This document shows, in pieces, positions 1 to 64,000 of a stretch of 64,000 nucleotides of DNA (position 1 is the first letter of the stretch; the number at the start of each line of letters is the position of its first letter). The stretch comes from Mycobacteriaceae bacterium (lineage in GTDB: Bacteria; Actinomycetota; Actinomycetes; Mycobacteriales; Mycobacteriaceae). Below the pieces are notes generated by a model. The model saw only the letters and a list, made by a program, of their open reading frames with translations, had not been told where the DNA came from and made no database searches. Both the position numbers and the translations under genes were made by a program. The stretch lies in NCBI GenBank assembly GCA_019749805.1, contig JAIEPH010000007.1:124001-188000 (forward strand). Direction: 5' to 3'.

Positions 1-119
1 GGCGAGGGTGGGAAACGGGTGCAAATCCATGATCAGGCGTTGCCCGTCGCCATGCCCGCCCGCTGCGACAGGTCGGTCGCGACCAGAATCTGCCGGGGCG
101 GTGTAGCGGCGACGCCCAT
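1..119 (-). pseudogene. Interrupted start of a UspA-like gene at the window edge
   Basis: A strong ribosome site (GGAGGAG, five bases before ATG) lies 30 bases after the P-type ATPase stop, so a third gene of that operon appears to begin here. Codons 10-18 read QILVATDLS, the usual first strand of a universal stress protein. The frame meets TGA at positions 35-33, after only 28 codons, and no Usp core follows. The DNA continues off the window edge. I infer either a frameshift near position 50 (another frame stays open to base 1) or a true remnant. The family call rests on a handful of residues and is tentative. Confidence 0.35.
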
Positions 120-148
120 CCCAACTCCTCCTCTCCGTTGCGTCCAGC

Positions 149-2850
<2,702 letters not shown>

Positions 2851-2854
<4 letters not shown>

Positions 2855-3546
2855 GACGCCGTTCCGTGTCGACTCCCTGAAGCGGCGTGTTCGCTCGAGG
2901 CCTGGTGCTCGAACCGTCGCTTGGGGACGTCCGCCGGTTCGATGACGAGCACCGGAACCGAGGAGTGTTGAACGACGTCAGCCGAGACGCTGCCCAGCAG
3001 GCGGGTGGAGAGGTCGCGGCCGCGCCGCCCCACCACCACGATGTCCATGTCCTGCTGTTCGGCGAATCCGCGCAGCGTCGGACCGGGCGCGCCGGCGAGG
3101 ACCTCGGTATGCACGGCACCCGCGATCTCGATGCCGTCGGCCAATCGGGCCAGGCGTTGCGCGGCAGCATCCACGTCGGTCCGGGGGGAATATTCGGCGG
3201 CCTCGAAGTGCACGACTTCGGCCAACACCAGCAGTCCGCAGTGCGGCCCGAAGAGCCGCAACGCCGTCGCCAAACCTCGTTCGGATTCGGCGGATCCGTC
3301 GAGTCCGACCAACACCCGCAATCCCGCGTTGCCCTCCGACCGCTGCGGCGGTGCTCCCTTGTGCCCGAACGTCGCCAACCCGGGAAGGCGTTGCACACGT
3401 TCGATCGCGATGGGTATGAACAGCGGTCCCAACGCCACCGCGATCAGGGTCCACAGCGGGTCGTGGCCGTGGCGCGCCATCCATAACCCGGCCAGCAGTC
3501 CGATCGCAACCCAGGCAGCGACCAATACGACAACTGTTGTGTTCAC
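2851..3546 (-). CDS. Universal stress protein with N-terminal membrane anchor
   Basis: A 231-residue protein. Residues 1-45 form one or two hydrophobic segments. Residues about 75-210 form a Usp alpha/beta domain beginning GLRVLVGLDGS and ending with the nucleotide-loop pattern GRRGRDLSTRLLGSVSADV followed by SVPVLVIEP, the ATP-binding type. A Usp domain behind a membrane anchor is less common than the soluble form and may place the sensor beside the co-translated pump. The GTG start directly follows GAGAGG. The gene overlaps the ATPase by four bases and should be its operon leader. Possible DosR-like half-sites lie just upstream. Confidence 0.85.
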
Positions 3547-3574
3547 CCTCTCGACGGTGGCGGACCGGGGGCGA

Positions 3575-3622
3575 TCGGGACAGATTCGTAGGGCCGGTCA
3601 CGCTAGGGACTTTGGACCCTGC
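3575..3622. promoter_or_regulatory. Possible DosR-type tandem sites upstream of usp-ctpF
   Basis: Two GGGAC elements in the same orientation, at 3577-3581 and 3606-3610, lie 29 bases apart, about 30 to 75 bases before the Usp start. The right-hand one extends to GGGACTTTGGACCC, which matches roughly 13 of 20 positions of the mycobacterial DevR/DosR consensus (TTSGGGACTWWAGTCCCSAA, recalled from the literature). The neighbouring DosT-like kinase and the Usp/CtpF content make the assignment plausible. The symmetry is imperfect, so this is only a candidate. Confidence 0.35.
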
Positions 3623-3931
3623 GTGCATGGTAGCCAGCCTGGTCGGCGCGGACCTCTGTCATGTCCAGCGATTTCACGGAAAGCCAGAACGGTCCGGGAC
3701 GGAGCGGCTCTCCAGAGTGGCGGCCTGCAACCCGCCGCTGGCGCACCGCGCGGACCTCCCGCCGGATCGGCCTGCTGTGCCCTGCAACGTCGCCGTACGC
3801 GCCGACCCCAACGCCGGTGGCGGCGTCGCGATAGTCGATGCGATGGACCCGCGGGTGATGGCGCTGTTGGCATCGATGCTCAGGACCTTCGGCCCTTAGC
3901 TTGCGGTGGGGCAGCTTTTAGCGTCGGGCGC
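3623..3931. other. Non-coding interval, no gene recognised
   Basis: About 300 bases separate the usp promoter region from the SRPBCC gene. Open frames exist on both strands, but none has a credible ribosome site, a recognisable domain or normal amino-acid composition. One plus-strand frame ends with a protein-like stretch (AIVDAMDPRVMALLASM at about 3828-3880), which might be a gene remnant. I cannot identify it. Confidence 0.4.
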
Positions 3932-4627
3932 ATGGGCAAACAACGACCATGTTTAGCCGGACTGATGGCCGCGGTCGGCGTCATCGCGATGTACCGACGC
4001 GAACTGCGGCCCTGGATGTACACCTGGGGTGCCGACGACGGTGAAATCACGACCGCACTGCCGGGAGACGAATTCGTGGCCGCCGGAGCGGCGCGGACGA
4101 CCCGCGCACTGACCATCGATGCCCCGGTTCGCTTTGTATGGCCATGGCTTGTGCAGATTGGCGAGAACCGCGGGGGCTTCTACAGTTACTCGCTGCTCGA
4201 ACGGACGGTCGGGGCACACATTCACAATGCGAACACCGTCCACCCCGAGTGGCAGGAGCTGCACGTCGGCGACACCGTTTGGCTCGCTCGCCGACTCGGT
4301 GACGGCGCCCGCCAAGTCGTGGCCGCGGTCGAGCCGGAGTCACACCTGGTACTGGTGTCACCGGCGGACTTCGAACGCGTGCAGCGCGGCGCAGAGGCCT
4401 CGGGCGCGTGGTCGTTCTGTCTTCGGCCACAGAATGCATGGACCCGTCTGTTGGTTCGGGGCAGTGGGGGAGCCGTCGGACATCCGGCCTTCGATGTCGT
4501 GCATTTCGTCATGGAGCAGAAAATGATGCGCGGCCTACGTGACCGTGCGGAGCACCAACGGCCCGACGTCGTGGACCATATGACGCAATACCGATGCGAC
4601 CGAGGCAGAATCGTCACCGTTAACTGA
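3932..4627 (+). CDS. SRPBCC-type protein of unknown ligand
   Basis: A 231-residue protein starting at ATG 3932. It has an N-terminal hydrophobic stretch (GLMAAVGVIAMY). The body reads like the Bet v1/START-like SRPBCC fold seen in many mycobacterial conserved proteins, with conserved phrases such as VWPWLVQIGENRGGFYSY. Such proteins bind a hydrophobic ligand in a helix-grip cavity; no catalytic residues can be named. The gene stands alone on the plus strand between the usp promoter region and the DosT-like kinase, with 85 bases to the next start. The family assignment is by pattern only. Confidence 0.65.
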   Translation: MGKQRPCLAGLMAAVGVIAMYRRELRPWMYTWGADDGEITTALPGDEFVAAGAARTTRALTIDAPVRFVWPWLVQIGENRGGFYSYSLLERTVGAHIHNANTVHPEWQELHVGDTVWLARRLGDGARQVVAAVEPESHLVLVSPADFERVQRGAEASGAWSFCLRPQNAWTRLLVRGSGGAVGHPAFDVVHFVMEQKMMRGLRDRAEHQRPDVVDHMTQYRCDRGRIVTVN

Positions 4628-4700
4628 CCGTCAACCCGATAGGAGCCGGCCGCCTCGTCAACTAAGTCCCAGAATCGTCTCCATTCGGCGAGCTCGGTGA

Positions 4701-6416
<1,716 letters not shown>

Positions 6417-6447
6417 CAGTGAATGTCCGTGCATGGTCACCGACGGC

Positions 6448-8127
6448 TCAGGACCCGTTGCGGCGCTTGAACTCGTCCACAGCGGTGGGCAACGTCATGA
6501 AGATGCGATCTGTGCCGATCTCGTCAAGAATTCCCGCGGCGTGCAACGACTCGCGCAAGTCCTGCTTGACCCGGGCCATTGCAAAAACGATTCCACGGCG
6601 CGCCAATTCGACGCGCAGCTGCTCCAGGGCGTCGAGCGCCGTCAAGTCGACCTCCACATTGGATTCGGCGTTGAGCACAAACCATTCGACGGGTTCTGGA
6701 TTGTCATCTACCGCGGCCAATGCGCGCGTCCGGAAATCCTCCGCGTTGGCGAAGCACAGCGGTGCGTCGTAGCGGTACACGACCAGGCCGGGCACGCGGG
6801 TAGCCCCTGGGTAGTCATCGATATCGTGCATGCCGGCGATGCCTGGGACGAAGCCGAGGACGCTGTCATGTGCGTGTGCCAGACGTCGTAGCAATTCCAG
6901 AATGGACAGGACAACGGCGACGACAACGCCGTAGAGCACGCCGAGGGCCAACACAGCGGCCGTGGTGGCCAATGCGAGGACCAATTCGCTGCGGCGAAAC
7001 CGCGCCAGGCGACGAAACTCCGCGATGTCGATCAAGTGCAGTGCGGCGAATATCACCAACGCCCCGAGCGCCGCGGTCGGAAACATCGCCAGCAGCCCGC
7101 CCGCGGAGACGACTACCACGACGACACATCCCAGCGCAATCAGTGAGTAGAGCTGCGTACGGCTGCCGACGACGTCGCCGACGGCCGTGCGGCTGCCGCT
7201 CGAGCTGACCGGAAAACCGTGGGTCACCCCGGCGGCGAGGTTGCACATCCCGACCGCGCGCAGTTCCGCATTCGCGTCGATCTCCTCGCTTCTACGGGTG
7301 GCGAACGCCCGCGCGGACAGCACGTTGTCGGAGAACGCGACGATCGCGATGCCGACTGCCGGAACGGCCAGTGATGCCAAATCGCTCAACGAGACTGGCG
7401 GTACTCCCGGCGTCGGCAGGCCGGAAGGAACATCGCCTACGACGGCGATTCCGCGCGTATCCAAGGAGAGGGCGCCGACGGACGCCGTGGCGGCCAGGAC
7501 AGCGATCACCGGCCCTGGCGCGCGTGGCAGCCACCGCGCCAGAGATAGCAGGAGCAGCAGCACCAAAGCGGCCAGCGCCACCGTCGGCCAATGAGCCTGT
7601 CCGATTCCGGCCGCGAAAGTCCTTACCTGGTCGATGAACTCGTCTCCACGGACCGCAACGCCGGTGGTCTTGCCCAGTTGGCTGGCGATCATGACGATGG
7701 CAATGCCCGTCATGTATCCGACGAGTACCGGCCGTGACAGCAGGTTGGCGAGAAAGCCAAGCCGTGCGATGCCGCCCAAGAGACAGATCGCGCCGACCAG
7801 CAACGCCAGGACCGCAGCGAGAGCCGCGTAGCGTGCTGGATCGCCGATGACGATCGGGGCGAGAACGACGGCAGTCATCAGAGCGGTTGTGGATTCAGGT
7901 CCGACCGAGAGTTGCCGCGACGAGCCTAGTAACGCGTAGAGGGCGAGCGGCGCGATCGCCGCCCACAGCCCAGCCACCGGGGGAAGACCGGCGACAGTCG
8001 CATAGGCCATCACCTGAGGTACCAGATAGGCCGCAACGGCCAGGCCCGCCAGGATGTCCCCGCGCAGCCAGCTTCGCTGGTATCCCCGAAACTGCGCAAT
8101 GCCGGGCGCCCATTTGATCAATGTCAT
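6448..8127 (-). CDS. SulP-family anion permease with STAS domain
   Basis: A 559-residue transporter with about 10-12 hydrophobic segments across residues 20-420, starting with the SulP hallmark region GDILAGLAVAAYLVPQVMAY. A cytoplasmic STAS domain follows at about 440-555. The family exchanges or imports sulfate, bicarbonate or other oxyanions; the substrate cannot be read here. ATG start at 8127. It is convergent with the kinase gene (31 bases apart) and divergent from the TetR gene, with about 200 bases between. I found no clear promoter or hairpin in that gap. Confidence 0.9.
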   Translation of the reverse strand: MTLIKWAPGIAQFRGYQRSWLRGDILAGLAVAAYLVPQVMAYATVAGLPPVAGLWAAIAPLALYALLGSSRQLSVGPESTTALMTAVVLAPIVIGDPARYAALAAVLALLVGAICLLGGIARLGFLANLLSRPVLVGYMTGIAIVMIASQLGKTTGVAVRGDEFIDQVRTFAAGIGQAHWPTVALAALVLLLLLSLARWLPRAPGPVIAVLAATASVGALSLDTRGIAVVGDVPSGLPTPGVPPVSLSDLASLAVPAVGIAIVAFSDNVLSARAFATRRSEEIDANAELRAVGMCNLAAGVTHGFPVSSSGSRTAVGDVVGSRTQLYSLIALGCVVVVVVSAGGLLAMFPTAALGALVIFAALHLIDIAEFRRLARFRRSELVLALATTAAVLALGVLYGVVVAVVLSILELLRRLAHAHDSVLGFVPGIAGMHDIDDYPGATRVPGLVVYRYDAPLCFANAEDFRTRALAAVDDNPEPVEWFVLNAESNVEVDLTALDALEQLRVELARRGIVFAMARVKQDLRESLHAAGILDEIGTDRIFMTLPTAVDEFKRRNGS

Positions 8128-8329
8128 CGTGGCGAGAATTCTCCAATGCGCGGCGGCAATTGCAGACGAAACCCGTCATACCGGGGCGGTCCGAATGCCG
8201 GGCGTCGATAACGGACCTTGCCGCAGCCGATAGTCAGCTGTCCCTCCGCCGCGCGGCTTGATCGTCAAGGCGGGCGGGTTGGACAGTGCGCCGATAGTCG
8301 AAAGCGTCCGACCGATCTATGGTGGGGCC

Positions 8330-8926
8330 ATGACCCGGAGTGCCACCCACGCTGCGGAGTCCTCACCGTGGTCGCCGCGGGAGGCCGAGTTGTTGGCCGT
8401 CACGCTGCAGCTGCTGCAAGAAGAGGGTTATGACGGGTTGACCGTGGATGCGGTCGCCGCCACTGCGCGCGCCAGCAAGGCGACCGTCTACCGGCGGTGG
8501 CCGACCAAAGCGGAGTTGGTGCTGGCTGCGTTCATCGAAGGCGTTCGCCACGTCGCCGTCGCCCCCGAGACCGGCACCCTGCGCGGTGACCTGCTGCACC
8601 TGGGCGCGGTGATCTGCGATCAGGCACGGACGCATGCCAGCACCATGCGGGCGGTGCTGGTCGAGGTATCGCGTAATCCCGCGCTCAACGACGTCATGCA
8701 GCACCAGTTCCTCGACCAACGGAAGGCCCTCTTCAAACAGGTCCTGGGGCAGGCCGTCGAACGCGGAGAAATCGACGCGGCCGCGATCTCCGATGACCTC
8801 TGGGACGTGATGCCCGGTTACCTCATCTTCCGGTCCATCTTCTCGTTGCGGCCGCCCAGTCGACGCACGGTGCAATCGCTCGTCGACGATGTGGTGATTC
8901 CCAGCCTCACTCGCCCGAACGGCTAG
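8330..8926 (+). CDS. TetR-family repressor, probably of mmpS-mmpL
   Basis: A 198-residue regulator. The HTH is at about 16-62 (LTVDAVAATARASKATVYRRW, split here as LTVDAVAATARAS then KATVYRRW), followed by a helical ligand domain with a TetR_C-like pattern. ATG 8330 is preceded by GGTGGGG; an in-frame start 72 bases upstream is possible but lacks a ribosome site. It lies 110 bases before the mmpS start in the same direction. An unusual cluster of palindromic GTAC elements (8948-8987) in that gap is the obvious operator candidate. TetR-mmpS-mmpL is a recurrent mycobacterial efflux arrangement. Confidence 0.88.
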   Translation: MTRSATHAAESSPWSPREAELLAVTLQLLQEEGYDGLTVDAVAATARASKATVYRRWPTKAELVLAAFIEGVRHVAVAPETGTLRGDLLHLGAVICDQARTHASTMRAVLVEVSRNPALNDVMQHQFLDQRKALFKQVLGQAVERGEIDAAAISDDLWDVMPGYLIFRSIFSLRPPSRRTVQSLVDDVVIPSLTRPNG

Positions 8927-8947
8927 AAACGGCTGGTCAGTCGGTGC

Positions 8948-8987
8948 GCCGTACGGCTTGTGCTGTCCGGTACCGTACCGTACTGTC
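8948..8987. promoter_or_regulatory. Palindrome cluster, candidate TetR operator before mmpS
   Basis: The gap between tetR and mmpS contains a perfect 10-base palindrome GCCGTACGGC (8948-8957), a perfect 8-base palindrome CGGTACCG (8968-8975) and overlapping TACCG repeats running to TACTGTC. Both palindromes share a GTAC centre, about 19-20 bases apart, or two helical turns. This is the arrangement expected for a cooperatively bound TetR dimer pair. Regulator identity is inferred from adjacency. Confidence 0.5.
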
Positions 8988-9035
8988 AACAAGGTTGATA
9001 TGTCGGGAGACTGAGATAGGGTCAGTCCACGCCTC

Positions 9036-9509
9036 GTGTCGCGGGTATCGAAAGGCTGGCGGGTGCAGGGGTTTTCGGTGGGTCGGCTTCTGAGTCGCGG
9101 CTGGATGCTCATCGTCGCCATCGTGGTCGTGGCTGTGGCCGGCTACGCCGTGTTCCGTCTGCACGGCATCTTCGGCTCAGACCACGACACCGGGACAGCC
9201 GAAGCCTTATCGGACGAAATCATCCCGTTCAATCCCAAGCACGTTGTCCTCGAGGTGTTCGGACCACCGGGCACTGTGGCGACGATCAACTATCTGGACG
9301 TGAACGCCCAGCCTCAGCGCGCCGAAGATGTGACCCTCCCGTGGCGATACGACATCACGACGACCCAGACGGCTGTGCTTGTCAACGTCATGGCGCAGGG
9401 CGACAGCGATTCCCTCGGTTGCCGCATCGTCATCGATGACGTGGTCAAGGACGAGAGACAGGTCGACACCTTGAACGCCTACACCTTCTGCCTGGATAAG
9501 TCGGGATGA
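9036..9509 (+). CDS. MmpS-family membrane accessory protein
   Basis: A 157-residue protein (148 if the second GTG at 9063 is used). One N-terminal membrane helix (WMLIVAIVVVAVAGYAVF) is followed by an exported beta-rich domain typical of MmpS, with KHVVLEVFGPPGTVATINYLD near the start of that domain (written here in part) and a cysteine pair near the C-terminus (GCRIVIDD and YTFCLD). MmpS proteins stabilise or couple their MmpL partner on the periplasmic side. The stop overlaps the mmpL start (ATGA), so the two are translationally coupled. Confidence 0.9.
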   Translation: MSRVSKGWRVQGFSVGRLLSRGWMLIVAIVVVAVAGYAVFRLHGIFGSDHDTGTAEALSDEIIPFNPKHVVLEVFGPPGTVATINYLDVNAQPQRAEDVTLPWRYDITTTQTAVLVNVMAQGDSDSLGCRIVIDDVVKDERQVDTLNAYTFCLDKSG

Positions 9510-12415
9510 CCACCCAGCAAGAATCGCGTACGTCGCTGACGGACCGCATCGCGAAGTCGATTCGCGTGCTTTCGGTGCCCATCGTGCTGTTCTGGTTGGT
9601 TGTCGCCGGGCTCACCAATGCCCTCGTCCCTCAGCTGGAGGTCGTCGGCGAAGCACACAACGTGGCAATGAGCTCACCCGATTCACCATCGCAGCAGGCG
9701 TTCAAGAAGATCGGCGCCGTTTTTCAAGAATTCGATTCCGACGGTGCGGCCATGGTTGTGCTGGAAGGCGATGAGCCGCTCGGAGTCGAAGCGCATCGGT
9801 ACTACGACACCCTGATCGACCGTTTTGAGCAGGATCGCAAGCACGTTCAGCACGTTCAGGACTTCTGGGGAGACCCGTTGACGGCGGCGGGATCTCAGAG
9901 CTCCGACGGCAAGGCTGCCTATGTCCAGGTGTTCCTCACCGGCAACTTGGGCGAACCTGAGTCCATCGAGTCCGTTGACGCGATCCGCGACATCGTGAAC
10001 AGCACGCCCGCGCCGCCCGGCATCAAGGCGTATGTCGCCGGCCCGGCGCCTCAAGTCACCGACCAGTTCGAAGTGGGCAACGAAGGCACCACGAAGGTCA
10101 CTGTGCTGACGGTGGTGGTGATCGCGGTGATGCTGCTGTTGGTCTATCGCTCGATTGTCACCATGCTGTTGGTGCTGATCACCGTCCTCATCGAAATGTC
10201 TGCAGCCCGTGGCATCGTGGCCTTCCTCGGCAACGCTGGAGTCATCGGACTGTCGACATACTCGACCAATCTCCTCACGCTGCTGGTCATCGCGGCTGGC
10301 ACGGATTACGCAATCTTCCTCTTAGGCCGCTACCACGAGGATCGCGGCAACGGAATTGACCGAGAAACGTCTTACTACAACATGTATCGGGGCACGGCCC
10401 ACGTCATTTTGGGGTCGGGTCTGACCGTCGCAGGCGCAGTTCTATGCCTGAGTTTCACCCGACTGCCCTACTTTCAGAGCCTCGGCGTTCCTGCGGCTAT
10501 CGGTATGTTCGTGACCTTGGTGGCCGCGCTGACCCTCGCGCCGGCGGTGATAATCATCGGCGCCCGTTTCGGGCTATTGGAACCGAGACGCAAAGCCCGG
10601 ACCCGGGGTTGGCGTCGGATCGGCACGGCGATTGTTCGATGGCCAGGACCGATCCTGGTCGCGACGATGGCGGTGGCCGCCGTAGGCCTGCTGGCGCTAC
10701 CCGGTTACAAGACGAGCTACGACACCGGCGTCTACTTGCCCGACCGCGCACCCTCCAATATCGGGTATGCCGCTGCCGAGCGTCATTTCTCGAAGGCCCG
10801 GCTCAACCCCGAACTCCTGATGATCGAGGCCGATCATGACCTGCGCAATCCCACCGACATGATTCTTTTGGAGCGCGTGGCCAAGGCCGTGTTCCACACG
10901 ACGGGTATCGCTCAGGTGCAATCGATTACGCGACCGCTGGGCACACCGCTGGACCACACCTCGATTCCTTTCCAGATCAGTGCACAGAGTGCCGGTCAGA
11001 TACAGAACCTCGGCTATCAGCAGGACCGGGCCAACGACCTGCTCAAGCAGGTGGACGAAATCGACAAGACCATCGGCATTCTGCGACAACAGGCCACGCT
11101 GCAGCAGCAGGCCAACGATGCCACGCACGAACAAGTGGCGGCGTTCCACCAAACCGTCGAGGTGGCGAAGGACCTGCGGGACAAGATCGCGAACTTTGAC
11201 GACATGTTCCGCCCGTTGCGCAACTATTTCTATTGGGAGCCACACTGTTACGACATCCCGATCTGTTTTGCGATTCGGTCGCTCTTCGATGCGCTCGACG
11301 GCATAAATGCGCTCACCGACCAGCTGGCGAATGTCACCACGAGCCTGGACAAGCTGGATTCGATCCAGCCAAAGCTGCTTGAGCTGATTCCGCCCCAGCT
11401 GGCGAGTCAGCAGATCAATCGTGACCTGGTCATGACCAACTACGCCACGCTGTCGGGAATCTACGACCAGAATGCGGCGGCCCTCGAGAACTCGACAGCT
11501 ATGGGAGCAGCGTTCGACGCATCGAAAACCGACGACTCGTTTTACGTGCCGCCGGAGGTGTTCGAGAATGCCGAGTTCCAGCGCGGCCTGAAACTTTTTC
11601 TCTCTCCCGACGGCAAAGCCGCACGGATGATCATCACCCATGACACCGATCCAGCGACTCCGCAGGGAATTTCGCATATCGATGCGATCAGGCACTCAGC
11701 GGAGGAGGCCGTCAAGGGCACGCCGTTGGCGGGCTCACACATCTATATCGGCGGCACGGCAGCGACATACAAGGACATCCAGGAAGGCGCCAAATACGAC
11801 CTGATGATCGTCATCATCGCCTCGCTCTGCCTCATTCTGCTCATCATGATGTTCATCACCCGAAGCCTGGTGGCCGCGATGGTCATCGTGGGCACCGTCG
11901 CGTTATCACTCGGGGCCTCGCTGGGCCTGTCGATATTGGTGTGGCAGCACATCCTGGGCCTGCAGTTGTACTGGGTCATCATTCCGCTCGCGGTCATCCT
12001 GCTGCTGGCCGTGGGTTCGGACTACAACTTGCTGTTGATTTCTCGCTTCAAAGAAGAGATCGGGGCCGGATTGAACACCGGCATCATCCGGGCCATGGCG
12101 GGTACCGGTGGTGTGGTCACCGCCGCCGGGCTGGTGTTCGCCTTCACGATGGCGTCCTTCGTGTACAGCGATTTACTCGTGCTGGGGCAGCTCGGCACAA
12201 CCATCGCCCTCGGTCTGTTGTTCGACACCTTGATCGTGCGGTCGTTCATGACGCCGTCCATCGCCGTGCTTCTCGGACGGTGGTTCTGGTGGCCGCTACG
12301 AGTGCGTCCGCGGCCGGCGAGCACCATGCTGCAGCCCTATGGTTCCCGCCCAGCGGTGCGTCAGCTTCTGCTGTGGGACGACGACGATGATGTCGCTTCA
12401 GCGAAGCGCAGCTGA
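9506..12415 (+). CDS. MmpL-family RND transporter, partner of the adjacent MmpS
   Basis: A 969-residue inner-membrane RND transporter with the MmpL layout: helix 1, a large periplasmic loop, five helices, a second long loop (about 420-750) containing a predicted coiled-coil stretch, and five more helices. The proton-relay Asp-Tyr pairs are visible as GTDYAIF (D267/Y268) and GSDYNLL (D839/Y840). The long coiled-coil insert and the MmpS partner place it in the MmpL4/MmpL5 group, whose members export siderophores, glycopeptidolipids or drugs. It overlaps mmpS by four bases and is about 60 percent similar by eye to the second MmpL at 36.6 kb. Substrate unknown. Confidence 0.92.
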   Translation: MTTQQESRTSLTDRIAKSIRVLSVPIVLFWLVVAGLTNALVPQLEVVGEAHNVAMSSPDSPSQQAFKKIGAVFQEFDSDGAAMVVLEGDEPLGVEAHRYYDTLIDRFEQDRKHVQHVQDFWGDPLTAAGSQSSDGKAAYVQVFLTGNLGEPESIESVDAIRDIVNSTPAPPGIKAYVAGPAPQVTDQFEVGNEGTTKVTVLTVVVIAVMLLLVYRSIVTMLLVLITVLIEMSAARGIVAFLGNAGVIGLSTYSTNLLTLLVIAAGTDYAIFLLGRYHEDRGNGIDRETSYYNMYRGTAHVILGSGLTVAGAVLCLSFTRLPYFQSLGVPAAIGMFVTLVAALTLAPAVIIIGARFGLLEPRRKARTRGWRRIGTAIVRWPGPILVATMAVAAVGLLALPGYKTSYDTGVYLPDRAPSNIGYAAAERHFSKARLNPELLMIEADHDLRNPTDMILLERVAKAVFHTTGIAQVQSITRPLGTPLDHTSIPFQISAQSAGQIQNLGYQQDRANDLLKQVDEIDKTIGILRQQATLQQQANDATHEQVAAFHQTVEVAKDLRDKIANFDDMFRPLRNYFYWEPHCYDIPICFAIRSLFDALDGINALTDQLANVTTSLDKLDSIQPKLLELIPPQLASQQINRDLVMTNYATLSGIYDQNAAALENSTAMGAAFDASKTDDSFYVPPEVFENAEFQRGLKLFLSPDGKAARMIITHDTDPATPQGISHIDAIRHSAEEAVKGTPLAGSHIYIGGTAATYKDIQEGAKYDLMIVIIASLCLILLIMMFITRSLVAAMVIVGTVALSLGASLGLSILVWQHILGLQLYWVIIPLAVILLLAVGSDYNLLLISRFKEEIGAGLNTGIIRAMAGTGGVVTAAGLVFAFTMASFVYSDLLVLGQLGTTIALGLLFDTLIVRSFMTPSIAVLLGRWFWWPLRVRPRPASTMLQPYGSRPAVRQLLLWDDDDDVASAKRS

Positions 12416-12430
12416 CGCGGCGACCGCGGC

Positions 12431-12503
12431 CGTCTAGTCTGCGTTCAGATCGCGAAATCGCCTGAAATCGGCCCGATTTGCGATCTGGTGTGCACACTAG
12501 ACG
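12431..12503. terminator. Nested inverted repeat between convergent genes
   Basis: Outer arms CGTCTAGT (12431-12438) and ACTAGACG (12496-12503) enclose inner arms AGATCGC-GAAATCG (12447-12460) and CGATTT-GCGATCT (12474-12486, one base shorter). The result is a long imperfect hairpin between the mmpL stop and the convergent NTF2-like gene. There is no T tract, which is usual for mycobacteria. A bidirectional terminator is the simplest reading. A related element with CTAGTCTGCG lies at 55.6 kb. Confidence 0.55.
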
Positions 12504-13054
12504 CCGTCCGATCTTGATTGGGGACCGACCAGCAGCGAGAAGAACTGATACGACGGATCGTTCTCGTCAAGCGTCCCTTTGAGGGTGTCCGCCGTGATCG
12601 GGTGACTCATATCCATCGAGGATGGATCAGTTACGCGCGCCCAGTCGGTGACGATGGTTCGCTCGAGCAATTTCCAAATGCCATCGCGCTTCTCGTACTT
12701 GTCGAGATAGCGGCCGCCGATCACGAGATCGACGTCTCGGCGCTTGCCGACGAGGGTATGGACCGCGATGTTGTAGCTCTCGCCCTCAGCCTCGTCTCCG
12801 CGGATGGCGAAGTTCGTCGTGGTGATGTGGTGCTGCATTGCCCGTAGGTAGGGACGGGAGGCGACGAGCTGCTCGAAGAACTCCTCGACCGACCCAGTTG
12901 AAAACGCACCGTGATCATCGACGGCGTCGTGATGATAGAGGTCCCGAAGCGCGTCGATATCACCTCGGTCCACCGCGCGGCAGTACGCATGGACGAGCTT
13001 GCGCAACGCCAACTCGTCGAGCATTTCCTGCAGCATCGGGTCCATCGCGGTCAC
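12497..13054 (-). CDS. NTF2-like (SnoaL-fold) protein
   Basis: A 185-residue protein with the cone-shaped NTF2 fold pattern: an N-terminal helix pair (LALRKLVHAYCRAVDRGD), then HHDAVDDHGAF and a C-terminal beta sheet with WKLLERTIVTDW. The Y/D/H arrangement resembles SnoaL_4 proteins used as dehydratases, isomerases or ligand binders in steroid and polyketide metabolism. GTG start, overlapping the upstream sulfotransferase stop by four bases. It is the last gene of the Rieske/TetR/sulfotransferase operon, so it probably acts on that pathway's intermediate. Confidence 0.8.
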   Translation of the reverse strand: MTAMDPMLQEMLDELALRKLVHAYCRAVDRGDIDALRDLYHHDAVDDHGAFSTGSVEEFFEQLVASRPYLRAMQHHITTTNFAIRGDEAEGESYNIAVHTLVGKRRDVDLVIGGRYLDKYEKRDGIWKLLERTIVTDWARVTDPSSMDMSHPITADTLKGTLDENDPSYQFFSLLVGPQSRSDGV

Positions 13055-14217
13055 CCTAGTTGTTCGTCGGGGACACCGAAGTATTCCTGGTAGCGTGCCG
13101 TCCGCTCGCGAAGCTCGTTCTCGTCCAAACCCGTTTGAGCGAACGTGTAGTGGTGTCCGCCGTGTTCGTGGGCAGGTTGGGCGGCCAAGAACTCGCGCAT
13201 CCTGGTGTCGGCTTCGGCGGTGAAAGGTAGTCCGAGTCGGTCGTAAGCCGCCGCGACGGCACCGATCGGGTCAGCCGCGAACGATTGGTACTTCACGTCG
13301 ACCACCTGGGAGGCCGGGATGGTTCCCGACTCCCGGGCGTCGATGGATCTGTCGAGGCCGTCGATGACGTACTCGGCCCACTCGCGGGCGACCTCCTCGA
13401 TGGGTGTCGGCTCGGCAGCAAACGTGCGCAGCGTGCACGCCAGCGACGACACCGACGCGATGGTCCGCAGCGGATCGCGGTGTGTCTGTATCACCCGTGC
13501 GTCCGGGTACTCCGTCATCATTGCGTTCAGGGCCCAGATATGTCCGGGGGACTTGACCACCCAGCGGTTCACCGGGATTCGCGACTGCAGATGCTGCAGG
13601 AAGCGGCGGTGCCATTGGTATGCCGACGCCATGTCGGCGCGCAGAAGCCACTGGGCGTAGGACGGGACGCGGTACATCGTGGGAAAGATGAAGCTCTTGT
13701 AGTCCATCCCGGTGATGCGGACGCACTCCTGGGCCAGCAGTGGTCCGATCGGATGCATTGCCTTGAGGTCGGGGATGATCGAGGTCATCATCTCCTGAAT
13801 CTGACGACTGTCCTCGATGCGGGGATCGATGTCGTACGTCGCCGCCTCCGGTGGCGGACAGGGCGCGTCGACTTCCCACGTCAACGGCGCCCGGGCATCG
13901 GGATCCTGCGCCAAGAGTTCGTACAGGATCGTGGTCCCCGTGCGCACTTGACCGACGATGAAAATGGGCCGGTCGATCCGCATTTCGGCGACCTCGGGGT
14001 GCGCCTGCCGGTAATCGACGACCTGCAGTCGTCTCGTGAGGGATCCGACGAGGTCGCCCTGTGCGACGACGTCTCCGAACTCCGTCAGGCCCGCCTCGGC
14101 GGCCAATGCGTCGGTCAGCGTGTCGAGGGCAATACGCCAATCGTCACCCCCGAAGTCGGAGAGCCCAGTGCTTTCCTGCGCCGCGGCGATGACCGCGGCA
14201 GGCGAAATATCACCCAC
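13051..14217 (-). CDS. Sulfotransferase-family protein
   Basis: A 388-residue protein of the PAPS-dependent sulfotransferase fold. The 5'-phosphosulfate loop is FIVGQVRTGTT near residue 80, and a 3'-phosphate-binding region follows at VVKSPGHIW and THRDPLRTIAS. The family moves sulfate from PAPS to an alcohol or amine; actinobacterial members of this type occur in large numbers next to lipid or xenobiotic catabolic genes, and many may have other roles. GTG start. It overlaps TetR upstream by 8 bases and the NTF2-like gene downstream by 4. A second, distinct member is at 62.5 kb. Confidence 0.85.
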   Translation of the reverse strand: MGDISPAAVIAAAQESTGLSDFGGDDWRIALDTLTDALAAEAGLTEFGDVVAQGDLVGSLTRRLQVVDYRQAHPEVAEMRIDRPIFIVGQVRTGTTILYELLAQDPDARAPLTWEVDAPCPPPEAATYDIDPRIEDSRQIQEMMTSIIPDLKAMHPIGPLLAQECVRITGMDYKSFIFPTMYRVPSYAQWLLRADMASAYQWHRRFLQHLQSRIPVNRWVVKSPGHIWALNAMMTEYPDARVIQTHRDPLRTIASVSSLACTLRTFAAEPTPIEEVAREWAEYVIDGLDRSIDARESGTIPASQVVDVKYQSFAADPIGAVAAAYDRLGLPFTAEADTRMREFLAAQPAHEHGGHHYTFAQTGLDENELRERTARYQEYFGVPDEQLG

Positions 14218-14866
14218 GGAATTCGATCACGTTGTCGCGCAGTGGCGCCAGCAGTGCGTTCAGTCCGTACTCGAAGACGGCGTCGTAGTCGGTGGGGGAT
14301 TGCAGCGCTTCAACGAGCGCCCGGTCGGGCCAGGCGTCCGCCCACAGGGACGGGTCCTCTTCGTCGTGCTTGGCCCCGCGGACCGCCGAGAATTGCATCA
14401 CCGCAGATGAAATCACGTGCACCTGCACCGCTCGCAATACCAGCGCGGCATCGCTACCGGTGATGCCCAGTTCGGAGAGCTGTGCCGCCAGTCGCTGCTG
14501 AATCGGCAAGAACAGCTGCGGCGTACGGTCGCGTTCATGGGCGATCGCTAGCAGGTGCTGCTTGTCAATGAGCATCTTGCGTTGCGAACGCGCAAGGGAG
14601 GCAATGTGATCGACCGGATTGCCGCCGTCACTCGGCAGATCGGCCATCTGGCCGAGCAGGCGTTCGACCAATGCGTCGAAGAGTTTGTCCCGGCCGCCGA
14701 TGTGCCAGTAAATGGAAGTGACCGCGACACCCAGCTGATCGGCTAGCCGACGCATACTGAATGCGTCCACACCGTCGACGTCGATCAACTCCGCCGCGGT
14801 CTGGAGTATCTGGTCGGCGGTGACGGGGTCGCTGCCCTTACCGCCCGGCTGCGTCAACCGTCTCAC
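14210..14866 (-). CDS. TetR-family regulator inside the Rieske operon
   Basis: A regulator of 218 residues or slightly fewer. The HTH spans about 18-64 (SMRRLADQLGVAVTSIYWHI), with a C-terminal ligand domain of the TetR_C_33-like size. Two starts compete: GTG 14866 sits on top of the GGAGGT sequence, while TTG 14857 has GGAGGT seven bases upstream and is better placed. Either start lies inside the 3' end of the Rieske gene, so expression is coupled. The perfect palindrome TGTAAC-GGT-GTTACA in the divergent promoter is the likely operator, making this the local repressor. Confidence 0.88.
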   Translation of the reverse strand: MRRLTQPGGKGSDPVTADQILQTAAELIDVDGVDAFSMRRLADQLGVAVTSIYWHIGGRDKLFDALVERLLGQMADLPSDGGNPVDHIASLARSQRKMLIDKQHLLAIAHERDRTPQLFLPIQQRLAAQLSELGITGSDAALVLRAVQVHVISSAVMQFSAVRGAKHDEEDPSLWADAWPDRALVEALQSPTDYDAVFEYGLNALLAPLRDNVIEFRG

Positions 14867-16199
14867 CTCCGGTGATGCGATCTCCTTCGGGCAGGTTCAG
14901 ATAGCGTTCGAGGTTGCGGTGCATGTTGATCACGCGGCGTTCCTCGTTGGACAGCACCACGTGGGTGAGCCCTGGTTGGTGAAGGCCGCGCTGCAGGCCC
15001 GCCAACACCTCGATGTCCTGTGTGAGCACCAAACCGGGGTGCGCGTCGGCTGCCGTCATTCGCACATCGGTCGGTGTGATTCGTGGCGCGTCCGGCGGCA
15101 TCCGCATCCAGACGATCATCACCAGTTCACCGCGATCGGGATCCGGTCCTGGGCGTGCGACCAGCACCGTCAGGTGATCGGCGTTGGTCAGCAGCGACAT
15201 GTTCGGGAACACGTTGTACTGGTGCAGCCGCATCACCTGATCAGTGCTCGCCCAACTGAGGTCGACACCGCGTCCGTCGGCGAAAGTCTTTGTCCGCGCT
15301 GCGATTACGTCGGCCGCCGACTGACCTTGCTGATCGGGGGGGAACGGCGTGCCGTCCTCGACACCCATCAGCGCGCCCTGCGTGGTGACATAGGCTTCCC
15401 ATACCTCGGCATCGGTCACCGACTCCTTGATGGCCGGACTGGGCACACCGTAGAGCTGTTCGGACTTGCCGGTGTGACCCCAGATGACTTGTGGCGCATA
15501 CACGTCGTCCATGCACCTGTGGAGTTCCGGATGCAGGGTCTGAATGTGGTAGGTCTCGCTGAACCCGTCGGCGATGGTCTTCCAGTTCGCATCGACCTCG
15601 ATGGTCATGGTGGCGTAGCACCGGAAGTCGCCGAGCCGGTTCCAGCCGATGTCGTCGGGCATCGCCTCGAGGTAGTCACGCAACGGGATCGCATCGGAGT
15701 CCAGGTTGACGAAGACCAGCCGCTCCCATGTGTCGACGCGGACTGGCAGCAGGGGGAAGTCGGACAGACGGAGCGCGCCGAAGCCCTTCCGGTTGGGGAC
15801 GCGCCGCAGTGCGCCGGTCAGATCCCAGGTCCACCCGTGATAGCCGCATCGCAGTTCATGCAAGTCGGAGCCGGATCCGGCGCACAACGAATTGCCTCGG
15901 TGCCGGCACACGTTCTGGAAGGCGCGCAGCTCGCCGTCCTCGCCATGCACGATCAGGACGGAGTTGAGGCCGCAGCGATACTCGAAATAGTCACCCGGTT
16001 CGGCGACGTGGTCGACGGTGCAGGCGAGCTGCCACACCTTCGGCCACATCCGCTCCACCTCGAGGCGGGCGAAATCGGCCGAGTAATAGCGCTCGGCGGG
16101 CACGAGCGTGGGGCGCTGCGGTGGCGTGCCGATGGCATCCTCGCGCAGTGTTTGGGTCGGGTTGCCGACCGTGCGGCCGGCCGGTGCCGTTCGCGTCAC
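14838..16199 (-). CDS. Rieske-type non-haem iron oxygenase, alpha subunit
   Basis: A 453-residue terminal oxygenase. The Rieske centre is CRHRGN and CGYHGWTW. The catalytic domain contains the mononuclear-iron pattern ADGFSETYHIQTLH, with two histidines. The family hydroxylates aromatic or alicyclic rings or demethylates, with electrons from a reductase. No ferredoxin or reductase gene is present nearby, so a shared reductase must be used. GTG 16199 was chosen because GGAGGGG lies five bases upstream; the frame is open further 5' but crosses the divergent promoter. First gene of a four-gene operon (Rieske, TetR, sulfotransferase, NTF2-like). Confidence 0.9.
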   Translation of the reverse strand: MTRTAPAGRTVGNPTQTLREDAIGTPPQRPTLVPAERYYSADFARLEVERMWPKVWQLACTVDHVAEPGDYFEYRCGLNSVLIVHGEDGELRAFQNVCRHRGNSLCAGSGSDLHELRCGYHGWTWDLTGALRRVPNRKGFGALRLSDFPLLPVRVDTWERLVFVNLDSDAIPLRDYLEAMPDDIGWNRLGDFRCYATMTIEVDANWKTIADGFSETYHIQTLHPELHRCMDDVYAPQVIWGHTGKSEQLYGVPSPAIKESVTDAEVWEAYVTTQGALMGVEDGTPFPPDQQGQSAADVIAARTKTFADGRGVDLSWASTDQVMRLHQYNVFPNMSLLTNADHLTVLVARPGPDPDRGELVMIVWMRMPPDAPRITPTDVRMTAADAHPGLVLTQDIEVLAGLQRGLHQPGLTHVVLSNEERRVINMHRNLERYLNLPEGDRITGGETVDAAGR

Positions 16200-16229
16200 G
16201 ATTCCCCTCCGATTCCGGCTGCCGCCGTC

Positions 16230-16244
16230 TGTAACGGTGTTACA
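16230..16244. promoter_or_regulatory. Perfect palindrome TGTAAC-GGT-GTTACA, candidate TetR operator
   Basis: A perfect 15-base inverted repeat with 6-base arms lies in the 87-base gap between the divergently transcribed Rieske and amidohydrolase genes, 31 and 43 bases from their starts. Its position would let one bound dimer repress both promoters. The TetR gene is the second gene of the leftward operon, so it is the natural ligand-responsive repressor. Confidence 0.65.
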
Positions 16245-16286
16245 TTGGCCACCATAACGGCAGCCCGGACGTTGAGGGAGCAAATC

Positions 16287-18047
16287 GTGTTCGACCTGAA
16301 GATCACTGGCGGAACCGTGGTAGACGGCACGGGCGGAGACCGATTCCAGGCCGACGTGGGCATCAAGGACGGTCGGATCGTTGAGATTCATCGCCGTGGT
16401 CCCGGTGACGTGCCACTGGACGGCAACGCGACCGAGACTATCGACGCGACGGGCAAGGTCGTCGCTCCGGGATTCGTCGACATCCACACGCATTACGACG
16501 GCCAGGTGAGTTGGGACAGCTCGCTGGAGCCCTCGAGCGGGCACGGCGTCACGACGGTCGTCATGGGGAACTGCGGCGTCGGGTTCGCCCCCGTACGGCC
16601 AGGTTCCGAAGAATGGCTGATCGAGCTGATGGAGGGCGTCGAGGACATTCCGGGTACCGCGCTTACCGAGGGGCTGACCTGGGGCTGGGAGAGCTACCCC
16701 GAATACCTAAACACGATCGCCAAACACGAACTCGCGATCGACGTCGGTAGTCAGGTCGCCCATGGCGCGATACGCGCCTACGCGATGGGCGAGCGCGGTG
16801 CCAAAAACGAGCCCGCTACCCCTGAGGACATCGACGCGATGGCCAGGCTGGTGCAAGAAGCGATCGAGGCCGGCGCACTTGGCCTTTCCACGTCGAGGAC
16901 GCTGGGTCACCGCGCGATGGACGGTGAGCCGGTCCCAGGGACGTTCGCCGCGGAAGACGAACTGTTCGGTCTCGGTCGTGCGATGGCCGCGGGCGGCCAG
17001 GCAGTCTTCGAGCTCGCGCCCCAAGGTGCGGCGGGCGAGGACATCGTCGCGCCCAAGAAAGAACTCGAATGGATGAAGCGGCTCAGCGCCGAGATCGACC
17101 GGCCGGTGTCGTTCGCCATGATCCAGGTCGACGCCGCTCCAGACCTATGGCGTGAGCTGATGGACATCTCCGCGGAGGCTTACGAATCGGGCAGTCGACT
17201 GTTTCCACAGGTCGCCGCTCGGCCATTCGGCATGCTGTTCGGCTTCCCCGGGCATCACGCATTCACCCATCGTCCGACGTTCCGTCAGCTCAAAGCCGAA
17301 TGCAGCCGCGCGGAGATGGCTCAACGGCTCGCTGATCCCGCGGTCAAGGCGGCCATCCTGGCGGAAGACGACTTGGCGCCGGACCCGACGAAGCTGTTCG
17401 ACGGCATGTTCGCCCTCGTGCAACACTCGCTCGGTCGTATCTACCACATCGGCGACCCGCCCGACTACGAGCCGACCGACGATCGCACAGTGGAGAAGAT
17501 CGCGGCCGAAAGGGGCGAGGATCCGCTCGCCACTCTGTACGACCTGATGCTCGAGTCCGATGCGACGTCGATGCTGATGCTGCCGATGTTCAACTACTCC
17601 TACGGCAACTGCGATGCGATTCGCGAAATGATGACCCACCCTGCGGGGGTGATGGGCCTGTCCGATGGCGGCGCGCATTGCGGCATGATCTGCGACGCGT
17701 CGTATCCCACGTTCCTGCTGACGCATTGGGCACGAGACCGGCATCGGGGCGACAAGCTGCCACTGGAGTACGTGGTGCGCAAGCAATCTCACGACACCGC
17801 CCAGCTGTTCGGATTGACCGATCGCGGCGTCATCCAGAAGGGCAAGAAGGCCGACATCAACGTCATCGACATGAACGCGCTGACGTTGCACCCGGCGAAA
17901 ATGGTCTACGACCTGCCCGCCGGCGGGCAGCGACTGGTTCAGGGCGCCAGCGGATACAGCGCCACGATCGTCAATGGCGTCGTCACCCGTCGCGACAACG
18001 TGGACACCGGCGCACGCCCGGGCCGGCTGGTGCGCGGGGCGCGCTGA
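16287..18047 (+). CDS. Amidohydrolase, N-acyl-D-amino-acid deacylase type
   Basis: A 586-residue metal-dependent hydrolase of the amidohydrolase_3/D-aminoacylase group. Residues 1-60 form the N-terminal beta sandwich. The first metal motif is DIHTHYDGQ (H67, H69). [12 protein letters not shown] carries the cysteine used as a ligand in D-aminoacylases, and [11 protein letters not shown] provides the catalytic Asp near the end. It would hydrolyse an amide, acyl-amino acid or cyclic imide bond in the cytoplasm. GTG 16287 follows GAGGGAG by six bases. It is divergent from the Rieske gene across a shared palindrome, so it likely belongs to the same pathway. It ends three bases from the convergent SDR gene. 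Confidence 0.88.
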
Positions 18048-18050
18048 GCC

Positions 18051-18896
18051 TCAGAACTTCGCGGTCGCTCCCGCGTCGATCGGGAGCGCCGCGCCGGTGA
18101 TGTACTTGGCCTCATCCGATGCCAGGAACAGCACCGCATTGCTGACCGCACGTGCCTCGAAGTACGGCACCGGCAGCATGTGGAAAGTTCCGATGATCTC
18201 GCCCGCGTCGGCCATGGTCGGCTCGGCGAGATCTGGCCGCAGTGTGCGATGGAACTGCTCGTTGTCGATCATCGGTGTCCGGACGTTTCCCGGATGGATG
18301 GAGTTCACCCGAATCCATTGCGGGGCAAGTTCATTGGCGAGCGAATTCATCAAACCGACGACTGCGTGCTTGGCCGACGCGTAGTGGGCCATGTAGCCGC
18401 CGCCGCGAAGCCCCAGCATCGAACTCACCAGGATGATCGATCCGCCGCGGCCGTCGGACATGTGCGGGACCGCCACCTTGACCGTGTGCCAGACCCCGGT
18501 GATGTTGATGTCGAGCATCGTCTGCCAGGCGGCTTCCTCGATCATCGCGGCGGGCGCGGGGCTGCCGCTGATCCCCGCGTTGGCGATGACGATGTCCGGG
18601 CGGCCAAGCTGGTCGATCCCTTGCTGCAGCGCGGCTGAAAGCGCCTCGACGTCCCTGACATCGGCCTTCGCGGTGACGATGCGGCGGTCCAACTTCTCGA
18701 CCAGCGCGGCTGTTTCGTCCAGGTCGGCTTCAGTGGCCAAGGGGTAAGGGGCGCCGTCGATGTCGGCACAGGCGTCGACGGCAATGATGTCGGCGCCTTC
18801 CTCGGCCAGTCGGATCGCATGCTCGCGGCCCTGACCGCGCGCCGCACCCGTGATGAACGCGACCTTGCCGGCCACCCGGCCCACTGTGTTCGTCAT
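18051..18896 (-). CDS. Mycofactocin-type SDR oxidoreductase
   Basis: A 281-residue short-chain dehydrogenase. The NAD fingerprint is TGAARGQGREHA, and the acidic stretch VDACADIDGAPYPLAT after strand 2 is characteristic of SDRs reported to use non-exchangeable NAD regenerated by mycofactocin. The catalytic set is S (SSMLGLRG), Y and K (YASAKHAVVG). Such enzymes oxidise alcohols. ATG 18896 has GAGGTG upstream. It follows tesB by 52 bases on the same strand, so the two may be co-transcribed with the damaged VOC gene. Confidence 0.88.
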   Translation of the reverse strand: MTNTVGRVAGKVAFITGAARGQGREHAIRLAEEGADIIAVDACADIDGAPYPLATEADLDETAALVEKLDRRIVTAKADVRDVEALSAALQQGIDQLGRPDIVIANAGISGSPAPAAMIEEAAWQTMLDINITGVWHTVKVAVPHMSDGRGGSIILVSSMLGLRGGGYMAHYASAKHAVVGLMNSLANELAPQWIRVNSIHPGNVRTPMIDNEQFHRTLRPDLAEPTMADAGEIIGTFHMLPVPYFEARAVSNAVLFLASDEAKYITGAALPIDAGATAKF

Positions 18897-18948
18897 CGTC
18901 ACCTCTCGTTTATCGGCCCCTACACATTCCGCTGCCCCACGAGCGAAG

Positions 18949-19884
18949 TCAACGGGCGCCGGCCAGCCCGGCATGGGGCCGCACGAGCACTTCCTGTGCC
19001 GTGCTGGCGACCATCCGTCCTGCCGCATCGCGAATGGTTCCGCGGACCATCGCCCGATGCCCGGTCAGCGACACCGTCTCCTGCGTGTGCAGGTGCCATT
19101 CGTCGAAACGGACGGGACGGTGAAACCAGATGGCATGGTCCAGACTCAGGGCCGCAAGAGACCCGTAGCCCACGCGCTGCGGATGGTTGCGAAATGCCAT
19201 GTCGACGAGCAGGTAATCGCTCGCGTAGGCCAGCATCGCGTGGTGAACGGCGGGGCGGTCGCCGACCTCGCGCGGGAGCCGCATCCAATGCGATCGTGGG
19301 CCGGCTGTCTGGGCACCACCCAGAAAGGTCGGTGCTTCCGCGATCCGCATCTCCAGCGGCGGTGGCACATCGATCCACGTCGATGCGTTCTCGCGCATCT
19401 CCGGCGGCGTGTACTGAACCCAGTGTTGCAGCAGGGGTAGATCTTCGGGCGGCGGTGAGTCGAGAGGCGGCTGGGGGAGTTCGGGTTCGACAGCATTGGT
19501 GTGGAACGAGGCGATCGCGGTGAGGACGTTGCGCCCGTCCTGCAGCACGTCGACCCGCCGGGTCGCCATGGACCGCCCGTCGCGCACCCGGTCGACCGCA
19601 ATGTCCAGTGGGGCACCCGAAACCCCTGATCGGACAAAGTACGCGTGCAACGACTGCGGTACGTGGTTGCTGACGGTCTCGGCGGCGCCCAGCACGGCCT
19701 GTGCGAGCAGCTGGCCGCCGAAGACCCGACCGAACCGACCGGGCTCGTTGCCGACGCGAAACCGGTTGTCGCCCTGAGGTTCCAGGTGCAGAGCGCGTTC
19801 GAGATTGTCGAGAGCTCCGAGGACTGACTTCTCCATCGGGGTGCCGGTGCCGCGCAGCGGTCCTGTCAAGTCAATATCGGCCAT
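18949..19884 (-). CDS. Acyl-CoA thioesterase II (TesB family)
   Basis: A 311-residue double-hotdog thioesterase, slightly longer than E. coli TesB. The N-terminal hotdog contains GRVFGGQLLAQA, where TesB has its catalytic region, and the C-terminal half holds YGSLAALSLDHAIWFH with the conserved Asp (D of LDH). It hydrolyses acyl-CoA to free acid and CoA. ATG 19884 lies two bases after the stop of the frameshifted VOC gene, so translation would normally be coupled to it. Confidence 0.9.
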   Translation of the reverse strand: MADIDLTGPLRGTGTPMEKSVLGALDNLERALHLEPQGDNRFRVGNEPGRFGRVFGGQLLAQAVLGAAETVSNHVPQSLHAYFVRSGVSGAPLDIAVDRVRDGRSMATRRVDVLQDGRNVLTAIASFHTNAVEPELPQPPLDSPPPEDLPLLQHWVQYTPPEMRENASTWIDVPPPLEMRIAEAPTFLGGAQTAGPRSHWMRLPREVGDRPAVHHAMLAYASDYLLVDMAFRNHPQRVGYGSLAALSLDHAIWFHRPVRFDEWHLHTQETVSLTGHRAMVRGTIRDAAGRMVASTAQEVLVRPHAGLAGAR

Positions 19885-19886
19885 CG

Positions 19887-20493
19887 TTACCGGACCTTCG
19901 GCTCGTCGGGTACGCGGTAGCCGTCACGCGTCATGATCCGAACCGGGTCGACGCCGTTCCAGCTGGCGCAGGTGTCGGAAATGGCCTGCAATCTCGTCAG
20001 GAAGCCGAGATGATTTTCGACTACCTCCGTGTAGAACCCGAAGTCCGCCGATGTGTCCACGTACGCGACACGGAACTTGCCCGCGTCGCTTTCGGCGACG
20101 ACGTGGTAACCGAGCGTCTCGAAATGCGCCTTTTTCCTCGTAATGATCTGTGACGGTGGCAATTTGGTGGAAGGCCGAGGCGCCGTTGTTGCTCCATTCC
20201 CGGAAAATGCTCGGCGTGCTGCAGTGCTGCTGGATCAGTTCGATCTGTATGGGTCCGGCCTGTGCGACGGCGATTTGAATTTGGAGCGAGCGCATTTCGT
20301 CTCCGTAGGTGGCTTGCTGCTCCAGCACCGGCAGCACGTGAAAGGGGCCGATACCGAACGCGCTTGCCCATCCGGACGCTGCAGCGAGTACATCGTCGAC
20401 CACGTGTCCGAGTTGAAAGAACCGGAAGTCGCCGTCGGGCCACGGCTGTTCGAACAATCGGTGAGCCGGTGGCCTCCCTGCATCGGCGGTCAT
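19887..20493 (-). pseudogene. VOC/glyoxalase-fold gene broken by a one-base frameshift
   Basis: Two frames carry one protein. From ATG 20493 the first frame reads a VOC domain start (FRFFQLGHVVDDVLAAA, then FGIGPFHVLP) and continues to HQIATVTDHYEE. The homologous sequence then continues in the next frame as KAHFETLGYHVVAES through GFYTEVVENH, to TAA 19889. The switch falls in a run of five A on the coding strand (five T at 20131-20135); four A would give YEEKAHFETLG in one frame. The intact product would be about 200 residues. This is either a recent mutation, a sequencing or assembly error, or slippage. The excellent preservation of both halves argues against long decay. Confidence 0.75.
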
Positions 20494-20545
20494 GCTGCGG
20501 CGGCGCTCCTCGGCGTTGGGGTTACGCCGTTCTGTATATCAGTCG

Positions 20546-20805
20546 TCATCCGGTCGGGAGGCGCAGCCTCCACCGTGCGACACCGGCGCACAAGGCTGTC
20601 AGCACACCCAGCATGACGATGTCGGATAGCCACGCCGTCACCGAGTGCTGCCAGTGCGAGTCCTGCGCGATACCGACCACGAGGTTGCTCAGATCCGCTG
20701 TCGAGGCAGTGGCCGCGAAACCCATCGTCCCGGCATGATCCACGCGATGGTCTCCAACAGCGGTCGCCCCGTCACCGGGATGAATCCGCCCGCGAACACC
20801 GAGCC
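20546..20805 (-). pseudogene. Remnant of an ABC-2 permease C-terminus
   Basis: One frame reads VFAGGFIPVTGRPLLET and IAWIMPGRW; the next frame continues as GFAATASTADLSNLV and ends in a membrane helix followed by GVARWRLRLPTG and TGA. Joined by one inserted G in the TGGG at the junction, this matches the C-terminal end of ABC-2 permeases such as those of Rv1747-type exporters. Everything upstream of the last 85 residues is missing. I infer a truncated, frameshifted relic. An IdeR-type iron box directly abuts its 5' end. Confidence 0.6.
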
Positions 20806-20810
20806 TAAGA

Positions 20811-20829
20811 TTAGCTGAGGCTAACCTAA
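20811..20829. promoter_or_regulatory. IdeR/DtxR iron box (17 of 19)
   Basis: TTAGCTGAGGCTAACCTAA differs from the mycobacterial IdeR consensus TTAGGTTAGGCTAACCTAA (recalled) at two positions in the left arm. This is a high match for a 19-base site. No intact gene lies within 200 bases in either direction of transcription: on the minus strand it faces the permease relic, and on the plus strand nothing is recognised before the convergent LLM stop at 21032. The interval 20830-21031 holds no gene I can support. Confidence 0.7.
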
Positions 20830-21031
20830 TGACAAGAGGCTCGTCTGACTAACGAGGGGGTGCCCTCGGCCGATGCGGCCGCCACATTGATGTCCAAAAA
20901 CGAAGATTTCGCAGCTAGAGCATGATAGTTGCCAAATCACGAAGCAGCAGAGCGCGAATTTACACCGGCGTCAGACGTTGCGGTGGGCTACGTGCGTCAG
21001 CGTGTGGGTAACCACAGCCAACGCCGTTGAT

Positions 21032-22189
21032 CTAGGTGGCGGGACGCGCGGCCCGTTCGGCCGCGTGGTCCTCGATCGCCTTACCGATCGCATGCGACGC
21101 GCGGTCGACGAACTCGGTTCCGCTTGCGGCTACCCAGTCGGCCGAAGCGGATGGCCCCTTCAGTTGGCCCGTGAAATGTGGAATCACAAACTGCGCGAAG
21201 AGGTCATAGCTCTTGAGCTTGGCAGCGGGGGGTGCCCAGTCGTGGTCGAACAACAGGAATGCACCGAATCCGCCGTCGCTCGCATCGACGAGTTCCTCGA
21301 TCTTGGCGACCGCGTCCTCGGGTGTCCCGATGACTGCGAAGCCGGACTCACGGTTGTTGGCGATGATCTCCGCCGGAGTGTCGCCCTGTACGGGCCCGGC
21401 CGGAAGGATGTGGCTGAAATAGCGCGAGAATTCGGCGATTCCGTATTCGACGTCGCGTTCGGCCTGCTCGCGACTCTCGGCGAGGTGCATCGGGCCGACG
21501 AGTCGCCATTTGGAACGGTCGGCGACATGGCCATGGTCTGCGGCGACCTCCTCCCACGTCGACCAATGGTGGGCGAGCATGTTCATGCCTTGTCTCGCGG
21601 TCGCCGCTATCGACAGCATGCCGATCCCGTGCTTGCCCGCTCCGCGCGGGCCGGTGGGGGAGAAGGACGCTGCGACAGCGACATCGAAGCAGGGGTCGCT
21701 GTAGGGTTTCAGCTGCAGCCGGGCGTCCTGGAGGGTGAATCCGTCGGTGTCCATGGTGACGGTTTCGCCGCGCAGTAATCGCATGATCGCGTCGAGGCAC
21801 TGCTCCATACGGGGTCGCTGCTCATCGGCAGGGATGCCGAGCATGTGCGCGTCGGAGGTGAGCTGGCCTGGCCCGCAGCCGAGCATGACCCGGCCTCGGG
21901 TGAGATGGTCGAGCAGCACCATGCGATCGGCGAGCATCAGGGGGTTGTGGTACGGCAGCGAGCTGACGCCGGTCCCGAGCTTGATGTGCTTGGTTCGCTC
22001 GGCGGCGACGGCGATGAACACCTCCGGTGAGGCGATGATCTCGAACCCGGCGGAATGGTGCTCGCCGATCCACGCCTCGTGGAATCCGAGTTCGTCCATC
22101 GCTTGGATCAGTTTGAGGTCACGCTCGAGAGCGAGCGTCGGATTCTGTCCAGTGGGATGGAACGGCGCCATGAAGTTTCCGAATCGCAT
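21032..22189 (-). CDS. LLM-class flavin/F420-dependent oxidoreductase
   Basis: A 385-residue luciferase-like TIM-barrel protein. Typical segments are [29 protein letters not shown] and [17 protein letters not shown]. The length is nearer to FMN-type luciferase-like monooxygenases (limonene or alkanal monooxygenase group) than to the shorter F420 dehydrogenases, so the cofactor is uncertain. ATG 22189; an in-frame GTG six bases earlier is possible. It is divergent from osmC with about 100 bases between, and no operon partner follows. Confidence 0.85.
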
Positions 22190-22287
22190 TCGCACATTCT
22201 GGACCTGGCCCCGCACCGGGTTGCAGGCGCGTCTCAGAAGGCGGCGAATGGTCCTGTCTGGCCCTGAGCTGGGCGATAAAGTCGGGC

Positions 22288-22749
22288 ATGACAACACCCG
22301 AGACAGACCAGGATCCGGCGTCGACAGAGACCACCGTCGTCGTGGAGGGGATGGACCCGAAAGCCCTCACCCAGCGGATCAGCGTGGGGGAGCACCGACT
22401 GGTTGCCGACGAGCCGCGGCCGATCGGCGAGGATGCGGGTCCGACACCCTACGATCTGCTACTCGGGGCGCTCGGTGCCTGTACTTGCATGACGGTGCGG
22501 ATGTATGCCAAGCGCAAGGACTGGCCGCTTGACCAAGTCCGAGTCTCGTTGCGGCACTCGCGTATTCACGCACAAGACTGTGCCGACTGCGAAACTCGCA
22601 TCGGAATGCTCGACCGTATCGATCTTGGCATTGAGTTGATCGGTGATCTCGATGATGCCCAGCGGGAACGCTTGCTCCTGATCGCCGGACGCTGCCCGAT
22701 TCATCGGACCCTGACCTCGGAGATCCACATCGTCACGACATTGCGCTGA
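22288..22749 (+). CDS. OsmC/Ohr-family peroxiredoxin-like protein
   Basis: A 153-residue protein with the OsmC fold and both redox cysteines, in [18 protein letters not shown] and in [10 protein letters not shown]. The family reduces organic hydroperoxides using these two cysteines. ATG 22288 has only a weak ribosome site. The extra CADCET segment in the middle adds two more cysteines, which I would not assign a role. It is followed by a SigF-like promoter for the next gene, so it is probably a single-gene unit. Confidence 0.88.
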
Positions 22750-22787
22750 GGCCGAGGCTGGGTGAGGGATCGCGCCGAGGAATTGAC

Positions 22788-22812
22788 GTTTCCGTCGGCG
22801 AAGGCAGGGTAT
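22788..22812 (+). promoter_or_regulatory. SigF-type promoter GTTT-N15-GGGTAT
   Basis: GTTT (22788-22791) and GGGTAT (22807-22812) are separated by 15 bases, matching the reported mycobacterial SigF promoter pattern (GTTT, 14-17 bases, GGGTAT). It lies 22 bases before the ATG at 22835, with AGGAGGTGGG between, so transcription would begin just upstream of the ribosome site. This is the closest consensus match of the four such sites found in the window. Confidence 0.6.
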
Positions 22813-22834
22813 CCGTCCCGCAGGAGGTGGGAAG

Positions 22835-23416
22835 ATGCCCGTCTGGAGCTGGTTCTTCATCGCAGCAGGTGTTCTGATCGCGTTGACTTTGCTACTCGCC
22901 GCGGTCTTAGCCGCGACCGGTCGCAGGAGAACGAGGCGATTGAAGCAACATTTCGGTCCGGAGTATGAGCATGCCGTAGAGGATGCCGGAGATCGGCGCG
23001 CCGCCGAGAACGAGCTAGTGGCGCGTGAGCGAAAAAGGAAAAGACTCGAGATCGTCGCGTTGACTCCCGAGGCCCACCGTCGGTATTCGGAGCAGTGGGT
23101 AGAGGTTCAACGCTCGTTCGTTGACGACCCTTCGAGCGCGGTTGGCTACGCGGACCGCCTGGTGACCGAGGTCCTGCGCGAACGCGGTTATCCAATAAGC
23201 GATTTCGACCAGCGCGCATCGGATATCTCGGTCGATCACCCGGGCACGGTCGAACATTATCGTGCCGCGCGCACTTTGCACCTGGCGCAGGAGAAGGCCG
23301 ACATCGGCACCGAAGCGCAGCGCCAGGCCTTCGTTCACTATCGCGCGCTCTTCGAGGAGTTGCTCGGCGCCGATCCCGCAATCGAGAATGACACGCCGAA
23401 GGAGGCGACGGCATGA
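22835..23416 (+). CDS. Membrane-anchored protein of unknown function, paralogous to the next gene
   Basis: A 193-residue protein. Residues 3-28 form one membrane helix (FFIAAGVLIALTLLLAAV), followed by a charged helical region. A domain at about 85-180 contains SEQWVEVQRSFVDDPSSAV, then YADRLVTEVLRERGY, and ends YRALFEELLG. The downstream protein has the same domain. It is not an enzyme I recognise. ATG 22835 has a near-ideal ribosome site (AGGAGG). It overlaps the next gene by four bases and sits behind a SigF-like promoter, suggesting a stationary-phase or envelope-stress role. Confidence 0.8.
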   Translation: MPVWSWFFIAAGVLIALTLLLAAVLAATGRRRTRRLKQHFGPEYEHAVEDAGDRRAAENELVARERKRKRLEIVALTPEAHRRYSEQWVEVQRSFVDDPSSAVGYADRLVTEVLRERGYPISDFDQRASDISVDHPGTVEHYRAARTLHLAQEKADIGTEAQRQAFVHYRALFEELLGADPAIENDTPKEATA

Positions 23417-23940
23417 CTGCCCACGACCAGCGGAACGATGGTGCCCCGATGCGGTCTGCGCAGCCTGAATTCTCGGAACCCGGTAGGGAACCTCTTCCAG
23501 CGCAACGTGTTTCGCCAGCAGTGTGGGATGACACCAGCGTATCCGACGCGCCGACCGGAGCTGCACCCGCACACGACGAGCCATCGGTCGCTCATGAAGA
23601 GGCGTCAAGCGCACCCGCCGAGTCACCTCAACCGGAGACGGTGCCACCGAGTGCTGGAGTTCAGCCGCACTCCGACGAGTTGCTTTTCAATGCAGACGCT
23701 TCCGGATTGCGGTCGCGCTGGGACGACATTCAGGCGGTGTTCGTCGACGACCCTGCCGATTGCGTGCAAAAGGCCGACACCCTGGTGGCCGAGGTTGTCG
23801 AGCAGGTGACGGCGGGATTCTCCGAGGCCCGCTCGCGACTCGAGGCGCAGTGGGCGAAAGGGGAGGAGGCGTCCACCGAAGATCTGCGTCTGGCCCTGCA
23901 GCGGTATCGCGAGTTCTTCCAGCGGTTGCTCGCGGCGTAA
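23413..23940 (+). CDS. Soluble paralogue of the upstream unknown protein
   Basis: A 175-residue protein. The first 85 residues are rich in Pro, Ala, Glu and Ser and probably disordered. Residues 95-175 repeat the domain of the neighbouring gene: LRSRWDDIQAVFVDDPADCV, then KADTLVAEVVEQV, and YREFFQRLLAA at the C-terminus. There is no membrane helix. The pair is translationally coupled (ATGA overlap), which fits a membrane/soluble heteromer. The function is unknown. A strong hairpin follows. Confidence 0.78.
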   Translation: MTAHDQRNDGAPMRSAQPEFSEPGREPLPAQRVSPAVWDDTSVSDAPTGAAPAHDEPSVAHEEASSAPAESPQPETVPPSAGVQPHSDELLFNADASGLRSRWDDIQAVFVDDPADCVQKADTLVAEVVEQVTAGFSEARSRLEAQWAKGEEASTEDLRLALQRYREFFQRLLAA

Positions 23941-23949
23941 CCGTAGCGA

Positions 23950-23982
23950 CTGGCCCGCCGTCCGTGAGGGACGGCGGGCCAG
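23950..23982 (+). terminator. 14-bp stem-loop terminator
   Basis: A perfect 14-base stem starting CTGGCCCGCCGTCC with a 5-base loop (GTGAG) lies ten bases after the stop of the unknown pair and 18 bases before the convergent csbD-like stop. There is no T run. It probably terminates both genes, as hairpin-only terminators commonly do in mycobacteria. Confidence 0.7.
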
Positions 23983-23999
23983 CCACGGTTTGAAGTCGG

Positions 24000-24173
24000 T
24001 TAGTTCTTGAACGCGTCCTTGACCTTCTCGCCGGCGTCCTTGAGGCTCGACTTGGCCTGATCGACCTTGCCCTCGTTCTCGGTGCTGCTGTCGCCGGTCA
24101 CCTTCCCCAGGGTCTCCTTGGCCTTGCCACCCGCGTTGTCGATCTTGTTGCTTGCCTTGTCTCCTGCGCCCAT
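24000..24173 (-). CDS. CsbD-like small stress protein
   Basis: A 57-residue, lysine- and aspartate-rich protein beginning MGAGDKASNKIDNAGGKAKE, with DQAKSSLKDAGEKVKDAF near its end. This is the CsbD pattern of small, soluble general-stress proteins. ATG 24173 follows GAAGGAAG. CsbD proteins are typical targets of alternative stress sigma factors, and a SigF-like promoter lies 52 bases upstream. Function beyond stress induction is unknown for the family. Confidence 0.85.
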   Translation of the reverse strand: MGAGDKASNKIDNAGGKAKETLGKVTGDSSTENEGKVDQAKSSLKDAGEKVKDAFKN

Positions 24174-24224
24174 GACGTCTTCCTTCGCTTATTCACAACG
24201 GCCCGGATGAGCCTTGACGGTGGG

Positions 24225-24250
24225 ATACCGCTAATCGAGTCATCTGAAAC
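24225..24250 (-). promoter_or_regulatory. SigF-type promoter upstream of the csbD-like gene
   Basis: On the minus strand GTTT (24250-24247) is followed after 16 bases by CGGTAT (24230-24225), one base from the GGGTAT consensus. It lies 52 bases before the csbD ATG. Spacing is identical to that of the sigF promoter at 47.9 kb. The region between 24250 and the next gene stop at 24392 holds nothing I recognise. Confidence 0.5.
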
Positions 24251-24391
24251 GTTTCGTCATGATCGGGCGACGCGAGGAGTCCGGTCCGGGTGCTCAGCGC
24301 CTCGGAGGGACGCCGAGCGCCAACACGGCTGTGTCGTCCTCGACGCCTGCACCCCGGCGTTCGACGCCGGTCTCGAATTTCATCGGCCGGG

Positions 24392-24673
24392 CTAGCGTCG
24401 AACAGGCAGCAAGGCCAACGGAAGTCGGAGGGCCCGCCGCGGCTGCCAACCCATTCGACCAAACCTCGAGCTGAAGGTGCGACCGGCTAGGTGGGTGATG
24501 TCGCGCCAGTTGCGGCGGACGATCACACCTGCGGTGAATCCGCACAAGAAGCCGACGGTGAAGTACCGACGCGCCCGCTGCTTCTTCCGCCGCGCTATCG
24601 CCGATGCGGTATGGCCGCATACAGCGGCGATGGCGGCGATCGCCACCAACAGAAAGATGACCTGCGGCACCAT
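24392..24673 (-). CDS. Small membrane protein, unknown function
   Basis: A 93-residue basic protein with a hydrophobic N-terminus (FLLVAIAAIAAVCG) and a second short hydrophobic segment (FTVGFLCGFTAGVIV), separated by RRKKQRARR. The C-terminal 35 residues are basic and low in pattern. ATG 24673 has GGAGG four bases upstream, which is the main reason to accept it. I do not recognise a family. It lies upstream of, and in line with, the csbD-like gene. Confidence 0.55.
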   Translation of the reverse strand: MVPQVIFLLVAIAAIAAVCGHTASAIARRKKQRARRYFTVGFLCGFTAGVIVRRNWRDITHLAGRTFSSRFGRMGWQPRRALRLPLALLPVRR

Positions 24674-24781
24674 GTGACCTCCGGGCCGTTCGTCAATGCA
24701 GGCCGCTCAGGCGATCCAATCACTGCCGGCCCGATAAGAGGATCCTCGGTCTCCATTCGTGACCAAAGCGAGGACGAACTG

Positions 24782-25354
24782 TTAGATCGCCAGCCCCGCA
24801 ATGATCAGCCGTGTGGTGGCCTCGGCCCGCTTTCGCCCATACCCGCGCCCCTCGGACAGAATCGGATAGACAACGGCCCCCACGATCGCGTCTGCCGCCG
24901 ATGCGGCGGTGGCCTCGTCGACGGCATCTGCGAGCAGTCGCCTACGAACACTGTCCAGTAGAGGTGCGCTGAATCCTGCACGCAGCTTGATCGCCGTGTC
25001 CTCGTGCTCCATGCAGGCCACCGTGAGGATGCGCAACATCGCCGATCCGCGCTCGGTGGTCAGCGTCGCGGCCAGCCTGCCCGCCCACCGCACCAGGTCG
25101 TCGACGAGATCATCGGTGTGCTTCACCGCGGCGATGATCTTGTCCGCATCGGCGAGCAAAACGTCGGCTACCAGGGCGGGACGGGTGGGCCACCAACGGT
25201 AGATGGTCTGCTTACCGACGCCTGCGCGGGCGGCCACGGCCTCGATGCTCGTCCCGTCGAAGCCGCGCTCGAGCAGCAACTCACGGGTTGCGGTGACGAT
25301 CGCGACGCGCGACTTCTCGCTGCGGCGGCGCGGAGCTGTGACTTGGCGGACCAT
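24782..25354 (-). CDS. TetR-family regulator of the fadE/ltp cluster
   Basis: A 190-residue regulator. The HTH covers about 15-60 ([20 protein letters not shown]), with an AcrR/TetR_C_11-like ligand domain. ATG 25354 is favoured because GAGG lies eight bases upstream; ATG 25363 is also possible. It is divergent from the acyl-CoA dehydrogenase gene, with a compound palindrome in the 93-base gap. By position it should repress the rightward fadE-thiolase-DUF35 operon and itself. Confidence 0.88.
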
Positions 25355-25401
25355 GTGGCGCATCCTCGGTTGCCGGTGCGTCGGACAACCCGTAGTGTGC
25401 C

Positions 25402-25425
25402 ACAAGACGAGACGGTCCGTCTTGT
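25402..25425. promoter_or_regulatory. Nested palindrome, candidate TetR operator for the fadE operon
   Basis: ACAAGACG (25402-25409) pairs with CGTCTTGT (25418-25425), and within this AGACGG-T-CCGTCT (25410-25422) is itself a 13-base palindrome. The two overlap, giving a dense binding region 23 bases before the FadE GTG and 48 bases before the TetR ATG. AGACGG-type inverted repeats are familiar TetR operators in actinobacteria; the assignment here is by position. Confidence 0.6.
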
Positions 25426-25447
25426 CAAGAACGAAAGGCGGCGCGAC

Positions 25448-27673
25448 GTGCCGATCGGGCTCACCCCGGAGCAGCGGCAATTGGACGAGGCGGTCGGCCG
25501 CTTCGCGGCACGGCATGCCGCCGTGGACCAGACCCGCGGCTCGTTCGACGAGATTGCTGAAGGAACGCTGCCCAAGTGGTGGGACGACCTTGTTGCACAA
25601 GGCTTTCACGCGGTACACCTCCCCGAATCGTTTGGCGGACAGGGCGGTTCGCTGGCGGATGCGGCTTGCGTCATCGAGGCCGCGGCGACCGCGCTGTTAC
25701 CGGGGCCACTGCTGCCGACAGTGATCGCCGGCGCCATCGCGCTTTCGGCCGACAAGGTGCCCGCAGCGAACAGGCTGTTGAGCGATCTCGCCGCTGGGGT
25801 TGCCGCCACCGTCGTGCTGCCGGAGTCCGGCGACTTGCGCGCGAACGTTGTCGACGGCGCATGGCGCGTGACCGGATCGTCGGGCGACGTGCTCGGGCTG
25901 TGCTCGGCCGGGGCGATCCTGGTGGCCGCCCGGCGTGGCGATGGCGAGACACTGTGGTGCCTCGTCGATCCGGCTGCCGCTGCGGTGTCGGTGCACGCGC
26001 GTGGCGGGACCGACCTCACCATCGACATCGGCATTCTGCACCTTGATGACCTCGACGTGCCGGATGCGCTGGTGCTGAAAGGCATCGACGACGACGCGGC
26101 ATGGGATATCGCCGCCGCGCTATCGGCTTGCGCCTCAGCCGGAACGTTGCAGTGGGCGCTCGATGCGGTGACCGAGCACTTGCGGACCCGGGAACAGTTC
26201 GGCAAGCCCATCGGAACCTTTCAGGCGCTTCAGCACGAAGCGGCGATGCTGCTCGTCAACAGCGAATTGGCCGCGGCGGCAGCGTGGGACGCGGTGCGCG
26301 CCGTGGACGAAGCGCCGGAGCAACGGCAACTGGCGGCCGCCGGCGCCGCCATCATGGCGGTCGCGCCTGCTCCCGAGCTGCTGCTCGACGCGTTGACGAT
26401 GTTCGGCGCGATCGGGTTCACCTGGGAGCACGACGTGCACCTGCATTGGCGACGCGCCACCAGTCTGGCCGCCTCGATGGGGCCGATCACCGGTTGGTCG
26501 CGTCGCCTCGGCGAACTGAGCCGGACGCATGTTCGCGACATGTCGGTGAAGCTCGGCGACGGCGAAGCGGAATTCCGCGCCAGGATTGCCGACGTGCTGG
26601 ACCGGGCGCTCGAACTGCGTAACGACAAGCCTAGCCCGCTTGGGGACTACGACCACCTGGCCAGCGGGCCCCAGCGCACGCTGATCGCCGACTCCGGTTT
26701 GATGGCGCCGCATTGGCGACCACCGTGGGGCGTGGGTGCGACGCCCCTGCAGCAGCTGATCATCGACGATGAATTCGCCAAGCGGTCCGATCTGGTACGG
26801 CCGTCGCTCAACATCGCCGAGTGGATCCTGCCGTCGATCATCAGCTCGGGATCGGAAGAACTTCAGCAGCAACTGATTCCGCCGACGCAGCGCGGTGAGT
26901 TGCTCTGGTGCCAGCTGTTCAGTGAACCCGGTGCCGGATCCGACCTCGCGGCACTGAGTACGCGTGCAGTGAAGGTCGACGGCGGTTGGCGCATCAACGG
27001 CCACAAGATCTGGACGTCGTCGGCGCAGTACGCCGATTACGGTGCACTGCTGGCGAGAACGGACTTAGATGCCCCGAAGCACAAGGGCATCGGCTACTTC
27101 ATCATCGACATGCGTGCCGAGGGTGTGGAAATCCAGCCGATCAAGACGGCGGACCGTGACCGGCATTTCAACGAGGTGTTCCTCGCCGATGTTTTCGTAC
27201 CCGACGAAATGTTGCTCGGGGGACCGACCGACGGATGGAGTCTTGCGATCTCCACGATGGCCCAAGAACGGGTCGCAATCGGCGCGTACGTGCACATCGA
27301 CCGCGCGGGTGCCCTGCGGCATCTCGCCGGCGAGGCCGGGCCCGATCAGGACACGGTGATCCGCGCGCTGGGCGAACTGGACGCCTACAGCAACGCGATC
27401 AAGGCGCTCGGTGTGCGCGAGACGATTCGGCTGCTCGACGGACAGAGCGCCGGACCCGCGTCGAGTATCGCCAAGGTGGCCACCAGCGTCATGCTGCGCC
27501 GCACCTTCAAGGCCACCCTCGAGTTGGCGGGACCCCTTGCGGTGGTCGAACGGTCGGAACCCCCGATCGTCGCACCGTACCTGCGGCTGCCCGCCGAACT
27601 GATAGGCGGCGGCACGCGCCAGATTCAGCTCAACATCATCGCGCAGATGATCATGGGTCTGCCCCGCAAGTGA
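25448..27673 (+). CDS. Fused double acyl-CoA dehydrogenase (FadE34/FadE6-like)
   Basis: A 741-residue protein made of two acyl-CoA dehydrogenase units. Unit 1 (about 1-350) has the loop [19 protein letters not shown] but a weakly conserved middle domain. Unit 2 (about 370-741) has [26 protein letters not shown] and a C-terminal [18 protein letters not shown], so it is the more canonical half. Single-chain double-unit FadEs in mycobacteria include FadE34, which acts on steroid side-chain CoA esters. GTG 25448 was chosen because it lies just past the operator and has AAAGG upstream. First gene of an operon with a thiolase-like and a DUF35 gene, which fits side-chain or branched acyl-CoA degradation. 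Confidence 0.88.
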
Positions 27674-27696
27674 AAAAACGAGAAACAGGACACAGC

Positions 27697-28905
27697 ATGG
27701 GATTACGCGGAGAAGCGGCGATCGTCGGCTATGTCGAGCTGCCGCCGGAACGGATGACCACCGCCGCGCCGGGGCCCTTCACACTCGAGCAGTGGGCCGA
27801 GCTGTCCGCCGCGGCGTTGGAGGATGCGGGAATTCCCGCGGAGTGGGTGAACGGAATCGTCACCTCACACCTGGGGGAGTCGGAGATCTTCGTGCCGTCG
27901 ACCGTGGCCGAGTATCTCGGCATTGACGCGAATCTCGCTGAACTCGTCGACCTCGGTGGCGCCAGTGCTGCCGGCATGGTGTGGCGGGCCGCGGCGGCCG
28001 TTGAGCTGGGACTCTGCGACGTCGTGCTCTGCACGATCCCGTCCCGCTACATCACCCACATGTCGGAGAAGAAGCCCAGACCGCTCGTCGACGCTGTGTT
28101 CTTCGGCTCCTCGAGCAACCAATACGGTTCGCCCCAAGCCGAGTTCGAGATCCCCTACGGCAACCTCGGTCAGAACGGACCCTACGGCCAGGTCGCCCAG
28201 CGCTACGCAGCTGTCTACGGATATGACGAGCGCGCGATGGCCAAGATCGTCGTGGATCAGCGGTTCAACGCCAACCACACTGAAGGGGCCATCTGGAAGG
28301 ACAAACCGCTCACCGTGGAGGACGTGCTCGCCAGCCCGGTGATCGCCGATCCGCTGCACATGCTGGAGATCGTCATGCCCTGTGTCGGCGGGGCGGCCGT
28401 CGTGGTGGCCAACGCCGATGTCGCCAAGCGGTCACGCAATCGGCCCGTGTGGCTCAGGGGATTCGGCGAACACGTCCCGTTCAAAACCCCGACTTACGCG
28501 GAGGATCTTCTGCAGACGCCGATCGCCAAGGCCGCCGACACCGCGTTCGGCATGACGAATCTGCGGCGCGAAGACATGGACATGGTGTCGATCTACGACT
28601 GCTACACGATCACGGTGCTGCTGAGCCTCGAGGACGCTGGGTTCTGCGAAAAGGGCAAGGGCATGTCATTCGTCGCCGACCATGACCTGACGTTCCGCGG
28701 CGATTTCCCACTCAACACCGCGGGCGGTCAACTCGGTTTCGGTCAGGCCGGACTCGCAGGCGGCATGCACCACGTATGCGATGCCGCCCGACAGATCATG
28801 GGGCGAGCGGGTCAGTCACAGGTCTCCGACTGCCATCGGGCGTTCGTCTCCGGCAACGGAGGAATCCTGTCCGAGCAGACGACGCTCATCCTCGAGGGGG
28901 ATTGA
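27697..28905 (+). CDS. Thiolase-like lipid-transfer protein (Ltp/SCP-x type, possible retro-aldolase)
   Basis: A 402-residue thiolase-fold protein. The place where a degradative thiolase has its nucleophilic cysteine reads DLGGASAAGMVW, without Cys, and the C-terminal CGG motif is replaced by NTAGGQLGFGQ. That combination is typical of the Ltp2-like group, which cleaves steroid side chains by retro-aldol chemistry together with a DUF35 partner. SIYDCYTITV may supply one of the tyrosines reported for Ltp2; the second expected tyrosine appears as Ala in NTAGG. ATG 27697, 23 bases after fadE. DUF35 partner follows directly. Confidence 0.82.
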   Translation: MGLRGEAAIVGYVELPPERMTTAAPGPFTLEQWAELSAAALEDAGIPAEWVNGIVTSHLGESEIFVPSTVAEYLGIDANLAELVDLGGASAAGMVWRAAAAVELGLCDVVLCTIPSRYITHMSEKKPRPLVDAVFFGSSSNQYGSPQAEFEIPYGNLGQNGPYGQVAQRYAAVYGYDERAMAKIVVDQRFNANHTEGAIWKDKPLTVEDVLASPVIADPLHMLEIVMPCVGGAAVVVANADVAKRSRNRPVWLRGFGEHVPFKTPTYAEDLLQTPIAKAADTAFGMTNLRREDMDMVSIYDCYTITVLLSLEDAGFCEKGKGMSFVADHDLTFRGDFPLNTAGGQLGFGQAGLAGGMHHVCDAARQIMGRAGQSQVSDCHRAFVSGNGGILSEQTTLILEGD

Positions 28906-28909
28906 TCAC

Positions 28910-29371
28910 ATGACCGCCTTCGAACGACCGATGCCGGTGAAAACGCCTACCACCGCACCATTCTGGGATGCGCTGTCACAGCACCGCATCCGCATCCAGT
29001 ATTCGCCTTCCACTGACGCTTGGGTTTTCTATCCACGGGTACGCGCCCCGCGCACGTTGGCGCGTGATCTCGAGTGGCGTGAAATTTCGGGGATGGGCAC
29101 GCTGTACTCCTTCACCGTCGCGCGTCGACCCGTCGGACCGCATTTCGCCGATGCCGTACCTCAGCTGCTGGCGATCGTCGAGTGGGACGAGGGGCCACGG
29201 TTTTCCACCGAGATGGTGAACGTGGACCCTGCCGATCTGCGAATCGGTATGCGCGTCAAGCCGGTCTTCTTCGACTATCCCGACCACGACGTCACCATGC
29301 TGCGCTACGAACCGGCGGACAACTCGACACGATCTGCGACAAGACGCGCCATCGCGGGCCCGAGGCAATAG
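28910..29371 (+). CDS. DUF35 OB-fold protein lacking the zinc ribbon cysteines
   Basis: A 153-residue partner protein. The OB-fold half is clear (MGTLYSFTVARRPVGPHF and GMRVKPVFFDY). The N-terminal rubredoxin-like zinc ribbon, normally with four cysteines, has none: the expected CxxC regions read IQYSPSTDAWVFYPRV. The protein contains no cysteine at all. DUF35 proteins form complexes with thiolase-like or hydratase enzymes and shape the active-site channel. ATG 28910, four bases after the Ltp stop. Compare the intact ribbon in the second DUF35 at 56.9 kb. Confidence 0.82.
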   Translation: MTAFERPMPVKTPTTAPFWDALSQHRIRIQYSPSTDAWVFYPRVRAPRTLARDLEWREISGMGTLYSFTVARRPVGPHFADAVPQLLAIVEWDEGPRFSTEMVNVDPADLRIGMRVKPVFFDYPDHDVTMLRYEPADNSTRSATRRAIAGPRQ

Positions 29372-29394
29372 GGTTCTTCAAAACAGGGGATCTG

Positions 29395-30129
29395 ATGGAG
29401 CTATTGGCAGCGCAGCGGGAATTCACGGCGTACGGGCCGTCGCATCTCATCGTGCTCGCGGTGTTCGCGATAGGCGCGGCACTGCTCGTTTGGAGTGGAC
29501 GTAAGCAGACCGAAGCCCAGGCTCGGCTCTTCAGCCGAGGTTTCGCGCTCGTCATCCTCGCGATGTTCTTGGTGGCATTGACGTACAAGCTGACGAGCCC
29601 GGTCCTTGATACGTCGATACCGCTGCAGCTCTGCGATGTCGCCGAACTCGTTGCGGTCTATGCCCTCTGGACACAACGGCATTGGGCGTTTGTGCTCACG
29701 TACTACTGGTGCCTCGTGCTCAGCTCGCAAGCGTTGATCACACCCGACGTCGGTACGGCAGAAGAAGGGTCGCCGGACTTTCCCCATCACCTATTCATCA
29801 CCTTCTTCGCGCTGCACGTGCTGGTCGTGTGGGCGGCCATTTACCTGACGTGGGGGCGCAGGATGCGGCCGAGCTGGCGCGACTACCGGTTCGCGATCAT
29901 CGCCACCTTGGTGTGGGGAGCATTCACGTTCACGTTCAACGCGATCGTCGGAACCAACTACGGCTACTTGAACGGCAAGCCACCGACCGCATCGGTACTG
30001 GACTTCCTTGGTCCGTGGCCGGTGTATCTGCTCATCGAGGTGACAATCGTGCTCATCGTGTGGGCGCTGATCACCTGGCCGTGGGAGCGCATGCGACGCC
30101 GAACCGAGCAGAGCCAGACTGCAGTCTGA
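29395..30129 (+). CDS. TIGR02206/TMEM164-type membrane protein
   Basis: A 244-residue protein with about seven hydrophobic segments, beginning FTAYGPSHLIVLAVFAIGA. Conserved phrases IPLQLCDVAELVAVYALW and VGTNYGYLNGKPPTAS are typical of the YwaF/TIGR02206 family, whose function is unknown. ATG 29395 follows AGGGGATCTG. It is 23 bases downstream of DUF35 in the same direction and may be the last gene of the fadE operon, though no metabolic link is evident. A hairpin spans its stop codon. Confidence 0.78.
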   Translation: MELLAAQREFTAYGPSHLIVLAVFAIGAALLVWSGRKQTEAQARLFSRGFALVILAMFLVALTYKLTSPVLDTSIPLQLCDVAELVAVYALWTQRHWAFVLTYYWCLVLSSQALITPDVGTAEEGSPDFPHHLFITFFALHVLVVWAAIYLTWGRRMRPSWRDYRFAIIATLVWGAFTFTFNAIVGTNYGYLNGKPPTASVLDFLGPWPVYLLIEVTIVLIVWALITWPWERMRRRTEQSQTAV

Positions 30130-30150
30130 GCCCCACCCGCCGGGTCAGAC
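30124..30150. terminator. Hairpin across convergent stop codons
   Basis: GTCTGA (30124-30129) and TCAGAC (30145-30150) form a stem extended by CCC/GGG with one bulged base. The arms contain the stop codons of the membrane-protein gene and of phoU. It is probably a bidirectional terminator. Confidence 0.55.
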
Positions 30151-30789
30151 CGCCGATTCTCCGGTCGCGGAGAAGATGACGCGGCGTCCGATCTCGACCG
30201 CATGGTCGGCGAACCGCTCGTAGTAGCGGCCCAGGAGCGTGACGTCGACGGCGGGGGCCACGCCGTGTTTCCACTCCCTGTCCATCAACACCGAGAACAG
30301 GTGACGGTGGAGGTTGTCCATATCGTCGTCGTCGTCCGCAAGCTGTTCTGCGCGGTGCGTATCCATGGAAAGGACGACCTGCTTGACGTTGCTTCCCATA
30401 TCGACGGCGATGCGGCCCATTTCCGTGAAGTAGCCGTTGACTTCCTCCGGGAGCACTTTTTGCGGATGCCGTCGACGGGTGATTTTGGCGACGTGCAGTG
30501 CCAGTGCGGCCATCCGCTCGACATCGGCGATGTTCTTCAAGGCGCTGACCACCGCGCGCAGGTCACCGGCGACAGGTGCCTGCAACGCGAGAACGGTCAA
30601 GGCCTGCTCCTCGGTCTTCCTGGCGTGTTGCAGGATGGCCTCGTGGTCGGTGATCACCTGCTCGGCCAGCACCAGGTCGGCCTGCAGAAGGGCCTGGGTC
30701 GCGGATTCCATCGCCTTACCCGCAGCACCGCACATCTCGGCGATTCCGACGATCAGGTCGTCGAGCTGCTGATGGAAGGCATTGCGCAC
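30145..30789 (-). CDS. phoU: PhoU/PhoY-type phosphate signalling regulator
   Basis: A 214-residue, all-helical protein with two PhoU repeats. The metal-binding helix patterns E-x-x-x-D appear as [14 protein letters not shown] and [16 protein letters not shown]. PhoU proteins couple the Pst transporter to the SenX3-type kinase and restrain the phosphate response; mycobacteria have PhoY1 and PhoY2 of this length. GTG start. No pst or phoR genes are adjacent, so this is a stand-alone copy. It is divergent from the PAS-ANTAR gene. Confidence 0.9.
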
Positions 30790-30892
30790 GCTCCGAGTTT
30801 AGGGGCAAAGAGCCCGGTAGAGGGTCTTCGCCTCGCCCGACGACGACGTAATATGTGTGTCGGGACTCGCTCACTAATGCGATGATTTGACG

Positions 30893-31570
30893 ATGTACGA
30901 CCCCCGCGTGTCGGCCCGCGGTGAGCGATCGGCGTTGGTGTCGCCGGACTTGCACGTCGGCAGCTTCCGCTTTTGGTTCGTCGGGCAGTCGTGGGAATGG
31001 TCCGACGAGGTCGCCCGGATGCATGGCTATCAACCCGGCGAGGTCGTGCCCACGACCGAATTGCTGCTTTCCCATAAGCATCCCGACGACCGTCAGCACG
31101 TCCAGGATGCGCTGGACCATGCCCTGCTCTCCCGAGGGGCGCTCTCCAGCCGTCACCGCTTCATCGACACCGGCGGCCGGGTCCACACCGTCATCGTGCT
31201 CGCCGACCGGATGCTCGACGACGAGGGCGCAGTCCTGGGAACCGAGGGCTACTACGTCGACTTGACCGACACGTTCGACCAGACGCGGCGCCAAGCCCTC
31301 GACGCTTCACTTCCCGAACTGTTGGAGTCACGCGCGGCGATCGAGCAGGCTAAAGGCGCCCTCATGTTGGTCTATCGCATCGACGCCAACGCAGCGTTCG
31401 AGCTTTTGCTCTGGCGTTCGCAACACACCAACACCAAACTGCGCGCGCTGGCAACACAGATAGTCGCCGAGCTCGCTACCCTCGACTTCGAACCCGACGA
31501 TCTGCGGCGGTCGTTCGATCACCTGCTGCTCACCGCGCACCAACGCATCGATCGCAACGGCAACGCATGA
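30893..31570 (+). CDS. PAS-ANTAR regulator
   Basis: A 225-residue protein. Residues about 20-135 form a PAS_3-type sensor (FWFVGQSWEWSDEVARMHGY). Residues about 150-215 form an ANTAR RNA-binding domain (IEQAKGALMLVYRIDANAAF, then the second helix pair). ANTAR domains bind paired RNA stem-loops to prevent transcription termination. ATG 30893; a TTG six bases earlier is possible. It heads a cluster with two STAS proteins and a hybrid kinase-phosphatase. A weak SigF-like element (GTTT 30797, CGGTAG 30815) lies in the gap with phoU. Confidence 0.85.
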   Translation: MYDPRVSARGERSALVSPDLHVGSFRFWFVGQSWEWSDEVARMHGYQPGEVVPTTELLLSHKHPDDRQHVQDALDHALLSRGALSSRHRFIDTGGRVHTVIVLADRMLDDEGAVLGTEGYYVDLTDTFDQTRRQALDASLPELLESRAAIEQAKGALMLVYRIDANAAFELLLWRSQHTNTKLRALATQIVAELATLDFEPDDLRRSFDHLLLTAHQRIDRNGNA

Positions 31571-31572
31571 GC

Positions 31573-31598
31573 GTGTGCGCCAGCAGCAAATTGGGTAC
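31573..31598 (+). promoter_or_regulatory. SigF-like promoter before the STAS/hybrid-kinase genes
   Basis: GTGT (31573-31576), 16 bases, then GGGTAC (31593-31598). The -10 side reads AATTGGGTAC, the same as at the sigF promoter (47859-47885), and the spacer length is identical; the -35 has one change (GTGT for GTTT). It lies 39 bases before the first STAS gene. Confidence 0.45.
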
Positions 31599-31636
31599 CG
31601 AACATCCAACCATCCGCTAGCAACAGGTGCAGAGAC

Positions 31637-31990
31637 GTGGCGCTACTGGACGTGAATCAGGATGTTCGCGACGCCGCTGTCGTGGTAACGGCAGTGGGCG
31701 ATGTTGATTCGGCGAGTTTCACCCACCTGGAGTTCCATCTCGATACCGCCCTGAAGAGGGCTCTCGATCACCCGGCCTTGCTGCTGGTCATCGACCTTTC
31801 GGGTGTCACGCATTTCGGCAGCGCAGGGCTCAACGCCCTCCTCGAATGCCACGAGCAGGGACAGGCCCTGGGTGTCGCCGTCCACATATCCGCTGCCAAC
31901 TCAGAGGTGCTGCGTCCGATCCAGATCACCAAGCTCGACGCGATCCTGCGGGTCTATCCGAGTATCCCCGCGGCACTCGATGGACATTGA
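31637..31990 (+). CDS. STAS-domain anti-sigma-factor antagonist
   Basis: A 117-residue single STAS domain of the SpoIIAA/RsbV type. The switch serine is S62 in DLSGVTHFGSAGLNALLE (two residues after the phenylalanine). In such systems an RsbW-type kinase phosphorylates this serine, a PP2C phosphatase removes it, and the unmodified form sequesters the anti-sigma factor. GTG 31637. It overlaps the start of the large hybrid protein, so stoichiometric co-expression is likely. Confidence 0.88.
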   Translation: MALLDVNQDVRDAAVVVTAVGDVDSASFTHLEFHLDTALKRALDHPALLLVIDLSGVTHFGSAGLNALLECHEQGQALGVAVHISAANSEVLRPIQITKLDAILRVYPSIPAALDGH

Positions 31991-34900
31991 CATGAGCGGT
32001 GCAGGCGGCGAGCGCGATGGCGTGGCCACCGTTTTCAGCGCGGACACGGAAGTCGGCTTCGACCTCGCCCAGGTGGACTGGGCCGGCACCCCACTCGGTT
32101 CGCCGCATCAGTGGCCACAGAGCCTACAGACGGCGGTCGGCATCCTGCTGTCCACGCGTTTCTCGATGTGGATGGCGTGGGGACCGGATTTGACGTTCTT
32201 CTGCAATGCCGCGTATCGACGCGACACGCTGGGCCGGAAGTACCCGTGGGCGTTGGGACGGCCGGCCCGCGAGGTGTGGGCGGAGATCTGGGACGACATC
32301 GGACCGCGAATCGACGCGGTTTTGTCCACCGGAGAAGCCACCTGGGACTCCGAGCTGTTGCTCTTCTTGGAGCGCTCCGGGTATCAGGAGGAGACCTATC
32401 ACACGTTCTCCTACAGTCCGCTGCGCGACGACGACAATCAGATCGTCGGCATGCTGTGCGTGGTCAGCGAGGACACGCAACAGGTGATCGGCGAGCGGCG
32501 GATGGCGACGCTGCGCGATCTTGGCTCCGATCCAAGCGTCGTGCGCAGCGAGGAAGAATCACTCGCTTTCGCCGATCGCCAGCTCGGACAAAATTTGCGC
32601 GACCTCCCGTTCACGCTGACCTACCTGCTCGATGACAGCGGTGACGCCCGGCTCACCGGCTCGAGCGGTATCGACGCTGGGCATCCTGCGGCTCCTTCGC
32701 TGATACCCGCAGGCGAGAATCGGCCGTGGCCGGTAGCCGAGGCTGCCCAGGGCGACACGCTATCGGTGGTTCTGGACGGGTTGCCGAATCTGCCGACGGG
32801 GGATTGGCGCGACCCGCCCACCAAGGCACTTTTGGTGCCGTTACTGCTGCAACAGGGCGGCACTCCTCGCGGATTCCTGGTGGCTGCGCTGAACCGTTAC
32901 CGTCCCTTGGACGATGGCTACCGCGACTTCGTGACGCTCGTCGCGGGGCACATCGCCTCCGGTATCGGCAGTGCGAGAAGCTTCCGGGACCAACAACGCC
33001 GGGCGGAAGAGCTGGCCGAACTGGACCGTGCCAAGACGACGTTCTTCTCGAATATCAGCCACGAATTCCGCACACCCCTGACGTTGATACTCGACCCCGT
33101 CGACCAGCTGCGAGGTCGTCCCGAACTCGACGAGCCGACCCGCCAGGAGCTGGATACCGTGTGGCGCAACGGGTTACGTTTGACCAAGCTGGTCAATTCG
33201 TTGCTGGATTTCTCGCGTTTCGAGGCCGGCCGCACCCAGGCGCACTTCGTACCGGTCGACCTTGCGACCGTCACCGCAGAGCTTGCGAGCGTGTTTCGGT
33301 CCGCCGTCGAACGGGCGGGTCTTGGTTTTGTCGTCGACTGCCCACCTCTTGACGATGTCGTCTACATCGATCGCGATATGTGGGAGAAGGTGATTCTCAA
33401 CCTGCTCTCGAACGCGTTGAAGTTCACCTTCGAAGGCAGCATCGCCGTAGGTGTTCGCGGCGAGAACGGCGAAGCGGTGGTGACCGTGGCGGATACCGGT
33501 ATCGGCGTAGGGGCCCCGGAGATACCCCGGCTGTTCGAGCGCTTCCACCGCATCGAAAATGTTCGCTCCCGATCCAACGAGGGCAGTGGTATCGGACTAG
33601 CCCTTGTCAAGGAGTTGGTCGAGGTCCACCGCGGCACCATCGCGGCCGACAGCACCGAAGGTGTGGGGACCACCTTCACCATCCGGATACCATTCGGCAC
33701 CGCGAATCTGCCCACCGACCGGGTCGCGACGGCGGATGCCGGTCGGGCATCTTCGGCAACTGCCGAACCCTATGTGCAGGAGGCATTGCGCTGGATTCCC
33801 GCCGAGACTCGTCATACGGCCGAGGAGTCCGGGAAACCCGGGGAGGACGCCTCAGGTACGGGCACTCGGAAGCCGATCCGCGCGCTGATCGCGGACGACA
33901 ACGCCGATATGCGCGACTATCTGGTGCGCCTGCTGAGTAACGACGGCTACGAAGTCGACGCGGTCACCGACGGCCTGCAGGCCCTGGACGCAGCTCGTAC
34001 CACCCTGCCGGACATCGTCGTGAGCGACGTGATGATGCCCCAGCTCGACGGGCTGGGGCTGGTGGCGGCTCTGCGTTCGGATCCACGGACCGTGGCGATA
34101 CCGGTGCTCCTGTTATCCGCACGCGCCGGGCAGGAGGCGTCGATCGGAGGTCTGCAGGCCGGCGCCGACGACTACCTCACCAAACCGTTCGCGGCCGCGG
34201 AACTGCTCGCGCGTGTGCGTGCCAACGTCGGGCTGGCGCGGATGCGCAGTCATCACGCCCGCTGGCGCACCGCGCTCGTCGACTCGCTGCAAGAAGCGTT
34301 CTTCGTCTGCGACGAATACGGAACCGTCATCGAGATCAACACGGCGTTCACCGACATCCTCGGGTTCGGCGTCGACGGCCTGCCATACGGACCCCCGCAC
34401 CCGTGGTGGCCGTCGCCCGACATCGATCCCGACGCCCACAGGGAGATGGCGGAGGCTTTCGAGGCCCTCCGGGACGAAACGCAGGGCACGCTGACAGCTC
34501 CCGCCTCCCATCGCGACGGACACCGAGTATGGGTGTCCGCCGCCTTCAGCCACGTCGACGATCCCGACACCGGGCGTCGCGTCATGGTCGGCACTTTCCG
34601 CGACGTCACCGCCGAGCACTACACCGTGCAACGAGAGTCTGCGTTGGCTGCGCTCAATCAGCAGCTCGCACAAGCCGATTCGCTTGGCGACGCCGTACGC
34701 GCCGCGGCCCAGGACTTTTGCGAAATCTGGTCCGCGCGCCGTGTGCTGGCAGTCACGTTCCCGGTCGACGAGACAGAGGCCGACCCATCGGACGTCGTAT
34801 GCGTAGGCGAGCCCACGACGATCGAGCAGTTGGAGCCGCGCGTCCGCGACGTAATCCATGCATTGCGGGGCGGCGACCTACTCGATTCGTCCGCAACGGA

Positions 34901-36140
34901 ACTCGACATCGCCGGCATCGCGCTGCGGCATCCGGGTGGTGTCCTCGTGATGGTGGTCGAACTCCAGGAGCGCCGGCCGTTCACATCGGAGGACCACACG
35001 CTGTTGACGGTGCTGGCCGGGCGCCTCGGACAGGGCCTGCAGCGGGTACACCAACTCGACCAGCAGCGCGAGACCGCATTGGCGCTGCAGCACGCGATCC
35101 TCGGTCCCGCTGTGTCCGGTGGGTTCGCGGTGCGATACCAGCCCGCAACCCGGCCCCTGCATGTCGGCGGCGACTGGTACGACGTCGTCAATCTGGACGA
35201 CGGCCGTGTCGCCCTGATCGTCGGCGACTGCGTCGGCCACGGGCTGGCTGCGGCGACGGTAATGGGTCAGCTCCGAAGCGCATGTCGCGCACTGCTACTC
35301 GAACAATCCAGCCCGTCCGCGGCGCTGACGGCTCTCGACCGGTTCGCCGCACGACTGGAAGGTGCGCGGTGTACGACGGCGTTCTGCGCGGTGCTGAATC
35401 CAGACACCGGAGAGATCGTGTATTCCAGTGCCGGTCACCCACCGCCGATTCTCGTCATGGCCGATCGCAGCACACAGTTGCTCGACGGCGCCGCGGCGAC
35501 TCCGCTCGGATTGCGATACGACCACTCACGACCCGAGGCTCGCGCGACCATGCCCGCCCGCTCGACGCTGTTGTTGTACACCGACGGTTTGATCGAGCGT
35601 CGTCGTGAATCACTGGACTTGGGGATTCGCCGTGCCACCGATCTCGTCAAAGACAATCGGGACACCGCGCTCGAGGGCCTCGCCGACGAGATCATGTCGC
35701 GCCTAACGCCCGGCGACGGCTACCAGGACGATGTCGCCGTTCTGCTGTACCGGCAGCCCGCGTCACTCGAAATCGACATCGCCGCGGACGTGGCCGAGCT
35801 TGCGTCGACTCGCGCCACGCTGCGCAGCTGGCTGCTCCGTGCCGGCCTGGATGCCGAAAAGACGTTGGATGTGCTCATCGCGGTGGGCGAAGCGGTTGCC
35901 AATTCGATCGAGCACGGACACCGTGAGCACCGCGATGGCGCGGTCCGTCTGCGCGCGACGGCTTTGGCGGACCGATTGCACCTGACGGTCGTCGATACCG
36001 GATCTTGGCGACCACCACAGGCCGACCCGAATTCATTTCGGGGTCGGGGCATCATGCTGATGCGCGCATTGATGCAGGATGTGACCATTGAGCCGAGTGA
36101 TACCGGCACGACGGTTCGCATGCACACGGGGATCGCCTGA
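31980..36140 (+). CDS. Hybrid histidine kinase-receiver-PP2C phosphatase-RsbW-like protein
   Basis: A 1386-residue soluble protein. Rough order: PAS-like sensor (20-165), weak GAF-like region (190-340), HisKA with H361 in [13 protein letters not shown], HATPase (455-575, NLLSNALKF and ADTGIGVG), receiver (635-755, DD639-640, phospho-acceptor D683 in [11 protein letters not shown]), PAS (765-885), GAF (890-1035), SpoIIE/PP2C phosphatase (1045-1265; GGDWYD with D1065/D1068, GDCVGHG with D1083), and an RsbW-type HATPase (1270-1386; E1304 and N1308 in [11 protein letters not shown]). The phosphatase-RsbW half resembles M. tuberculosis Rv1364c; the kinase-receiver front half does not. The start is ATG 31980 or 31992. 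STAS genes overlap it on both sides. All catalytic residues look intact. Confidence 0.88.
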
Positions 36141-36445
36141 TGGGCACCCCACTTTCTGTCCGTACCAGTCTTGACGACGGCACCGCGGTGCTGAGTGTGG
36201 CCGGCGAAATCGACATGAGCAATGTTGGCATGTTCACGACCGCGATCGCCGACGCGATGGTCCCGGCTTCGCACGACGGCGGTGTCTTGACGATCGACCT
36301 GACCCGCGTCGAGTACTTGGACAGCGCCGCCATCGGCGCGTTGTTCGATCAGGCCGATCGCATCCGGCTGATCGTCAACCCGATGCTGATGCCGGTCCTC
36401 AGGGTCAGTGGTCTAACCAGCGTGACTTCGGTGGTAGCTCCATAG
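36140..36445 (+). CDS. Second STAS-domain anti-sigma-factor antagonist
   Basis: A 101-residue STAS protein with the switch serine S62 in VEYLDSAAIGALFDQAD. ATG 36140 overlaps the hybrid protein's stop (TGATG), so it is coupled to it. In Rv1364c the STAS domain is fused at exactly this point after the RsbW domain; here it is a free subunit. Two non-identical antagonists around one phosphatase/kinase give room for competing inputs. Confidence 0.87.
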   Translation: MGTPLSVRTSLDDGTAVLSVAGEIDMSNVGMFTTAIADAMVPASHDGGVLTIDLTRVEYLDSAAIGALFDQADRIRLIVNPMLMPVLRVSGLTSVTSVVAP

Positions 36446-36511
36446 CGGTCCGCCGCCGCGCTGTGCCTGTGGAGTTGCTGTGAAAACCCTGTCAGACCTG
36501 CGGCCCAGCAA

Positions 36512-36541
36512 TTGACAGGCGACAGTTTGACTGGCTACATA
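36512..36541 (+). promoter_or_regulatory. SigA-like promoter before the second mmpL
   Basis: TTGACA (36512-36517), an 18-base spacer and TACATA (36536-36541) lie about 90 bases before the mmpL start. The -35 is a perfect housekeeping match and the -10 is fair. The rest of the 183-base gap shows nothing else I can name. Confidence 0.45.
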
Positions 36542-36628
36542 TATGCGCAGTCATGTTCCAAGCGATACGGAACGTGTAACGCGCGCGGCTTCTTGTAGGC
36601 CGGGTTGAAGGGGCCGGTGGTCCGACTG

Positions 36629-39484
36629 ATGAGTTCTGTGTCCACGGAGCGATCGAAGATCGCGCATGCCATTCGCGTGCTCGCCGTGCCGATTGTGCTG
36701 GGCTGGGTGGTCCTGACGGTCGTCACGAACGTCTTCGTGCCTTCGCTGGAGAAGGTGGGCGAGGCCCAAGCCGTGTCGATGAACGCACACGACGCGCCGG
36801 CCTTCATCGCGATGCAGCGCATCGGTGCGAACTTCCAGGAGTTCGACTCAGACAGCAATGCGATGGTCATCCTCGAAGGTGACAAGCCGCTCGGTGACGA
36901 GGCGCATCACTATTACGACGACTTGATAAAGGCTTTCCGGGCCGACTCAGAACATGTAGAGCACGTCGCGGACTTCTGGAGCGATACGCTGACGGCCGCG
37001 GGCGCACAGAGCAGCGACGGCAAGTCGGCCTATGTTCAGCTCTACCTGCGCGGAAACATGGGCGAGACGCGGGCCAACGAGTCCATCGCCGCCGTGCGCG
37101 AGATCATCGAGCAGACGCCTACTCCGCCAGGTGTGAAGTCCTACGTCACCGGCGGGGCGGCGATGAATGCCGACCAGCGCGTCGCCGGGGACAAGGGTGC
37201 CGCCAAGGCCACACTCGTGACCCTCGTCGTCATCTTCGTCATGCTGCTGGTCGTCTATCGCTCGATCGCCACCACGATCCTGATCCTGCTGATGGTGTTC
37301 ATCGAACTCGGCGCCTCCCGCGGAATCGTCGCGTTTCTCGGAAACGCGGGCGTCATGGGGTTGTCGACATTCGCGACAAGCCTGCTCACGCTCATCGCGA
37401 TTGCCGCAGGCACCGACTATGCGATCTTCCTCATTGGCCGGTACCAAGAGGCGCGCGGAGATGGCGAAGATCGGGAAGCCGCGTACTACACGATGTTTCG
37501 CGGGACCGCGCACGTGGTGCTCGGCTCGGGCCTCACCATCGCCGGCGCGCTTCTGTGTCTCAAATTCACCCGTCTGCCGTGGTTCCAGACCATGGCGGTG
37601 CCCTGTGCGGTCGGCATCCTCGTCGCCGTTCTCGCCGCGCTGACACTGGGCCCTGCGGTGATCGTGATCGGAGGCCGCTTCGGGTTCTTCGAGCCCAAAC
37701 GCGCAATCAACTCGCGCGGATGGCGCCGAATCGGTGTGGTCGTCGTCCGGTGGCCCGGCCCGATTCTGGTGGCGACGTGTGCGCTTGCGCTGATCGGTCT
37801 GCTCGCCCTGCCGGGCTACAAGACCGACTACGACGGACGCCACTTCATGCCCGAGGACACGCCGGCCAACATCGGATATGCGGTCGCCGACCGTCATTTC
37901 GACAGCTCCAGGATGAACCCCGAGCTGATGATGGTGGAGAGCGATCACGACCTACGGAACTCGGCGGACTTCCTGGTGATCGACAAGATCGCCAAGGCGC
38001 TTTTCCGGGTGCCGGGAATCGCGCGGGTGCAGACGATCACCCGTCCCGACGGAAAACCGATCGAGCACACCACGATTCCGTTCCTGCTCGGCATGCAGGG
38101 CACGACAAACCAGCTGAACCAGAAGTACAACCAGGACCGTATGGCCGACATGCTGGTTCAGGCCGATGAGATGCAGACGACCATCGACACGCTCACAAAG
38201 ATGTCGGCACTCACCGAGCAAATGGCCGCCGTCACCCACAGCATGGTCGCCAAGACCAGGGACATGACCGTCGACATCGCCGAGTTACGAGACAACATCG
38301 CCAATTTCGACGATTTCTTCCGGCCGATGCGCAACTACCTCTACTGGGAACCGCACTGCTACAACATCCCGGTCTGCTGGTCGATCCGGTCCGTGTTCGA
38401 CACCCTCGACGGCGTCGACATCATGACGGCCGACATCCAGCAGCTGTTGCCCGATCTGGAACATCTCGACACGCTGATGCCGCAGCTGGTCGCGCTGATG
38501 CCCGCGCAGATCCAGACGATGAAGACGATGAAGTCGATGATGCTGACCATGTATGCCACCCAGAAGGGCATGCAGGATCAGATGGCTGCGCAGCAAGAGA
38601 ATTCGTCTGCGATGGGTGACGCATTCGACGAATCCATGAACGACGACTCGTTCTACCTCCCGCCGGAGGTGTTCGAGAACGAGGACTTCAAACGCGGCAT
38701 CAAGAACTTCATTTCACCCGACGGCAAGTCGGTGCGCTTCATCATCGAGCACGATGGCGATCCGGCCACCCCCGAGGGCATTGAGCGCATCGATGCGCTC
38801 AAGCAGGCGGCCAAGGAGGCCATCAAGGGCACGCCGCTGGAAGGCTCGACGATCTTCCTCGGCGGCACCGCGGCGACCTACAAGGACATGCGGGACGGGT
38901 CCAACTACGACCTGCTGATCGCCGGGCTGTCAGCTACCGCACTGATTTTCATCATCATGCTGCTCATCACGCGCAGCGTGGTGGCGTCCGCGGTGATCGT
39001 GGGCACCGTATTGTTGTCGCTGGGGACATCTTTCGGGCTTTCAGTGCTCGTCTGGCAGCACCTGCTCGGCATCCGATTGCACTGGATCGTTCTGGTCATG
39101 TCTGTGATCCTCTTGCTCGCAGTAGGTTCCGACTACAACCTGTTGCTCGTCTCCCGGTTCAAGGAGGAGCTGCACCACGGACTGAAGACGGCGATCATCC
39201 GGGCCATGGCGGGATCGGGTTCGGTCGTGACGTCCGCCGGGCTGGTGTTCGCCGCGACGATGGCGTCGTTCGTGTTCGGCGACTTACTGTCCATCGCGCA
39301 GGTCGGCAGCACCATTGCGCTGGGTCTACTTTTCGACACGTTGATCGTGCGGTCGTTCATGACGCCGTCGATAGCCGCGCTGATGGGGCGGTGGTTCTGG
39401 TGGCCCCAGGTTCCGCGGACGCCCGCATCGAAGCGCCGGATGCAGAAGGTCTTCGGCGACCGTGACGAAGCCGTGCGGTCCTGA
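36629..39484 (+). CDS. MmpL-family RND transporter without an adjacent MmpS
   Basis: A protein of about 951 residues with the same plan as the MmpL at 9.5 kb: two six/five-helix halves, a long second periplasmic loop with coiled-coil pattern (about 480-700), and proton-relay pairs GTDYAIF (D263) and GSDYNLL (D835). A shared loop motif [13 protein letters not shown] contains two cysteines. The start is uncertain: ATG 36629 is used here, while GTG 36617 and TTG 36605 are in frame and AAGGGG lies between them. No mmpS is adjacent. The substrate is a lipid, siderophore or drug by family; not resolvable. Confidence 0.9.
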
Positions 39485-39493
39485 CGGGGGCTC

Positions 39494-40366
39494 CTACTGC
39501 GCGGCGTGTCGGCCGAGAAACTCCACGACGGCATCCGCGAAAAGGTCGTTGCGATCGCCCGCGACCATATGGCCGGCGCCGCCGACGTCGACGAAATCGA
39601 CCCCGGGAAACCTGGCGATGAACGCGTCGGCCCGTTCCTGGGTGACGAGGTCGCTCATCTGACCTCGCACCAGCAGCACGGGCACACCCGCGTCGACAAT
39701 CGTTTGGACGGCGGCGTGCATCCGATCGACCTCGGTCACCTCGGTGGGCGGCAGCGCCGAGGTGCCGTCGATGAATTTCGGATCCCAGTGCCAGTACCAC
39801 CGGCCGTTGCGGTGGCGCAGGTTCGCCCGCAGCCCGTCCAGGTCGGTGGGCCGCGGACGGTGCGGGTTGTACTTCTGGATCATTTCGGCGACTTCGTCCA
39901 GTGAATCGAATCCAGACTGCATGCGATCGAACATGAAGTTGTGGATCCGCGATGCGCCCGACTGGTCCATATCGGGCACGATGTCGACGAGCACGACCGC
40001 GCGTGCCGTCCCCGGTGCGAGTTCGCCCTCGAGAAGCATCGAAGTGAAGCCCCCGAGTGACGCGCCCACCAACACCGGCTTCGGCGGAAGATCGCGCAGC
40101 ACTTCGAGCACGTCGCGCGCGAAGGAGGCTACGCGATAGTCCCCGTCGCGGGACCAGTCGGACTCGCCATGGCCGCGAAAGTCGAGGGTGATCGCCTGCC
40201 ATCCACGCTTGGCTACGGCGCCTGCGGCGCGACCCCAGGACCGGCGGGTCTGCCCGCCACCGTGCAGGAACACCACCGCTGGGGCAAGGGGATCGCCGAT
40301 GCGATCGCCGACGATGCGAACGCCGCCGTCGCCGGCCGTGGTGAACGCCTCAGGTGCCGAAGTCAC
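39494..40366 (-). CDS. Alpha/beta hydrolase (haloperoxidase/epoxide-hydrolase-like)
   Basis: A 290-residue protein with oxyanion motif FLHGGGQTRRSW, nucleophile elbow LVGASLGGF (Ser), acid near VLLVRGQMSDLV (Asp) and histidine in GGAGHMVAGDR. Serine rather than aspartate at the elbow favours an esterase, lactonase or perhydrolase over an epoxide hydrolase. GTG start after AACAGG. It ends ten bases from the convergent mmpL. Substrate unknown. Confidence 0.85.
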   Translation of the reverse strand: MTSAPEAFTTAGDGGVRIVGDRIGDPLAPAVVFLHGGGQTRRSWGRAAGAVAKRGWQAITLDFRGHGESDWSRDGDYRVASFARDVLEVLRDLPPKPVLVGASLGGFTSMLLEGELAPGTARAVVLVDIVPDMDQSGASRIHNFMFDRMQSGFDSLDEVAEMIQKYNPHRPRPTDLDGLRANLRHRNGRWYWHWDPKFIDGTSALPPTEVTEVDRMHAAVQTIVDAGVPVLLVRGQMSDLVTQERADAFIARFPGVDFVDVGGAGHMVAGDRNDLFADAVVEFLGRHAAQ

Positions 40367-40491
40367 CCTGTTTTCTTAACGTGGATCCGCCCGCGCCGCG
40401 TCGACATCGGGGAAACCCGTCACTCGAGGTAGCGGCGTCGCACCCCTCTCATTTGCCGAGCCGTGGAGTTTCTGAAGCTCTGACGTACCCG

Positions 40492-40507
40492 TTAAGAAAC
40501 CTCCAAG
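40492..40507 (+). promoter_or_regulatory. TTAAGAA-N3-TCCAAG motif, copy 1
   Basis: TTAAGAA-ACC-TCCAAG lies 43 bases before the next ATG. Its two AAG-ending half elements are 11 bases apart in direct orientation, as in sites of OmpR/PhoB-type response regulators. A second copy (41481-41496) precedes the next gene. Only 13 fixed positions are shared, but both copies hold the same place upstream of adjacent hydrolase genes. Confidence 0.4.
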
Positions 40508-40549
40508 GCGATCGCCACAGAGTCCTCCCAACAAAGTGAGGAGGAGACG

Positions 40550-41470
40550 ATGACCGCAATCCGGGAAATGGCCCCGACCGACACGACGGGCCTGCGTGTG
40601 CTGACCTTGCATGGAAACCGTGTGGCGTACCTGGATGAAGGCGCGGGAGACGTGCTGTTGCTGATCCACGGCATTGGCGGCAGTTCGGACTGCTGGCGCA
40701 ACGTCGTGCACAAGCTCGCCGAGCGCCATCGCGTCATCGCCGTCGATCTCCTCGGTCACGGTCAGTCCGACAAGCCGCGAGGCGACTACTCGCTGGGTGC
40801 CTTCGCGGTGTGGCTGCGCGACTTCCTCGATGCCCTGCACATCCGTGAGGTCACCGTCGTGGGCCATTCGTTCGGCGGTGGCGTGGCCCTGCAGTTCGCT
40901 CATCAGCACAAGGAGTACTGCCGCCGGCTGGTGTTGATCAGCAGTGGCGGGCTGGGCCCCGACCTGGGCCGGCTGCTGCGCATGCTTTCTCTGCCCGGCG
41001 CCGAGATCGCGTTGCAGCTGCTCGCATCGCGGCCGGCGGTCGAGGTCGGCAAGGCGCTTCGCAAGCGCGCGCTGTCATCAGGCCGCGATGTCACCAGGTA
41101 CAGCGAGACGTTGAAGGGTCAGGCCGCGCTGTCGGACCGACATAGCCGCGCGGCATTTCTCCGGACGCTGCGCTCGGTCGTCGATCACCGCGGCCAGGCC
41201 GTCTGTGCATTGGATCGACTGCGCGCAGACCTGCCGACGCTGATCATTTTCGGTGACGAGGACCGTTGTATCCCTGTCGCGCATGCACATTCGGTACATG
41301 AGGCGATTCCGGGCAGCGAGCTGCACGTCATTCCCGGTGTAGGTCATCAGCCTCAGGTGCAGTGCCCCGACGTCGTCGCGCGCCTCGTCGGTGACTTCGC
41401 CGACCGGAGGAAGTCGGCTCGGGCGTCCGTCCGCGCAGCGCGACGCACCCTGCACGCAGTCCCGGCCTGA
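40550..41470 (+). CDS. Alpha/beta hydrolase (meta-cleavage hydrolase-like)
   Basis: A 306-residue hydrolase with LLLIHGIGGSSDCW, nucleophile elbow VVGHSFGGGVALQ, acid in IIFGDEDRCIPVAHA and His in PGVGHQPQVQ. The overall pattern is close to carbon-carbon hydrolases and carboxylesterases of the abhydrolase_1 group. The C-terminus ends in a basic tail (RRKSARASVRAARR). ATG 40550 is preceded by GAGGAGGAG. The upstream TTAAGAA motif is shared with the following gene, so the two may respond to the same regulator although 85 bases separate them. Confidence 0.85.
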   Translation: MTAIREMAPTDTTGLRVLTLHGNRVAYLDEGAGDVLLLIHGIGGSSDCWRNVVHKLAERHRVIAVDLLGHGQSDKPRGDYSLGAFAVWLRDFLDALHIREVTVVGHSFGGGVALQFAHQHKEYCRRLVLISSGGLGPDLGRLLRMLSLPGAEIALQLLASRPAVEVGKALRKRALSSGRDVTRYSETLKGQAALSDRHSRAAFLRTLRSVVDHRGQAVCALDRLRADLPTLIIFGDEDRCIPVAHAHSVHEAIPGSELHVIPGVGHQPQVQCPDVVARLVGDFADRRKSARASVRAARRTLHAVPA

Positions 41471-41480
41471 CACAGAGCCT

Positions 41481-41496
41481 TTAAGAACTCTCCAAG
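41481..41496 (+). promoter_or_regulatory. TTAAGAA-N3-TCCAAG motif, copy 2
   Basis: TTAAGAA-CTC-TCCAAG lies 59 bases before ATG 41555. It is identical to copy 1 at all 13 non-spacer positions. See copy 1 at 40492. Confidence 0.4.
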
Positions 41497-41554
41497 CCCC
41501 GACCCGCACATTGCTATCTAACAGTTGACAGCCCAACGAACCGAAGGAGTGGAA

Positions 41555-43333
41555 ATGGCCGTCGAGTCAGTGCACGTAAACACGGTTTACCCCCATTCCG
41601 ACACCCGCTACGAGTGGGTGGAGGCGACCGTCGGCTTCGCCGTTGACCCCGAGTTTTTGGCGAACGAGCGCATTGTCGACCTCGACCTCGCTCCTCGCGA
41701 CCCCGACGGGCTGGTGCGCTTCGACGCTGACCTGAAACTTCTGCGCCCAGTCGAAGGTGGCAACGGCAAGCTTCTTTTCGTCGTACCCAACCGCGGCGTA
41801 CCCACCCTTGCGCCGTGGCTGAAAAACGGCTTCCTGCTGGATCGCGGCTACACCATCGCGTCGTGCGGCTGGCAGTGGGACACCCAGCGCGGGTCCGGCA
41901 TCCTTGGAATATCCGCTCCGCAGGCTGACGTGCCGCCGGGATTCATGCGGCTGGAATGGCGATCCGACAGTGCAAGCGTGGATCATCCGCTCAGCTTCAC
42001 CGTGCCCGAGATCGACGCGCTGCCCGCTGGCGCCGAGGCAATGTTCACGTTCACCGACTATCCGACGGTCGATGTCGACGACCCCGACGCCGTTCTGAGT
42101 GTTCGCACCTCACCGGATGCCGAGCCGACCATCATCCCTAGGGAGAGCTGGCGATTCACCGATGAGACGCATCTGACTCTCGATGGTGGTTTCAAGTCGT
42201 TCCACTGGTACGAGTTGGTGTACCGGACGTCGCGGGCGCCGGTGGCCGGCGCCGGCCTACTGGCCATCCGCGACATCGTGTCGCACCTGCGAGGCGACGG
42301 CCTGATTGCCGGCATCGAGCACGCGTTCGCCTACGGCGTATCGCAGGCCGGCCGGCTCCTTCGGCAGTTCATTTCGGACGGGCTGAATGTCGATGAGGCG
42401 GGCATGATCGTCTTCGACGGCGTATTCAGCGAGTCCGCGAGCGCGGCAACGGGAGAGTTCAACCACCGGTACGCGCAGCCGTCCGTGGCTCAGGTCAACG
42501 GCTTCGGGAACATGGCACCGTTCGCGGCGAGCGAATTGCTGGCGCGTCAGCGCGAACTGGGCGGAGTGCCGAAGACGATCTTCACCAACAGTGCGACTGA
42601 ATACTGGACCAGCGGGGGTGCGCTGCTGCACGTCGATCCGATCACCGGCGTGGATCTGCCCGAGGATCCCGATGTCCGCACCTACCTGCTGGCCAGCACC
42701 GACCATTTCGGCAGCAGCAAGCTCAAGGAGGCGCTGCCGGTCGCTAACCCGGTGCATCGCCTGGATGTCACGCCGGTCAACCGGGCGCTGCTCGTCGCGC
42801 TCGAGGACTGGGTCTGCGAGGGTGTCGAGCCTCCGCGCAGCAAGGTGCCGCGGACCAGTGACGGCACTGCTGTCGCGCGCAAAGAGGTCCTGTCGGTCTT
42901 CAGCCACACCACCGGCCCGGACCCGTCGGCGCTACCGCACGCGCGGTACATCGACCTCGGTCCTGATGCCGATCGCGGGATCGGTCGCTGGCCGGTCAAG
43001 CTGGGCGAGCCGTACGTCGACCTGGTGTCGGCGGTCGACGCGGACGGCAACGAGGTCGCGGGCATCCGCTTGCCTGCCGTCGCCGCACCACTCGCCTCAT
43101 ACACGGGCTGGAATCCCCGTCGTCACATCGATGAGTTGCCCGATGTGCTCTACGAGCGGGTGGGCAGTAAGTTGGCGTTCCCTCCGGGCCGGCCGTCGGT
43201 CACCGAACGGTATCCGTCCCGCGAGGACTACGTCGTCGCAGCCCGCACTGCTGCGGAATCGCTTGTTGCCGAGCGGTTCCTGCTCGCCGACGAGGTCGAG
43301 GCCATCGTCCAGAAGGCCGCAGCCGACTACTGA
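41555..43333 (+). CDS. Alpha/beta-hydrolase-domain protein (Abhydrolase_10 type)
   Basis: A 592-residue protein of the large alpha/beta hydrolase domain family found in actinobacteria, with phrases FAYGVSQAGRLLRQF (possible Ser nucleophile in GVSQAG) and a beta-rich N-terminal half containing LLFVVPNRG. There is no signal peptide, so it is cytoplasmic. ATG 41555 has AAGGAG seven bases upstream; an earlier TTG at 41525 is in frame but unsupported. Members occur in ketone, terpene and alkane degradation clusters, but the reaction is not established. A strong hairpin follows 24 bases after the stop. Confidence 0.78.
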   Translation: MAVESVHVNTVYPHSDTRYEWVEATVGFAVDPEFLANERIVDLDLAPRDPDGLVRFDADLKLLRPVEGGNGKLLFVVPNRGVPTLAPWLKNGFLLDRGYTIASCGWQWDTQRGSGILGISAPQADVPPGFMRLEWRSDSASVDHPLSFTVPEIDALPAGAEAMFTFTDYPTVDVDDPDAVLSVRTSPDAEPTIIPRESWRFTDETHLTLDGGFKSFHWYELVYRTSRAPVAGAGLLAIRDIVSHLRGDGLIAGIEHAFAYGVSQAGRLLRQFISDGLNVDEAGMIVFDGVFSESASAATGEFNHRYAQPSVAQVNGFGNMAPFAASELLARQRELGGVPKTIFTNSATEYWTSGGALLHVDPITGVDLPEDPDVRTYLLASTDHFGSSKLKEALPVANPVHRLDVTPVNRALLVALEDWVCEGVEPPRSKVPRTSDGTAVARKEVLSVFSHTTGPDPSALPHARYIDLGPDADRGIGRWPVKLGEPYVDLVSAVDADGNEVAGIRLPAVAAPLASYTGWNPRRHIDELPDVLYERVGSKLAFPPGRPSVTERYPSREDYVVAARTAAESLVAERFLLADEVEAIVQKAAADY

Positions 43334-43357
43334 CGGGCTTCATACACGCTTCACTCT

Positions 43358-43395
43358 GCACAGCGGCCGGGCGGCTCAGCCCCCGGCCGCTGTGC
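43358..43395 (+). terminator. 14-bp GC stem-loop terminator
   Basis: GCACAGCGGCCGGG (43358-43371) pairs perfectly with CCCGGCCGCTGTGC (43382-43395) around a 10-base loop, just after the hydrolase stop. It lacks a T tract beyond GCTTT. Confidence 0.75.
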
Positions 43396-43457
43396 GCTTT
43401 GGTGGCGTAGGTCGGCGGCGAGCACTCGCCACCCTCGTGGCGGGGGTAGGGCAGGGC

Positions 43458-43630
43458 CGAGTGTGGGGTTGTGGCACGCCTGGGGCGGTGTGGCGTGCGT
43501 TGAGTCCACAGTCGGCGGGTGGGTGGGTCGATGTGATGGCCGGCGACTGCATGCTTTTGGGTGGGTGTGTCGAGTGTGGGGTTGGGGCACGTCTGGGGCG
43601 CTTTGGCGTGCGTTGAGTCCACAGTCGGCG
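43458..43630. repeat. 60-base direct repeat, two copies 113 bases apart
   Basis: Positions 43458-43517 and 43571-43630 agree at 56 of 60 bases, both beginning CGAGTGTGGGGTTG and ending GAGTCCACAGTCGGCG. A similar GGGTGGGT-rich spacer separates them. The whole 43396-43668 interval is G-rich on the plus strand and contains no gene I can support; open frames here have highly biased, repetitive translations. This is either a minisatellite-like duplication or a dispersed intergenic element. Confidence 0.7.
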
Positions 43631-43668
43631 CGCGGGAGTCCACCCCTGGCTCGGTGTTGCGTGCATTA

Positions 43669-43698
43669 ACCCCGCACCCGAGGGGACGAGTGCGGGGT
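43669..43698 (-). terminator. Hairpin downstream of the mmpL-FHA gene
   Basis: ACCCCGCAC (43669-43677) and GTGCGGGGT (43690-43698) form a perfect 9-base stem with a 12-base loop, 17 bases after the stop of the leftward MmpL-FHA gene. Confidence 0.6.
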
Positions 43699-43715
43699 AG
43701 GTCAGGCGTCGCGTT

Positions 43716-46700
43716 CTAGACCGACATGGCGGGCACGCGAGCCTGCTCGCGCTGCTCTTGCGGCCTGGCCTGCGAATGGACCCGAAATCTCCGACCGCCG
43801 ACGCGCACCGAGGCGCCGTCCCGGAAGGCCGTGGGCCGCCACGGGTCGATCCGCACCCACCCGTCCTGTCCCGGCTCGCGGATGAATACGCCGTTTGTCG
43901 AGTTCCGGTCTACGACAAACAGCTCGCCGTCGATGATCCGAATCTCCATGTGCGCCCGGGACATCAGGCCCGAGCGGTCGTAGACGGACACCGGGCGAAG
44001 GCCCTGCCGTGCCGCGTGCGAGTTGTGCGGATAGCGACCGATGACGCAGTCGTGGTCGATCTCGATTCGGGAGTCGTCATCGAGGACCACGCATCGCACG
44101 GGTCGTGTCGTTTCCGCGGCCTCCGTCGTCCACACCACCGCGCCGTGCCCCGGAACAACGCCGTCGGACATCGAGTAGACAGCGTTTTGGTCAGGGGTGG
44201 GAAGGGCGGGCCGCTTACCCAGTTCGTCGACCGTGACCACCGCGGCGACGCCGGGCGTCCGCACGGTTTGGTGCAGGCAGCGGTTGCGCCCCTCGATCAG
44301 GGTGACACCCGTACCGTCGTCGAGCGCTACCGTGACACCGCCGCACAAGAAGATCTCCAGACCCGATTCGGTGGGCATGACGATGCCAACCTCCGCGAGA
44401 TCGCGACTCCACGTGCCGCTCTGGGCGAGCTGCGAGAACGCGTACGACAACATCGCGGGCTCGCTCCGGCGGACGATCTCGACGAGGTGCGACATCTGCT
44501 GGGCCGCCATCGCCTGTTGCGCCAGCGACTTGCGGTTGGCCACCACGATCACGATGCCGTTCACGTTGGCGACGAGATGCTGACCGGAGATGACCTGGAC
44601 CCGGCGGGCAAGTTCGGCCGGCGTGCGGACTGGAGGCGCCGCATGCATCGAGTTCAGCGACAGAACAGCGGGCCTGGGGACCTCGATCGTCGCCTCTTCC
44701 ACGGCGAAGGACAGCGCCTCGCTGATACCGATGCGGGAGTGTAGCCACCGCAACGGTTTCGGTGCCCACCAGTTGAGTTCGCCTGCCAGACGTAGGAACG
44801 CCGGTACGACGACGCCACGGATGATCGTCGCATCGATCACGACGGCCAGCGCCGTGCCGATACCGAACATCTTCATGAACGACATCCCGTTGGCGAACGA
44901 GATCAGTGTGATGGTCAGCAAAAGTGCTGCGCTGGTGACGATCCGGCCGACCCGGCCAAGTCCGACGACGATGGCCTCGTCGTTCGACATACCCGAGTCT
45001 CGAGCCTCCTTGATGCGGCTCAGCAGGAAGATCTCGTAGTCGACCGAGAGGCTGAACGCGATGGCGCAGAGCAGAACCACCATCGACAAATTCAGTGGCG
45101 CAGGCGTGAATCCGAGCAGTGACGACAGATGCCCGTCCTGGAAGATCCACGTCATGACGCCGAGGACTCCAGACAGCACCAGCAGGTTCAGCAGCAGCGC
45201 CTTCACCGGGACGACGACGCTGCCGGTGAACAGGAACAGCAGGATGAAGGTGAATACCGCGATCAATCCGATCGCCCACGGCAGCCGCTGTGCGATCGCG
45301 GACCGGCTGTCGATCAGCGTGGCCGACGGTCCGCCCACCTCGACCTGCTTGTCGGTGATCTTCGCGCGGATGTCGTGCACGAGGTGTTCTGCCGCTTGGG
45401 AATCCGAGTCGACCGCAAGATATGCCAACACATAGGCCGCGCCATCACTCTCGCTGGGCGGGGCCTCGCCGACGCGCGCGCCGCGCTCGAACTTGCCGAC
45501 GGATCCGTTGACGAGTACCACGTCGGGCATCTGGGAGACGTCGGCGGCAAGCGTTTCCAGCGCGTCGGCGTTGTTCTGCGTCACCAAGGTGATCGCCTGC
45601 GAGGGATCCAGCGGATAGTCCCGCTGTAACGACTCGGCCACCAGACGCGCGTTCGAGTCGGTGGGCAGCGCGCGCTCATCGGGATTGGTGAACTGCACTT
45701 TCAGGAATGGAACCCCGAGCCCGATCAGCACCACGACGACCGGCAAGGCGTAGATGATCGGGCGGCGGATCACCGCCGCGGCGAACCGCCGCCAGAACGC
45801 GGAGTCCGCGGACGGAGGCGTTTTCCGCCGGATGATGGCCAGCGAGTCGATGCGCTTTCCCAGCAGCGACAGCATCGCGGGCAGCACGATTATTGCGCTC
45901 AGCGCCGAGAGCATGACGGTAGCGCTCGCGGCGATGCCGACCGAGCGCAGGAAATACGTGGGGAACACCAGCAGCGACAACATCGCCAGGGTGACCGTCG
46001 CCGCGCTGAAGATGATCGTGCGGCCCGCGGTGGCCACCGTCGCGACGATCGCCGCCTGGTGTTCCTTACCGCTGTCGCGTTCTTCGCGGAATCTCGACAC
46101 CATCAACAGGCCGAAGTCGATGGACAACCCGAGACCGAATGCCGTCGCCACGGTGAGGGCATGCGTCGAGACTTCGGTGACCCGCGTCATGAGCACGAGC
46201 ACGAGCAGCGTCGTGACGATCGACGTGATGCCGACGACGATGGGCAGGAATGCGGCGATGAGCCCCCCGAAAACAATGACGAGCACGGCCATCGAGACCG
46301 GCAGCGCGATACTTTCGCTGACCAAGAGGTCCTTTTTGACTTTGGCTCGGATCTCTTGCTGGACACCAAGCGTGCCGCCGGCGCGCACCGCGACGTCCGG
46401 GTTGGAGGGCAGGTCGGCGACCAGTTGCTTGGCGGTGTCGGCCGCCTCATCCGCGGTTCCGCTGACATGCACCAGCATGAGGCCGGAGCGATTGTCATGG
46501 CTGCGCAGATCGGTGGCCGCGGGGTCGGTGAACGATCGGAGGACCTTTGCCTCGGGCTCAGCTTTGACCAGGTCGTAGACCTGGCCGGCCACGTCGGCGA
46601 CCTCGGGGCTGTCGATGGTGCCTTCCCGCGGTAGCACCTGGATCACCAGGTTCGCGGTGGTGCCGAAGTTCTGATCCATGACCTCGGCGGCGTGAGTCGA

Positions 46701-46943
46701 CTCCGATGATGGGGCGTTGTAGCCGCCCACAGCGAGCTTGTCGGACACGCCGCCGCCGATCACAATGCTGACACCGAGCAGGAGCGCCAGGACTGCGAGG
46801 ACCAGCTTGGGGGAGCGCACGGTGAAGGCGGCCAACCGCGTCAGCGCGCCGCCCTTCGCCGAACTACTCCGCATCATCTTTGCGACCAGCGGACGAAACC
46901 CGACCTCATTCATGACGACAGGGTCCGGCTTGGCCCTTGGCAC
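43716..46943 (-). CDS. MmpL-type RND transporter with C-terminal FHA domain
   Basis: A 1075-residue fusion. Residues about 40-750 are an MmpL/YdfJ-type RND transporter with two six-helix halves; the relay motifs read LSIDFGLLMVSRF in half 1 (Phe after the Asp rather than the usual Tyr) and LSVDYEIFLLSR in half 2. Residues about 770-955 form a cytoplasmic linker domain I do not recognise (GGVTVALDDGTGVTLIEGR). Residues 960-1055 form an FHA domain with G969/R970, SRAH (S995, H998) and NSTNG (1014-1018), the phosphothreonine-binding set. FHA implies control by Ser/Thr kinases. The start is unclear: GTG 46943 lacks a ribosome site and ATG 46913 is possible. A sigma gene lies just upstream. Confidence 0.87.
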   Translation of the reverse strand: MPRAKPDPVVMNEVGFRPLVAKMMRSSSAKGGALTRLAAFTVRSPKLVLAVLALLLGVSIVIGGGVSDKLAVGGYNAPSSESTHAAEVMDQNFGTTANLVIQVLPREGTIDSPEVADVAGQVYDLVKAEPEAKVLRSFTDPAATDLRSHDNRSGLMLVHVSGTADEAADTAKQLVADLPSNPDVAVRAGGTLGVQQEIRAKVKKDLLVSESIALPVSMAVLVIVFGGLIAAFLPIVVGITSIVTTLLVLVLMTRVTEVSTHALTVATAFGLGLSIDFGLLMVSRFREERDSGKEHQAAIVATVATAGRTIIFSAATVTLAMLSLLVFPTYFLRSVGIAASATVMLSALSAIIVLPAMLSLLGKRIDSLAIIRRKTPPSADSAFWRRFAAAVIRRPIIYALPVVVVLIGLGVPFLKVQFTNPDERALPTDSNARLVAESLQRDYPLDPSQAITLVTQNNADALETLAADVSQMPDVVLVNGSVGKFERGARVGEAPPSESDGAAYVLAYLAVDSDSQAAEHLVHDIRAKITDKQVEVGGPSATLIDSRSAIAQRLPWAIGLIAVFTFILLFLFTGSVVVPVKALLLNLLVLSGVLGVMTWIFQDGHLSSLLGFTPAPLNLSMVVLLCAIAFSLSVDYEIFLLSRIKEARDSGMSNDEAIVVGLGRVGRIVTSAALLLTITLISFANGMSFMKMFGIGTALAVVIDATIIRGVVVPAFLRLAGELNWWAPKPLRWLHSRIGISEALSFAVEEATIEVPRPAVLSLNSMHAAPPVRTPAELARRVQVISGQHLVANVNGIVIVVANRKSLAQQAMAAQQMSHLVEIVRRSEPAMLSYAFSQLAQSGTWSRDLAEVGIVMPTESGLEIFLCGGVTVALDDGTGVTLIEGRNRCLHQTVRTPGVAAVVTVDELGKRPALPTPDQNAVYSMSDGVVPGHGAVVWTTEAAETTRPVRCVVLDDDSRIEIDHDCVIGRYPHNSHAARQGLRPVSVYDRSGLMSRAHMEIRIIDGELFVVDRNSTNGVFIREPGQDGWVRIDPWRPTAFRDGASVRVGGRRFRVHSQARPQEQREQARVPAMSV

Positions 46944-46981
46944 TTTCTAAAGGGCGGGCCGCGGCCGGGTATGTGTACTGC

Positions 46982-47788
46982 TCAGGCGGGTACTGCGGCC
47001 CTGCTCGTGGTTACCTCGGCCGGTTCGCGAACCTGGTCACGCAGCGTGGCGAGGGCCTTGGCGATGAGCCGCGATACGTGCATCTGTGAGTAGCCCATGC
47101 GTTCGGCGATCTGCGTCTGGGTCAGGTTGTCGAAGAACCGAAGGCTCAGCACCCGTTGTTCGCGCTCGGGCAGGGCAGCGATCAATGGACGTACGGTCGC
47201 GAGGGCGAGCACCTTGTCGATGTTGGGATCCACCTCGCCGATCGTGTCCCCGATGGGCCGGAAGTCGGTGTCCGGACCGGCCTGCACGTCAGTCGACAGC
47301 GTGGAGTAGTTGCTGCTCGCGATCGTCGCTTCGACCACCGATTCGCGGTCGATGCCGAGGTACCTCGCGATCTCTGTGGCGGTCGGTGCCCGATTGAGGT
47401 CCTGGGACAGCGCGCCGCGGGCCTTCACGATTTGGCCCTGGAGGTCTTTCAGGCGGCGGGGAACCTTGACGGCCCATCCGTAGTCGCGGAAGTGGCGGCG
47501 GACCTCGCCCATCATCGTCGGCACGGCGAAGGCCAGGAAGTCCGCGCCGTTCTCGGGGTCGAATCGGTTGACGGCGTTGACCAGCCCCACCCGTGCGGCC
47601 TGTACCAGGTCGTCGTTCGGCTCGCCGCGATTTCGAAAGCGACGGGCGATGTGATTGGCGATCGGCAGTCCGCGCTCGATGATCTCGTCGCGCCGACGGC
47701 GGTATGCGGCCGAACCTTCATCGAGGGTCGCCAATCGGCGAAACATGTCGGTGAGATCGGCGTACTCGGAAGAAGTGTGTTCAGACAC
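46982..47788 (-). CDS. SigF/SigB-class RNA polymerase sigma factor without adjacent anti-sigma factor
   Basis: A 268-residue group 3 sigma factor. Region 2 is at about 40-110 (NDDLVQAARVGLVNAVNRFD), region 3 in the middle, and the region 4 HTH at about 205-255 (LTQTQIAERMGYSQMHVSRL). This order and length match SigF of mycobacteria and SigB/SigF of Firmicutes. In most mycobacteria sigF follows its anti-sigma gene (rsbW/usfX); none is adjacent here. GTG start. Its own upstream region has a SigF-type promoter, implying autoregulation. It may be a second SigF paralogue rather than the core one. Confidence 0.9.
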   Translation of the reverse strand: MSEHTSSEYADLTDMFRRLATLDEGSAAYRRRRDEIIERGLPIANHIARRFRNRGEPNDDLVQAARVGLVNAVNRFDPENGADFLAFAVPTMMGEVRRHFRDYGWAVKVPRRLKDLQGQIVKARGALSQDLNRAPTATEIARYLGIDRESVVEATIASSNYSTLSTDVQAGPDTDFRPIGDTIGEVDPNIDKVLALATVRPLIAALPEREQRVLSLRFFDNLTQTQIAERMGYSQMHVSRLIAKALATLRDQVREPAEVTTSRAAVPA

Positions 47789-47858
47789 GCGAAGATGCCC
47801 CTATCCGGTTGCCTTGTGATGATGCGGCTCGGATCTGAACCTCTCGTGTGGGAAAAGC

Positions 47859-47885
47859 TGTACCCAATTGCTGGTCTCCCGAAAC
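47859..47885 (-). promoter_or_regulatory. SigF-type promoter of the sigma gene
   Basis: On the minus strand GGTTTC (47885-47880) is followed by GGGTAC (47864-47859), with 16 bases between GTTT and GGGTAC. It lies about 70 bases before the sigma GTG. This is a near-consensus SigF site (GTTT and GGGTAT) and suggests positive autoregulation. Confidence 0.6.
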
Positions 47886-47958
47886 CGCCGATTCCAATTA
47901 CCCGGATCGGCCCAGGTATGAAGGGTCATCCTGATAGACCATCGGAATGGAGGCCGAC

Positions 47959-48390
47959 GTGAGCGAACGACCAGTCCCCGGCGTGACCGGGATCCACCAC
48001 TTCTCGATCACCGTCACCGACCTCGAGGCCAGCCTGGCCTGGTACCAGCGCCTGCTCGGAGCTGAGCGGGTACCGATGAAGTTCCCACACTATGGATGCG
48101 AGGACACCGGCTACGGCGAGCTCCTCGTCGAACCGGACTCGGGCGTCGTGATCGGTCTGCACACCAACACCGGCAATGACGGCCAAGCCTTTGACGAGGC
48201 CCGCACCGGGCTGGACCATGTGGCGCTCAACGTTGCTTCGCGCGACGACCTCGAATCCTGGACGGCGCGGCTGGACGAACTCGGCATCGAACACTCGGGC
48301 ATCAGATCCGGGGACCAGCCTTTCCCATTTGCGACGGTGGTGTTTCGCGACCCCGACAACATCCAGCTCGAGCTGTTTGCCGTCGGTTGA
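47959..48390 (+). CDS. VOC/glyoxalase-fold protein
   Basis: A 143-residue single-chain vicinal oxygen chelate domain pair. Metal-ligand candidates are the His in GIHHFSITV, Glu in GYGELLVEP, His in LDHVALNV and Glu in IQLELFAVG. These are the four canonical positions, so a metal enzyme (lyase, isomerase or dioxygenase) is likely. GTG 47959 is preferred over ATG 47947 because GGAGG lies seven bases before it. It is divergent from the sigma gene. Confidence 0.85.
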   Translation: MSERPVPGVTGIHHFSITVTDLEASLAWYQRLLGAERVPMKFPHYGCEDTGYGELLVEPDSGVVIGLHTNTGNDGQAFDEARTGLDHVALNVASRDDLESWTARLDELGIEHSGIRSGDQPFPFATVVFRDPDNIQLELFAVG

Positions 48391-48507
48391 CCGCGGCTGG
48401 CGCGCCTTCTAGCAGGGCATCTCACCGTCGCGTGGATTTCGGTTATTTGCGCAGTCGCAATGAGGGTCCCTACTGTCGGGTGTCATGTTGCGACAGGGAG
48501 AGCTGAA

Positions 48508-49362
48508 TTGCGGTTGATCGGGCGCACGACGGCACTGCTGGCCGCCGTCCTTCTGGCTCTTCTCATGTTCAGTGGTGCTCACGCCTCCGCGATTCCGGCC
48601 GGGGACTTCCCCGACGGCCTGAACTTCGGCGGGCTGCAGCGCAACTATCTGGTCCACGTGCCGCCGGGTCTCGAGCAGCCGACGGGGCTGGTGATCAACC
48701 TGCACGGGGCCGGAATGACCGGCGGTGCTCAGGCTGCGATGACGAACTACAACGCCGTCGCCGATCAGCACGGGTTCGTCGTGGTCTATCCCGAGGGTGT
48801 GGACCTCAGCTGGGCCGATGGTCGGGGCGCGTCGGTTCCCGACCGTCAGGGCGTCGACGACGTGGGCTTTCTCGTCGCGCTCGCCAACCGGCTGACGCAG
48901 GACTTCGGTATCGACCCCGGCCACGTATTCGCCACCGGAATGTCAGCGGGCGCCTTCATGGCCAACCGGCTGGCCTGCTCGCGCGCGGACGTCTTTTCCG
49001 CGGTCGCGCCCGTCGCAGGCACGCTCGGCTCGGCGTCCCCGTGCAATCCATCGCAACCGGTGTCCGTCCTGAGCATTCACGGAACCGCAGACAACGTCGT
49101 GCCGTTCAACGGCGGCCCGATGGTGGGGCGCGGCGGAGCGAGCGACATCGTGTCTGCGCCGGCGATGGCGCAGCGCTGGCGTGAACTGGATGGGTGCCCG
49201 GCGCCCGTCGAGGACTCCCCGTCGCCCTCGGTACATCGGTTCACCGCGGCCGGTTGCGCTGACGGCACCGAGGTGTCGTTCATCCAGATCGACGGCGGAG
49301 GTCACACGTGGCTGGACGCGTCGTTAGCGAGTGGCCAGTTCTTCGCCACCCACGGCAGGTGA
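48508..49362 (+). CDS. Secreted LpqC/PHB-depolymerase-like esterase
   Basis: A 284-residue exported hydrolase. The start is TTG 48508, which has GGGAG eight bases upstream and yields a clean signal peptide (RLIGRTTALLAAVLLALL, cleavage near AHA-SA); earlier in-frame starts spoil it. Catalytic set: GMSAGAFMA (Ser), SIHGTADNVVP (Asp) and GGGHTW (His). It has no lipobox cysteine, unlike M. tuberculosis LpqC, so it should be released rather than lipid-anchored. The family includes poly(3-hydroxybutyrate) depolymerase and feruloyl-esterase-like enzymes. Confidence 0.85.
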   Translation: MRLIGRTTALLAAVLLALLMFSGAHASAIPAGDFPDGLNFGGLQRNYLVHVPPGLEQPTGLVINLHGAGMTGGAQAAMTNYNAVADQHGFVVVYPEGVDLSWADGRGASVPDRQGVDDVGFLVALANRLTQDFGIDPGHVFATGMSAGAFMANRLACSRADVFSAVAPVAGTLGSASPCNPSQPVSVLSIHGTADNVVPFNGGPMVGRGGASDIVSAPAMAQRWRELDGCPAPVEDSPSPSVHRFTAAGCADGTEVSFIQIDGGGHTWLDASLASGQFFATHGR

Positions 49363-49368
49363 GTTGAT

Positions 49369-49524
49369 CTAGGTTTCGTCGGCGACCTGATTTTTGGTCT
49401 GATGCCCGCCAGGGGCATCGGGGTCGTCGTCTTGGTGGTCGAGCTGGTCCTGGATCTCCCGTTGGTCGTCGGTCGCTTTGGTGGCGTCCTTCGGCGTCGA
49501 CGGCGGATCGTTGGTCTGCGACAT
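49369..49524 (-). CDS. Small acidic protein, unknown function
   Basis: A 51-residue, highly acidic, cysteine-free protein beginning MSQTNDPPSTPKDATKATDD, with a run rich in Asp, Gln and His (QDQLDHQDDDPDAPGG). ATG 49524 follows GGGAG at a long spacing. Composition and codon pattern look coding, and no other frame here does. Probably disordered. It is convergent with the esterase, six bases away. Confidence 0.55.
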   Translation of the reverse strand: MSQTNDPPSTPKDATKATDDQREIQDQLDHQDDDPDAPGGHQTKNQVADET

Positions 49525-49564
49525 GTTGCAGAGGTTCTCCCGGCATCGCGCTTACTAAACGCAG

Positions 49565-50113
49565 CTACGCCGGGGACAGGCGAAACACGTTGATGGTGCG
49601 GACACCGTCGGTCTTCACCGCATACGACGCGAAGTTGGCCGCATAGCCCGCCGCGAGGTCGAACAGGCGGTCACGGTCTGCACCCTCGGTCAGGCGGGCC
49701 ACGAAATGACCACCGCGGTCGGTGCGACCTTCCGGGAACAACTGGCACTGCGGGTTTTTCAGTAAGTTGTGGTACCAGCTCGGGTGGTGGGCCTGGCCGT
49801 AGTTCGAGGCGATGAGAATGACGTCGTCGCCGTCGGTGAAGTATCCCAGCGGAACGTCGCGCTCGATTCCGGATCTGGCTCCGGTGGACCGCAATACGAC
49901 GAGCGGGATCGTGCCCTTGCCGAAATGCAGACGGCCGCGGGTCAGGCGCCCGAGCGGCCCGTCGAGCGGCGCCATGACGCGACGATGGACAACGGAACCG
50001 AACTCGGTCGAGAGGACGCGGGCGACGATCCGCAGGGCCCACGGCGGGTCGGCCGTGGGGTCGACCCTCGGGATGCCATTCAGCAGATCGGTCATGATCG
50101 CCATGGTATGCAT
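49565..50113 (-). CDS. Deazaflavin (F420)-dependent nitroreductase-family protein
   Basis: A protein of about 182 residues with the Ddn split-barrel pattern: LVVLRSTGARSGIERDVPL, then GYFTDGDDVILIASNYGQAHHPSWYHNLLKNPQC (written partially: ASNYGQAHHPSWYHNL). The S-N-Y-G and WYHNL segments are the F420-binding signature. ATG 50113 is taken; 50104 and 50095 are in frame and equally possible. The family reduces quinones and nitro compounds with F420H2. It is divergent from a second member 51 bases away. Confidence 0.82.
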   Translation of the reverse strand: MHTMAIMTDLLNGIPRVDPTADPPWALRIVARVLSTEFGSVVHRRVMAPLDGPLGRLTRGRLHFGKGTIPLVVLRSTGARSGIERDVPLGYFTDGDDVILIASNYGQAHHPSWYHNLLKNPQCQLFPEGRTDRGGHFVARLTEGADRDRLFDLAAGYAANFASYAVKTDGVRTINVFRLSPA

Positions 50114-50164
50114 CTTTCTGACGAGGTCTTGTCCAAATCTTGTCGAGCGAATCAGGGAGAATTC

Positions 50165-50671
50165 ATGAGCAACGAGTCGGCGGCGGCCATCAGGCAGGAA
50201 CGCCGCGACTGGATGGCGAGGCACCGCGATGCGTACCTACGTTCGGGCGGAGCGCAGGGCCACATCATGGACATCAGCGAGGCCGGCGGACATGCGTTCA
50301 CGACCCACTGCCTGATCAGGGTGAAGGGCCGCAAGTCGGGTAGGACGCAGATCGTTCCGCTGATCTACGGCGACATCGGAGGCGAGGTCGTGGTTGTCGC
50401 GTCCAAGGGTGGAGCCGACGAGAACCCTGACTGGTATCACAACTTGCGTGCCGGTGACGAAGTCGACTTGCAGATCGCCACCCAGGCGTTCCGGGCTTCG
50501 TGGCGTGAGCCCGAAGGTGAAGAGCGGCACAGGATCTGGGACTTCATGTCGCATGTGTATCCGCCGTATCTGAGCTATCAGCGGGCGACGACGCGGCACA
50601 TCCCGGTGATCATGATGACTCCTGGCACGTCCATCGACGTGTTCGAGGAGTCCGACCTTCAGTCGTCGTAG
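50165..50671 (+). CDS. Second deazaflavin-dependent nitroreductase-family protein
   Basis: A 168-residue Ddn-like protein with HCLIRVKGRKSGRTQIVPL, VVVASKGGADENPDWYHNL and a C-terminal YQRATTRHIPVIMM. The A-S-K-G-G variant replaces A-S-N-Y-G of the neighbour, so the two are diverged paralogues. ATG 50165 follows CAGGGAG. It ends 16 bases from the convergent LysR stop. Confidence 0.85.
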   Translation: MSNESAAAIRQERRDWMARHRDAYLRSGGAQGHIMDISEAGGHAFTTHCLIRVKGRKSGRTQIVPLIYGDIGGEVVVVASKGGADENPDWYHNLRAGDEVDLQIATQAFRASWREPEGEERHRIWDFMSHVYPPYLSYQRATTRHIPVIMMTPGTSIDVFEESDLQSS

Positions 50672-50687
50672 GTCGGCTCGCCGCGCG

Positions 50688-51665
50688 TCAGCCTCGGCTA
50701 CGTGCCTCGTTCTCGACGATGATCGCGCAGGCGGTTTCGTAGAACGCGCTGATGAGCGTCGAGAACGAGAGCTCGAATGGATAGATCATGTGCACGTCCA
50801 TCGCCTCGAGCCGCCAGTCCGGCATGACGGCGACGATGCTGCCCTCGCGCAGTTCGGTCGTGCAGATGATCTGGGTGGGCATGGGTCCGATGCCGAGTCC
50901 TTGCAAGATGTACTGCTTGCACACCTGAAAGTTGTTGGCGCGCGCCCGCACCTGCGGTGACAGCTCGTAACGGCGCTTCTGTTTGGTGACGGTGAATTTT
51001 CGCGGTCCGCCGAAGCCGAAGTCGATGAATGGCAGAGCGTCCAGCTGCGTCGGGTCGGTGATCGGTTCGGGCAACTGCTTCACGAAGTCGGGCGTCGCGC
51101 AGAGAAAGAGCTCCAGGCTGAACACCTTTCGGGCGATCAACGTCGAATCCTGAAGTGGCCCAGTGCCGAACACGACGTCGAACCCGTCCTTGATCGGGTC
51201 GACGAGGTTGTCCACCAGGCGGATGTCCAACCGCGACTGGGGATAGTGCTGCAGGAACGCGGCACCCACGCGCGACGCGTAGTCGATACCGAGGAAGATC
51301 GGGATCGCAACCTTCAGCTCGCCCTGCGGCTCTTGTCTGCTGCCCTCGACGAGTGCGCGCACGCCGTTGGCCTCGGTCAGAATGTTCACGGCGTGGCTGT
51401 AGACCTGCACGCCGAGGTCCGTGACCGTGAGCTGGTGCGTGTTCTTCCGCAGCAGCTTGATACCGAGGTCGGCTTCCAGCTTGGTCAGCTTGCGGCTCAC
51501 GGTGGACTTGGGCATGCCGAGCAGCGCGGCCGCTCTCGACAGGCTGCGGCACTCGACGACCTTGCCGAATACCAGCAGGGCGTCGAGGTCGAACGGCAGG
51601 TTCTGTTCCATCGGCTGTTCCAAATATGCAACAGGGTGTTGCGCTTCTGCATCTGTTTTGACCAT
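50688..51665 (-). CDS. LysR-family regulator of the Rieske/TauD operon
   Basis: A regulator of 325 residues from ATG 51665 or 307 from ATG 51611. The HTH lies at about 28-85 (SLSRAAALLGMPKSTVSRKL), followed by a LysR substrate-binding domain (about 110-310). The shorter form is attractive because the first residues of the long form look unlike a LysR N-terminus, and a palindrome at 51628-51642 would then fall upstream of the start. It is divergent from the Rieske gene, so it is probably its inducer-responsive activator. Confidence 0.88.
   Translation of the reverse strand: MVKTDAEAQHPVAYLEQPMEQNLPFDLDALLVFGKVVECRSLSRAAALLGMPKSTVSRKLTKLEADLGIKLLRKNTHQLTVTDLGVQVYSHAVNILTEANGVRALVEGSRQEPQGELKVAIPIFLGIDYASRVGAAFLQHYPQSRLDIRLVDNLVDPIKDGFDVVFGTGPLQDSTLIARKVFSLELFLCATPDFVKQLPEPITDPTQLDALPFIDFGFGGPRKFTVTKQKRRYELSPQVRARANNFQVCKQYILQGLGIGPMPTQIICTTELREGSIVAVMPDWRLEAMDVHMIYPFELSFSTLISAFYETACAIIVENEARSRG
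51628..51642. promoter_or_regulatory. Palindrome GCAACA-GGG-TGTTGC, candidate LysR site
   Basis: A perfect 15-base inverted repeat lies 17 bases before ATG 51611 of the LysR gene and 83 bases before the divergent Rieske start. LysR boxes usually have this size and position. If the longer LysR start is real, the site lies inside its coding region, which is less usual. Confidence 0.5.
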
Positions 51666-51724
51666 TTCCGCAGCTGTTAGCGTCGGCGCATCTGTAGTCG
51701 GGGCCGAAGTATGAGGAGGGCCTC

Positions 51725-53002
51725 ATGAGTCACGACAGCCTGGTGACCAAACCCGAAAGCGGACACTGGACCGACGCCTATCCCGAACTCGGCCGCGGCC
51801 CGGTGTCACTCGAAGACTGCGTCTCCGAGGAGTTCTACGAGAAGGAACGCGAACACGTCTTCAAAAAGACGTGGCTGTATGTGGGCCGGGTGGAGCGGGT
51901 GCCGAAGTCGGGCAGTTACTTCACCCGCGAGCTGAGGTTTCTCAACACGTCGGTCATCGTCGTCCGGGGCAAGGACGGCGTGATCCGCGCTATGCACAAC
52001 ATCTGCCCGCACCGCGGCAACAAGATGCTCTGGGAGGACGATCCCTTCCGGGAGGTCCAGGGCCGCGCGCCGCTGCTGTACTGCCGATTCCACGGTTGGC
52101 GCTACAAGCTGGATGGCTCGCTGCATTCGGCGACGCGTCAGGATCTGCTGCTCGACTTCGACGCCGCCAGTTGCCGGGTTCCCGCCATTCAGTGCGAGGT
52201 GTGGGAAGGGTTCATCTTCATCAATCTCAACCCGCACAACACCGATTCGTTGCGGTCGTATCTCGGGGAACTGGCACACGGTCTGGAGGGCTATCCCTTC
52301 GACGGGCCGCATCAGGTGTATCAGTTCAAGGCCGAATTGCAGTGCAACTGGAAGATTTTCGTCGATGGATTCGCGGAAAGCTACCACGGCCCCTATCTGC
52401 ACGCTTCGTCTTTCGGCGCGCTCACCGCGGAGGCCAGAGAAGCGTTCGATCAACCGAATCCGTTCACTGATGCGCTGGGCTACCAGCTGAAGGGCCCGCA
52501 CCGGATGTTTTCCTTCGCCGGCGAACCGTCGCAGAAGACGCCCTACTCCAAGCCGATCGAATGCGTGATGGAGGCCAGCGCGGCGGGTCCGTGGAACAAG
52601 AAACCCAATCGGGGGCCGATGCCGCCGGGTATCAATCCGACGCGCGCCGAGAAGTACGGATTCGACTCTTTCCAGTTCTTCCCGAATTTCGTGTTGATCT
52701 TCGGCGCATCGGGTTTCACGGTCCACACTCACTGGCCGACGGGTCCGCATTCGCACATCTTCGAAACCGAGGCGTACTACCAGCCGCCGACCACCCATCG
52801 GGAACGGTTGGGCCAGGAACTGACGATGACGTTCCTCAACGACATCATCCTGGAGGACGCCAGCCCGTCCGAAGGCCTGCAGGCGATGCTGAACAGCGGT
52901 GTCCTGACACATTTCACGATGAACGACGAGGAGATCCTGTTGCGTCATCTGCACAAGGTGGTCGGTGACTACGTCTCGGCGGGCGAGGCGGCGGCCCGAT
53001 GA
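51725..53002 (+). CDS. Rieske-type aromatic-ring-hydroxylating oxygenase, alpha subunit
   Basis: A 425-residue oxygenase. The Rieske [2Fe-2S] ligands are C94 and H96 (CPHRGN) and C120 and H123 (CRFHGW). The mononuclear iron site is in FVDGFAESYHGPYLH (H221, H226). The C-terminal domain is RHO alpha-like. ATG 51725 follows GAGGAG. No reductase, ferredoxin or beta subunit is encoded nearby; the next small gene takes the place where a beta subunit often sits but does not resemble one. First gene of a five-gene operon. Confidence 0.9.
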   Translation: MSHDSLVTKPESGHWTDAYPELGRGPVSLEDCVSEEFYEKEREHVFKKTWLYVGRVERVPKSGSYFTRELRFLNTSVIVVRGKDGVIRAMHNICPHRGNKMLWEDDPFREVQGRAPLLYCRFHGWRYKLDGSLHSATRQDLLLDFDAASCRVPAIQCEVWEGFIFINLNPHNTDSLRSYLGELAHGLEGYPFDGPHQVYQFKAELQCNWKIFVDGFAESYHGPYLHASSFGALTAEAREAFDQPNPFTDALGYQLKGPHRMFSFAGEPSQKTPYSKPIECVMEASAAGPWNKKPNRGPMPPGINPTRAEKYGFDSFQFFPNFVLIFGASGFTVHTHWPTGPHSHIFETEAYYQPPTTHRERLGQELTMTFLNDIILEDASPSEGLQAMLNSGVLTHFTMNDEEILLRHLHKVVGDYVSAGEAAAR

Positions 53003-53322
53003 GCGCGCTTTTGCCCCCGGAGTTCTCGCAACTCGAACACCTGGTCGACGAGTGGGCCATCGAAGACGGACATCAGCGCTACATAAAGCGGGTGAATTCG
53101 TCGATGGAGGAGATCCAGGCGTTCTATGACCAGGTGTTCCCCTATGCCGAAGAAGCCGTCACCTACGTCGACAAGTTCGACTACTCAGAGCCGTTGCCCG
53201 ACGATGTCGCCAACCTACGCAACCTGCTCTACTCGCTGATCACGGTGTCGCTGGCGGTCGAACTGTGGAAGCAGCCGCGGGTAAAGCATTCGGCCAACAC
53301 CATTCTCACGAGAGTGAGCTGA
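52999..53322 (+). CDS. Unknown helical protein coupled to the Rieske gene
   Basis: A 107-residue acidic, helical protein (SSMEEIQAFYDQVFPYAEEA, then VDKFDYSEPLPDD) with no cysteines and no recognisable domain. ATG overlaps the Rieske stop (ATGA) and TauD starts five bases later. Size and position suggest a small subunit or assembly partner of the oxygenase, but RHO beta subunits are about 160-190 residues with an NTF2 fold, which this does not show. I do not recognise it. Confidence 0.72.
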   Translation: MSALLPPEFSQLEHLVDEWAIEDGHQRYIKRVNSSMEEIQAFYDQVFPYAEEAVTYVDKFDYSEPLPDDVANLRNLLYSLITVSLAVELWKQPRVKHSANTILTRVS

Positions 53323-53327
53323 TCGCC

Positions 53328-54158
53328 ATGGGACTCACCTCAGCACAGCTCGACGTCGTCGACCTGACCCCGCGGATCGGTAGCGAGATCAGAACCGACC
53401 TGGGCACGCTACTAAGCGGCTGCGAAGCCCAGCACATCCGCGCAATTCTCGAGCAGCGCGGCGTCGTTTTCTTCCGCGGACTCGACATCAGCGACGCACA
53501 GCAAGTAGCGATCGCCAGGACCCTCGGCGCCATCCCCGCGAACGAGGGCGAGAGCGGCATCTACAAGATCTCGCTCGACAAGAACGTGAACCAGCGAGCC
53601 GAGTATCTGAAGGGCTCGATGTTCTGGCATTTCGACGGATCGTTGCAGCCTTATCCGAACCTCGCGACCCTGCTGAGGGCCATCACGCTGTCAGCAACCG
53701 GTGGCGAGACCGAGTTCTGCAATACCTACGCGGCCTACGACGACCTGCCGCAGTCCGACAAGGAACTCATCGCGGATCTTCGCGTGGTCCACAGCGCGGA
53801 ACGCTCGCAGTATTACGTCCGTCCCGAGATGAGCTTCGAGGAGATCACGTTTTGGCAGAAGTCGCCGACAAAAACGTGCCCCATCGTGTGGACACATCAG
53901 TCTGGCCGAAAGTCGTTGCTGCTCGGTGCGACAGCCGATTACGTGATCGGCATGTCCGCCGAGGAGAGCCGCCGACTCCTTGCCCGCTTGCGTGACTGGG
54001 CCACCCAGCCGCAATACGTCTACCGTCACCAGTGGGAGTCAGGTGACCTGGTGATGTGGGACAACACCGGTACGATGCACCGGGTGCTCGAGTATCCCGT
54101 CGACAGCGGCCGTCTGATGCATCGCACGATCCTTGCGGGCGAAGAGCCCCTGCAGTGA
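53328..54158 (+). CDS. TauD/TfdA-family 2-oxoglutarate-dependent dioxygenase
   Basis: A 276-residue Fe(II)/2-oxoglutarate oxygenase. The facial triad is H101 and D103 (MFWHFDGS) with H251 (TGTMHRVLEY); GRLMHRTI supplies the arginine that usually binds 2-oxoglutarate. The family hydroxylates next to a sulfonate, ether, amine or carboxylate, often releasing sulfite, an aldehyde or an alcohol. It is translationally linked to the unknown 107-residue gene and to the LLM gene (TGA inside GTGA). Confidence 0.88.
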   Translation: MGLTSAQLDVVDLTPRIGSEIRTDLGTLLSGCEAQHIRAILEQRGVVFFRGLDISDAQQVAIARTLGAIPANEGESGIYKISLDKNVNQRAEYLKGSMFWHFDGSLQPYPNLATLLRAITLSATGGETEFCNTYAAYDDLPQSDKELIADLRVVHSAERSQYYVRPEMSFEEITFWQKSPTKTCPIVWTHQSGRKSLLLGATADYVIGMSAEESRRLLARLRDWATQPQYVYRHQWESGDLVMWDNTGTMHRVLEYPVDSGRLMHRTILAGEEPLQ

Positions 54159-55021
54159 AAATCGGCATCGCGACGCCGGTGGTCACCAACGTCGGCGGCG
54201 CGGCTCTCACGTGGGAGCGCGATGCGACTATCGAGGACATCGGCCGAGTCGCCGAGACGGCGGACCGGCTCGGCTATCACTTCCTGACCTGCAGTGAGCA
54301 CATCGGCATCCCCGCCTCCGAGGCGGGACGGCGAGGTGCACGCTACTGGGATCCGCTGGCCACCTTGGGCTACATCGCGGCTCGCACCGAGCGGATCCGG
54401 CTTGCCACCATGACACTGGTGCTCGGGTATCACCATCCGCTCGAGATCGTGAAGCGTTACGGAACACTCGATCACGTCAGCAAGGGACGGGTGATACTCG
54501 GTGTCGGGGTCGGCTCGCTGAAGCACGAGTTCGACCTGCTCGGCGCGCCGTTCGACGACCGAGGGGCGCGCGCTGACGAAGCTCTGCGGGCCCTGCGGGT
54601 TGCGCTGCCGACCAATGAACCCGCGTACGAGGGCGAGTTCTACTCCTTCGGTGGCCTGACCGTCGACCCTTGTGCCTTGCAATCGCATATGCCGATCTGG
54701 GTGGGCGGACGAACGAAACGCTCGTTGCGCCGGGCGCTCACGCTTGCCGACGGCTGGTGCCCGTTTGCCGTGTCGATCGACACCGCTGCCGAATGGCTGA
54801 GCACACGCGACGTTCCCGACGGCTTCGAGGTCGTGCTGCCCGCGGACAAGCCGCTGGATCCGGTGGGAAACCCGGAGGCGGCCAGGGAAACGCTCGAGAA
54901 GATGGCCGCGGCCGGCACGACGACGGTGTTCGCCTATTTCACTCATGAGTCGTTAGACCACTACCTCGAACAGCTCCATGCGTTGGCTGAGCTGCACGGT
55001 CTGAACGGAGCGCCGGCATGA
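54155..55021 (+). CDS. LLM-class F420-dependent oxidoreductase
   Basis: A 288-residue luciferase-like barrel of the F420-dependent subgroup, with TLDHVSKGRVILGVGVGSL and MPIWVGGRTKRSLRRA, the latter being the phosphate-end motif. It starts KIGIATPVVTNVGG from GTG 54155, which overlaps the TauD stop. Enzymes of this kind add or remove hydride from an alcohol, imine or enoyl group with F420. It overlaps the next gene by four bases. Confidence 0.88.
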   Translation: MKIGIATPVVTNVGGAALTWERDATIEDIGRVAETADRLGYHFLTCSEHIGIPASEAGRRGARYWDPLATLGYIAARTERIRLATMTLVLGYHHPLEIVKRYGTLDHVSKGRVILGVGVGSLKHEFDLLGAPFDDRGARADEALRALRVALPTNEPAYEGEFYSFGGLTVDPCALQSHMPIWVGGRTKRSLRRALTLADGWCPFAVSIDTAAEWLSTRDVPDGFEVVLPADKPLDPVGNPEAARETLEKMAAAGTTTVFAYFTHESLDHYLEQLHALAELHGLNGAPA

Positions 55022-55599
55022 CGCTGCTACCCCCATTGACGCAGGACGAGTGGGGCGACGACGAATACGCCGCCGTCGGCGCACTGTTCGGGATACCAGG
55101 TGACGCCGTGCCGCGCGCAGGCTCGGGGGACCCACGGGACCCGATGAACTTCGACATCCTCGGTGTGCTTGCGCGTCATCCGGCGATGACCCGGGAGTTC
55201 ATGAGCTACAACGCTTTTCTGCTGCAGCGCGGCGAGCTGCCGCTGCGCCTGCGCGAGCTGGCGATCCTGCGCCTGGCGCACACGCGACGTTCGGTGTTCT
55301 TCTGGGGGGAGCACGTCAGAGTCGCCACCGCCGGCGGTCTGCCGGAGGCCGACATCGCGCGTCTCACGGCAGGCAACGACGGATTCGAGGGCATCGACCG
55401 GTTGGTTCTCGACGCCACCGACGAACTGCTGACGGACGGGCGTGCCGCGGCGCAGACGTGGAAGCAGCTTGTCGAAGCTTTAGGCACGCATCAGGCGATG
55501 GAACTCATCTTCGTCGTCGGCACGTACGCGATGCTGGCGATGGCGTGCGACACATGGGCACTCGTCCCTCCGCCCGGCAGTGCCCAATTGCCCGACTGA
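55018..55599 (+). CDS. Carboxymuconolactone decarboxylase/AhpD-like protein
   Basis: A 193-residue, mainly helical protein with LPLRLRELAILRLAHTRRS, then VFFWGEHVRVATAGGL and GLPEADIARL, which is the CMD/AhpD core. The family often uses a CxxC motif; here the region reads FFWGEH, with no cysteine, so peroxidase activity is unlikely and a decarboxylase or hydrolase type is favoured. ATG overlaps the LLM gene. Last gene of the five-gene operon, followed by a nested hairpin. Confidence 0.82.
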   Translation: MTLLPPLTQDEWGDDEYAAVGALFGIPGDAVPRAGSGDPRDPMNFDILGVLARHPAMTREFMSYNAFLLQRGELPLRLRELAILRLAHTRRSVFFWGEHVRVATAGGLPEADIARLTAGNDGFEGIDRLVLDATDELLTDGRAAAQTWKQLVEALGTHQAMELIFVVGTYAMLAMACDTWALVPPPGSAQLPD

Positions 55600-55644
55600 C
55601 GTCGAGCTAGTCTGCGGTCACGTTTCGCGGGAGTGTGACGTCAG
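55596..55644. terminator. Nested inverted repeat between convergent genes
   Basis: Outer arms CTGACGTC (55596-55603) and GACGTCAG (55637-55644) enclose GGTCAC/GTGAC inner arms around TTTCGCGGGA. The stop codons of both convergent genes lie in it. The loop strand CTAGTCTGCGGTCA resembles CTAGTCTGCGTTCA at 12433-12446, so the two hairpins may belong to one dispersed family. Confidence 0.5.
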
Positions 55645-56834
55645 CAGGTCAGCACCATGCAGCCGGCGATCGGGCCGCCCCCGGCCGCAGCGACGGCGAC
55701 CTCGGGCCGTTGCGCAACTTGCCGGTCGCCGGCCTGCCCGCGCAACTGCAGACACGCTTCGTGCAACAGCCAGTAACCGTGCATGCGTCCGGCGGACAGT
55801 TGTCCCCCATAGGTGTTCAGCGGCAGCTCGCCGTCGAGCGCTATCCGCTTCGCCCCCTCGACGAATGGCCCGGCTTCGCCGTCACCACAGAAGCCCAGTG
55901 CCTCCAGCCACGCGAACGTGAGATACGTGAAGCCGTCGTAGATTTCGGCCACGTCCACATCCGACGGAGTCAGGTCGGTGCGCGACCACATCTCCGTCGC
56001 GGCCTCACTGGACGCCATTTTCGGAAAATCGTCGCGATGGAACCAGCCGTCCGAGCCGTAGGCACCCCCGACCGCCTCGACCTTCACCGCGGGGTTCGGG
56101 CAGTCCGCCGCATAGTCGGAATGCGACACCACCAGCGCAATCGCGCCATCGATCGGCACGTCGCAATCGAAGAGGCCCAACGGTGTCGAGATAGGGCGTG
56201 AGGTCAGGTAGTCGTCCATGCTCATCGGATCTCGGAACGCCGCGCGAGGGTTGAGGCCGGCGTTGCGTCTGCTGTTGATCGCGAGCCAGCCCAGTTGCTC
56301 TCTTGTCGTTCCGTACATCTCCATATGACGCCGGCAGTGCATGGCGACCCAGTTCGCGGCCGAGTACGCGTGCGCCGCCAGCAGCACGTTGATGTCCTCG
56401 AACGGTTTGAGCCTCCGGCGTGTCCCGGGAGGCCGAGGCTCGAGCGGCGGGTCGGCGAGGGGAGCGAGGAGCGGTGAGGCGGTCGAACCGGTCATAGCCC
56501 CGCCGAGCATCTGCACCGTCCGATAGACCAGCACATGTCGCGCCCGTTTCTCCGACACCGCGACCAGTGCCGACATGAACGGAGTCAGCACCCCGCCGGT
56601 ACCGAACCCGACACCGACGTCGTCGGCGTCATTGCCAAGACTCTCAACGACTTCAGACGGCAGCGTGTCGCCGAAGGTCGCGATACCGTCGATGTCCTCG
56701 GGCTTCAGGCCGGCGTCCGCGATCGCGTCCCGCACCGCTTCCATGGTCAGTTCCAGCCCGGGGATGCCTGTCTTGCGGCCGATGCGCGAAATGCCGAGGC
56801 CACTGACAATCGTGTCCTTCTCGAAGAAGCTCAT
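55641..56834 (-). CDS. Thiolase-like protein (Ltp2/SCP-x type)
   Basis: A 397-residue thiolase-fold protein. Like the copy at 27.7 kb it lacks the thiolase Cys at the first position, but it retains both tyrosines expected of a steroid side-chain aldolase: EIYDGFTYLTF and NTYGGQLSAGRMHG. ATG 56834. It is divergent from a DUF35 gene with an intact zinc ribbon, 57 bases away. Together they could form an aldolase complex like Ltp2-ChsH2. Substrate unknown. Confidence 0.82.
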   Translation of the reverse strand: MSFFEKDTIVSGLGISRIGRKTGIPGLELTMEAVRDAIADAGLKPEDIDGIATFGDTLPSEVVESLGNDADDVGVGFGTGGVLTPFMSALVAVSEKRARHVLVYRTVQMLGGAMTGSTASPLLAPLADPPLEPRPPGTRRRLKPFEDINVLLAAHAYSAANWVAMHCRRHMEMYGTTREQLGWLAINSRRNAGLNPRAAFRDPMSMDDYLTSRPISTPLGLFDCDVPIDGAIALVVSHSDYAADCPNPAVKVEAVGGAYGSDGWFHRDDFPKMASSEAATEMWSRTDLTPSDVDVAEIYDGFTYLTFAWLEALGFCGDGEAGPFVEGAKRIALDGELPLNTYGGQLSAGRMHGYWLLHEACLQLRGQAGDRQVAQRPEVAVAAAGGGPIAGCMVLTC

Positions 56835-56891
56835 CGGCACCCATCCATCTATTTTTGTAATGACAGCCGATAGGAATGTAACTTGCTTCCT

Positions 56892-57323
56892 ATGTCCGAC
56901 CACGCCCAGCCCTCAGCGCGGATGCTGCCCGCGCTCGATGACCACAACCGGGCGTTCTGGACTGGGGGAGCCGAGGGAGCGCTCAGAATCCCCTTCTGCG
57001 CTTCCTGCGGCACATGGGTGACTCCGCTGGCCGCAGAATGCCCGGGTTGCGACGGCGTGCTGGAGTATCGCCCGGTGTCCGGTCGGGGGACGGTGTTCAC
57101 GTACACCGTCAACTACCAGCCCTTCAACCCGGGTGTGCCCTTGCCGTATGTGATCGCAATCGTCGAGCTGGAGGAGCAGGCCGACCTGCGCATCGCGACC
57201 AATATCGTTGACTGCGAACCGGACTCGGTCCGTATCGGCCTTCCGGTCGAGGTGCGCTTCGAACACCAGGTCGTCGGTGATGAAATTGTCTACATGCCGG
57301 TCTTCGCGCCGCGGGTTGACTAG
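56892..57323 (+). CDS. DUF35 OB-fold protein with intact zinc ribbon
   Basis: A 143-residue protein. The N-terminal ribbon has four cysteines (FCASCGTWVTPLAAECPGC), followed by an OB fold (GRGTVFTYTVNYQPFNPG, then RIGLPVEVRFEHQVV). DUF35 proteins partner thiolase-like or hydratase enzymes and some bind acyl-CoA. ATG 56892; a TTG nine bases earlier is possible. It is divergent from the thiolase-like gene, its probable partner. Confidence 0.85.
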   Translation: MSDHAQPSARMLPALDDHNRAFWTGGAEGALRIPFCASCGTWVTPLAAECPGCDGVLEYRPVSGRGTVFTYTVNYQPFNPGVPLPYVIAIVELEEQADLRIATNIVDCEPDSVRIGLPVEVRFEHQVVGDEIVYMPVFAPRVD

Positions 57324-57640
57324 CGGGCCGCCACCAGGCGTTCCACCTCGGTCAGGTCGTATGGCGTCCGCAGGCCGAGAAGCGGGTGGTCGGCGTACTG
57401 CGCGACACCGATGGGTCCTGGTTGCAGCAGACCGAGGCGACAACGGATGCGCGACTGTCCATCCAGCCCGACCCGATGCCGAGCACCGCCCGCCCGCCGG
57501 ACAGGTGATCCACCGTGCGCGCCATGTCGGCGAGCAGGTCCGGTTGTGGTAGCACCCACCCGTCACCGGCATCCCGAGCTGGGAGACGTTCGACGTCGTC
57601 ACCGCCACGAAAGGCGACTTTTGTAGGAATAGTGCGAGTA
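57321..57640 (-). pseudogene. Decayed LLM/F420 oxidoreductase fragment
   Basis: Pieces of one LLM protein are scattered over frames: TTSNVSQLGMPVTG in one frame, then LPQPDLLADMARTVDHLSGG and RAVLGIGSGW in another, and a C-terminal piece HPLLGLRTPYDLTEVERLVA in the third, ending at 57321. The N-terminus and the centre are missing. The relic sits just after the DUF35 stop. The following interval to 57826 shows no gene I can support. Confidence 0.6.
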
Positions 57641-57826
57641 ATCGTCTACAAAACTCGGATCTGAGCGTCAAAAGGCGCGGCCTTTGAGGCTTATCGAAAG
57701 CGAAGCGAACGTCGACACCGAGTTCGTCGACTCCCTGCCATCCTGCCGCAGGGCCGCCATCGTCGTGTTCTGCGGATGAATCTGAACGCCGACCTTCACC
57801 GTTGGCGCGGTAGTCCGCGGCAGTGT

Positions 57827-58765
57827 CTAGGCCGAGGCAGCCAAGCTCTTCCTGTCCTCGTCGGCGAAGGTGTCCTCCAACTGCACCGGCGAGTAGTCGA
57901 TGTCGATCTCAGCGAGCGGTCGCCCCCGCGCGCTGCCGATGGTGCCGAGTCGCCGCATGCCCTTGTCGGTGGCGTACGCCGTGAACTCGTCCATGGTGAA
58001 GTTGAAGGGGATCTCGTCGTAGAGGGCGAATGCATCGTCGGTATTGCGCAACGCCAACGGGATGAGCTCCGACATCCGGTTCTCGAAGACAGCCCAGTTG
58101 GAGTCATCGGCGGCGACGTGGCGCCGGCAGGTGAAGGTGCCCCACGCCATGTGGCGGCGCTCGTCGTCCCCGATTCGGCGGACCAGCTCCTGCATCCCGG
58201 GAAGAATGTTGTTGTCGACGCAAATGCGGTGCCACGCATAGTATCCCGTCAGCGCCATCATCCCCTCGATGACGTGGTTGTACGTCGCCGAGGCCCTGAC
58301 TTGCGCGGCCGGCGAGGGATCTGTCGCCAGCGTGTCGAGCGATTTCGGTAGCTCTTCGTAGAACATCTGCCGGTACGAAGGCAGATCGTCGAGATAGTGC
58401 TGCAGGTCGCCCGTCATCCCGACCGCGTCGAGCCACATCCGAAAGACTTGGGTGTGTTTGGCCTCTTCGAACGCGAACTGGGTCAAATACATCTCGTCGC
58501 CGAGACGACCTTCGGCACGCATCGCCGTCATGAACGGCTGGATGTCCTGGGTGACCGCTTCTTCGCCCGCGATGAACTGGGCGCACAGTCGGGTGGCCCA
58601 GTCGCGTTCGAGTTCGGTCATCGCCTCCCAGTCGGCCCGGTCGCGGGAGAAGTCGATGTCGGCCGGGTCCCAGAATTTGGCGTTGCCGCCGGCGAACAGC
58701 TTCAGGGGAAGGCTGTCCCAGTTGAGGCCGCCCGCGGCGAGTGAATCAGAGTGGTTCCTGTCCAT
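57827..58765 (-). CDS. R2-like ligand-binding oxidase (R2lox)
   Basis: A 312-residue ferritin-like protein. Ligand residues fall exactly where I recall them in M. tuberculosis R2lox (Rv0233): E68 (FIAGEEAV), E101 and H104 ([10 protein letters not shown]), E167 (TYNHVIEG), E202 and H205 (DDERRHMAW). V71 and Y162, the pair reported to form the ether crosslink, are also present. R2lox has a Mn/Fe cofactor and a bound fatty acid, and its substrate is unknown. ATG 58765, 30 bases after the SNARE-associated gene. It ends a six-gene operon, and a palindrome precedes it. Confidence 0.92.
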
Positions 58766-58778
58766 GACCTGACTCTAG

Positions 58779-58794
58779 TGTGACTGCTGTCACA
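58779..58794. promoter_or_regulatory. Palindrome TGTGAC-TGCT-GTCACA upstream of R2lox
   Basis: A perfect 16-base inverted repeat fills the 30-base gap between the membrane-protein stop and the R2lox ATG. An overlapping TGACTG-N6-CAGTCA repeat shares its bases. It could be an operator for a separate internal promoter; TGTGA-N-TCACA also resembles CRP-type sites. No regulator can be assigned. Confidence 0.45.
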
Positions 58795-58795
58795 G

Positions 58796-59488
58796 TCAAT
58801 GGGAGGCGGAGTGTGCCCGCCATTTGCGGTAGCCGTGGTGGGTGGCGAACGCGCCGACGACGGCCGTCACGCACCAGATCGCGACCGCGACGTACGCCAG
58901 CGGTGAATTCAGATCGCCGATCGAGGCGCCCAGCGCCGTGTACACGAACGCCCGCGGCACCGACCCGATGAAGGCGCCAACGGCCATCTGCCACAGCGGC
59001 ACTCCGAATGCGCCGAATGCGTAGGACGCGAGTGCGTCGGACACCCCCGGGATGAAGCGCTGCCCGACGACCGCCCACAATCCGCGCCGCTCGATCAGAC
59101 TGTCCAGTCGGTCGGCCCGTTCGGTGCCGAGCAGTTCGCGTGCGCTGGCGCGGCCGGCGCGACGGCCGATCAGGCTCGCGATGATCGCCGTCCCCACGGT
59201 CGCGCCCAGCGTCACGAACAGGCCGAGTACGGGTCCGAACAGCACGCCGCTGCCCGCCGCCAGGATCGGTCCGGGTACGAACACGGCTCCGAGCAGAGCG
59301 GACGCCACGACATAGGCGACGGGGGCGGCTGGGCCCGTGGCGGCGACGACGTCGCGAACCGCTTCGACGTCGATCACCCTGGCGATCGCCACGAGATAGA
59401 ACAACCCGAGTAAAAACGCCACCACAACGGCAAGGCGCACGATGTGGCGCCGCCGCGAGGCGGGCGGTGGTTCCTCGATATCGGACAT
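58796..59488 (-). CDS. SNARE-associated (TVP38/DedA-like) membrane protein
   Basis: A 230-residue protein with about six hydrophobic segments. The family signature runs VFVPGPILAAGSGVLFG, and the second half has GQRFIPGVSDALASYAFG. TVP38/TMEM64/DedA proteins are thought to be lipid scramblases or flippases. ATG 59488. It is located inside the R2lox operon, 28 bases after the LLM gene. Confidence 0.85.
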   Translation of the reverse strand: MSDIEEPPPASRRRHIVRLAVVVAFLLGLFYLVAIARVIDVEAVRDVVAATGPAAPVAYVVASALLGAVFVPGPILAAGSGVLFGPVLGLFVTLGATVGTAIIASLIGRRAGRASARELLGTERADRLDSLIERRGLWAVVGQRFIPGVSDALASYAFGAFGVPLWQMAVGAFIGSVPRAFVYTALGASIGDLNSPLAYVAVAIWCVTAVVGAFATHHGYRKWRAHSASH

Positions 59489-59516
59489 GCTGACTGCGAT
59501 TGTGCCTGCTGCTGTC

Positions 59517-60488
59517 CTATCGACGCCCGTCCAGGGCGGGCAGCACCTCGTCGGTCAGCAGTTGGACCGATCTCCACGCCTCCTCGATCGGCATGGCGCC
59601 GACGAGCGGGTGAAGCACTACGTGATCGTGCGGATTGTCTTTCACGTCGGCTACCAACTGCTCGGGTGACATGAAGCGATACCGTCCGGCGGTTTTGACG
59701 TCGTCAAGGGTCTCGACCTTCTCCGTGCCATGCATGAACGAGTGCACCTCACCGCCGCCCCATCCCGAGTAGACGCGGGCTTCCCACAGGTAATGCTCAC
59801 CGAGCTCGGCCCACGCCCGATCCGGATCCTCGTGCAGGAAGACCATTCCCCGACTGCGGGGCGGCGGCATGACGACGATCGGGGTGTGCCCAGCATCGGC
59901 GCACAGTTCGCGGTAGTAGTCGGCGATTTCGGGGAGGTGGCTGGGCAGGTTGAGGGGCAGGCCGTGCCTGGCCGCTCGCCGCGCGGTGGCGCGCACACTG
60001 CCGCCGACGAACACCGTGGGGTGCGGGCGTGTCAACGGGCCGGGAGTGAAGTCCGGTGACGCCCAGAGTGACATCAGCGTGTCGAGCAGCTCGTCCATCA
60101 GGCGCCCGCGTTCTTCGAAAGGTGTTCCGAACAGTTCGTATTCGGCCGACCGGTATCCCATCCCGATCGTGACGATCAACCGTCCGCCACCGATGGTGTC
60201 GGCCATGGCGATATCCTCGGCGAGCCGCACCGGGTGCCACAGCGGTCCCAGCGTGCAGTCGACGCTGGCGATGACGCGTTCGGTGCGGGACAGCAGGATT
60301 GCGGCGGTCATGACGGGATTGCAGCTCCAGCCGTGCCCGCTCTGATGGTGTTCATCGAAGCTGACGGCGCTGACACCGCGATTTTCCGACCAGGAACTGA
60401 GTTCCATCGCAGCCCGCATCCGGTCGCGGCGTGCGGCCGGGTCGTCTTGTGGCGCGGCGAAATTGAACCGCAGGATCGCCATCGTCAT
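59517..60488 (-). CDS. LLM-class flavin/F420-dependent oxidoreductase
   Basis: A 323-residue luciferase-like barrel with FDEHHQSGHGWSCNPV, IGGGRLIVTIGMGY and PTVFVGGSVRATARRA. ATG 60488 has GAGG seven bases upstream and is preferred. It follows the SDR by 13 bases. With a dehydrogenase, an oxygenase and a sulfatase-like hydrolase in one operon, a role in stepwise oxidation of a lipid or xenobiotic is likely. Confidence 0.86.
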   Translation of the reverse strand: MTMAILRFNFAAPQDDPAARRDRMRAAMELSSWSENRGVSAVSFDEHHQSGHGWSCNPVMTAAILLSRTERVIASVDCTLGPLWHPVRLAEDIAMADTIGGGRLIVTIGMGYRSAEYELFGTPFEERGRLMDELLDTLMSLWASPDFTPGPLTRPHPTVFVGGSVRATARRAARHGLPLNLPSHLPEIADYYRELCADAGHTPIVVMPPPRSRGMVFLHEDPDRAWAELGEHYLWEARVYSGWGGGEVHSFMHGTEKVETLDDVKTAGRYRFMSPEQLVADVKDNPHDHVVLHPLVGAMPIEEAWRSVQLLTDEVLPALDGRR

Positions 60489-60501
60489 TGGATAGCCTCG
60501 T

Positions 60502-61242
60502 TCACTGGCTGGTGGATGCGCCGTCGACGACGAACAGCGCCCCACTGGTATAGGAACTCTGCTCGGTGCAGAGGAACGCGATTGTCCCAGCGATCTCGGC
60601 TGGTGTGCCCAAGCGTCCCAGCGGGATTCGCGCGAGCTCGGCATCGATGATCTCCGGCACGGTCTGGGCGAGTTCGGTCATCGGGGTGTCGATCACGCCG
60701 GGCACCACCGCGTTGACCCGGATGCCGCGCGGCGCCCACTTCACGGCGAGGTTGTGCGTGAGGCTCGCGATGCCGGCCTTGGCCGCGCCGTAGCCGGGCA
60801 CCATGGTCACTGCCCGCAGCGCCGACAACGACGACAGGAAGACGACGCTCGCACCGCCCGACGCTGCCAGCGCCTTACGCAGCCCCACGGTCAGACGGTA
60901 GGGCGCCGTGAGGTTGACCGCCACGGATGCGTCGAAGCCGTCGGGCTCGGCTTCGTTGAGTCCACCCGGAAAGTTGGCGCCTGCGTTGTTGACGAGCACA
61001 TCCAATGTGCTTGTCGCTGAGACCAACTCGTTGATCGAGTCCGGGTCGGTGAGGATGAGCTGACGGTAGGTCATGCCGGTGAGGTCGGTGTCGTAGTCGC
61101 CGGGCCCGGTCCTGGTGCCGGTGATGGTCACCGTGGCGCCGGCGTCGCGGAACAGCGTCGCCGTGGCGTAGCCGATCCCGCTCGTGCCGCCGGTGATCAA
61201 TGCCTTCGTCCCGGTGAAGTCGAATGTGGCGCGCGCGGTCAA
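60502..61242 (-). CDS. Short-chain dehydrogenase/reductase
   Basis: A 246-residue classical SDR: TGGTSGIG (cofactor), NNAGAN, catalytic SSLSALRAVTMVPGYGAAKAG (S...Y...K, written within limit as SSLSALRA and YGAAKAG). It is the usual 250-residue length and lacks the mycofactocin-type insert seen in the 18.0 kb SDR. TTG 61242 overlaps the upstream hydrolase stop; GGAG lies seven bases ahead. Confidence 0.87.
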   Translation of the reverse strand: MTARATFDFTGTKALITGGTSGIGYATATLFRDAGATVTITGTRTGPGDYDTDLTGMTYRQLILTDPDSINELVSATSTLDVLVNNAGANFPGGLNEAEPDGFDASVAVNLTAPYRLTVGLRKALAASGGASVVFLSSLSALRAVTMVPGYGAAKAGIASLTHNLAVKWAPRGIRVNAVVPGVIDTPMTELAQTVPEIIDAELARIPLGRLGTPAEIAGTIAFLCTEQSSYTSGALFVVDGASTSQ

Positions 61243-62486
61243 GAGTAGTCTCCGATTTTCTTGGTCAGCCAGGCGGATTCCCAGAAGTTGGTGCTGGCGG
61301 CGAGCAGGTCCTCATGGGCGGCCTTGAGGACGGCGCGTGCGCGCATATGCGTCGGGTCGGCATGTACGACGGCCTCGGCGAGATGGATCGCATGCACCGG
61401 ACGGCCCGCCGCGAGCCGCTCTTCGGCCCGGGCCACGACGCGCTCGGCGCCGGCGAGGTCGACCAGGTCGACGGTGAGCTCATCAGGTCCGATGTCGTAA
61501 AGCTCTGTGGTCGAACGGTGATGGAACCACCCGGAGTAGTTCTCCCAGATGGCCCGCACGTCCCAGGCGACCTTGCCGTAGCCCTGGCCGACCTCGAGTT
61601 CGGCGGGCAGCGTGATCTCCCGCATCAGGGTGTAGACGTCCTTGCCCGTATTCATGCCCTCCACCGTCCGGTCGTGGAGGTAAGCGATCGCGTTGCGCAG
61701 GCGGGTCAATTCGGCGTGGATGAGATCGGCGCCGCGGATCGGGTCGAAGTGTCCGGTGATCAAGATTTCCGGTCGGAGCTCGCGGACCCGTTCGATCGAG
61801 GCGATGGTGGTGAGCGGGTCGCGGTACCGATCTCCGCGCATCGTGACGAAATTCGGGATATGGCCGAAGACCGGTCCGAAGGTGTTGCCGCACAGGCATA
61901 CCCGCTGCTCAGGAAGCCAGACGACCATCGAGTCGGTGGTCTCACCGCCCGGTGTTGCCAGCAGTTCGATGGTGCGGCCGCCGACGGTCAGTACCAGCGA
62001 GTCGTCCACTTCGATGTCGGCGGAGTGTGCGGACTGGGCCGGGAGCCGCTTTCCGAACCGCTGCTGGATCGCGGCGATGCCGTTGGCGAGCTTATCGGAG
62101 AACGCGAAGGCGCTGTTGTTGGCGCGGTAGGCCAGTAGACGCTCGTTGTCGTCGCGCCAGTGACGCCAGTTGGCCTGCGCCACCACCTGCGTCTGCGGGT
62201 CGCGCATCGTGTCGAGTCCGCCGACGTGGTCGTAGTGGCCCTGCGTGACGATGATGTAGCGGATGGGGGACGAATCGACGGCGTCGAAATTCGCTCTGTG
62301 GACCTGGCTTTCGAATCCCATTCCGGTGTTGACGACGACGCGGCCGTCGGTGGTGGTCAGCAGATAGGTGTTCGACAGTCCGGGCGAGCACCAGACGCCG
62401 GGTACGACTTCCTCGGCGTGTTCGGCCGCTGCCGGGGCGAGTGCATCGGCGCTAGGACGACTGCGGTAGATCGGTTCTTCGCTCAA
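61239..62486 (-). CDS. Alkylsulfatase-like metallo-beta-lactamase-fold hydrolase
   Basis: A 415-residue MBL-fold protein. The metal motif THxHxDH reads TQGHYDH (residues 81-87), with Gln at the first His position. Later ATPGGETTDSMVVWLPE resembles the Glu-ligand segment of SdsA1-type alkylsulfatases. A C-terminal helical extension (about 300-415) fits that family as well. It would hydrolyse an alkyl sulfate or a related ester if the metal site works with Gln82. TTG 62486 comes right after the sulfotransferase stop, with AAGGA upstream. Confidence 0.78.
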   Translation of the reverse strand: MSEEPIYRSRPSADALAPAAAEHAEEVVPGVWCSPGLSNTYLLTTTDGRVVVNTGMGFESQVHRANFDAVDSSPIRYIIVTQGHYDHVGGLDTMRDPQTQVVAQANWRHWRDDNERLLAYRANNSAFAFSDKLANGIAAIQQRFGKRLPAQSAHSADIEVDDSLVLTVGGRTIELLATPGGETTDSMVVWLPEQRVCLCGNTFGPVFGHIPNFVTMRGDRYRDPLTTIASIERVRELRPEILITGHFDPIRGADLIHAELTRLRNAIAYLHDRTVEGMNTGKDVYTLMREITLPAELEVGQGYGKVAWDVRAIWENYSGWFHHRSTTELYDIGPDELTVDLVDLAGAERVVARAEERLAAGRPVHAIHLAEAVVHADPTHMRARAVLKAAHEDLLAASTNFWESAWLTKKIGDYS

Positions 62487-63749
62487 TTAGTGTCCTTCGG
62501 GTCGCACGTCGAATCGTTCGAAGTAGAAGGCGAATTGCGAGCGTAGTTCGTCGGGCGACACCCCGAAGTGCCTTTGCAGCTCGTATCGCACCGAGCCGTG
62601 CTTGCCACGCGGGTTGCTGTCCAGATATCCCTGGAATGCCCGGCGGACCTTCGAGGTCAGCTCGACGCCCGCGCGTGCGTACAGATCGTCGAGCAGGTCG
62701 AACTCGTGGCCGTTGAGGAGGTGAAAGCCGATGTCAACGCTGCGCTCGGCCGACACCAGCCCCCGGTCCCGCACACAGCCGCGCAACAGTCGCTCGACCC
62801 GGTCCGCCCAGTAGTCGAGCAGCCACTGGGGTTCGATGCTGCGGCGGCGGAGCCGGTCGGAGTAGGCCATCATCGTGATCGCGGACTGGATCACCGCGAC
62901 GGGATCGCGGTGGGTGAAAGCCACGGTGGCATCGGGGAACGTCGACATCAGCGGGCCGAGTTGCTCGCAGTGCTGTGGCGACTTCAGCACCCAGGTACGG
63001 GGGCCGCGCAGGAACGTCAATGCCTGCAGGACCTTTTTCAGGTACCCGTAGTGCCGGGTTTGGTCGAGGCTGAGATAGAAGTCCCGCCAGTCGGGGACGC
63101 GGGCGTGCCATTCAAGGACATACCCGGCGAAGTCCAGGTCGAGGATCTCGACTTCCTCTTCGATCGCCTCGGGGAAGCGGTCATGCATGGCGGCGGTGGC
63201 GGGAGCGCTGATCATCATCGCGTCGTGCTCGTTCTTCGCGCGGGTGTAGCGCGGGTCGACGCCGTTGACATCGGGACCCTGGCCCGGGATCGGCAGCGGC
63301 TCTTGGCTTTCCCAGTAGGGCAGCGCGCGGCGCCGTGGATCTGCGGCCAGCAGGTTGACCAGATGTGTCGTCCCCGAGCGGGGCATCCCCACCACGATGA
63401 ACGGTTTCTCGATCGCGATCGATTCGATTTCGGGGTGGCGCTTGAGCAGGTCGGTCAAGGACAGCCGGTTGCGCAGCAGTCGGACGATGCGCTGGCGCAG
63501 CGTTCCGCGGATCAGCTGCGTCAGGCCATCGTCGGCCTCTATCGCCTCGACGTAGGCTGCGACCCGGTCCCAGAACTCGTCGTCGGCGGCAAAATCGTCG
63601 GCTCCCGCTTCGAGGACGGCCTCGCCGACCATCTGCTCGATGTCGAGGTCGATGCGCCGGCTCTCGGTGTGTTCCAGAATCTGGCGCTGGACGTCGGTCA
63701 GTTGCGGCGCAGTCAGATCGTCGAAGGTGAGCTCAGCAGTGCTGCCCAT
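62487..63749 (-). CDS. Sulfotransferase-family protein
   Basis: A 420-residue protein. FIVVGMPRSGTTHLVN is the PAPS loop and VLKSPQHCEQL with FTHRDPVAVIQSA is the 3'-phosphate region. ATG 63749 has AAGGA seven bases upstream. First gene of a six-gene operon and divergent from an IclR regulator. Coupling to an alkylsulfatase-like hydrolase is curious, since one would attach and the other remove sulfate. It is only distantly similar to the copy at 13 kb. Confidence 0.85.
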   Translation of the reverse strand: MGSTAELTFDDLTAPQLTDVQRQILEHTESRRIDLDIEQMVGEAVLEAGADDFAADDEFWDRVAAYVEAIEADDGLTQLIRGTLRQRIVRLLRNRLSLTDLLKRHPEIESIAIEKPFIVVGMPRSGTTHLVNLLAADPRRRALPYWESQEPLPIPGQGPDVNGVDPRYTRAKNEHDAMMISAPATAAMHDRFPEAIEEEVEILDLDFAGYVLEWHARVPDWRDFYLSLDQTRHYGYLKKVLQALTFLRGPRTWVLKSPQHCEQLGPLMSTFPDATVAFTHRDPVAVIQSAITMMAYSDRLRRRSIEPQWLLDYWADRVERLLRGCVRDRGLVSAERSVDIGFHLLNGHEFDLLDDLYARAGVELTSKVRRAFQGYLDSNPRGKHGSVRYELQRHFGVSPDELRSQFAFYFERFDVRPEGH

Positions 63750-63773
63750 CGCCGGTCCTTGTGATTGCTTGAT

Positions 63774-63785
63774 TCGAATATTCGA
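63774..63785. promoter_or_regulatory. Perfect palindrome TCGAATATTCGA in the sulfotransferase/IclR gap
   Basis: A 12-base perfect palindrome is followed by a second TTCGA element (TGTTCGATATT), all within the 91-base divergent gap. Repeated TTCGA half-sites of this kind suit IclR-family tetramers. It lies 25 bases before the sulfotransferase ATG and 56 bases before the IclR start. Confidence 0.55.
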
Positions 63786-63840
63786 CATACTGTTCGATAT
63801 TGTGACGCTGAACGTAGACGCTGGGAGCAAAGGCCGTCAA

Positions 63841-64000
63841 GTGCCCTCCCCGCCGACCGAACGCGTCGTCGCGGTGATGCACCTGCTCGCCGGTGATCCG
63901 GAGCGGGATTTCTCGCTCGCCGACATCTGCCGCAGTCTGAGTATCAGCCGCGCCACCGCTCACGCCATCCTCGCCACCCTTGCTCGACACCGTTGGGTCG
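63841..64000 (+). CDS. IclR-family regulator, 5' part only
   Basis: The first 53 codons of a regulator; the gene runs off the window. The N-terminal winged HTH is clear: PPTERVVAVMHLLAG, FSLADICRSLSISRATAHAI, LATLARHRWV. GTG 63841 is preferred; GTG 63802 is in frame but would lie close to the palindrome region. Divergent from the sulfotransferase operon, so the likely regulator of those six genes. Confidence 0.8.
   Translation, partial: MPSPPTERVVAVMHLLAGDPERDFSLADICRSLSISRATAHAILATLARHRWV

Follow-up and report, generated by a model that had tools for sequence, protein, structure and literature searches.

The locus

The window analysed here, that is, the whole 64,000-nucleotide stretch of DNA from a Mycobacteriaceae bacterium, carries a SigF-type sigma factor gene, a partner-switching module, a csbD gene and a gene pair (P22835 and P23413), together with promoter-like sites before the sigma gene, the first STAS gene, csbD and P22835 (Table 1). 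The sigma protein scores 376.4 bits against NCBIfam NF005514 (cut-off 372), which places it among SigF-type (group 3) factors, and 275.6 bits against TIGR02980 (cut-off 234.35). Because a canonical rsbW-sigF operon occurs elsewhere in the same genome (row L002)--with the anti-sigma gene directly upstream and with a sigF (at G000:C104) that is 60% identical to the window's sigma gene--the latter is a second SigF. Such a locus, if it accounted fully for regulation, had been named in the original prediction as a finding that would speak against it; a locus of this kind was looked for and is present. The region 4 stretch SQMHVSRL, which we take to be the recognition helix, is identical in the paralogue and in canonical sigF.

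Inspection of its neighbours bears out the prediction that the sigma gene has no adjoining anti-sigma gene: none of them is rsbW-like, and the gene is not part of a canonical rsbW-sigF operon. Among the 76 paralogue genes fetched from a search of 396 genomes of the genus, rsbW lies directly upstream in a single row (L197); of 30 other sigF rows, 19 have it there. In genomes G163 and G277 the paralogue adjoins csbD, P23413 and P22835, and in G345 it lies 1.7 kb from csbD; no relic of a sigma gene was found beside csbD in the window.

The set of antagonists, phosphatase and RsbW-like kinase that had been predicted about 11 kb from the sigma gene is likewise there: Pfam recognizes PF01740 twice, PF13581 (RsbW-type kinase) and PF07228 (PP2C phosphatase), and the hybrid gene lies 10.8 kb away. 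The hybrid protein, whose start at 31986 was chosen from the overlap with the STAS stop, consists of GAF-like, HisKA, HATPase, receiver, PAS, GAF-like, SpoIIE/PP2C phosphatase and RsbW-like HATPase_c_2 domains, in that order; the kinase boxes EAVAN, DTGSW and GRG of its RsbW-like domain, read by eye, are intact. The PAS-ANTAR gene and the STAS gene are at most 400 nt apart in 39 of 41 loci (some of them one place counted twice), and the two misses are a single place, at a contig end.

The gene described originally as csbD-like is confirmed as such by its Pfam match. A 5-bp stem, seen by eye, occupies the same place in the seven closest csbD leaders, the window's own included; model R1, described below, finds no match to this possible hairpin. 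P22835 and P23413 are about 30% identical between stretches, and neither has a Pfam family above cut-off. A search of 392 genomes of the genus found P22835 in 107, counting this one.

Table 1. Features of the window (positions refer to the window)
Feature	Position	Strand	Basis or remark
SigF-type site before P22835, GTTT-N15-GGGTAT	22788..22812	+	pattern
P22835 gene, hydrophobic stretch at N terminus	22835..23416	+	sequence
P23413 gene, overlaps P22835 stop	23413..23940	+	partial similarity to P22835
csbD gene, 57 aa	24000..24173	-	Pfam PF05532, E 7.8e-16
Possible csbD leader hairpin, GGCTC-ATCC-GGGCC	24200..24213	-	by eye
SigF-like site before csbD, GTTT-N16-CGGTAT	24225..24250	-	pattern
PAS-ANTAR protein gene	30887..31570	+	Pfam PF03861, PF08447; directly upstream of STAS gene
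SigF-like site before STAS gene, GTGT-N16-GGGTAC	31573..31598	+	pattern
STAS antagonist a (anti-anti-sigma type)	31637..31990	+	Pfam PF01740
Hybrid protein gene, 1384 aa	31986..36140	+	Pfam, read from 31803
STAS antagonist b	36140..36445	+	Pfam PF01740
SigF-type sigma factor gene, 268 aa	46982..47788	-	NCBIfam NF005514; identity to canonical sigF
Predicted long-range leader pairing	47792..47845	-	GAGA-G-GUUC (47845-47837) with GGGC-A-UCUU (47800-47792)
Putative Shine-Dalgarno stretch GGATAGGGG	47798..47806	-	sequence; 9 nt from the GTG at 47788
Conserved leader element GGTTCAGATCCGAGCC, local hairpin GGUUC/GAGCC, loop AGAUCC	47826..47841	-	pattern, model R1
SigF-type promoter site of sigma gene, GTTT-N16-GGGTAC	47860..47885	-	pattern; GGTTT with 47886 counted

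Promoter-like sites and their conservation

All four sites proposed originally are present, except that the csbD -10 reads CGGTAT rather than GGGTAT; the module and the sigma gene do share the same -10, GGGTAC. Only the sigma-gene site (GGTTT-N16-GGGTAC) fits in full the mycobacterial SigF consensus GGWWT-N16-17-GGGTAY described in PMC7693655; the others are near matches, with a -35 of CGTGT before the STAS operon, a -35 of CGTTT and a -10 one base off GGGTAT before csbD, and a -35 of CGTTT with an N15 spacer before P22835. Across the genome, the loose pattern GTTTN14-18SGGTAY matches 73 times versus 57 for the reversed control, so that most such matches are due to chance; the strict pattern GTTT-N15/16-GGGTA(T/C) occurs 25 times in 6.48 Mb (a hand count), which corresponds to 0.25 expected per 64 kb, and the window contains two (Poisson P = 0.026). 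Taken alone, the sites are weak evidence; their support comes from conservation.

Before the sigma gene, GTTT-N14-18-GGGTA lies at most 55 nt upstream of the leader element described below in 64 of 74 family leaders (own genome included), as against 68 of 23,144 control 55-mers (0.3%), true sites being among the latter. Of 30 P22835 loci, the window's among them, 25 have GTTT-N15-GGGTA(T/C) before the gene, with TTG(A/T)C in front of it; because 23 of the 30 loci are in genomes without a strong paralogue match (the best among the matches listed being weaker than 1e-98), this looks like a general SigF-regulon site. GTTT-N16-CGGTA(T/C) is found in five of the seven closest csbD genes, own included. 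The STAS-operon site is kept only in three close relatives (G146, G125 and G341); the corresponding region of G011, G040 and G102 has GGGTA without GTTT. Given the canonical rsbW-sigF operon in the same genome, either sigma factor may read the sites.

A conserved element in the sigma leader

Between the promoter and the start codon of the sigma gene lies a conserved element, GGTTCAGATCCGAGCC, which is absent from the original prediction and is new here. A strict pattern, GGTTCAG-N-GAGC, occurs in the leaders of 65 of the 76 paralogues; a loosened pattern, devised after variants had been seen, occurs in 74 of 76 versus none of 30 other sigF rows. Of 4368 control windows of 300 nt, among which the true ones were counted, 85 match it. 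Within the main sigma clade (support 97/92) all 72 rows have the element; of the two paralogues that lack it, one is L197, the row with rsbW directly upstream, and genomes G090 and G342 carry leaderless copies. The element lies 10-20 nt after GGGTA and has almost invariant arms enclosing a loop of 5 to 8 nt that is variable in sequence (24 forms); it is retained in ten leaders (L172 and L040 among them) that have no strict SigF site.

Model R1, built on 38 element strings thinned from 57 distinct ones, finds its best match in the whole genome at the sigma leader element itself (30.6 bits). Ten further matches were discarded: they lie inside open frames 236 to 1007 codons long, with no SigF-like site before them, although the open-frame argument is weak for the shortest of these, since a chance 290-codon frame covers the sigma leader too. 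As a regulon-wide motif the element was likewise rejected, since GGTTCAGN1-8GAGC is about as common in the genome as chance predicts (46 versus 44). A scan of 47700-47960 against Rfam 15 returned only two matches, with E-values of 2.2 and 3.6, far below cut-offs. An ANTAR-type RNA target for the PAS-ANTAR protein was also considered. ANTAR targets have a second conserved loop base, which is missing here in most loops; moreover, G039 and G081 keep the leader, and the 35-36 kb fetched there showed no PAS-ANTAR gene. The titles and abstract openings of the papers listed make no mention of such a leader for any mycobacterial sigF paralogue.

Predicted folding over the Shine-Dalgarno stretch

The GGUUC of the element has two predicted partners: the local GAGCC or the Shine-Dalgarno region, the latter with compensatory changes in relatives. 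In the window's leader the long-range pairing is the minimum-energy fold (a longer piece folds similarly), with a predicted probability of 0.82 at 37 C, and the Shine-Dalgarno stretch is mostly paired in the predictions. For 41 non-redundant leaders, obtained by thinning the 74 by similarity and not selected by fold, the GGTTC region scores 12.5 for complementarity to the Shine-Dalgarno window. Windows of 106 other genes score 10.6 ± 0.4, and swapping windows among family members (a control that leaves kinship between leaders in place) gives 11.5 ± 0.3; none of 2000 reached 12.5 in either control. In 24 leaders, picked from the 74 after their folds had been seen, 92.9% of the cells of the equivalent long helix are paired, both sides have changed in 17 cells, and covariation is 0.314 versus at most 0.111 for slid partners; the local hairpin shows no covariation because it is invariant in these 24.

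Other results speak against the fold. RNAalifold favours the local hairpin over the long helix, and the window's own long helix contains a mismatch and scores low (9) in the ungapped complementarity test. At 0.23, the predicted exposure of the window's Shine-Dalgarno stretch falls within the usual range of shuffled leaders (0.34 ± 0.13; 21% are as low). In no case among the 13 leaders examined does exposure fall below that of 95% of the shuffles, and in leaders L152 and L171 it is above average. An RNA thermometer was rejected: in the window predicted exposure rises only from 0.22 at 20 C to 0.30 at 55 C, and by at most about 0.2 across the 13 leaders tested. A third helix after GAGCC (mean 10.9 versus 10.0 ± 0.34, with L230 parsed wrongly) is not convincing.

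The module and the sigma gene across genomes

Among the matches listed, the hybrid is found in 48 of the 58 genomes with the paralogue versus 113 of 338 others, these being raw counts that include shared descent; the 58 are defined by the listed matches down to an E-value of about 1.5e-99, and some of the weaker sigma matches thereby omitted, such as those in G211 and G006, also have a hybrid gene nearby, at roughly 4 and 12 kb. The two genes lie within 20 kb of each other in 19 of the 48 genomes, 33 of which have both on one contig (again among the matches listed). Close pairs occur in separate parts of the sigma tree, namely in the W/G011 group, in G144 and in G108/G007.

That the sites, sigma factor and module form one feedback circuit, as was originally proposed, is thus favoured by an extra SigF-type sigma with a conserved site of its own type and by its co-occurrence with, and proximity to, the module. 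The canonical operon, the generality of the P22835 site and the restriction of the STAS site to the nearest relatives speak against it, as do genomes that keep the sigma gene without the hybrid: no hybrid match exists in six of the 24 genomes with a close sigma orthologue (own genome included). Among the matches listed, the hybrid is absent from 10 of the 58 paralogue genomes, including G039 and G081, where the sigma is 84-85% identical.

Discussion

Starting from what is established--the sigma gene, its site and the leader element, all of them conserved, and a statistical association with the module--the locus may be read as encoding a second SigF without an anti-sigma factor of its own, which is transcribed from a SigF-type promoter, whose RNA leader closes the ribosome-binding site, and for which the module 11 kb away serves as the brake; a probability of roughly 0.45 seems appropriate for this reading. 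A SigF-class polymerase would switch the sigma gene on through its conserved SigF-type site, and whichever of the two sigmas, paralogue or canonical SigF, transcribes it, the outcome would be amplification. In the leader, GGUUC paired with the nearby GAGCC would leave the Shine-Dalgarno stretch free, while GGUUC paired with the Shine-Dalgarno region would close it, so that sigma transcripts would be translated below full rate until this balance shifts; the leader, judging from predicted folds, may in this way act as a translational gate. The hybrid's RsbW-type kinase and PP2C phosphatase would determine how far the two STAS proteins are phosphorylated and, through this, sigma release, the sigma being held either by the hybrid directly or through canonical RsbW. 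Against this reading stand the intact kinase boxes of the hybrid's RsbW-like domain, given that in M. smegmatis the kinase-type RsbW2 is described as not binding SigF (PMC7693655).

A cascade rather than a feedback loop might account for the same features if canonical SigF reads all four sites, the extra sigma is one of its targets, prolonging the response, and the module acts on canonical SigF. Such an arrangement would fit the canonical rsbW-sigF locus, the identity of SQMHVSRL in both sigmas, the P22835 site in genomes without a strong paralogue match and the hybrid in 113 genomes likewise without one (among the matches listed); it is nevertheless doubtful, inasmuch as hybrid and paralogue co-occur, often close together, and the paralogue is linked to csbD and P22835 in G163 and G277. 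Alternatively, module and sigma may merely have been inherited as neighbours within one large lipid-transport island, with no functional tie. The island's MmpL and metabolic genes are, indeed, likewise shared, 15 of the 19 close pairs fall within one sigma subclade, and G039 and G081 keep the sigma gene as well as the neighbours of the module, with the module itself missing between the latter. But close pairs also occur outside that subclade (in G144, G108, G007 and G235), the G108 locus has no other window gene among those searched for, and within the main subclade gene order varies while hybrid and sigma stay 5-13 kb apart, so that shared neighbourhood by itself is an unlikely explanation.

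The leader element, for its part, could be a DNA operator that binds a repressor downstream of the start site rather than an RNA structure, as it is an imperfect inverted repeat with almost invariant arms, 10-20 nt after GGGTA. Against this, a dimeric DNA-binding protein would rarely tolerate such loop variation, the long-range partner covaries, and the element persists in the ten leaders without a strict SigF site; an operator therefore appears quite improbable.

SigF control is understood as post-translational, exerted by an anti-sigma factor from the same mRNA. The M. smegmatis RsbW1/RsbW2/RsfB/RsfSR system, as described in PMC7693655 and PMC10950880, resembles the window in its SigF-type sigma, its GGWWT-N16-17-GGGTAY promoters, its STAS antagonists, its kinase-type RsbW and its receiver-linked PP2C phosphatase, but SigF there is cotranscribed with its anti-sigma factor, whereas the window's sigma has none alongside. 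The window, moreover, fuses histidine kinase, receiver, phosphatase and RsbW-type domains in one protein. Rv1364c of M. tuberculosis is similarly described as combining PAS, PP2C phosphatase and kinase in one SigF-linked chain (PMC10950880); the window's hybrid differs from it in having a histidine kinase part in front and its STAS domains as separate proteins. In the M. mucogenicum clade three sigF copies are reported, sigF3 with rsbW, and the available part of that report (PMC6917791) describes no promoter, leader RNA or module for the extra copies.

In the window a single protein, encoded next to a PAS-ANTAR gene, combines kinase, phosphatase and RsbW-like domain, and this sets the hybrid apart from RsbKY of Bacillus cereus, reportedly the subject of work by de Been et al. 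in 2011. RsbKY, as outlined in PMC10950880, is akin to it in that a hybrid histidine kinase feeds a receiver-linked PP2C phosphatase in a SigB-type system. The window's leader, for its part, shows no clear predicted opening between 20 and 55 C, and the strand concerned can also enter a conserved alternative hairpin. In both respects it is unlike E. coli rpoH, a stress sigma whose leader sequesters the Shine-Dalgarno sequence; the limitation of sigma translation by mRNA folding would be what the two have in common.

More speculatively, with the odds against it, the element may define a new class of regulatory leader RNA: mycobacterial orphan SigF paralogues would have exchanged a cotranscribed anti-sigma gene for a 5' RNA switch whose GGUUC strand serves both an on-hairpin and a helix that closes the Shine-Dalgarno stretch. 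Sigma activity would then depend on translation and also on the fused histidine kinase, phosphatase and RsbW-type module nearby. The locus raises the question of how a possibly self-activating sigma factor is silenced without a cotranscribed anti-sigma factor; if the reading favoured here is true, then in paralogues lacking an anti-sigma partner control would have shifted, in part to the mRNA itself and in part to a module encoded at a distance.

SigF-type sites

The original prediction held that four SigF-type promoters join an orphan sigma factor and a partner-switching module, about 11 kb away, in one feedback circuit. The observation itself is right: all four sites lie where it placed them, although the csbD -10 reads CGGTAT. 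The circuit reading is partly supported; the support is best for the sigma-gene promoter site, fair for the module and least for the STAS-operon site. Genome-wide, the loose site pattern is close to background (73 matches versus 57 for reversed controls); of the strict matches (25 in the genome, hand-counted from the loose-match list), two fall in the window versus 0.25 expected (P = 0.026). On these counts, promoters are not established by sequence alone.

Coordinates of the features discussed
Feature	Position	Strand	Remark
P22835 site	22788-22812	+	
csbD site	24225-24250		
STAS-operon site	31573-31598		
Sigma-gene site	47860-47885		
csbD leader hairpin	24200-24213	-	
PAS-ANTAR gene	30887-31570	+	
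Hybrid protein	31986-36140	+	
Sigma gene	46982-47788	-	
Leader element	47826-47841	-	GGTTCAG-N-GAGC
MmpL-type transporter	43716-46943	-	about 40 nt after sigma gene, same strand
MmpL-type open frame	14820-18047	+	
Third SigF-like paralogue (L003)	G000:C115:124494-125228		46% identical, distant
PAS-ANTAR/STAS/hybrid/STAS operon missing	L100 2827-6933 (G039)		between genes flanking operon in window

Before P22835, the first gene of a paralogous pair with P23413, TTG(A/T)C-GTTT-N15-GGGTA(T/C) is kept in 25 of 30 loci, own included (the best 30 of 107 genomes with a match). Because 23 of these loci come from genomes whose best listed sigma match is weaker than 1e-98, the simplest assumption is that canonical SigF reads the site in them. 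TTGAC directly precedes the site in 26 of the 30, which may mean that a housekeeping -35 overlaps the SigF-type one. The closest csbD genes carry GTTT-N16-CGGTA(T/C) in 5/7 cases, own included; the exceptions are G163 (GTTT with AGGTAA) and G170 (CGGTAT without GTTT). Of two more distant csbD genes, L200 has GTTT-N14-AGGTAT and L171 no such site before the gene. G146, G125 and G341 retain the STAS-operon site; in G011, G040 and G102 GGGTA(T/C) occurs before the operon with GTTT absent, and the remaining STAS loci shown lack a GTTT-type site at the corresponding place.

Gene neighbourhoods tie sigma paralogues (that is, relatives of the window's sigma gene, as opposed to canonical sigF) to two of these site-bearing targets: G163 has the order P22835, P23413, csbD, sigma; a second sigma copy in G277 has the same genes in the same order; and in G345 csbD lies 1.7 kb before sigma.

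The second SigF

The window (G000:C122:124001-188000) belongs to an assembly of 6.48 Mb in 125 contigs. Its sigma gene was called an orphan, and indeed rsbW is not directly upstream, but a canonical locus is present on contig C104, where a sigma gene that shares 60% identity with the window's is overlapped at its start by the RsbW gene. L003 has neither leader element nor rsbW-like gene directly upstream. Named close relatives of the window's protein are mycobacteria: M. tusciae (97%), M. neglectum and M. barrassiae (85%), M. lehmannii (77%), M. novocastrense (76%), M. sphagni (69%), M. parafortuitum (67%) and M. iranicum (63-64%).

In a tree of 106 rows (fetched loci), the window's gene falls inside a clade of 72, all leader-bearing paralogues (support 97/92). 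Beside it branch leader-bearing L203 and L205, leaderless paralogues L197 and L208, and ten leaderless weaker-scoring rows. The other 19 genus rows are separate, all with rsbW directly upstream, and L003 is far off. Among 76 paralogue rows rsbW is directly upstream only in L197, a count that partners farther away would escape, since many loci span just 1.5 kb per side. Seven loci (L039, L193, L195, L196, L199, L202 and L207) hold tandem SigF-like pairs; in these the leader element, located in the spacer between both, precedes the second (downstream) gene alone.

The MmpL-type gene after sigma is kept in G146, G125, G341, G277, G039 and G081; given its closeness and kept position, it may be cotranscribed with sigma. 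Its product's C-terminal part presumably resembles an FHA domain. A second open frame labelled MmpL-type is equally long (1075 aa), the family-library comparison having covered only the one after sigma.

The partner-switching module

The module is complete, as predicted: two STAS proteins, a PP2C phosphatase, an RsbW-type ATPase and a hybrid histidine kinase part. The PAS-ANTAR gene, not in the module as first described, is likely part of it; at most 400 nt separate it from the first STAS gene in 39/41 fetched loci (some places being present twice, and the two misses being one place at a contig end). At E 1e-250 the hybrid protein has matches in 161 of 396 genomes: in 48/58 genomes with a paralogue (among matches listed, to about E 1.5e-99) versus 113/338 others (Fisher P = 1.6e-12, shared descent ignored), and in 18/24 with a close sigma orthologue, own included. 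Both genes share a contig in 33 of the 48 genomes and lie within 20 kb in 19, of which 15 pairs come from the window's own sigma subclade; close pairs elsewhere in the tree are in G144 and G108/G007, and the close pair of G235 is outside the tree's rows. Against a fixed module-sigma partnership count G039 and G081, in which the entire operon is absent between the same neighbours while sigma, promoter site and leader are kept.

Inspected by eye, the hybrid's RsbW-like domain has intact kinase boxes, whereas canonical RsbW lacks the first-box asparagine. In M. smegmatis the intact-box type is the kinase and the other the anti-sigma factor (PMC7693655); by this analogy, the module would more likely set antagonist phosphorylation, although it may bind sigma directly.

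A conserved leader

Beyond the original prediction, the leader is the new element. Strict GGTTCAG-N1..9-GAGC lies between the -10 and the start codon in 65/76 paralogues, and loosened (A/G)GTTCA(A/G)-N3..6-G(A/G/T)G(C/T)C in 74/76, versus 85/4368 control windows (true ones included) and 0/30 other sigF rows. In 66 of the 74 the stem reads GGTTC/GAGCC, and all five positions pair in 70; the loop takes 24 forms of 5 to 8 nt. GTTT-N14-18-GGGTA lies within 55 nt of the element in 64/74 leaders (68/23,144 control stretches), with widely varying spacers and flanks; the other ten keep the element without a strict site in that range. In leaders with the site, the element starts 10 to 20 nt downstream of GGGTA, whereas the interval from element to start codon (as chosen here) ranges from 43 to 93 nt. 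This suggests that the element accompanies the likely transcript 5' end. A model built from the element ranks the sigma gene top in its own genome (30.6 bits), the next ten matches lying inside long open frames; Rfam gave no match to the leader. The csbD leader has, by eye, a 5-bp hairpin in 7/7 closest leaders (own included) with single-sided compensating changes; it resembles the sigma leader, whose model does not match it.

Minimum-energy folds of the 74 leaders pair GGUUC beyond the local hairpin in 64, within it in 8 and in neither way in 2; the far partner is not always the Shine-Dalgarno stretch. In leaders not selected by fold, the GGTTC region is more complementary to the Shine-Dalgarno window of its own gene than to other genes' windows or to windows swapped within the family. 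Across 24 chosen leaders this long helix shows 92.9% pairing and, at three pairs, changes on both sides (C-G to G-C among them), and its covariation score is roughly threefold that of the best slid control; the local hairpin, favoured by RNAalifold, is invariant and so uninformative by covariation. Folding predictions for the window's leader neither hide the Shine-Dalgarno stretch more than expected from the leader's composition nor open it clearly on warming. In the predicted fold, this leader's own long helix contains one mismatch and has a pairing probability of 0.82. On these folding models we infer that the leader is likely an RNA gate, in which two partners would compete for one strand.
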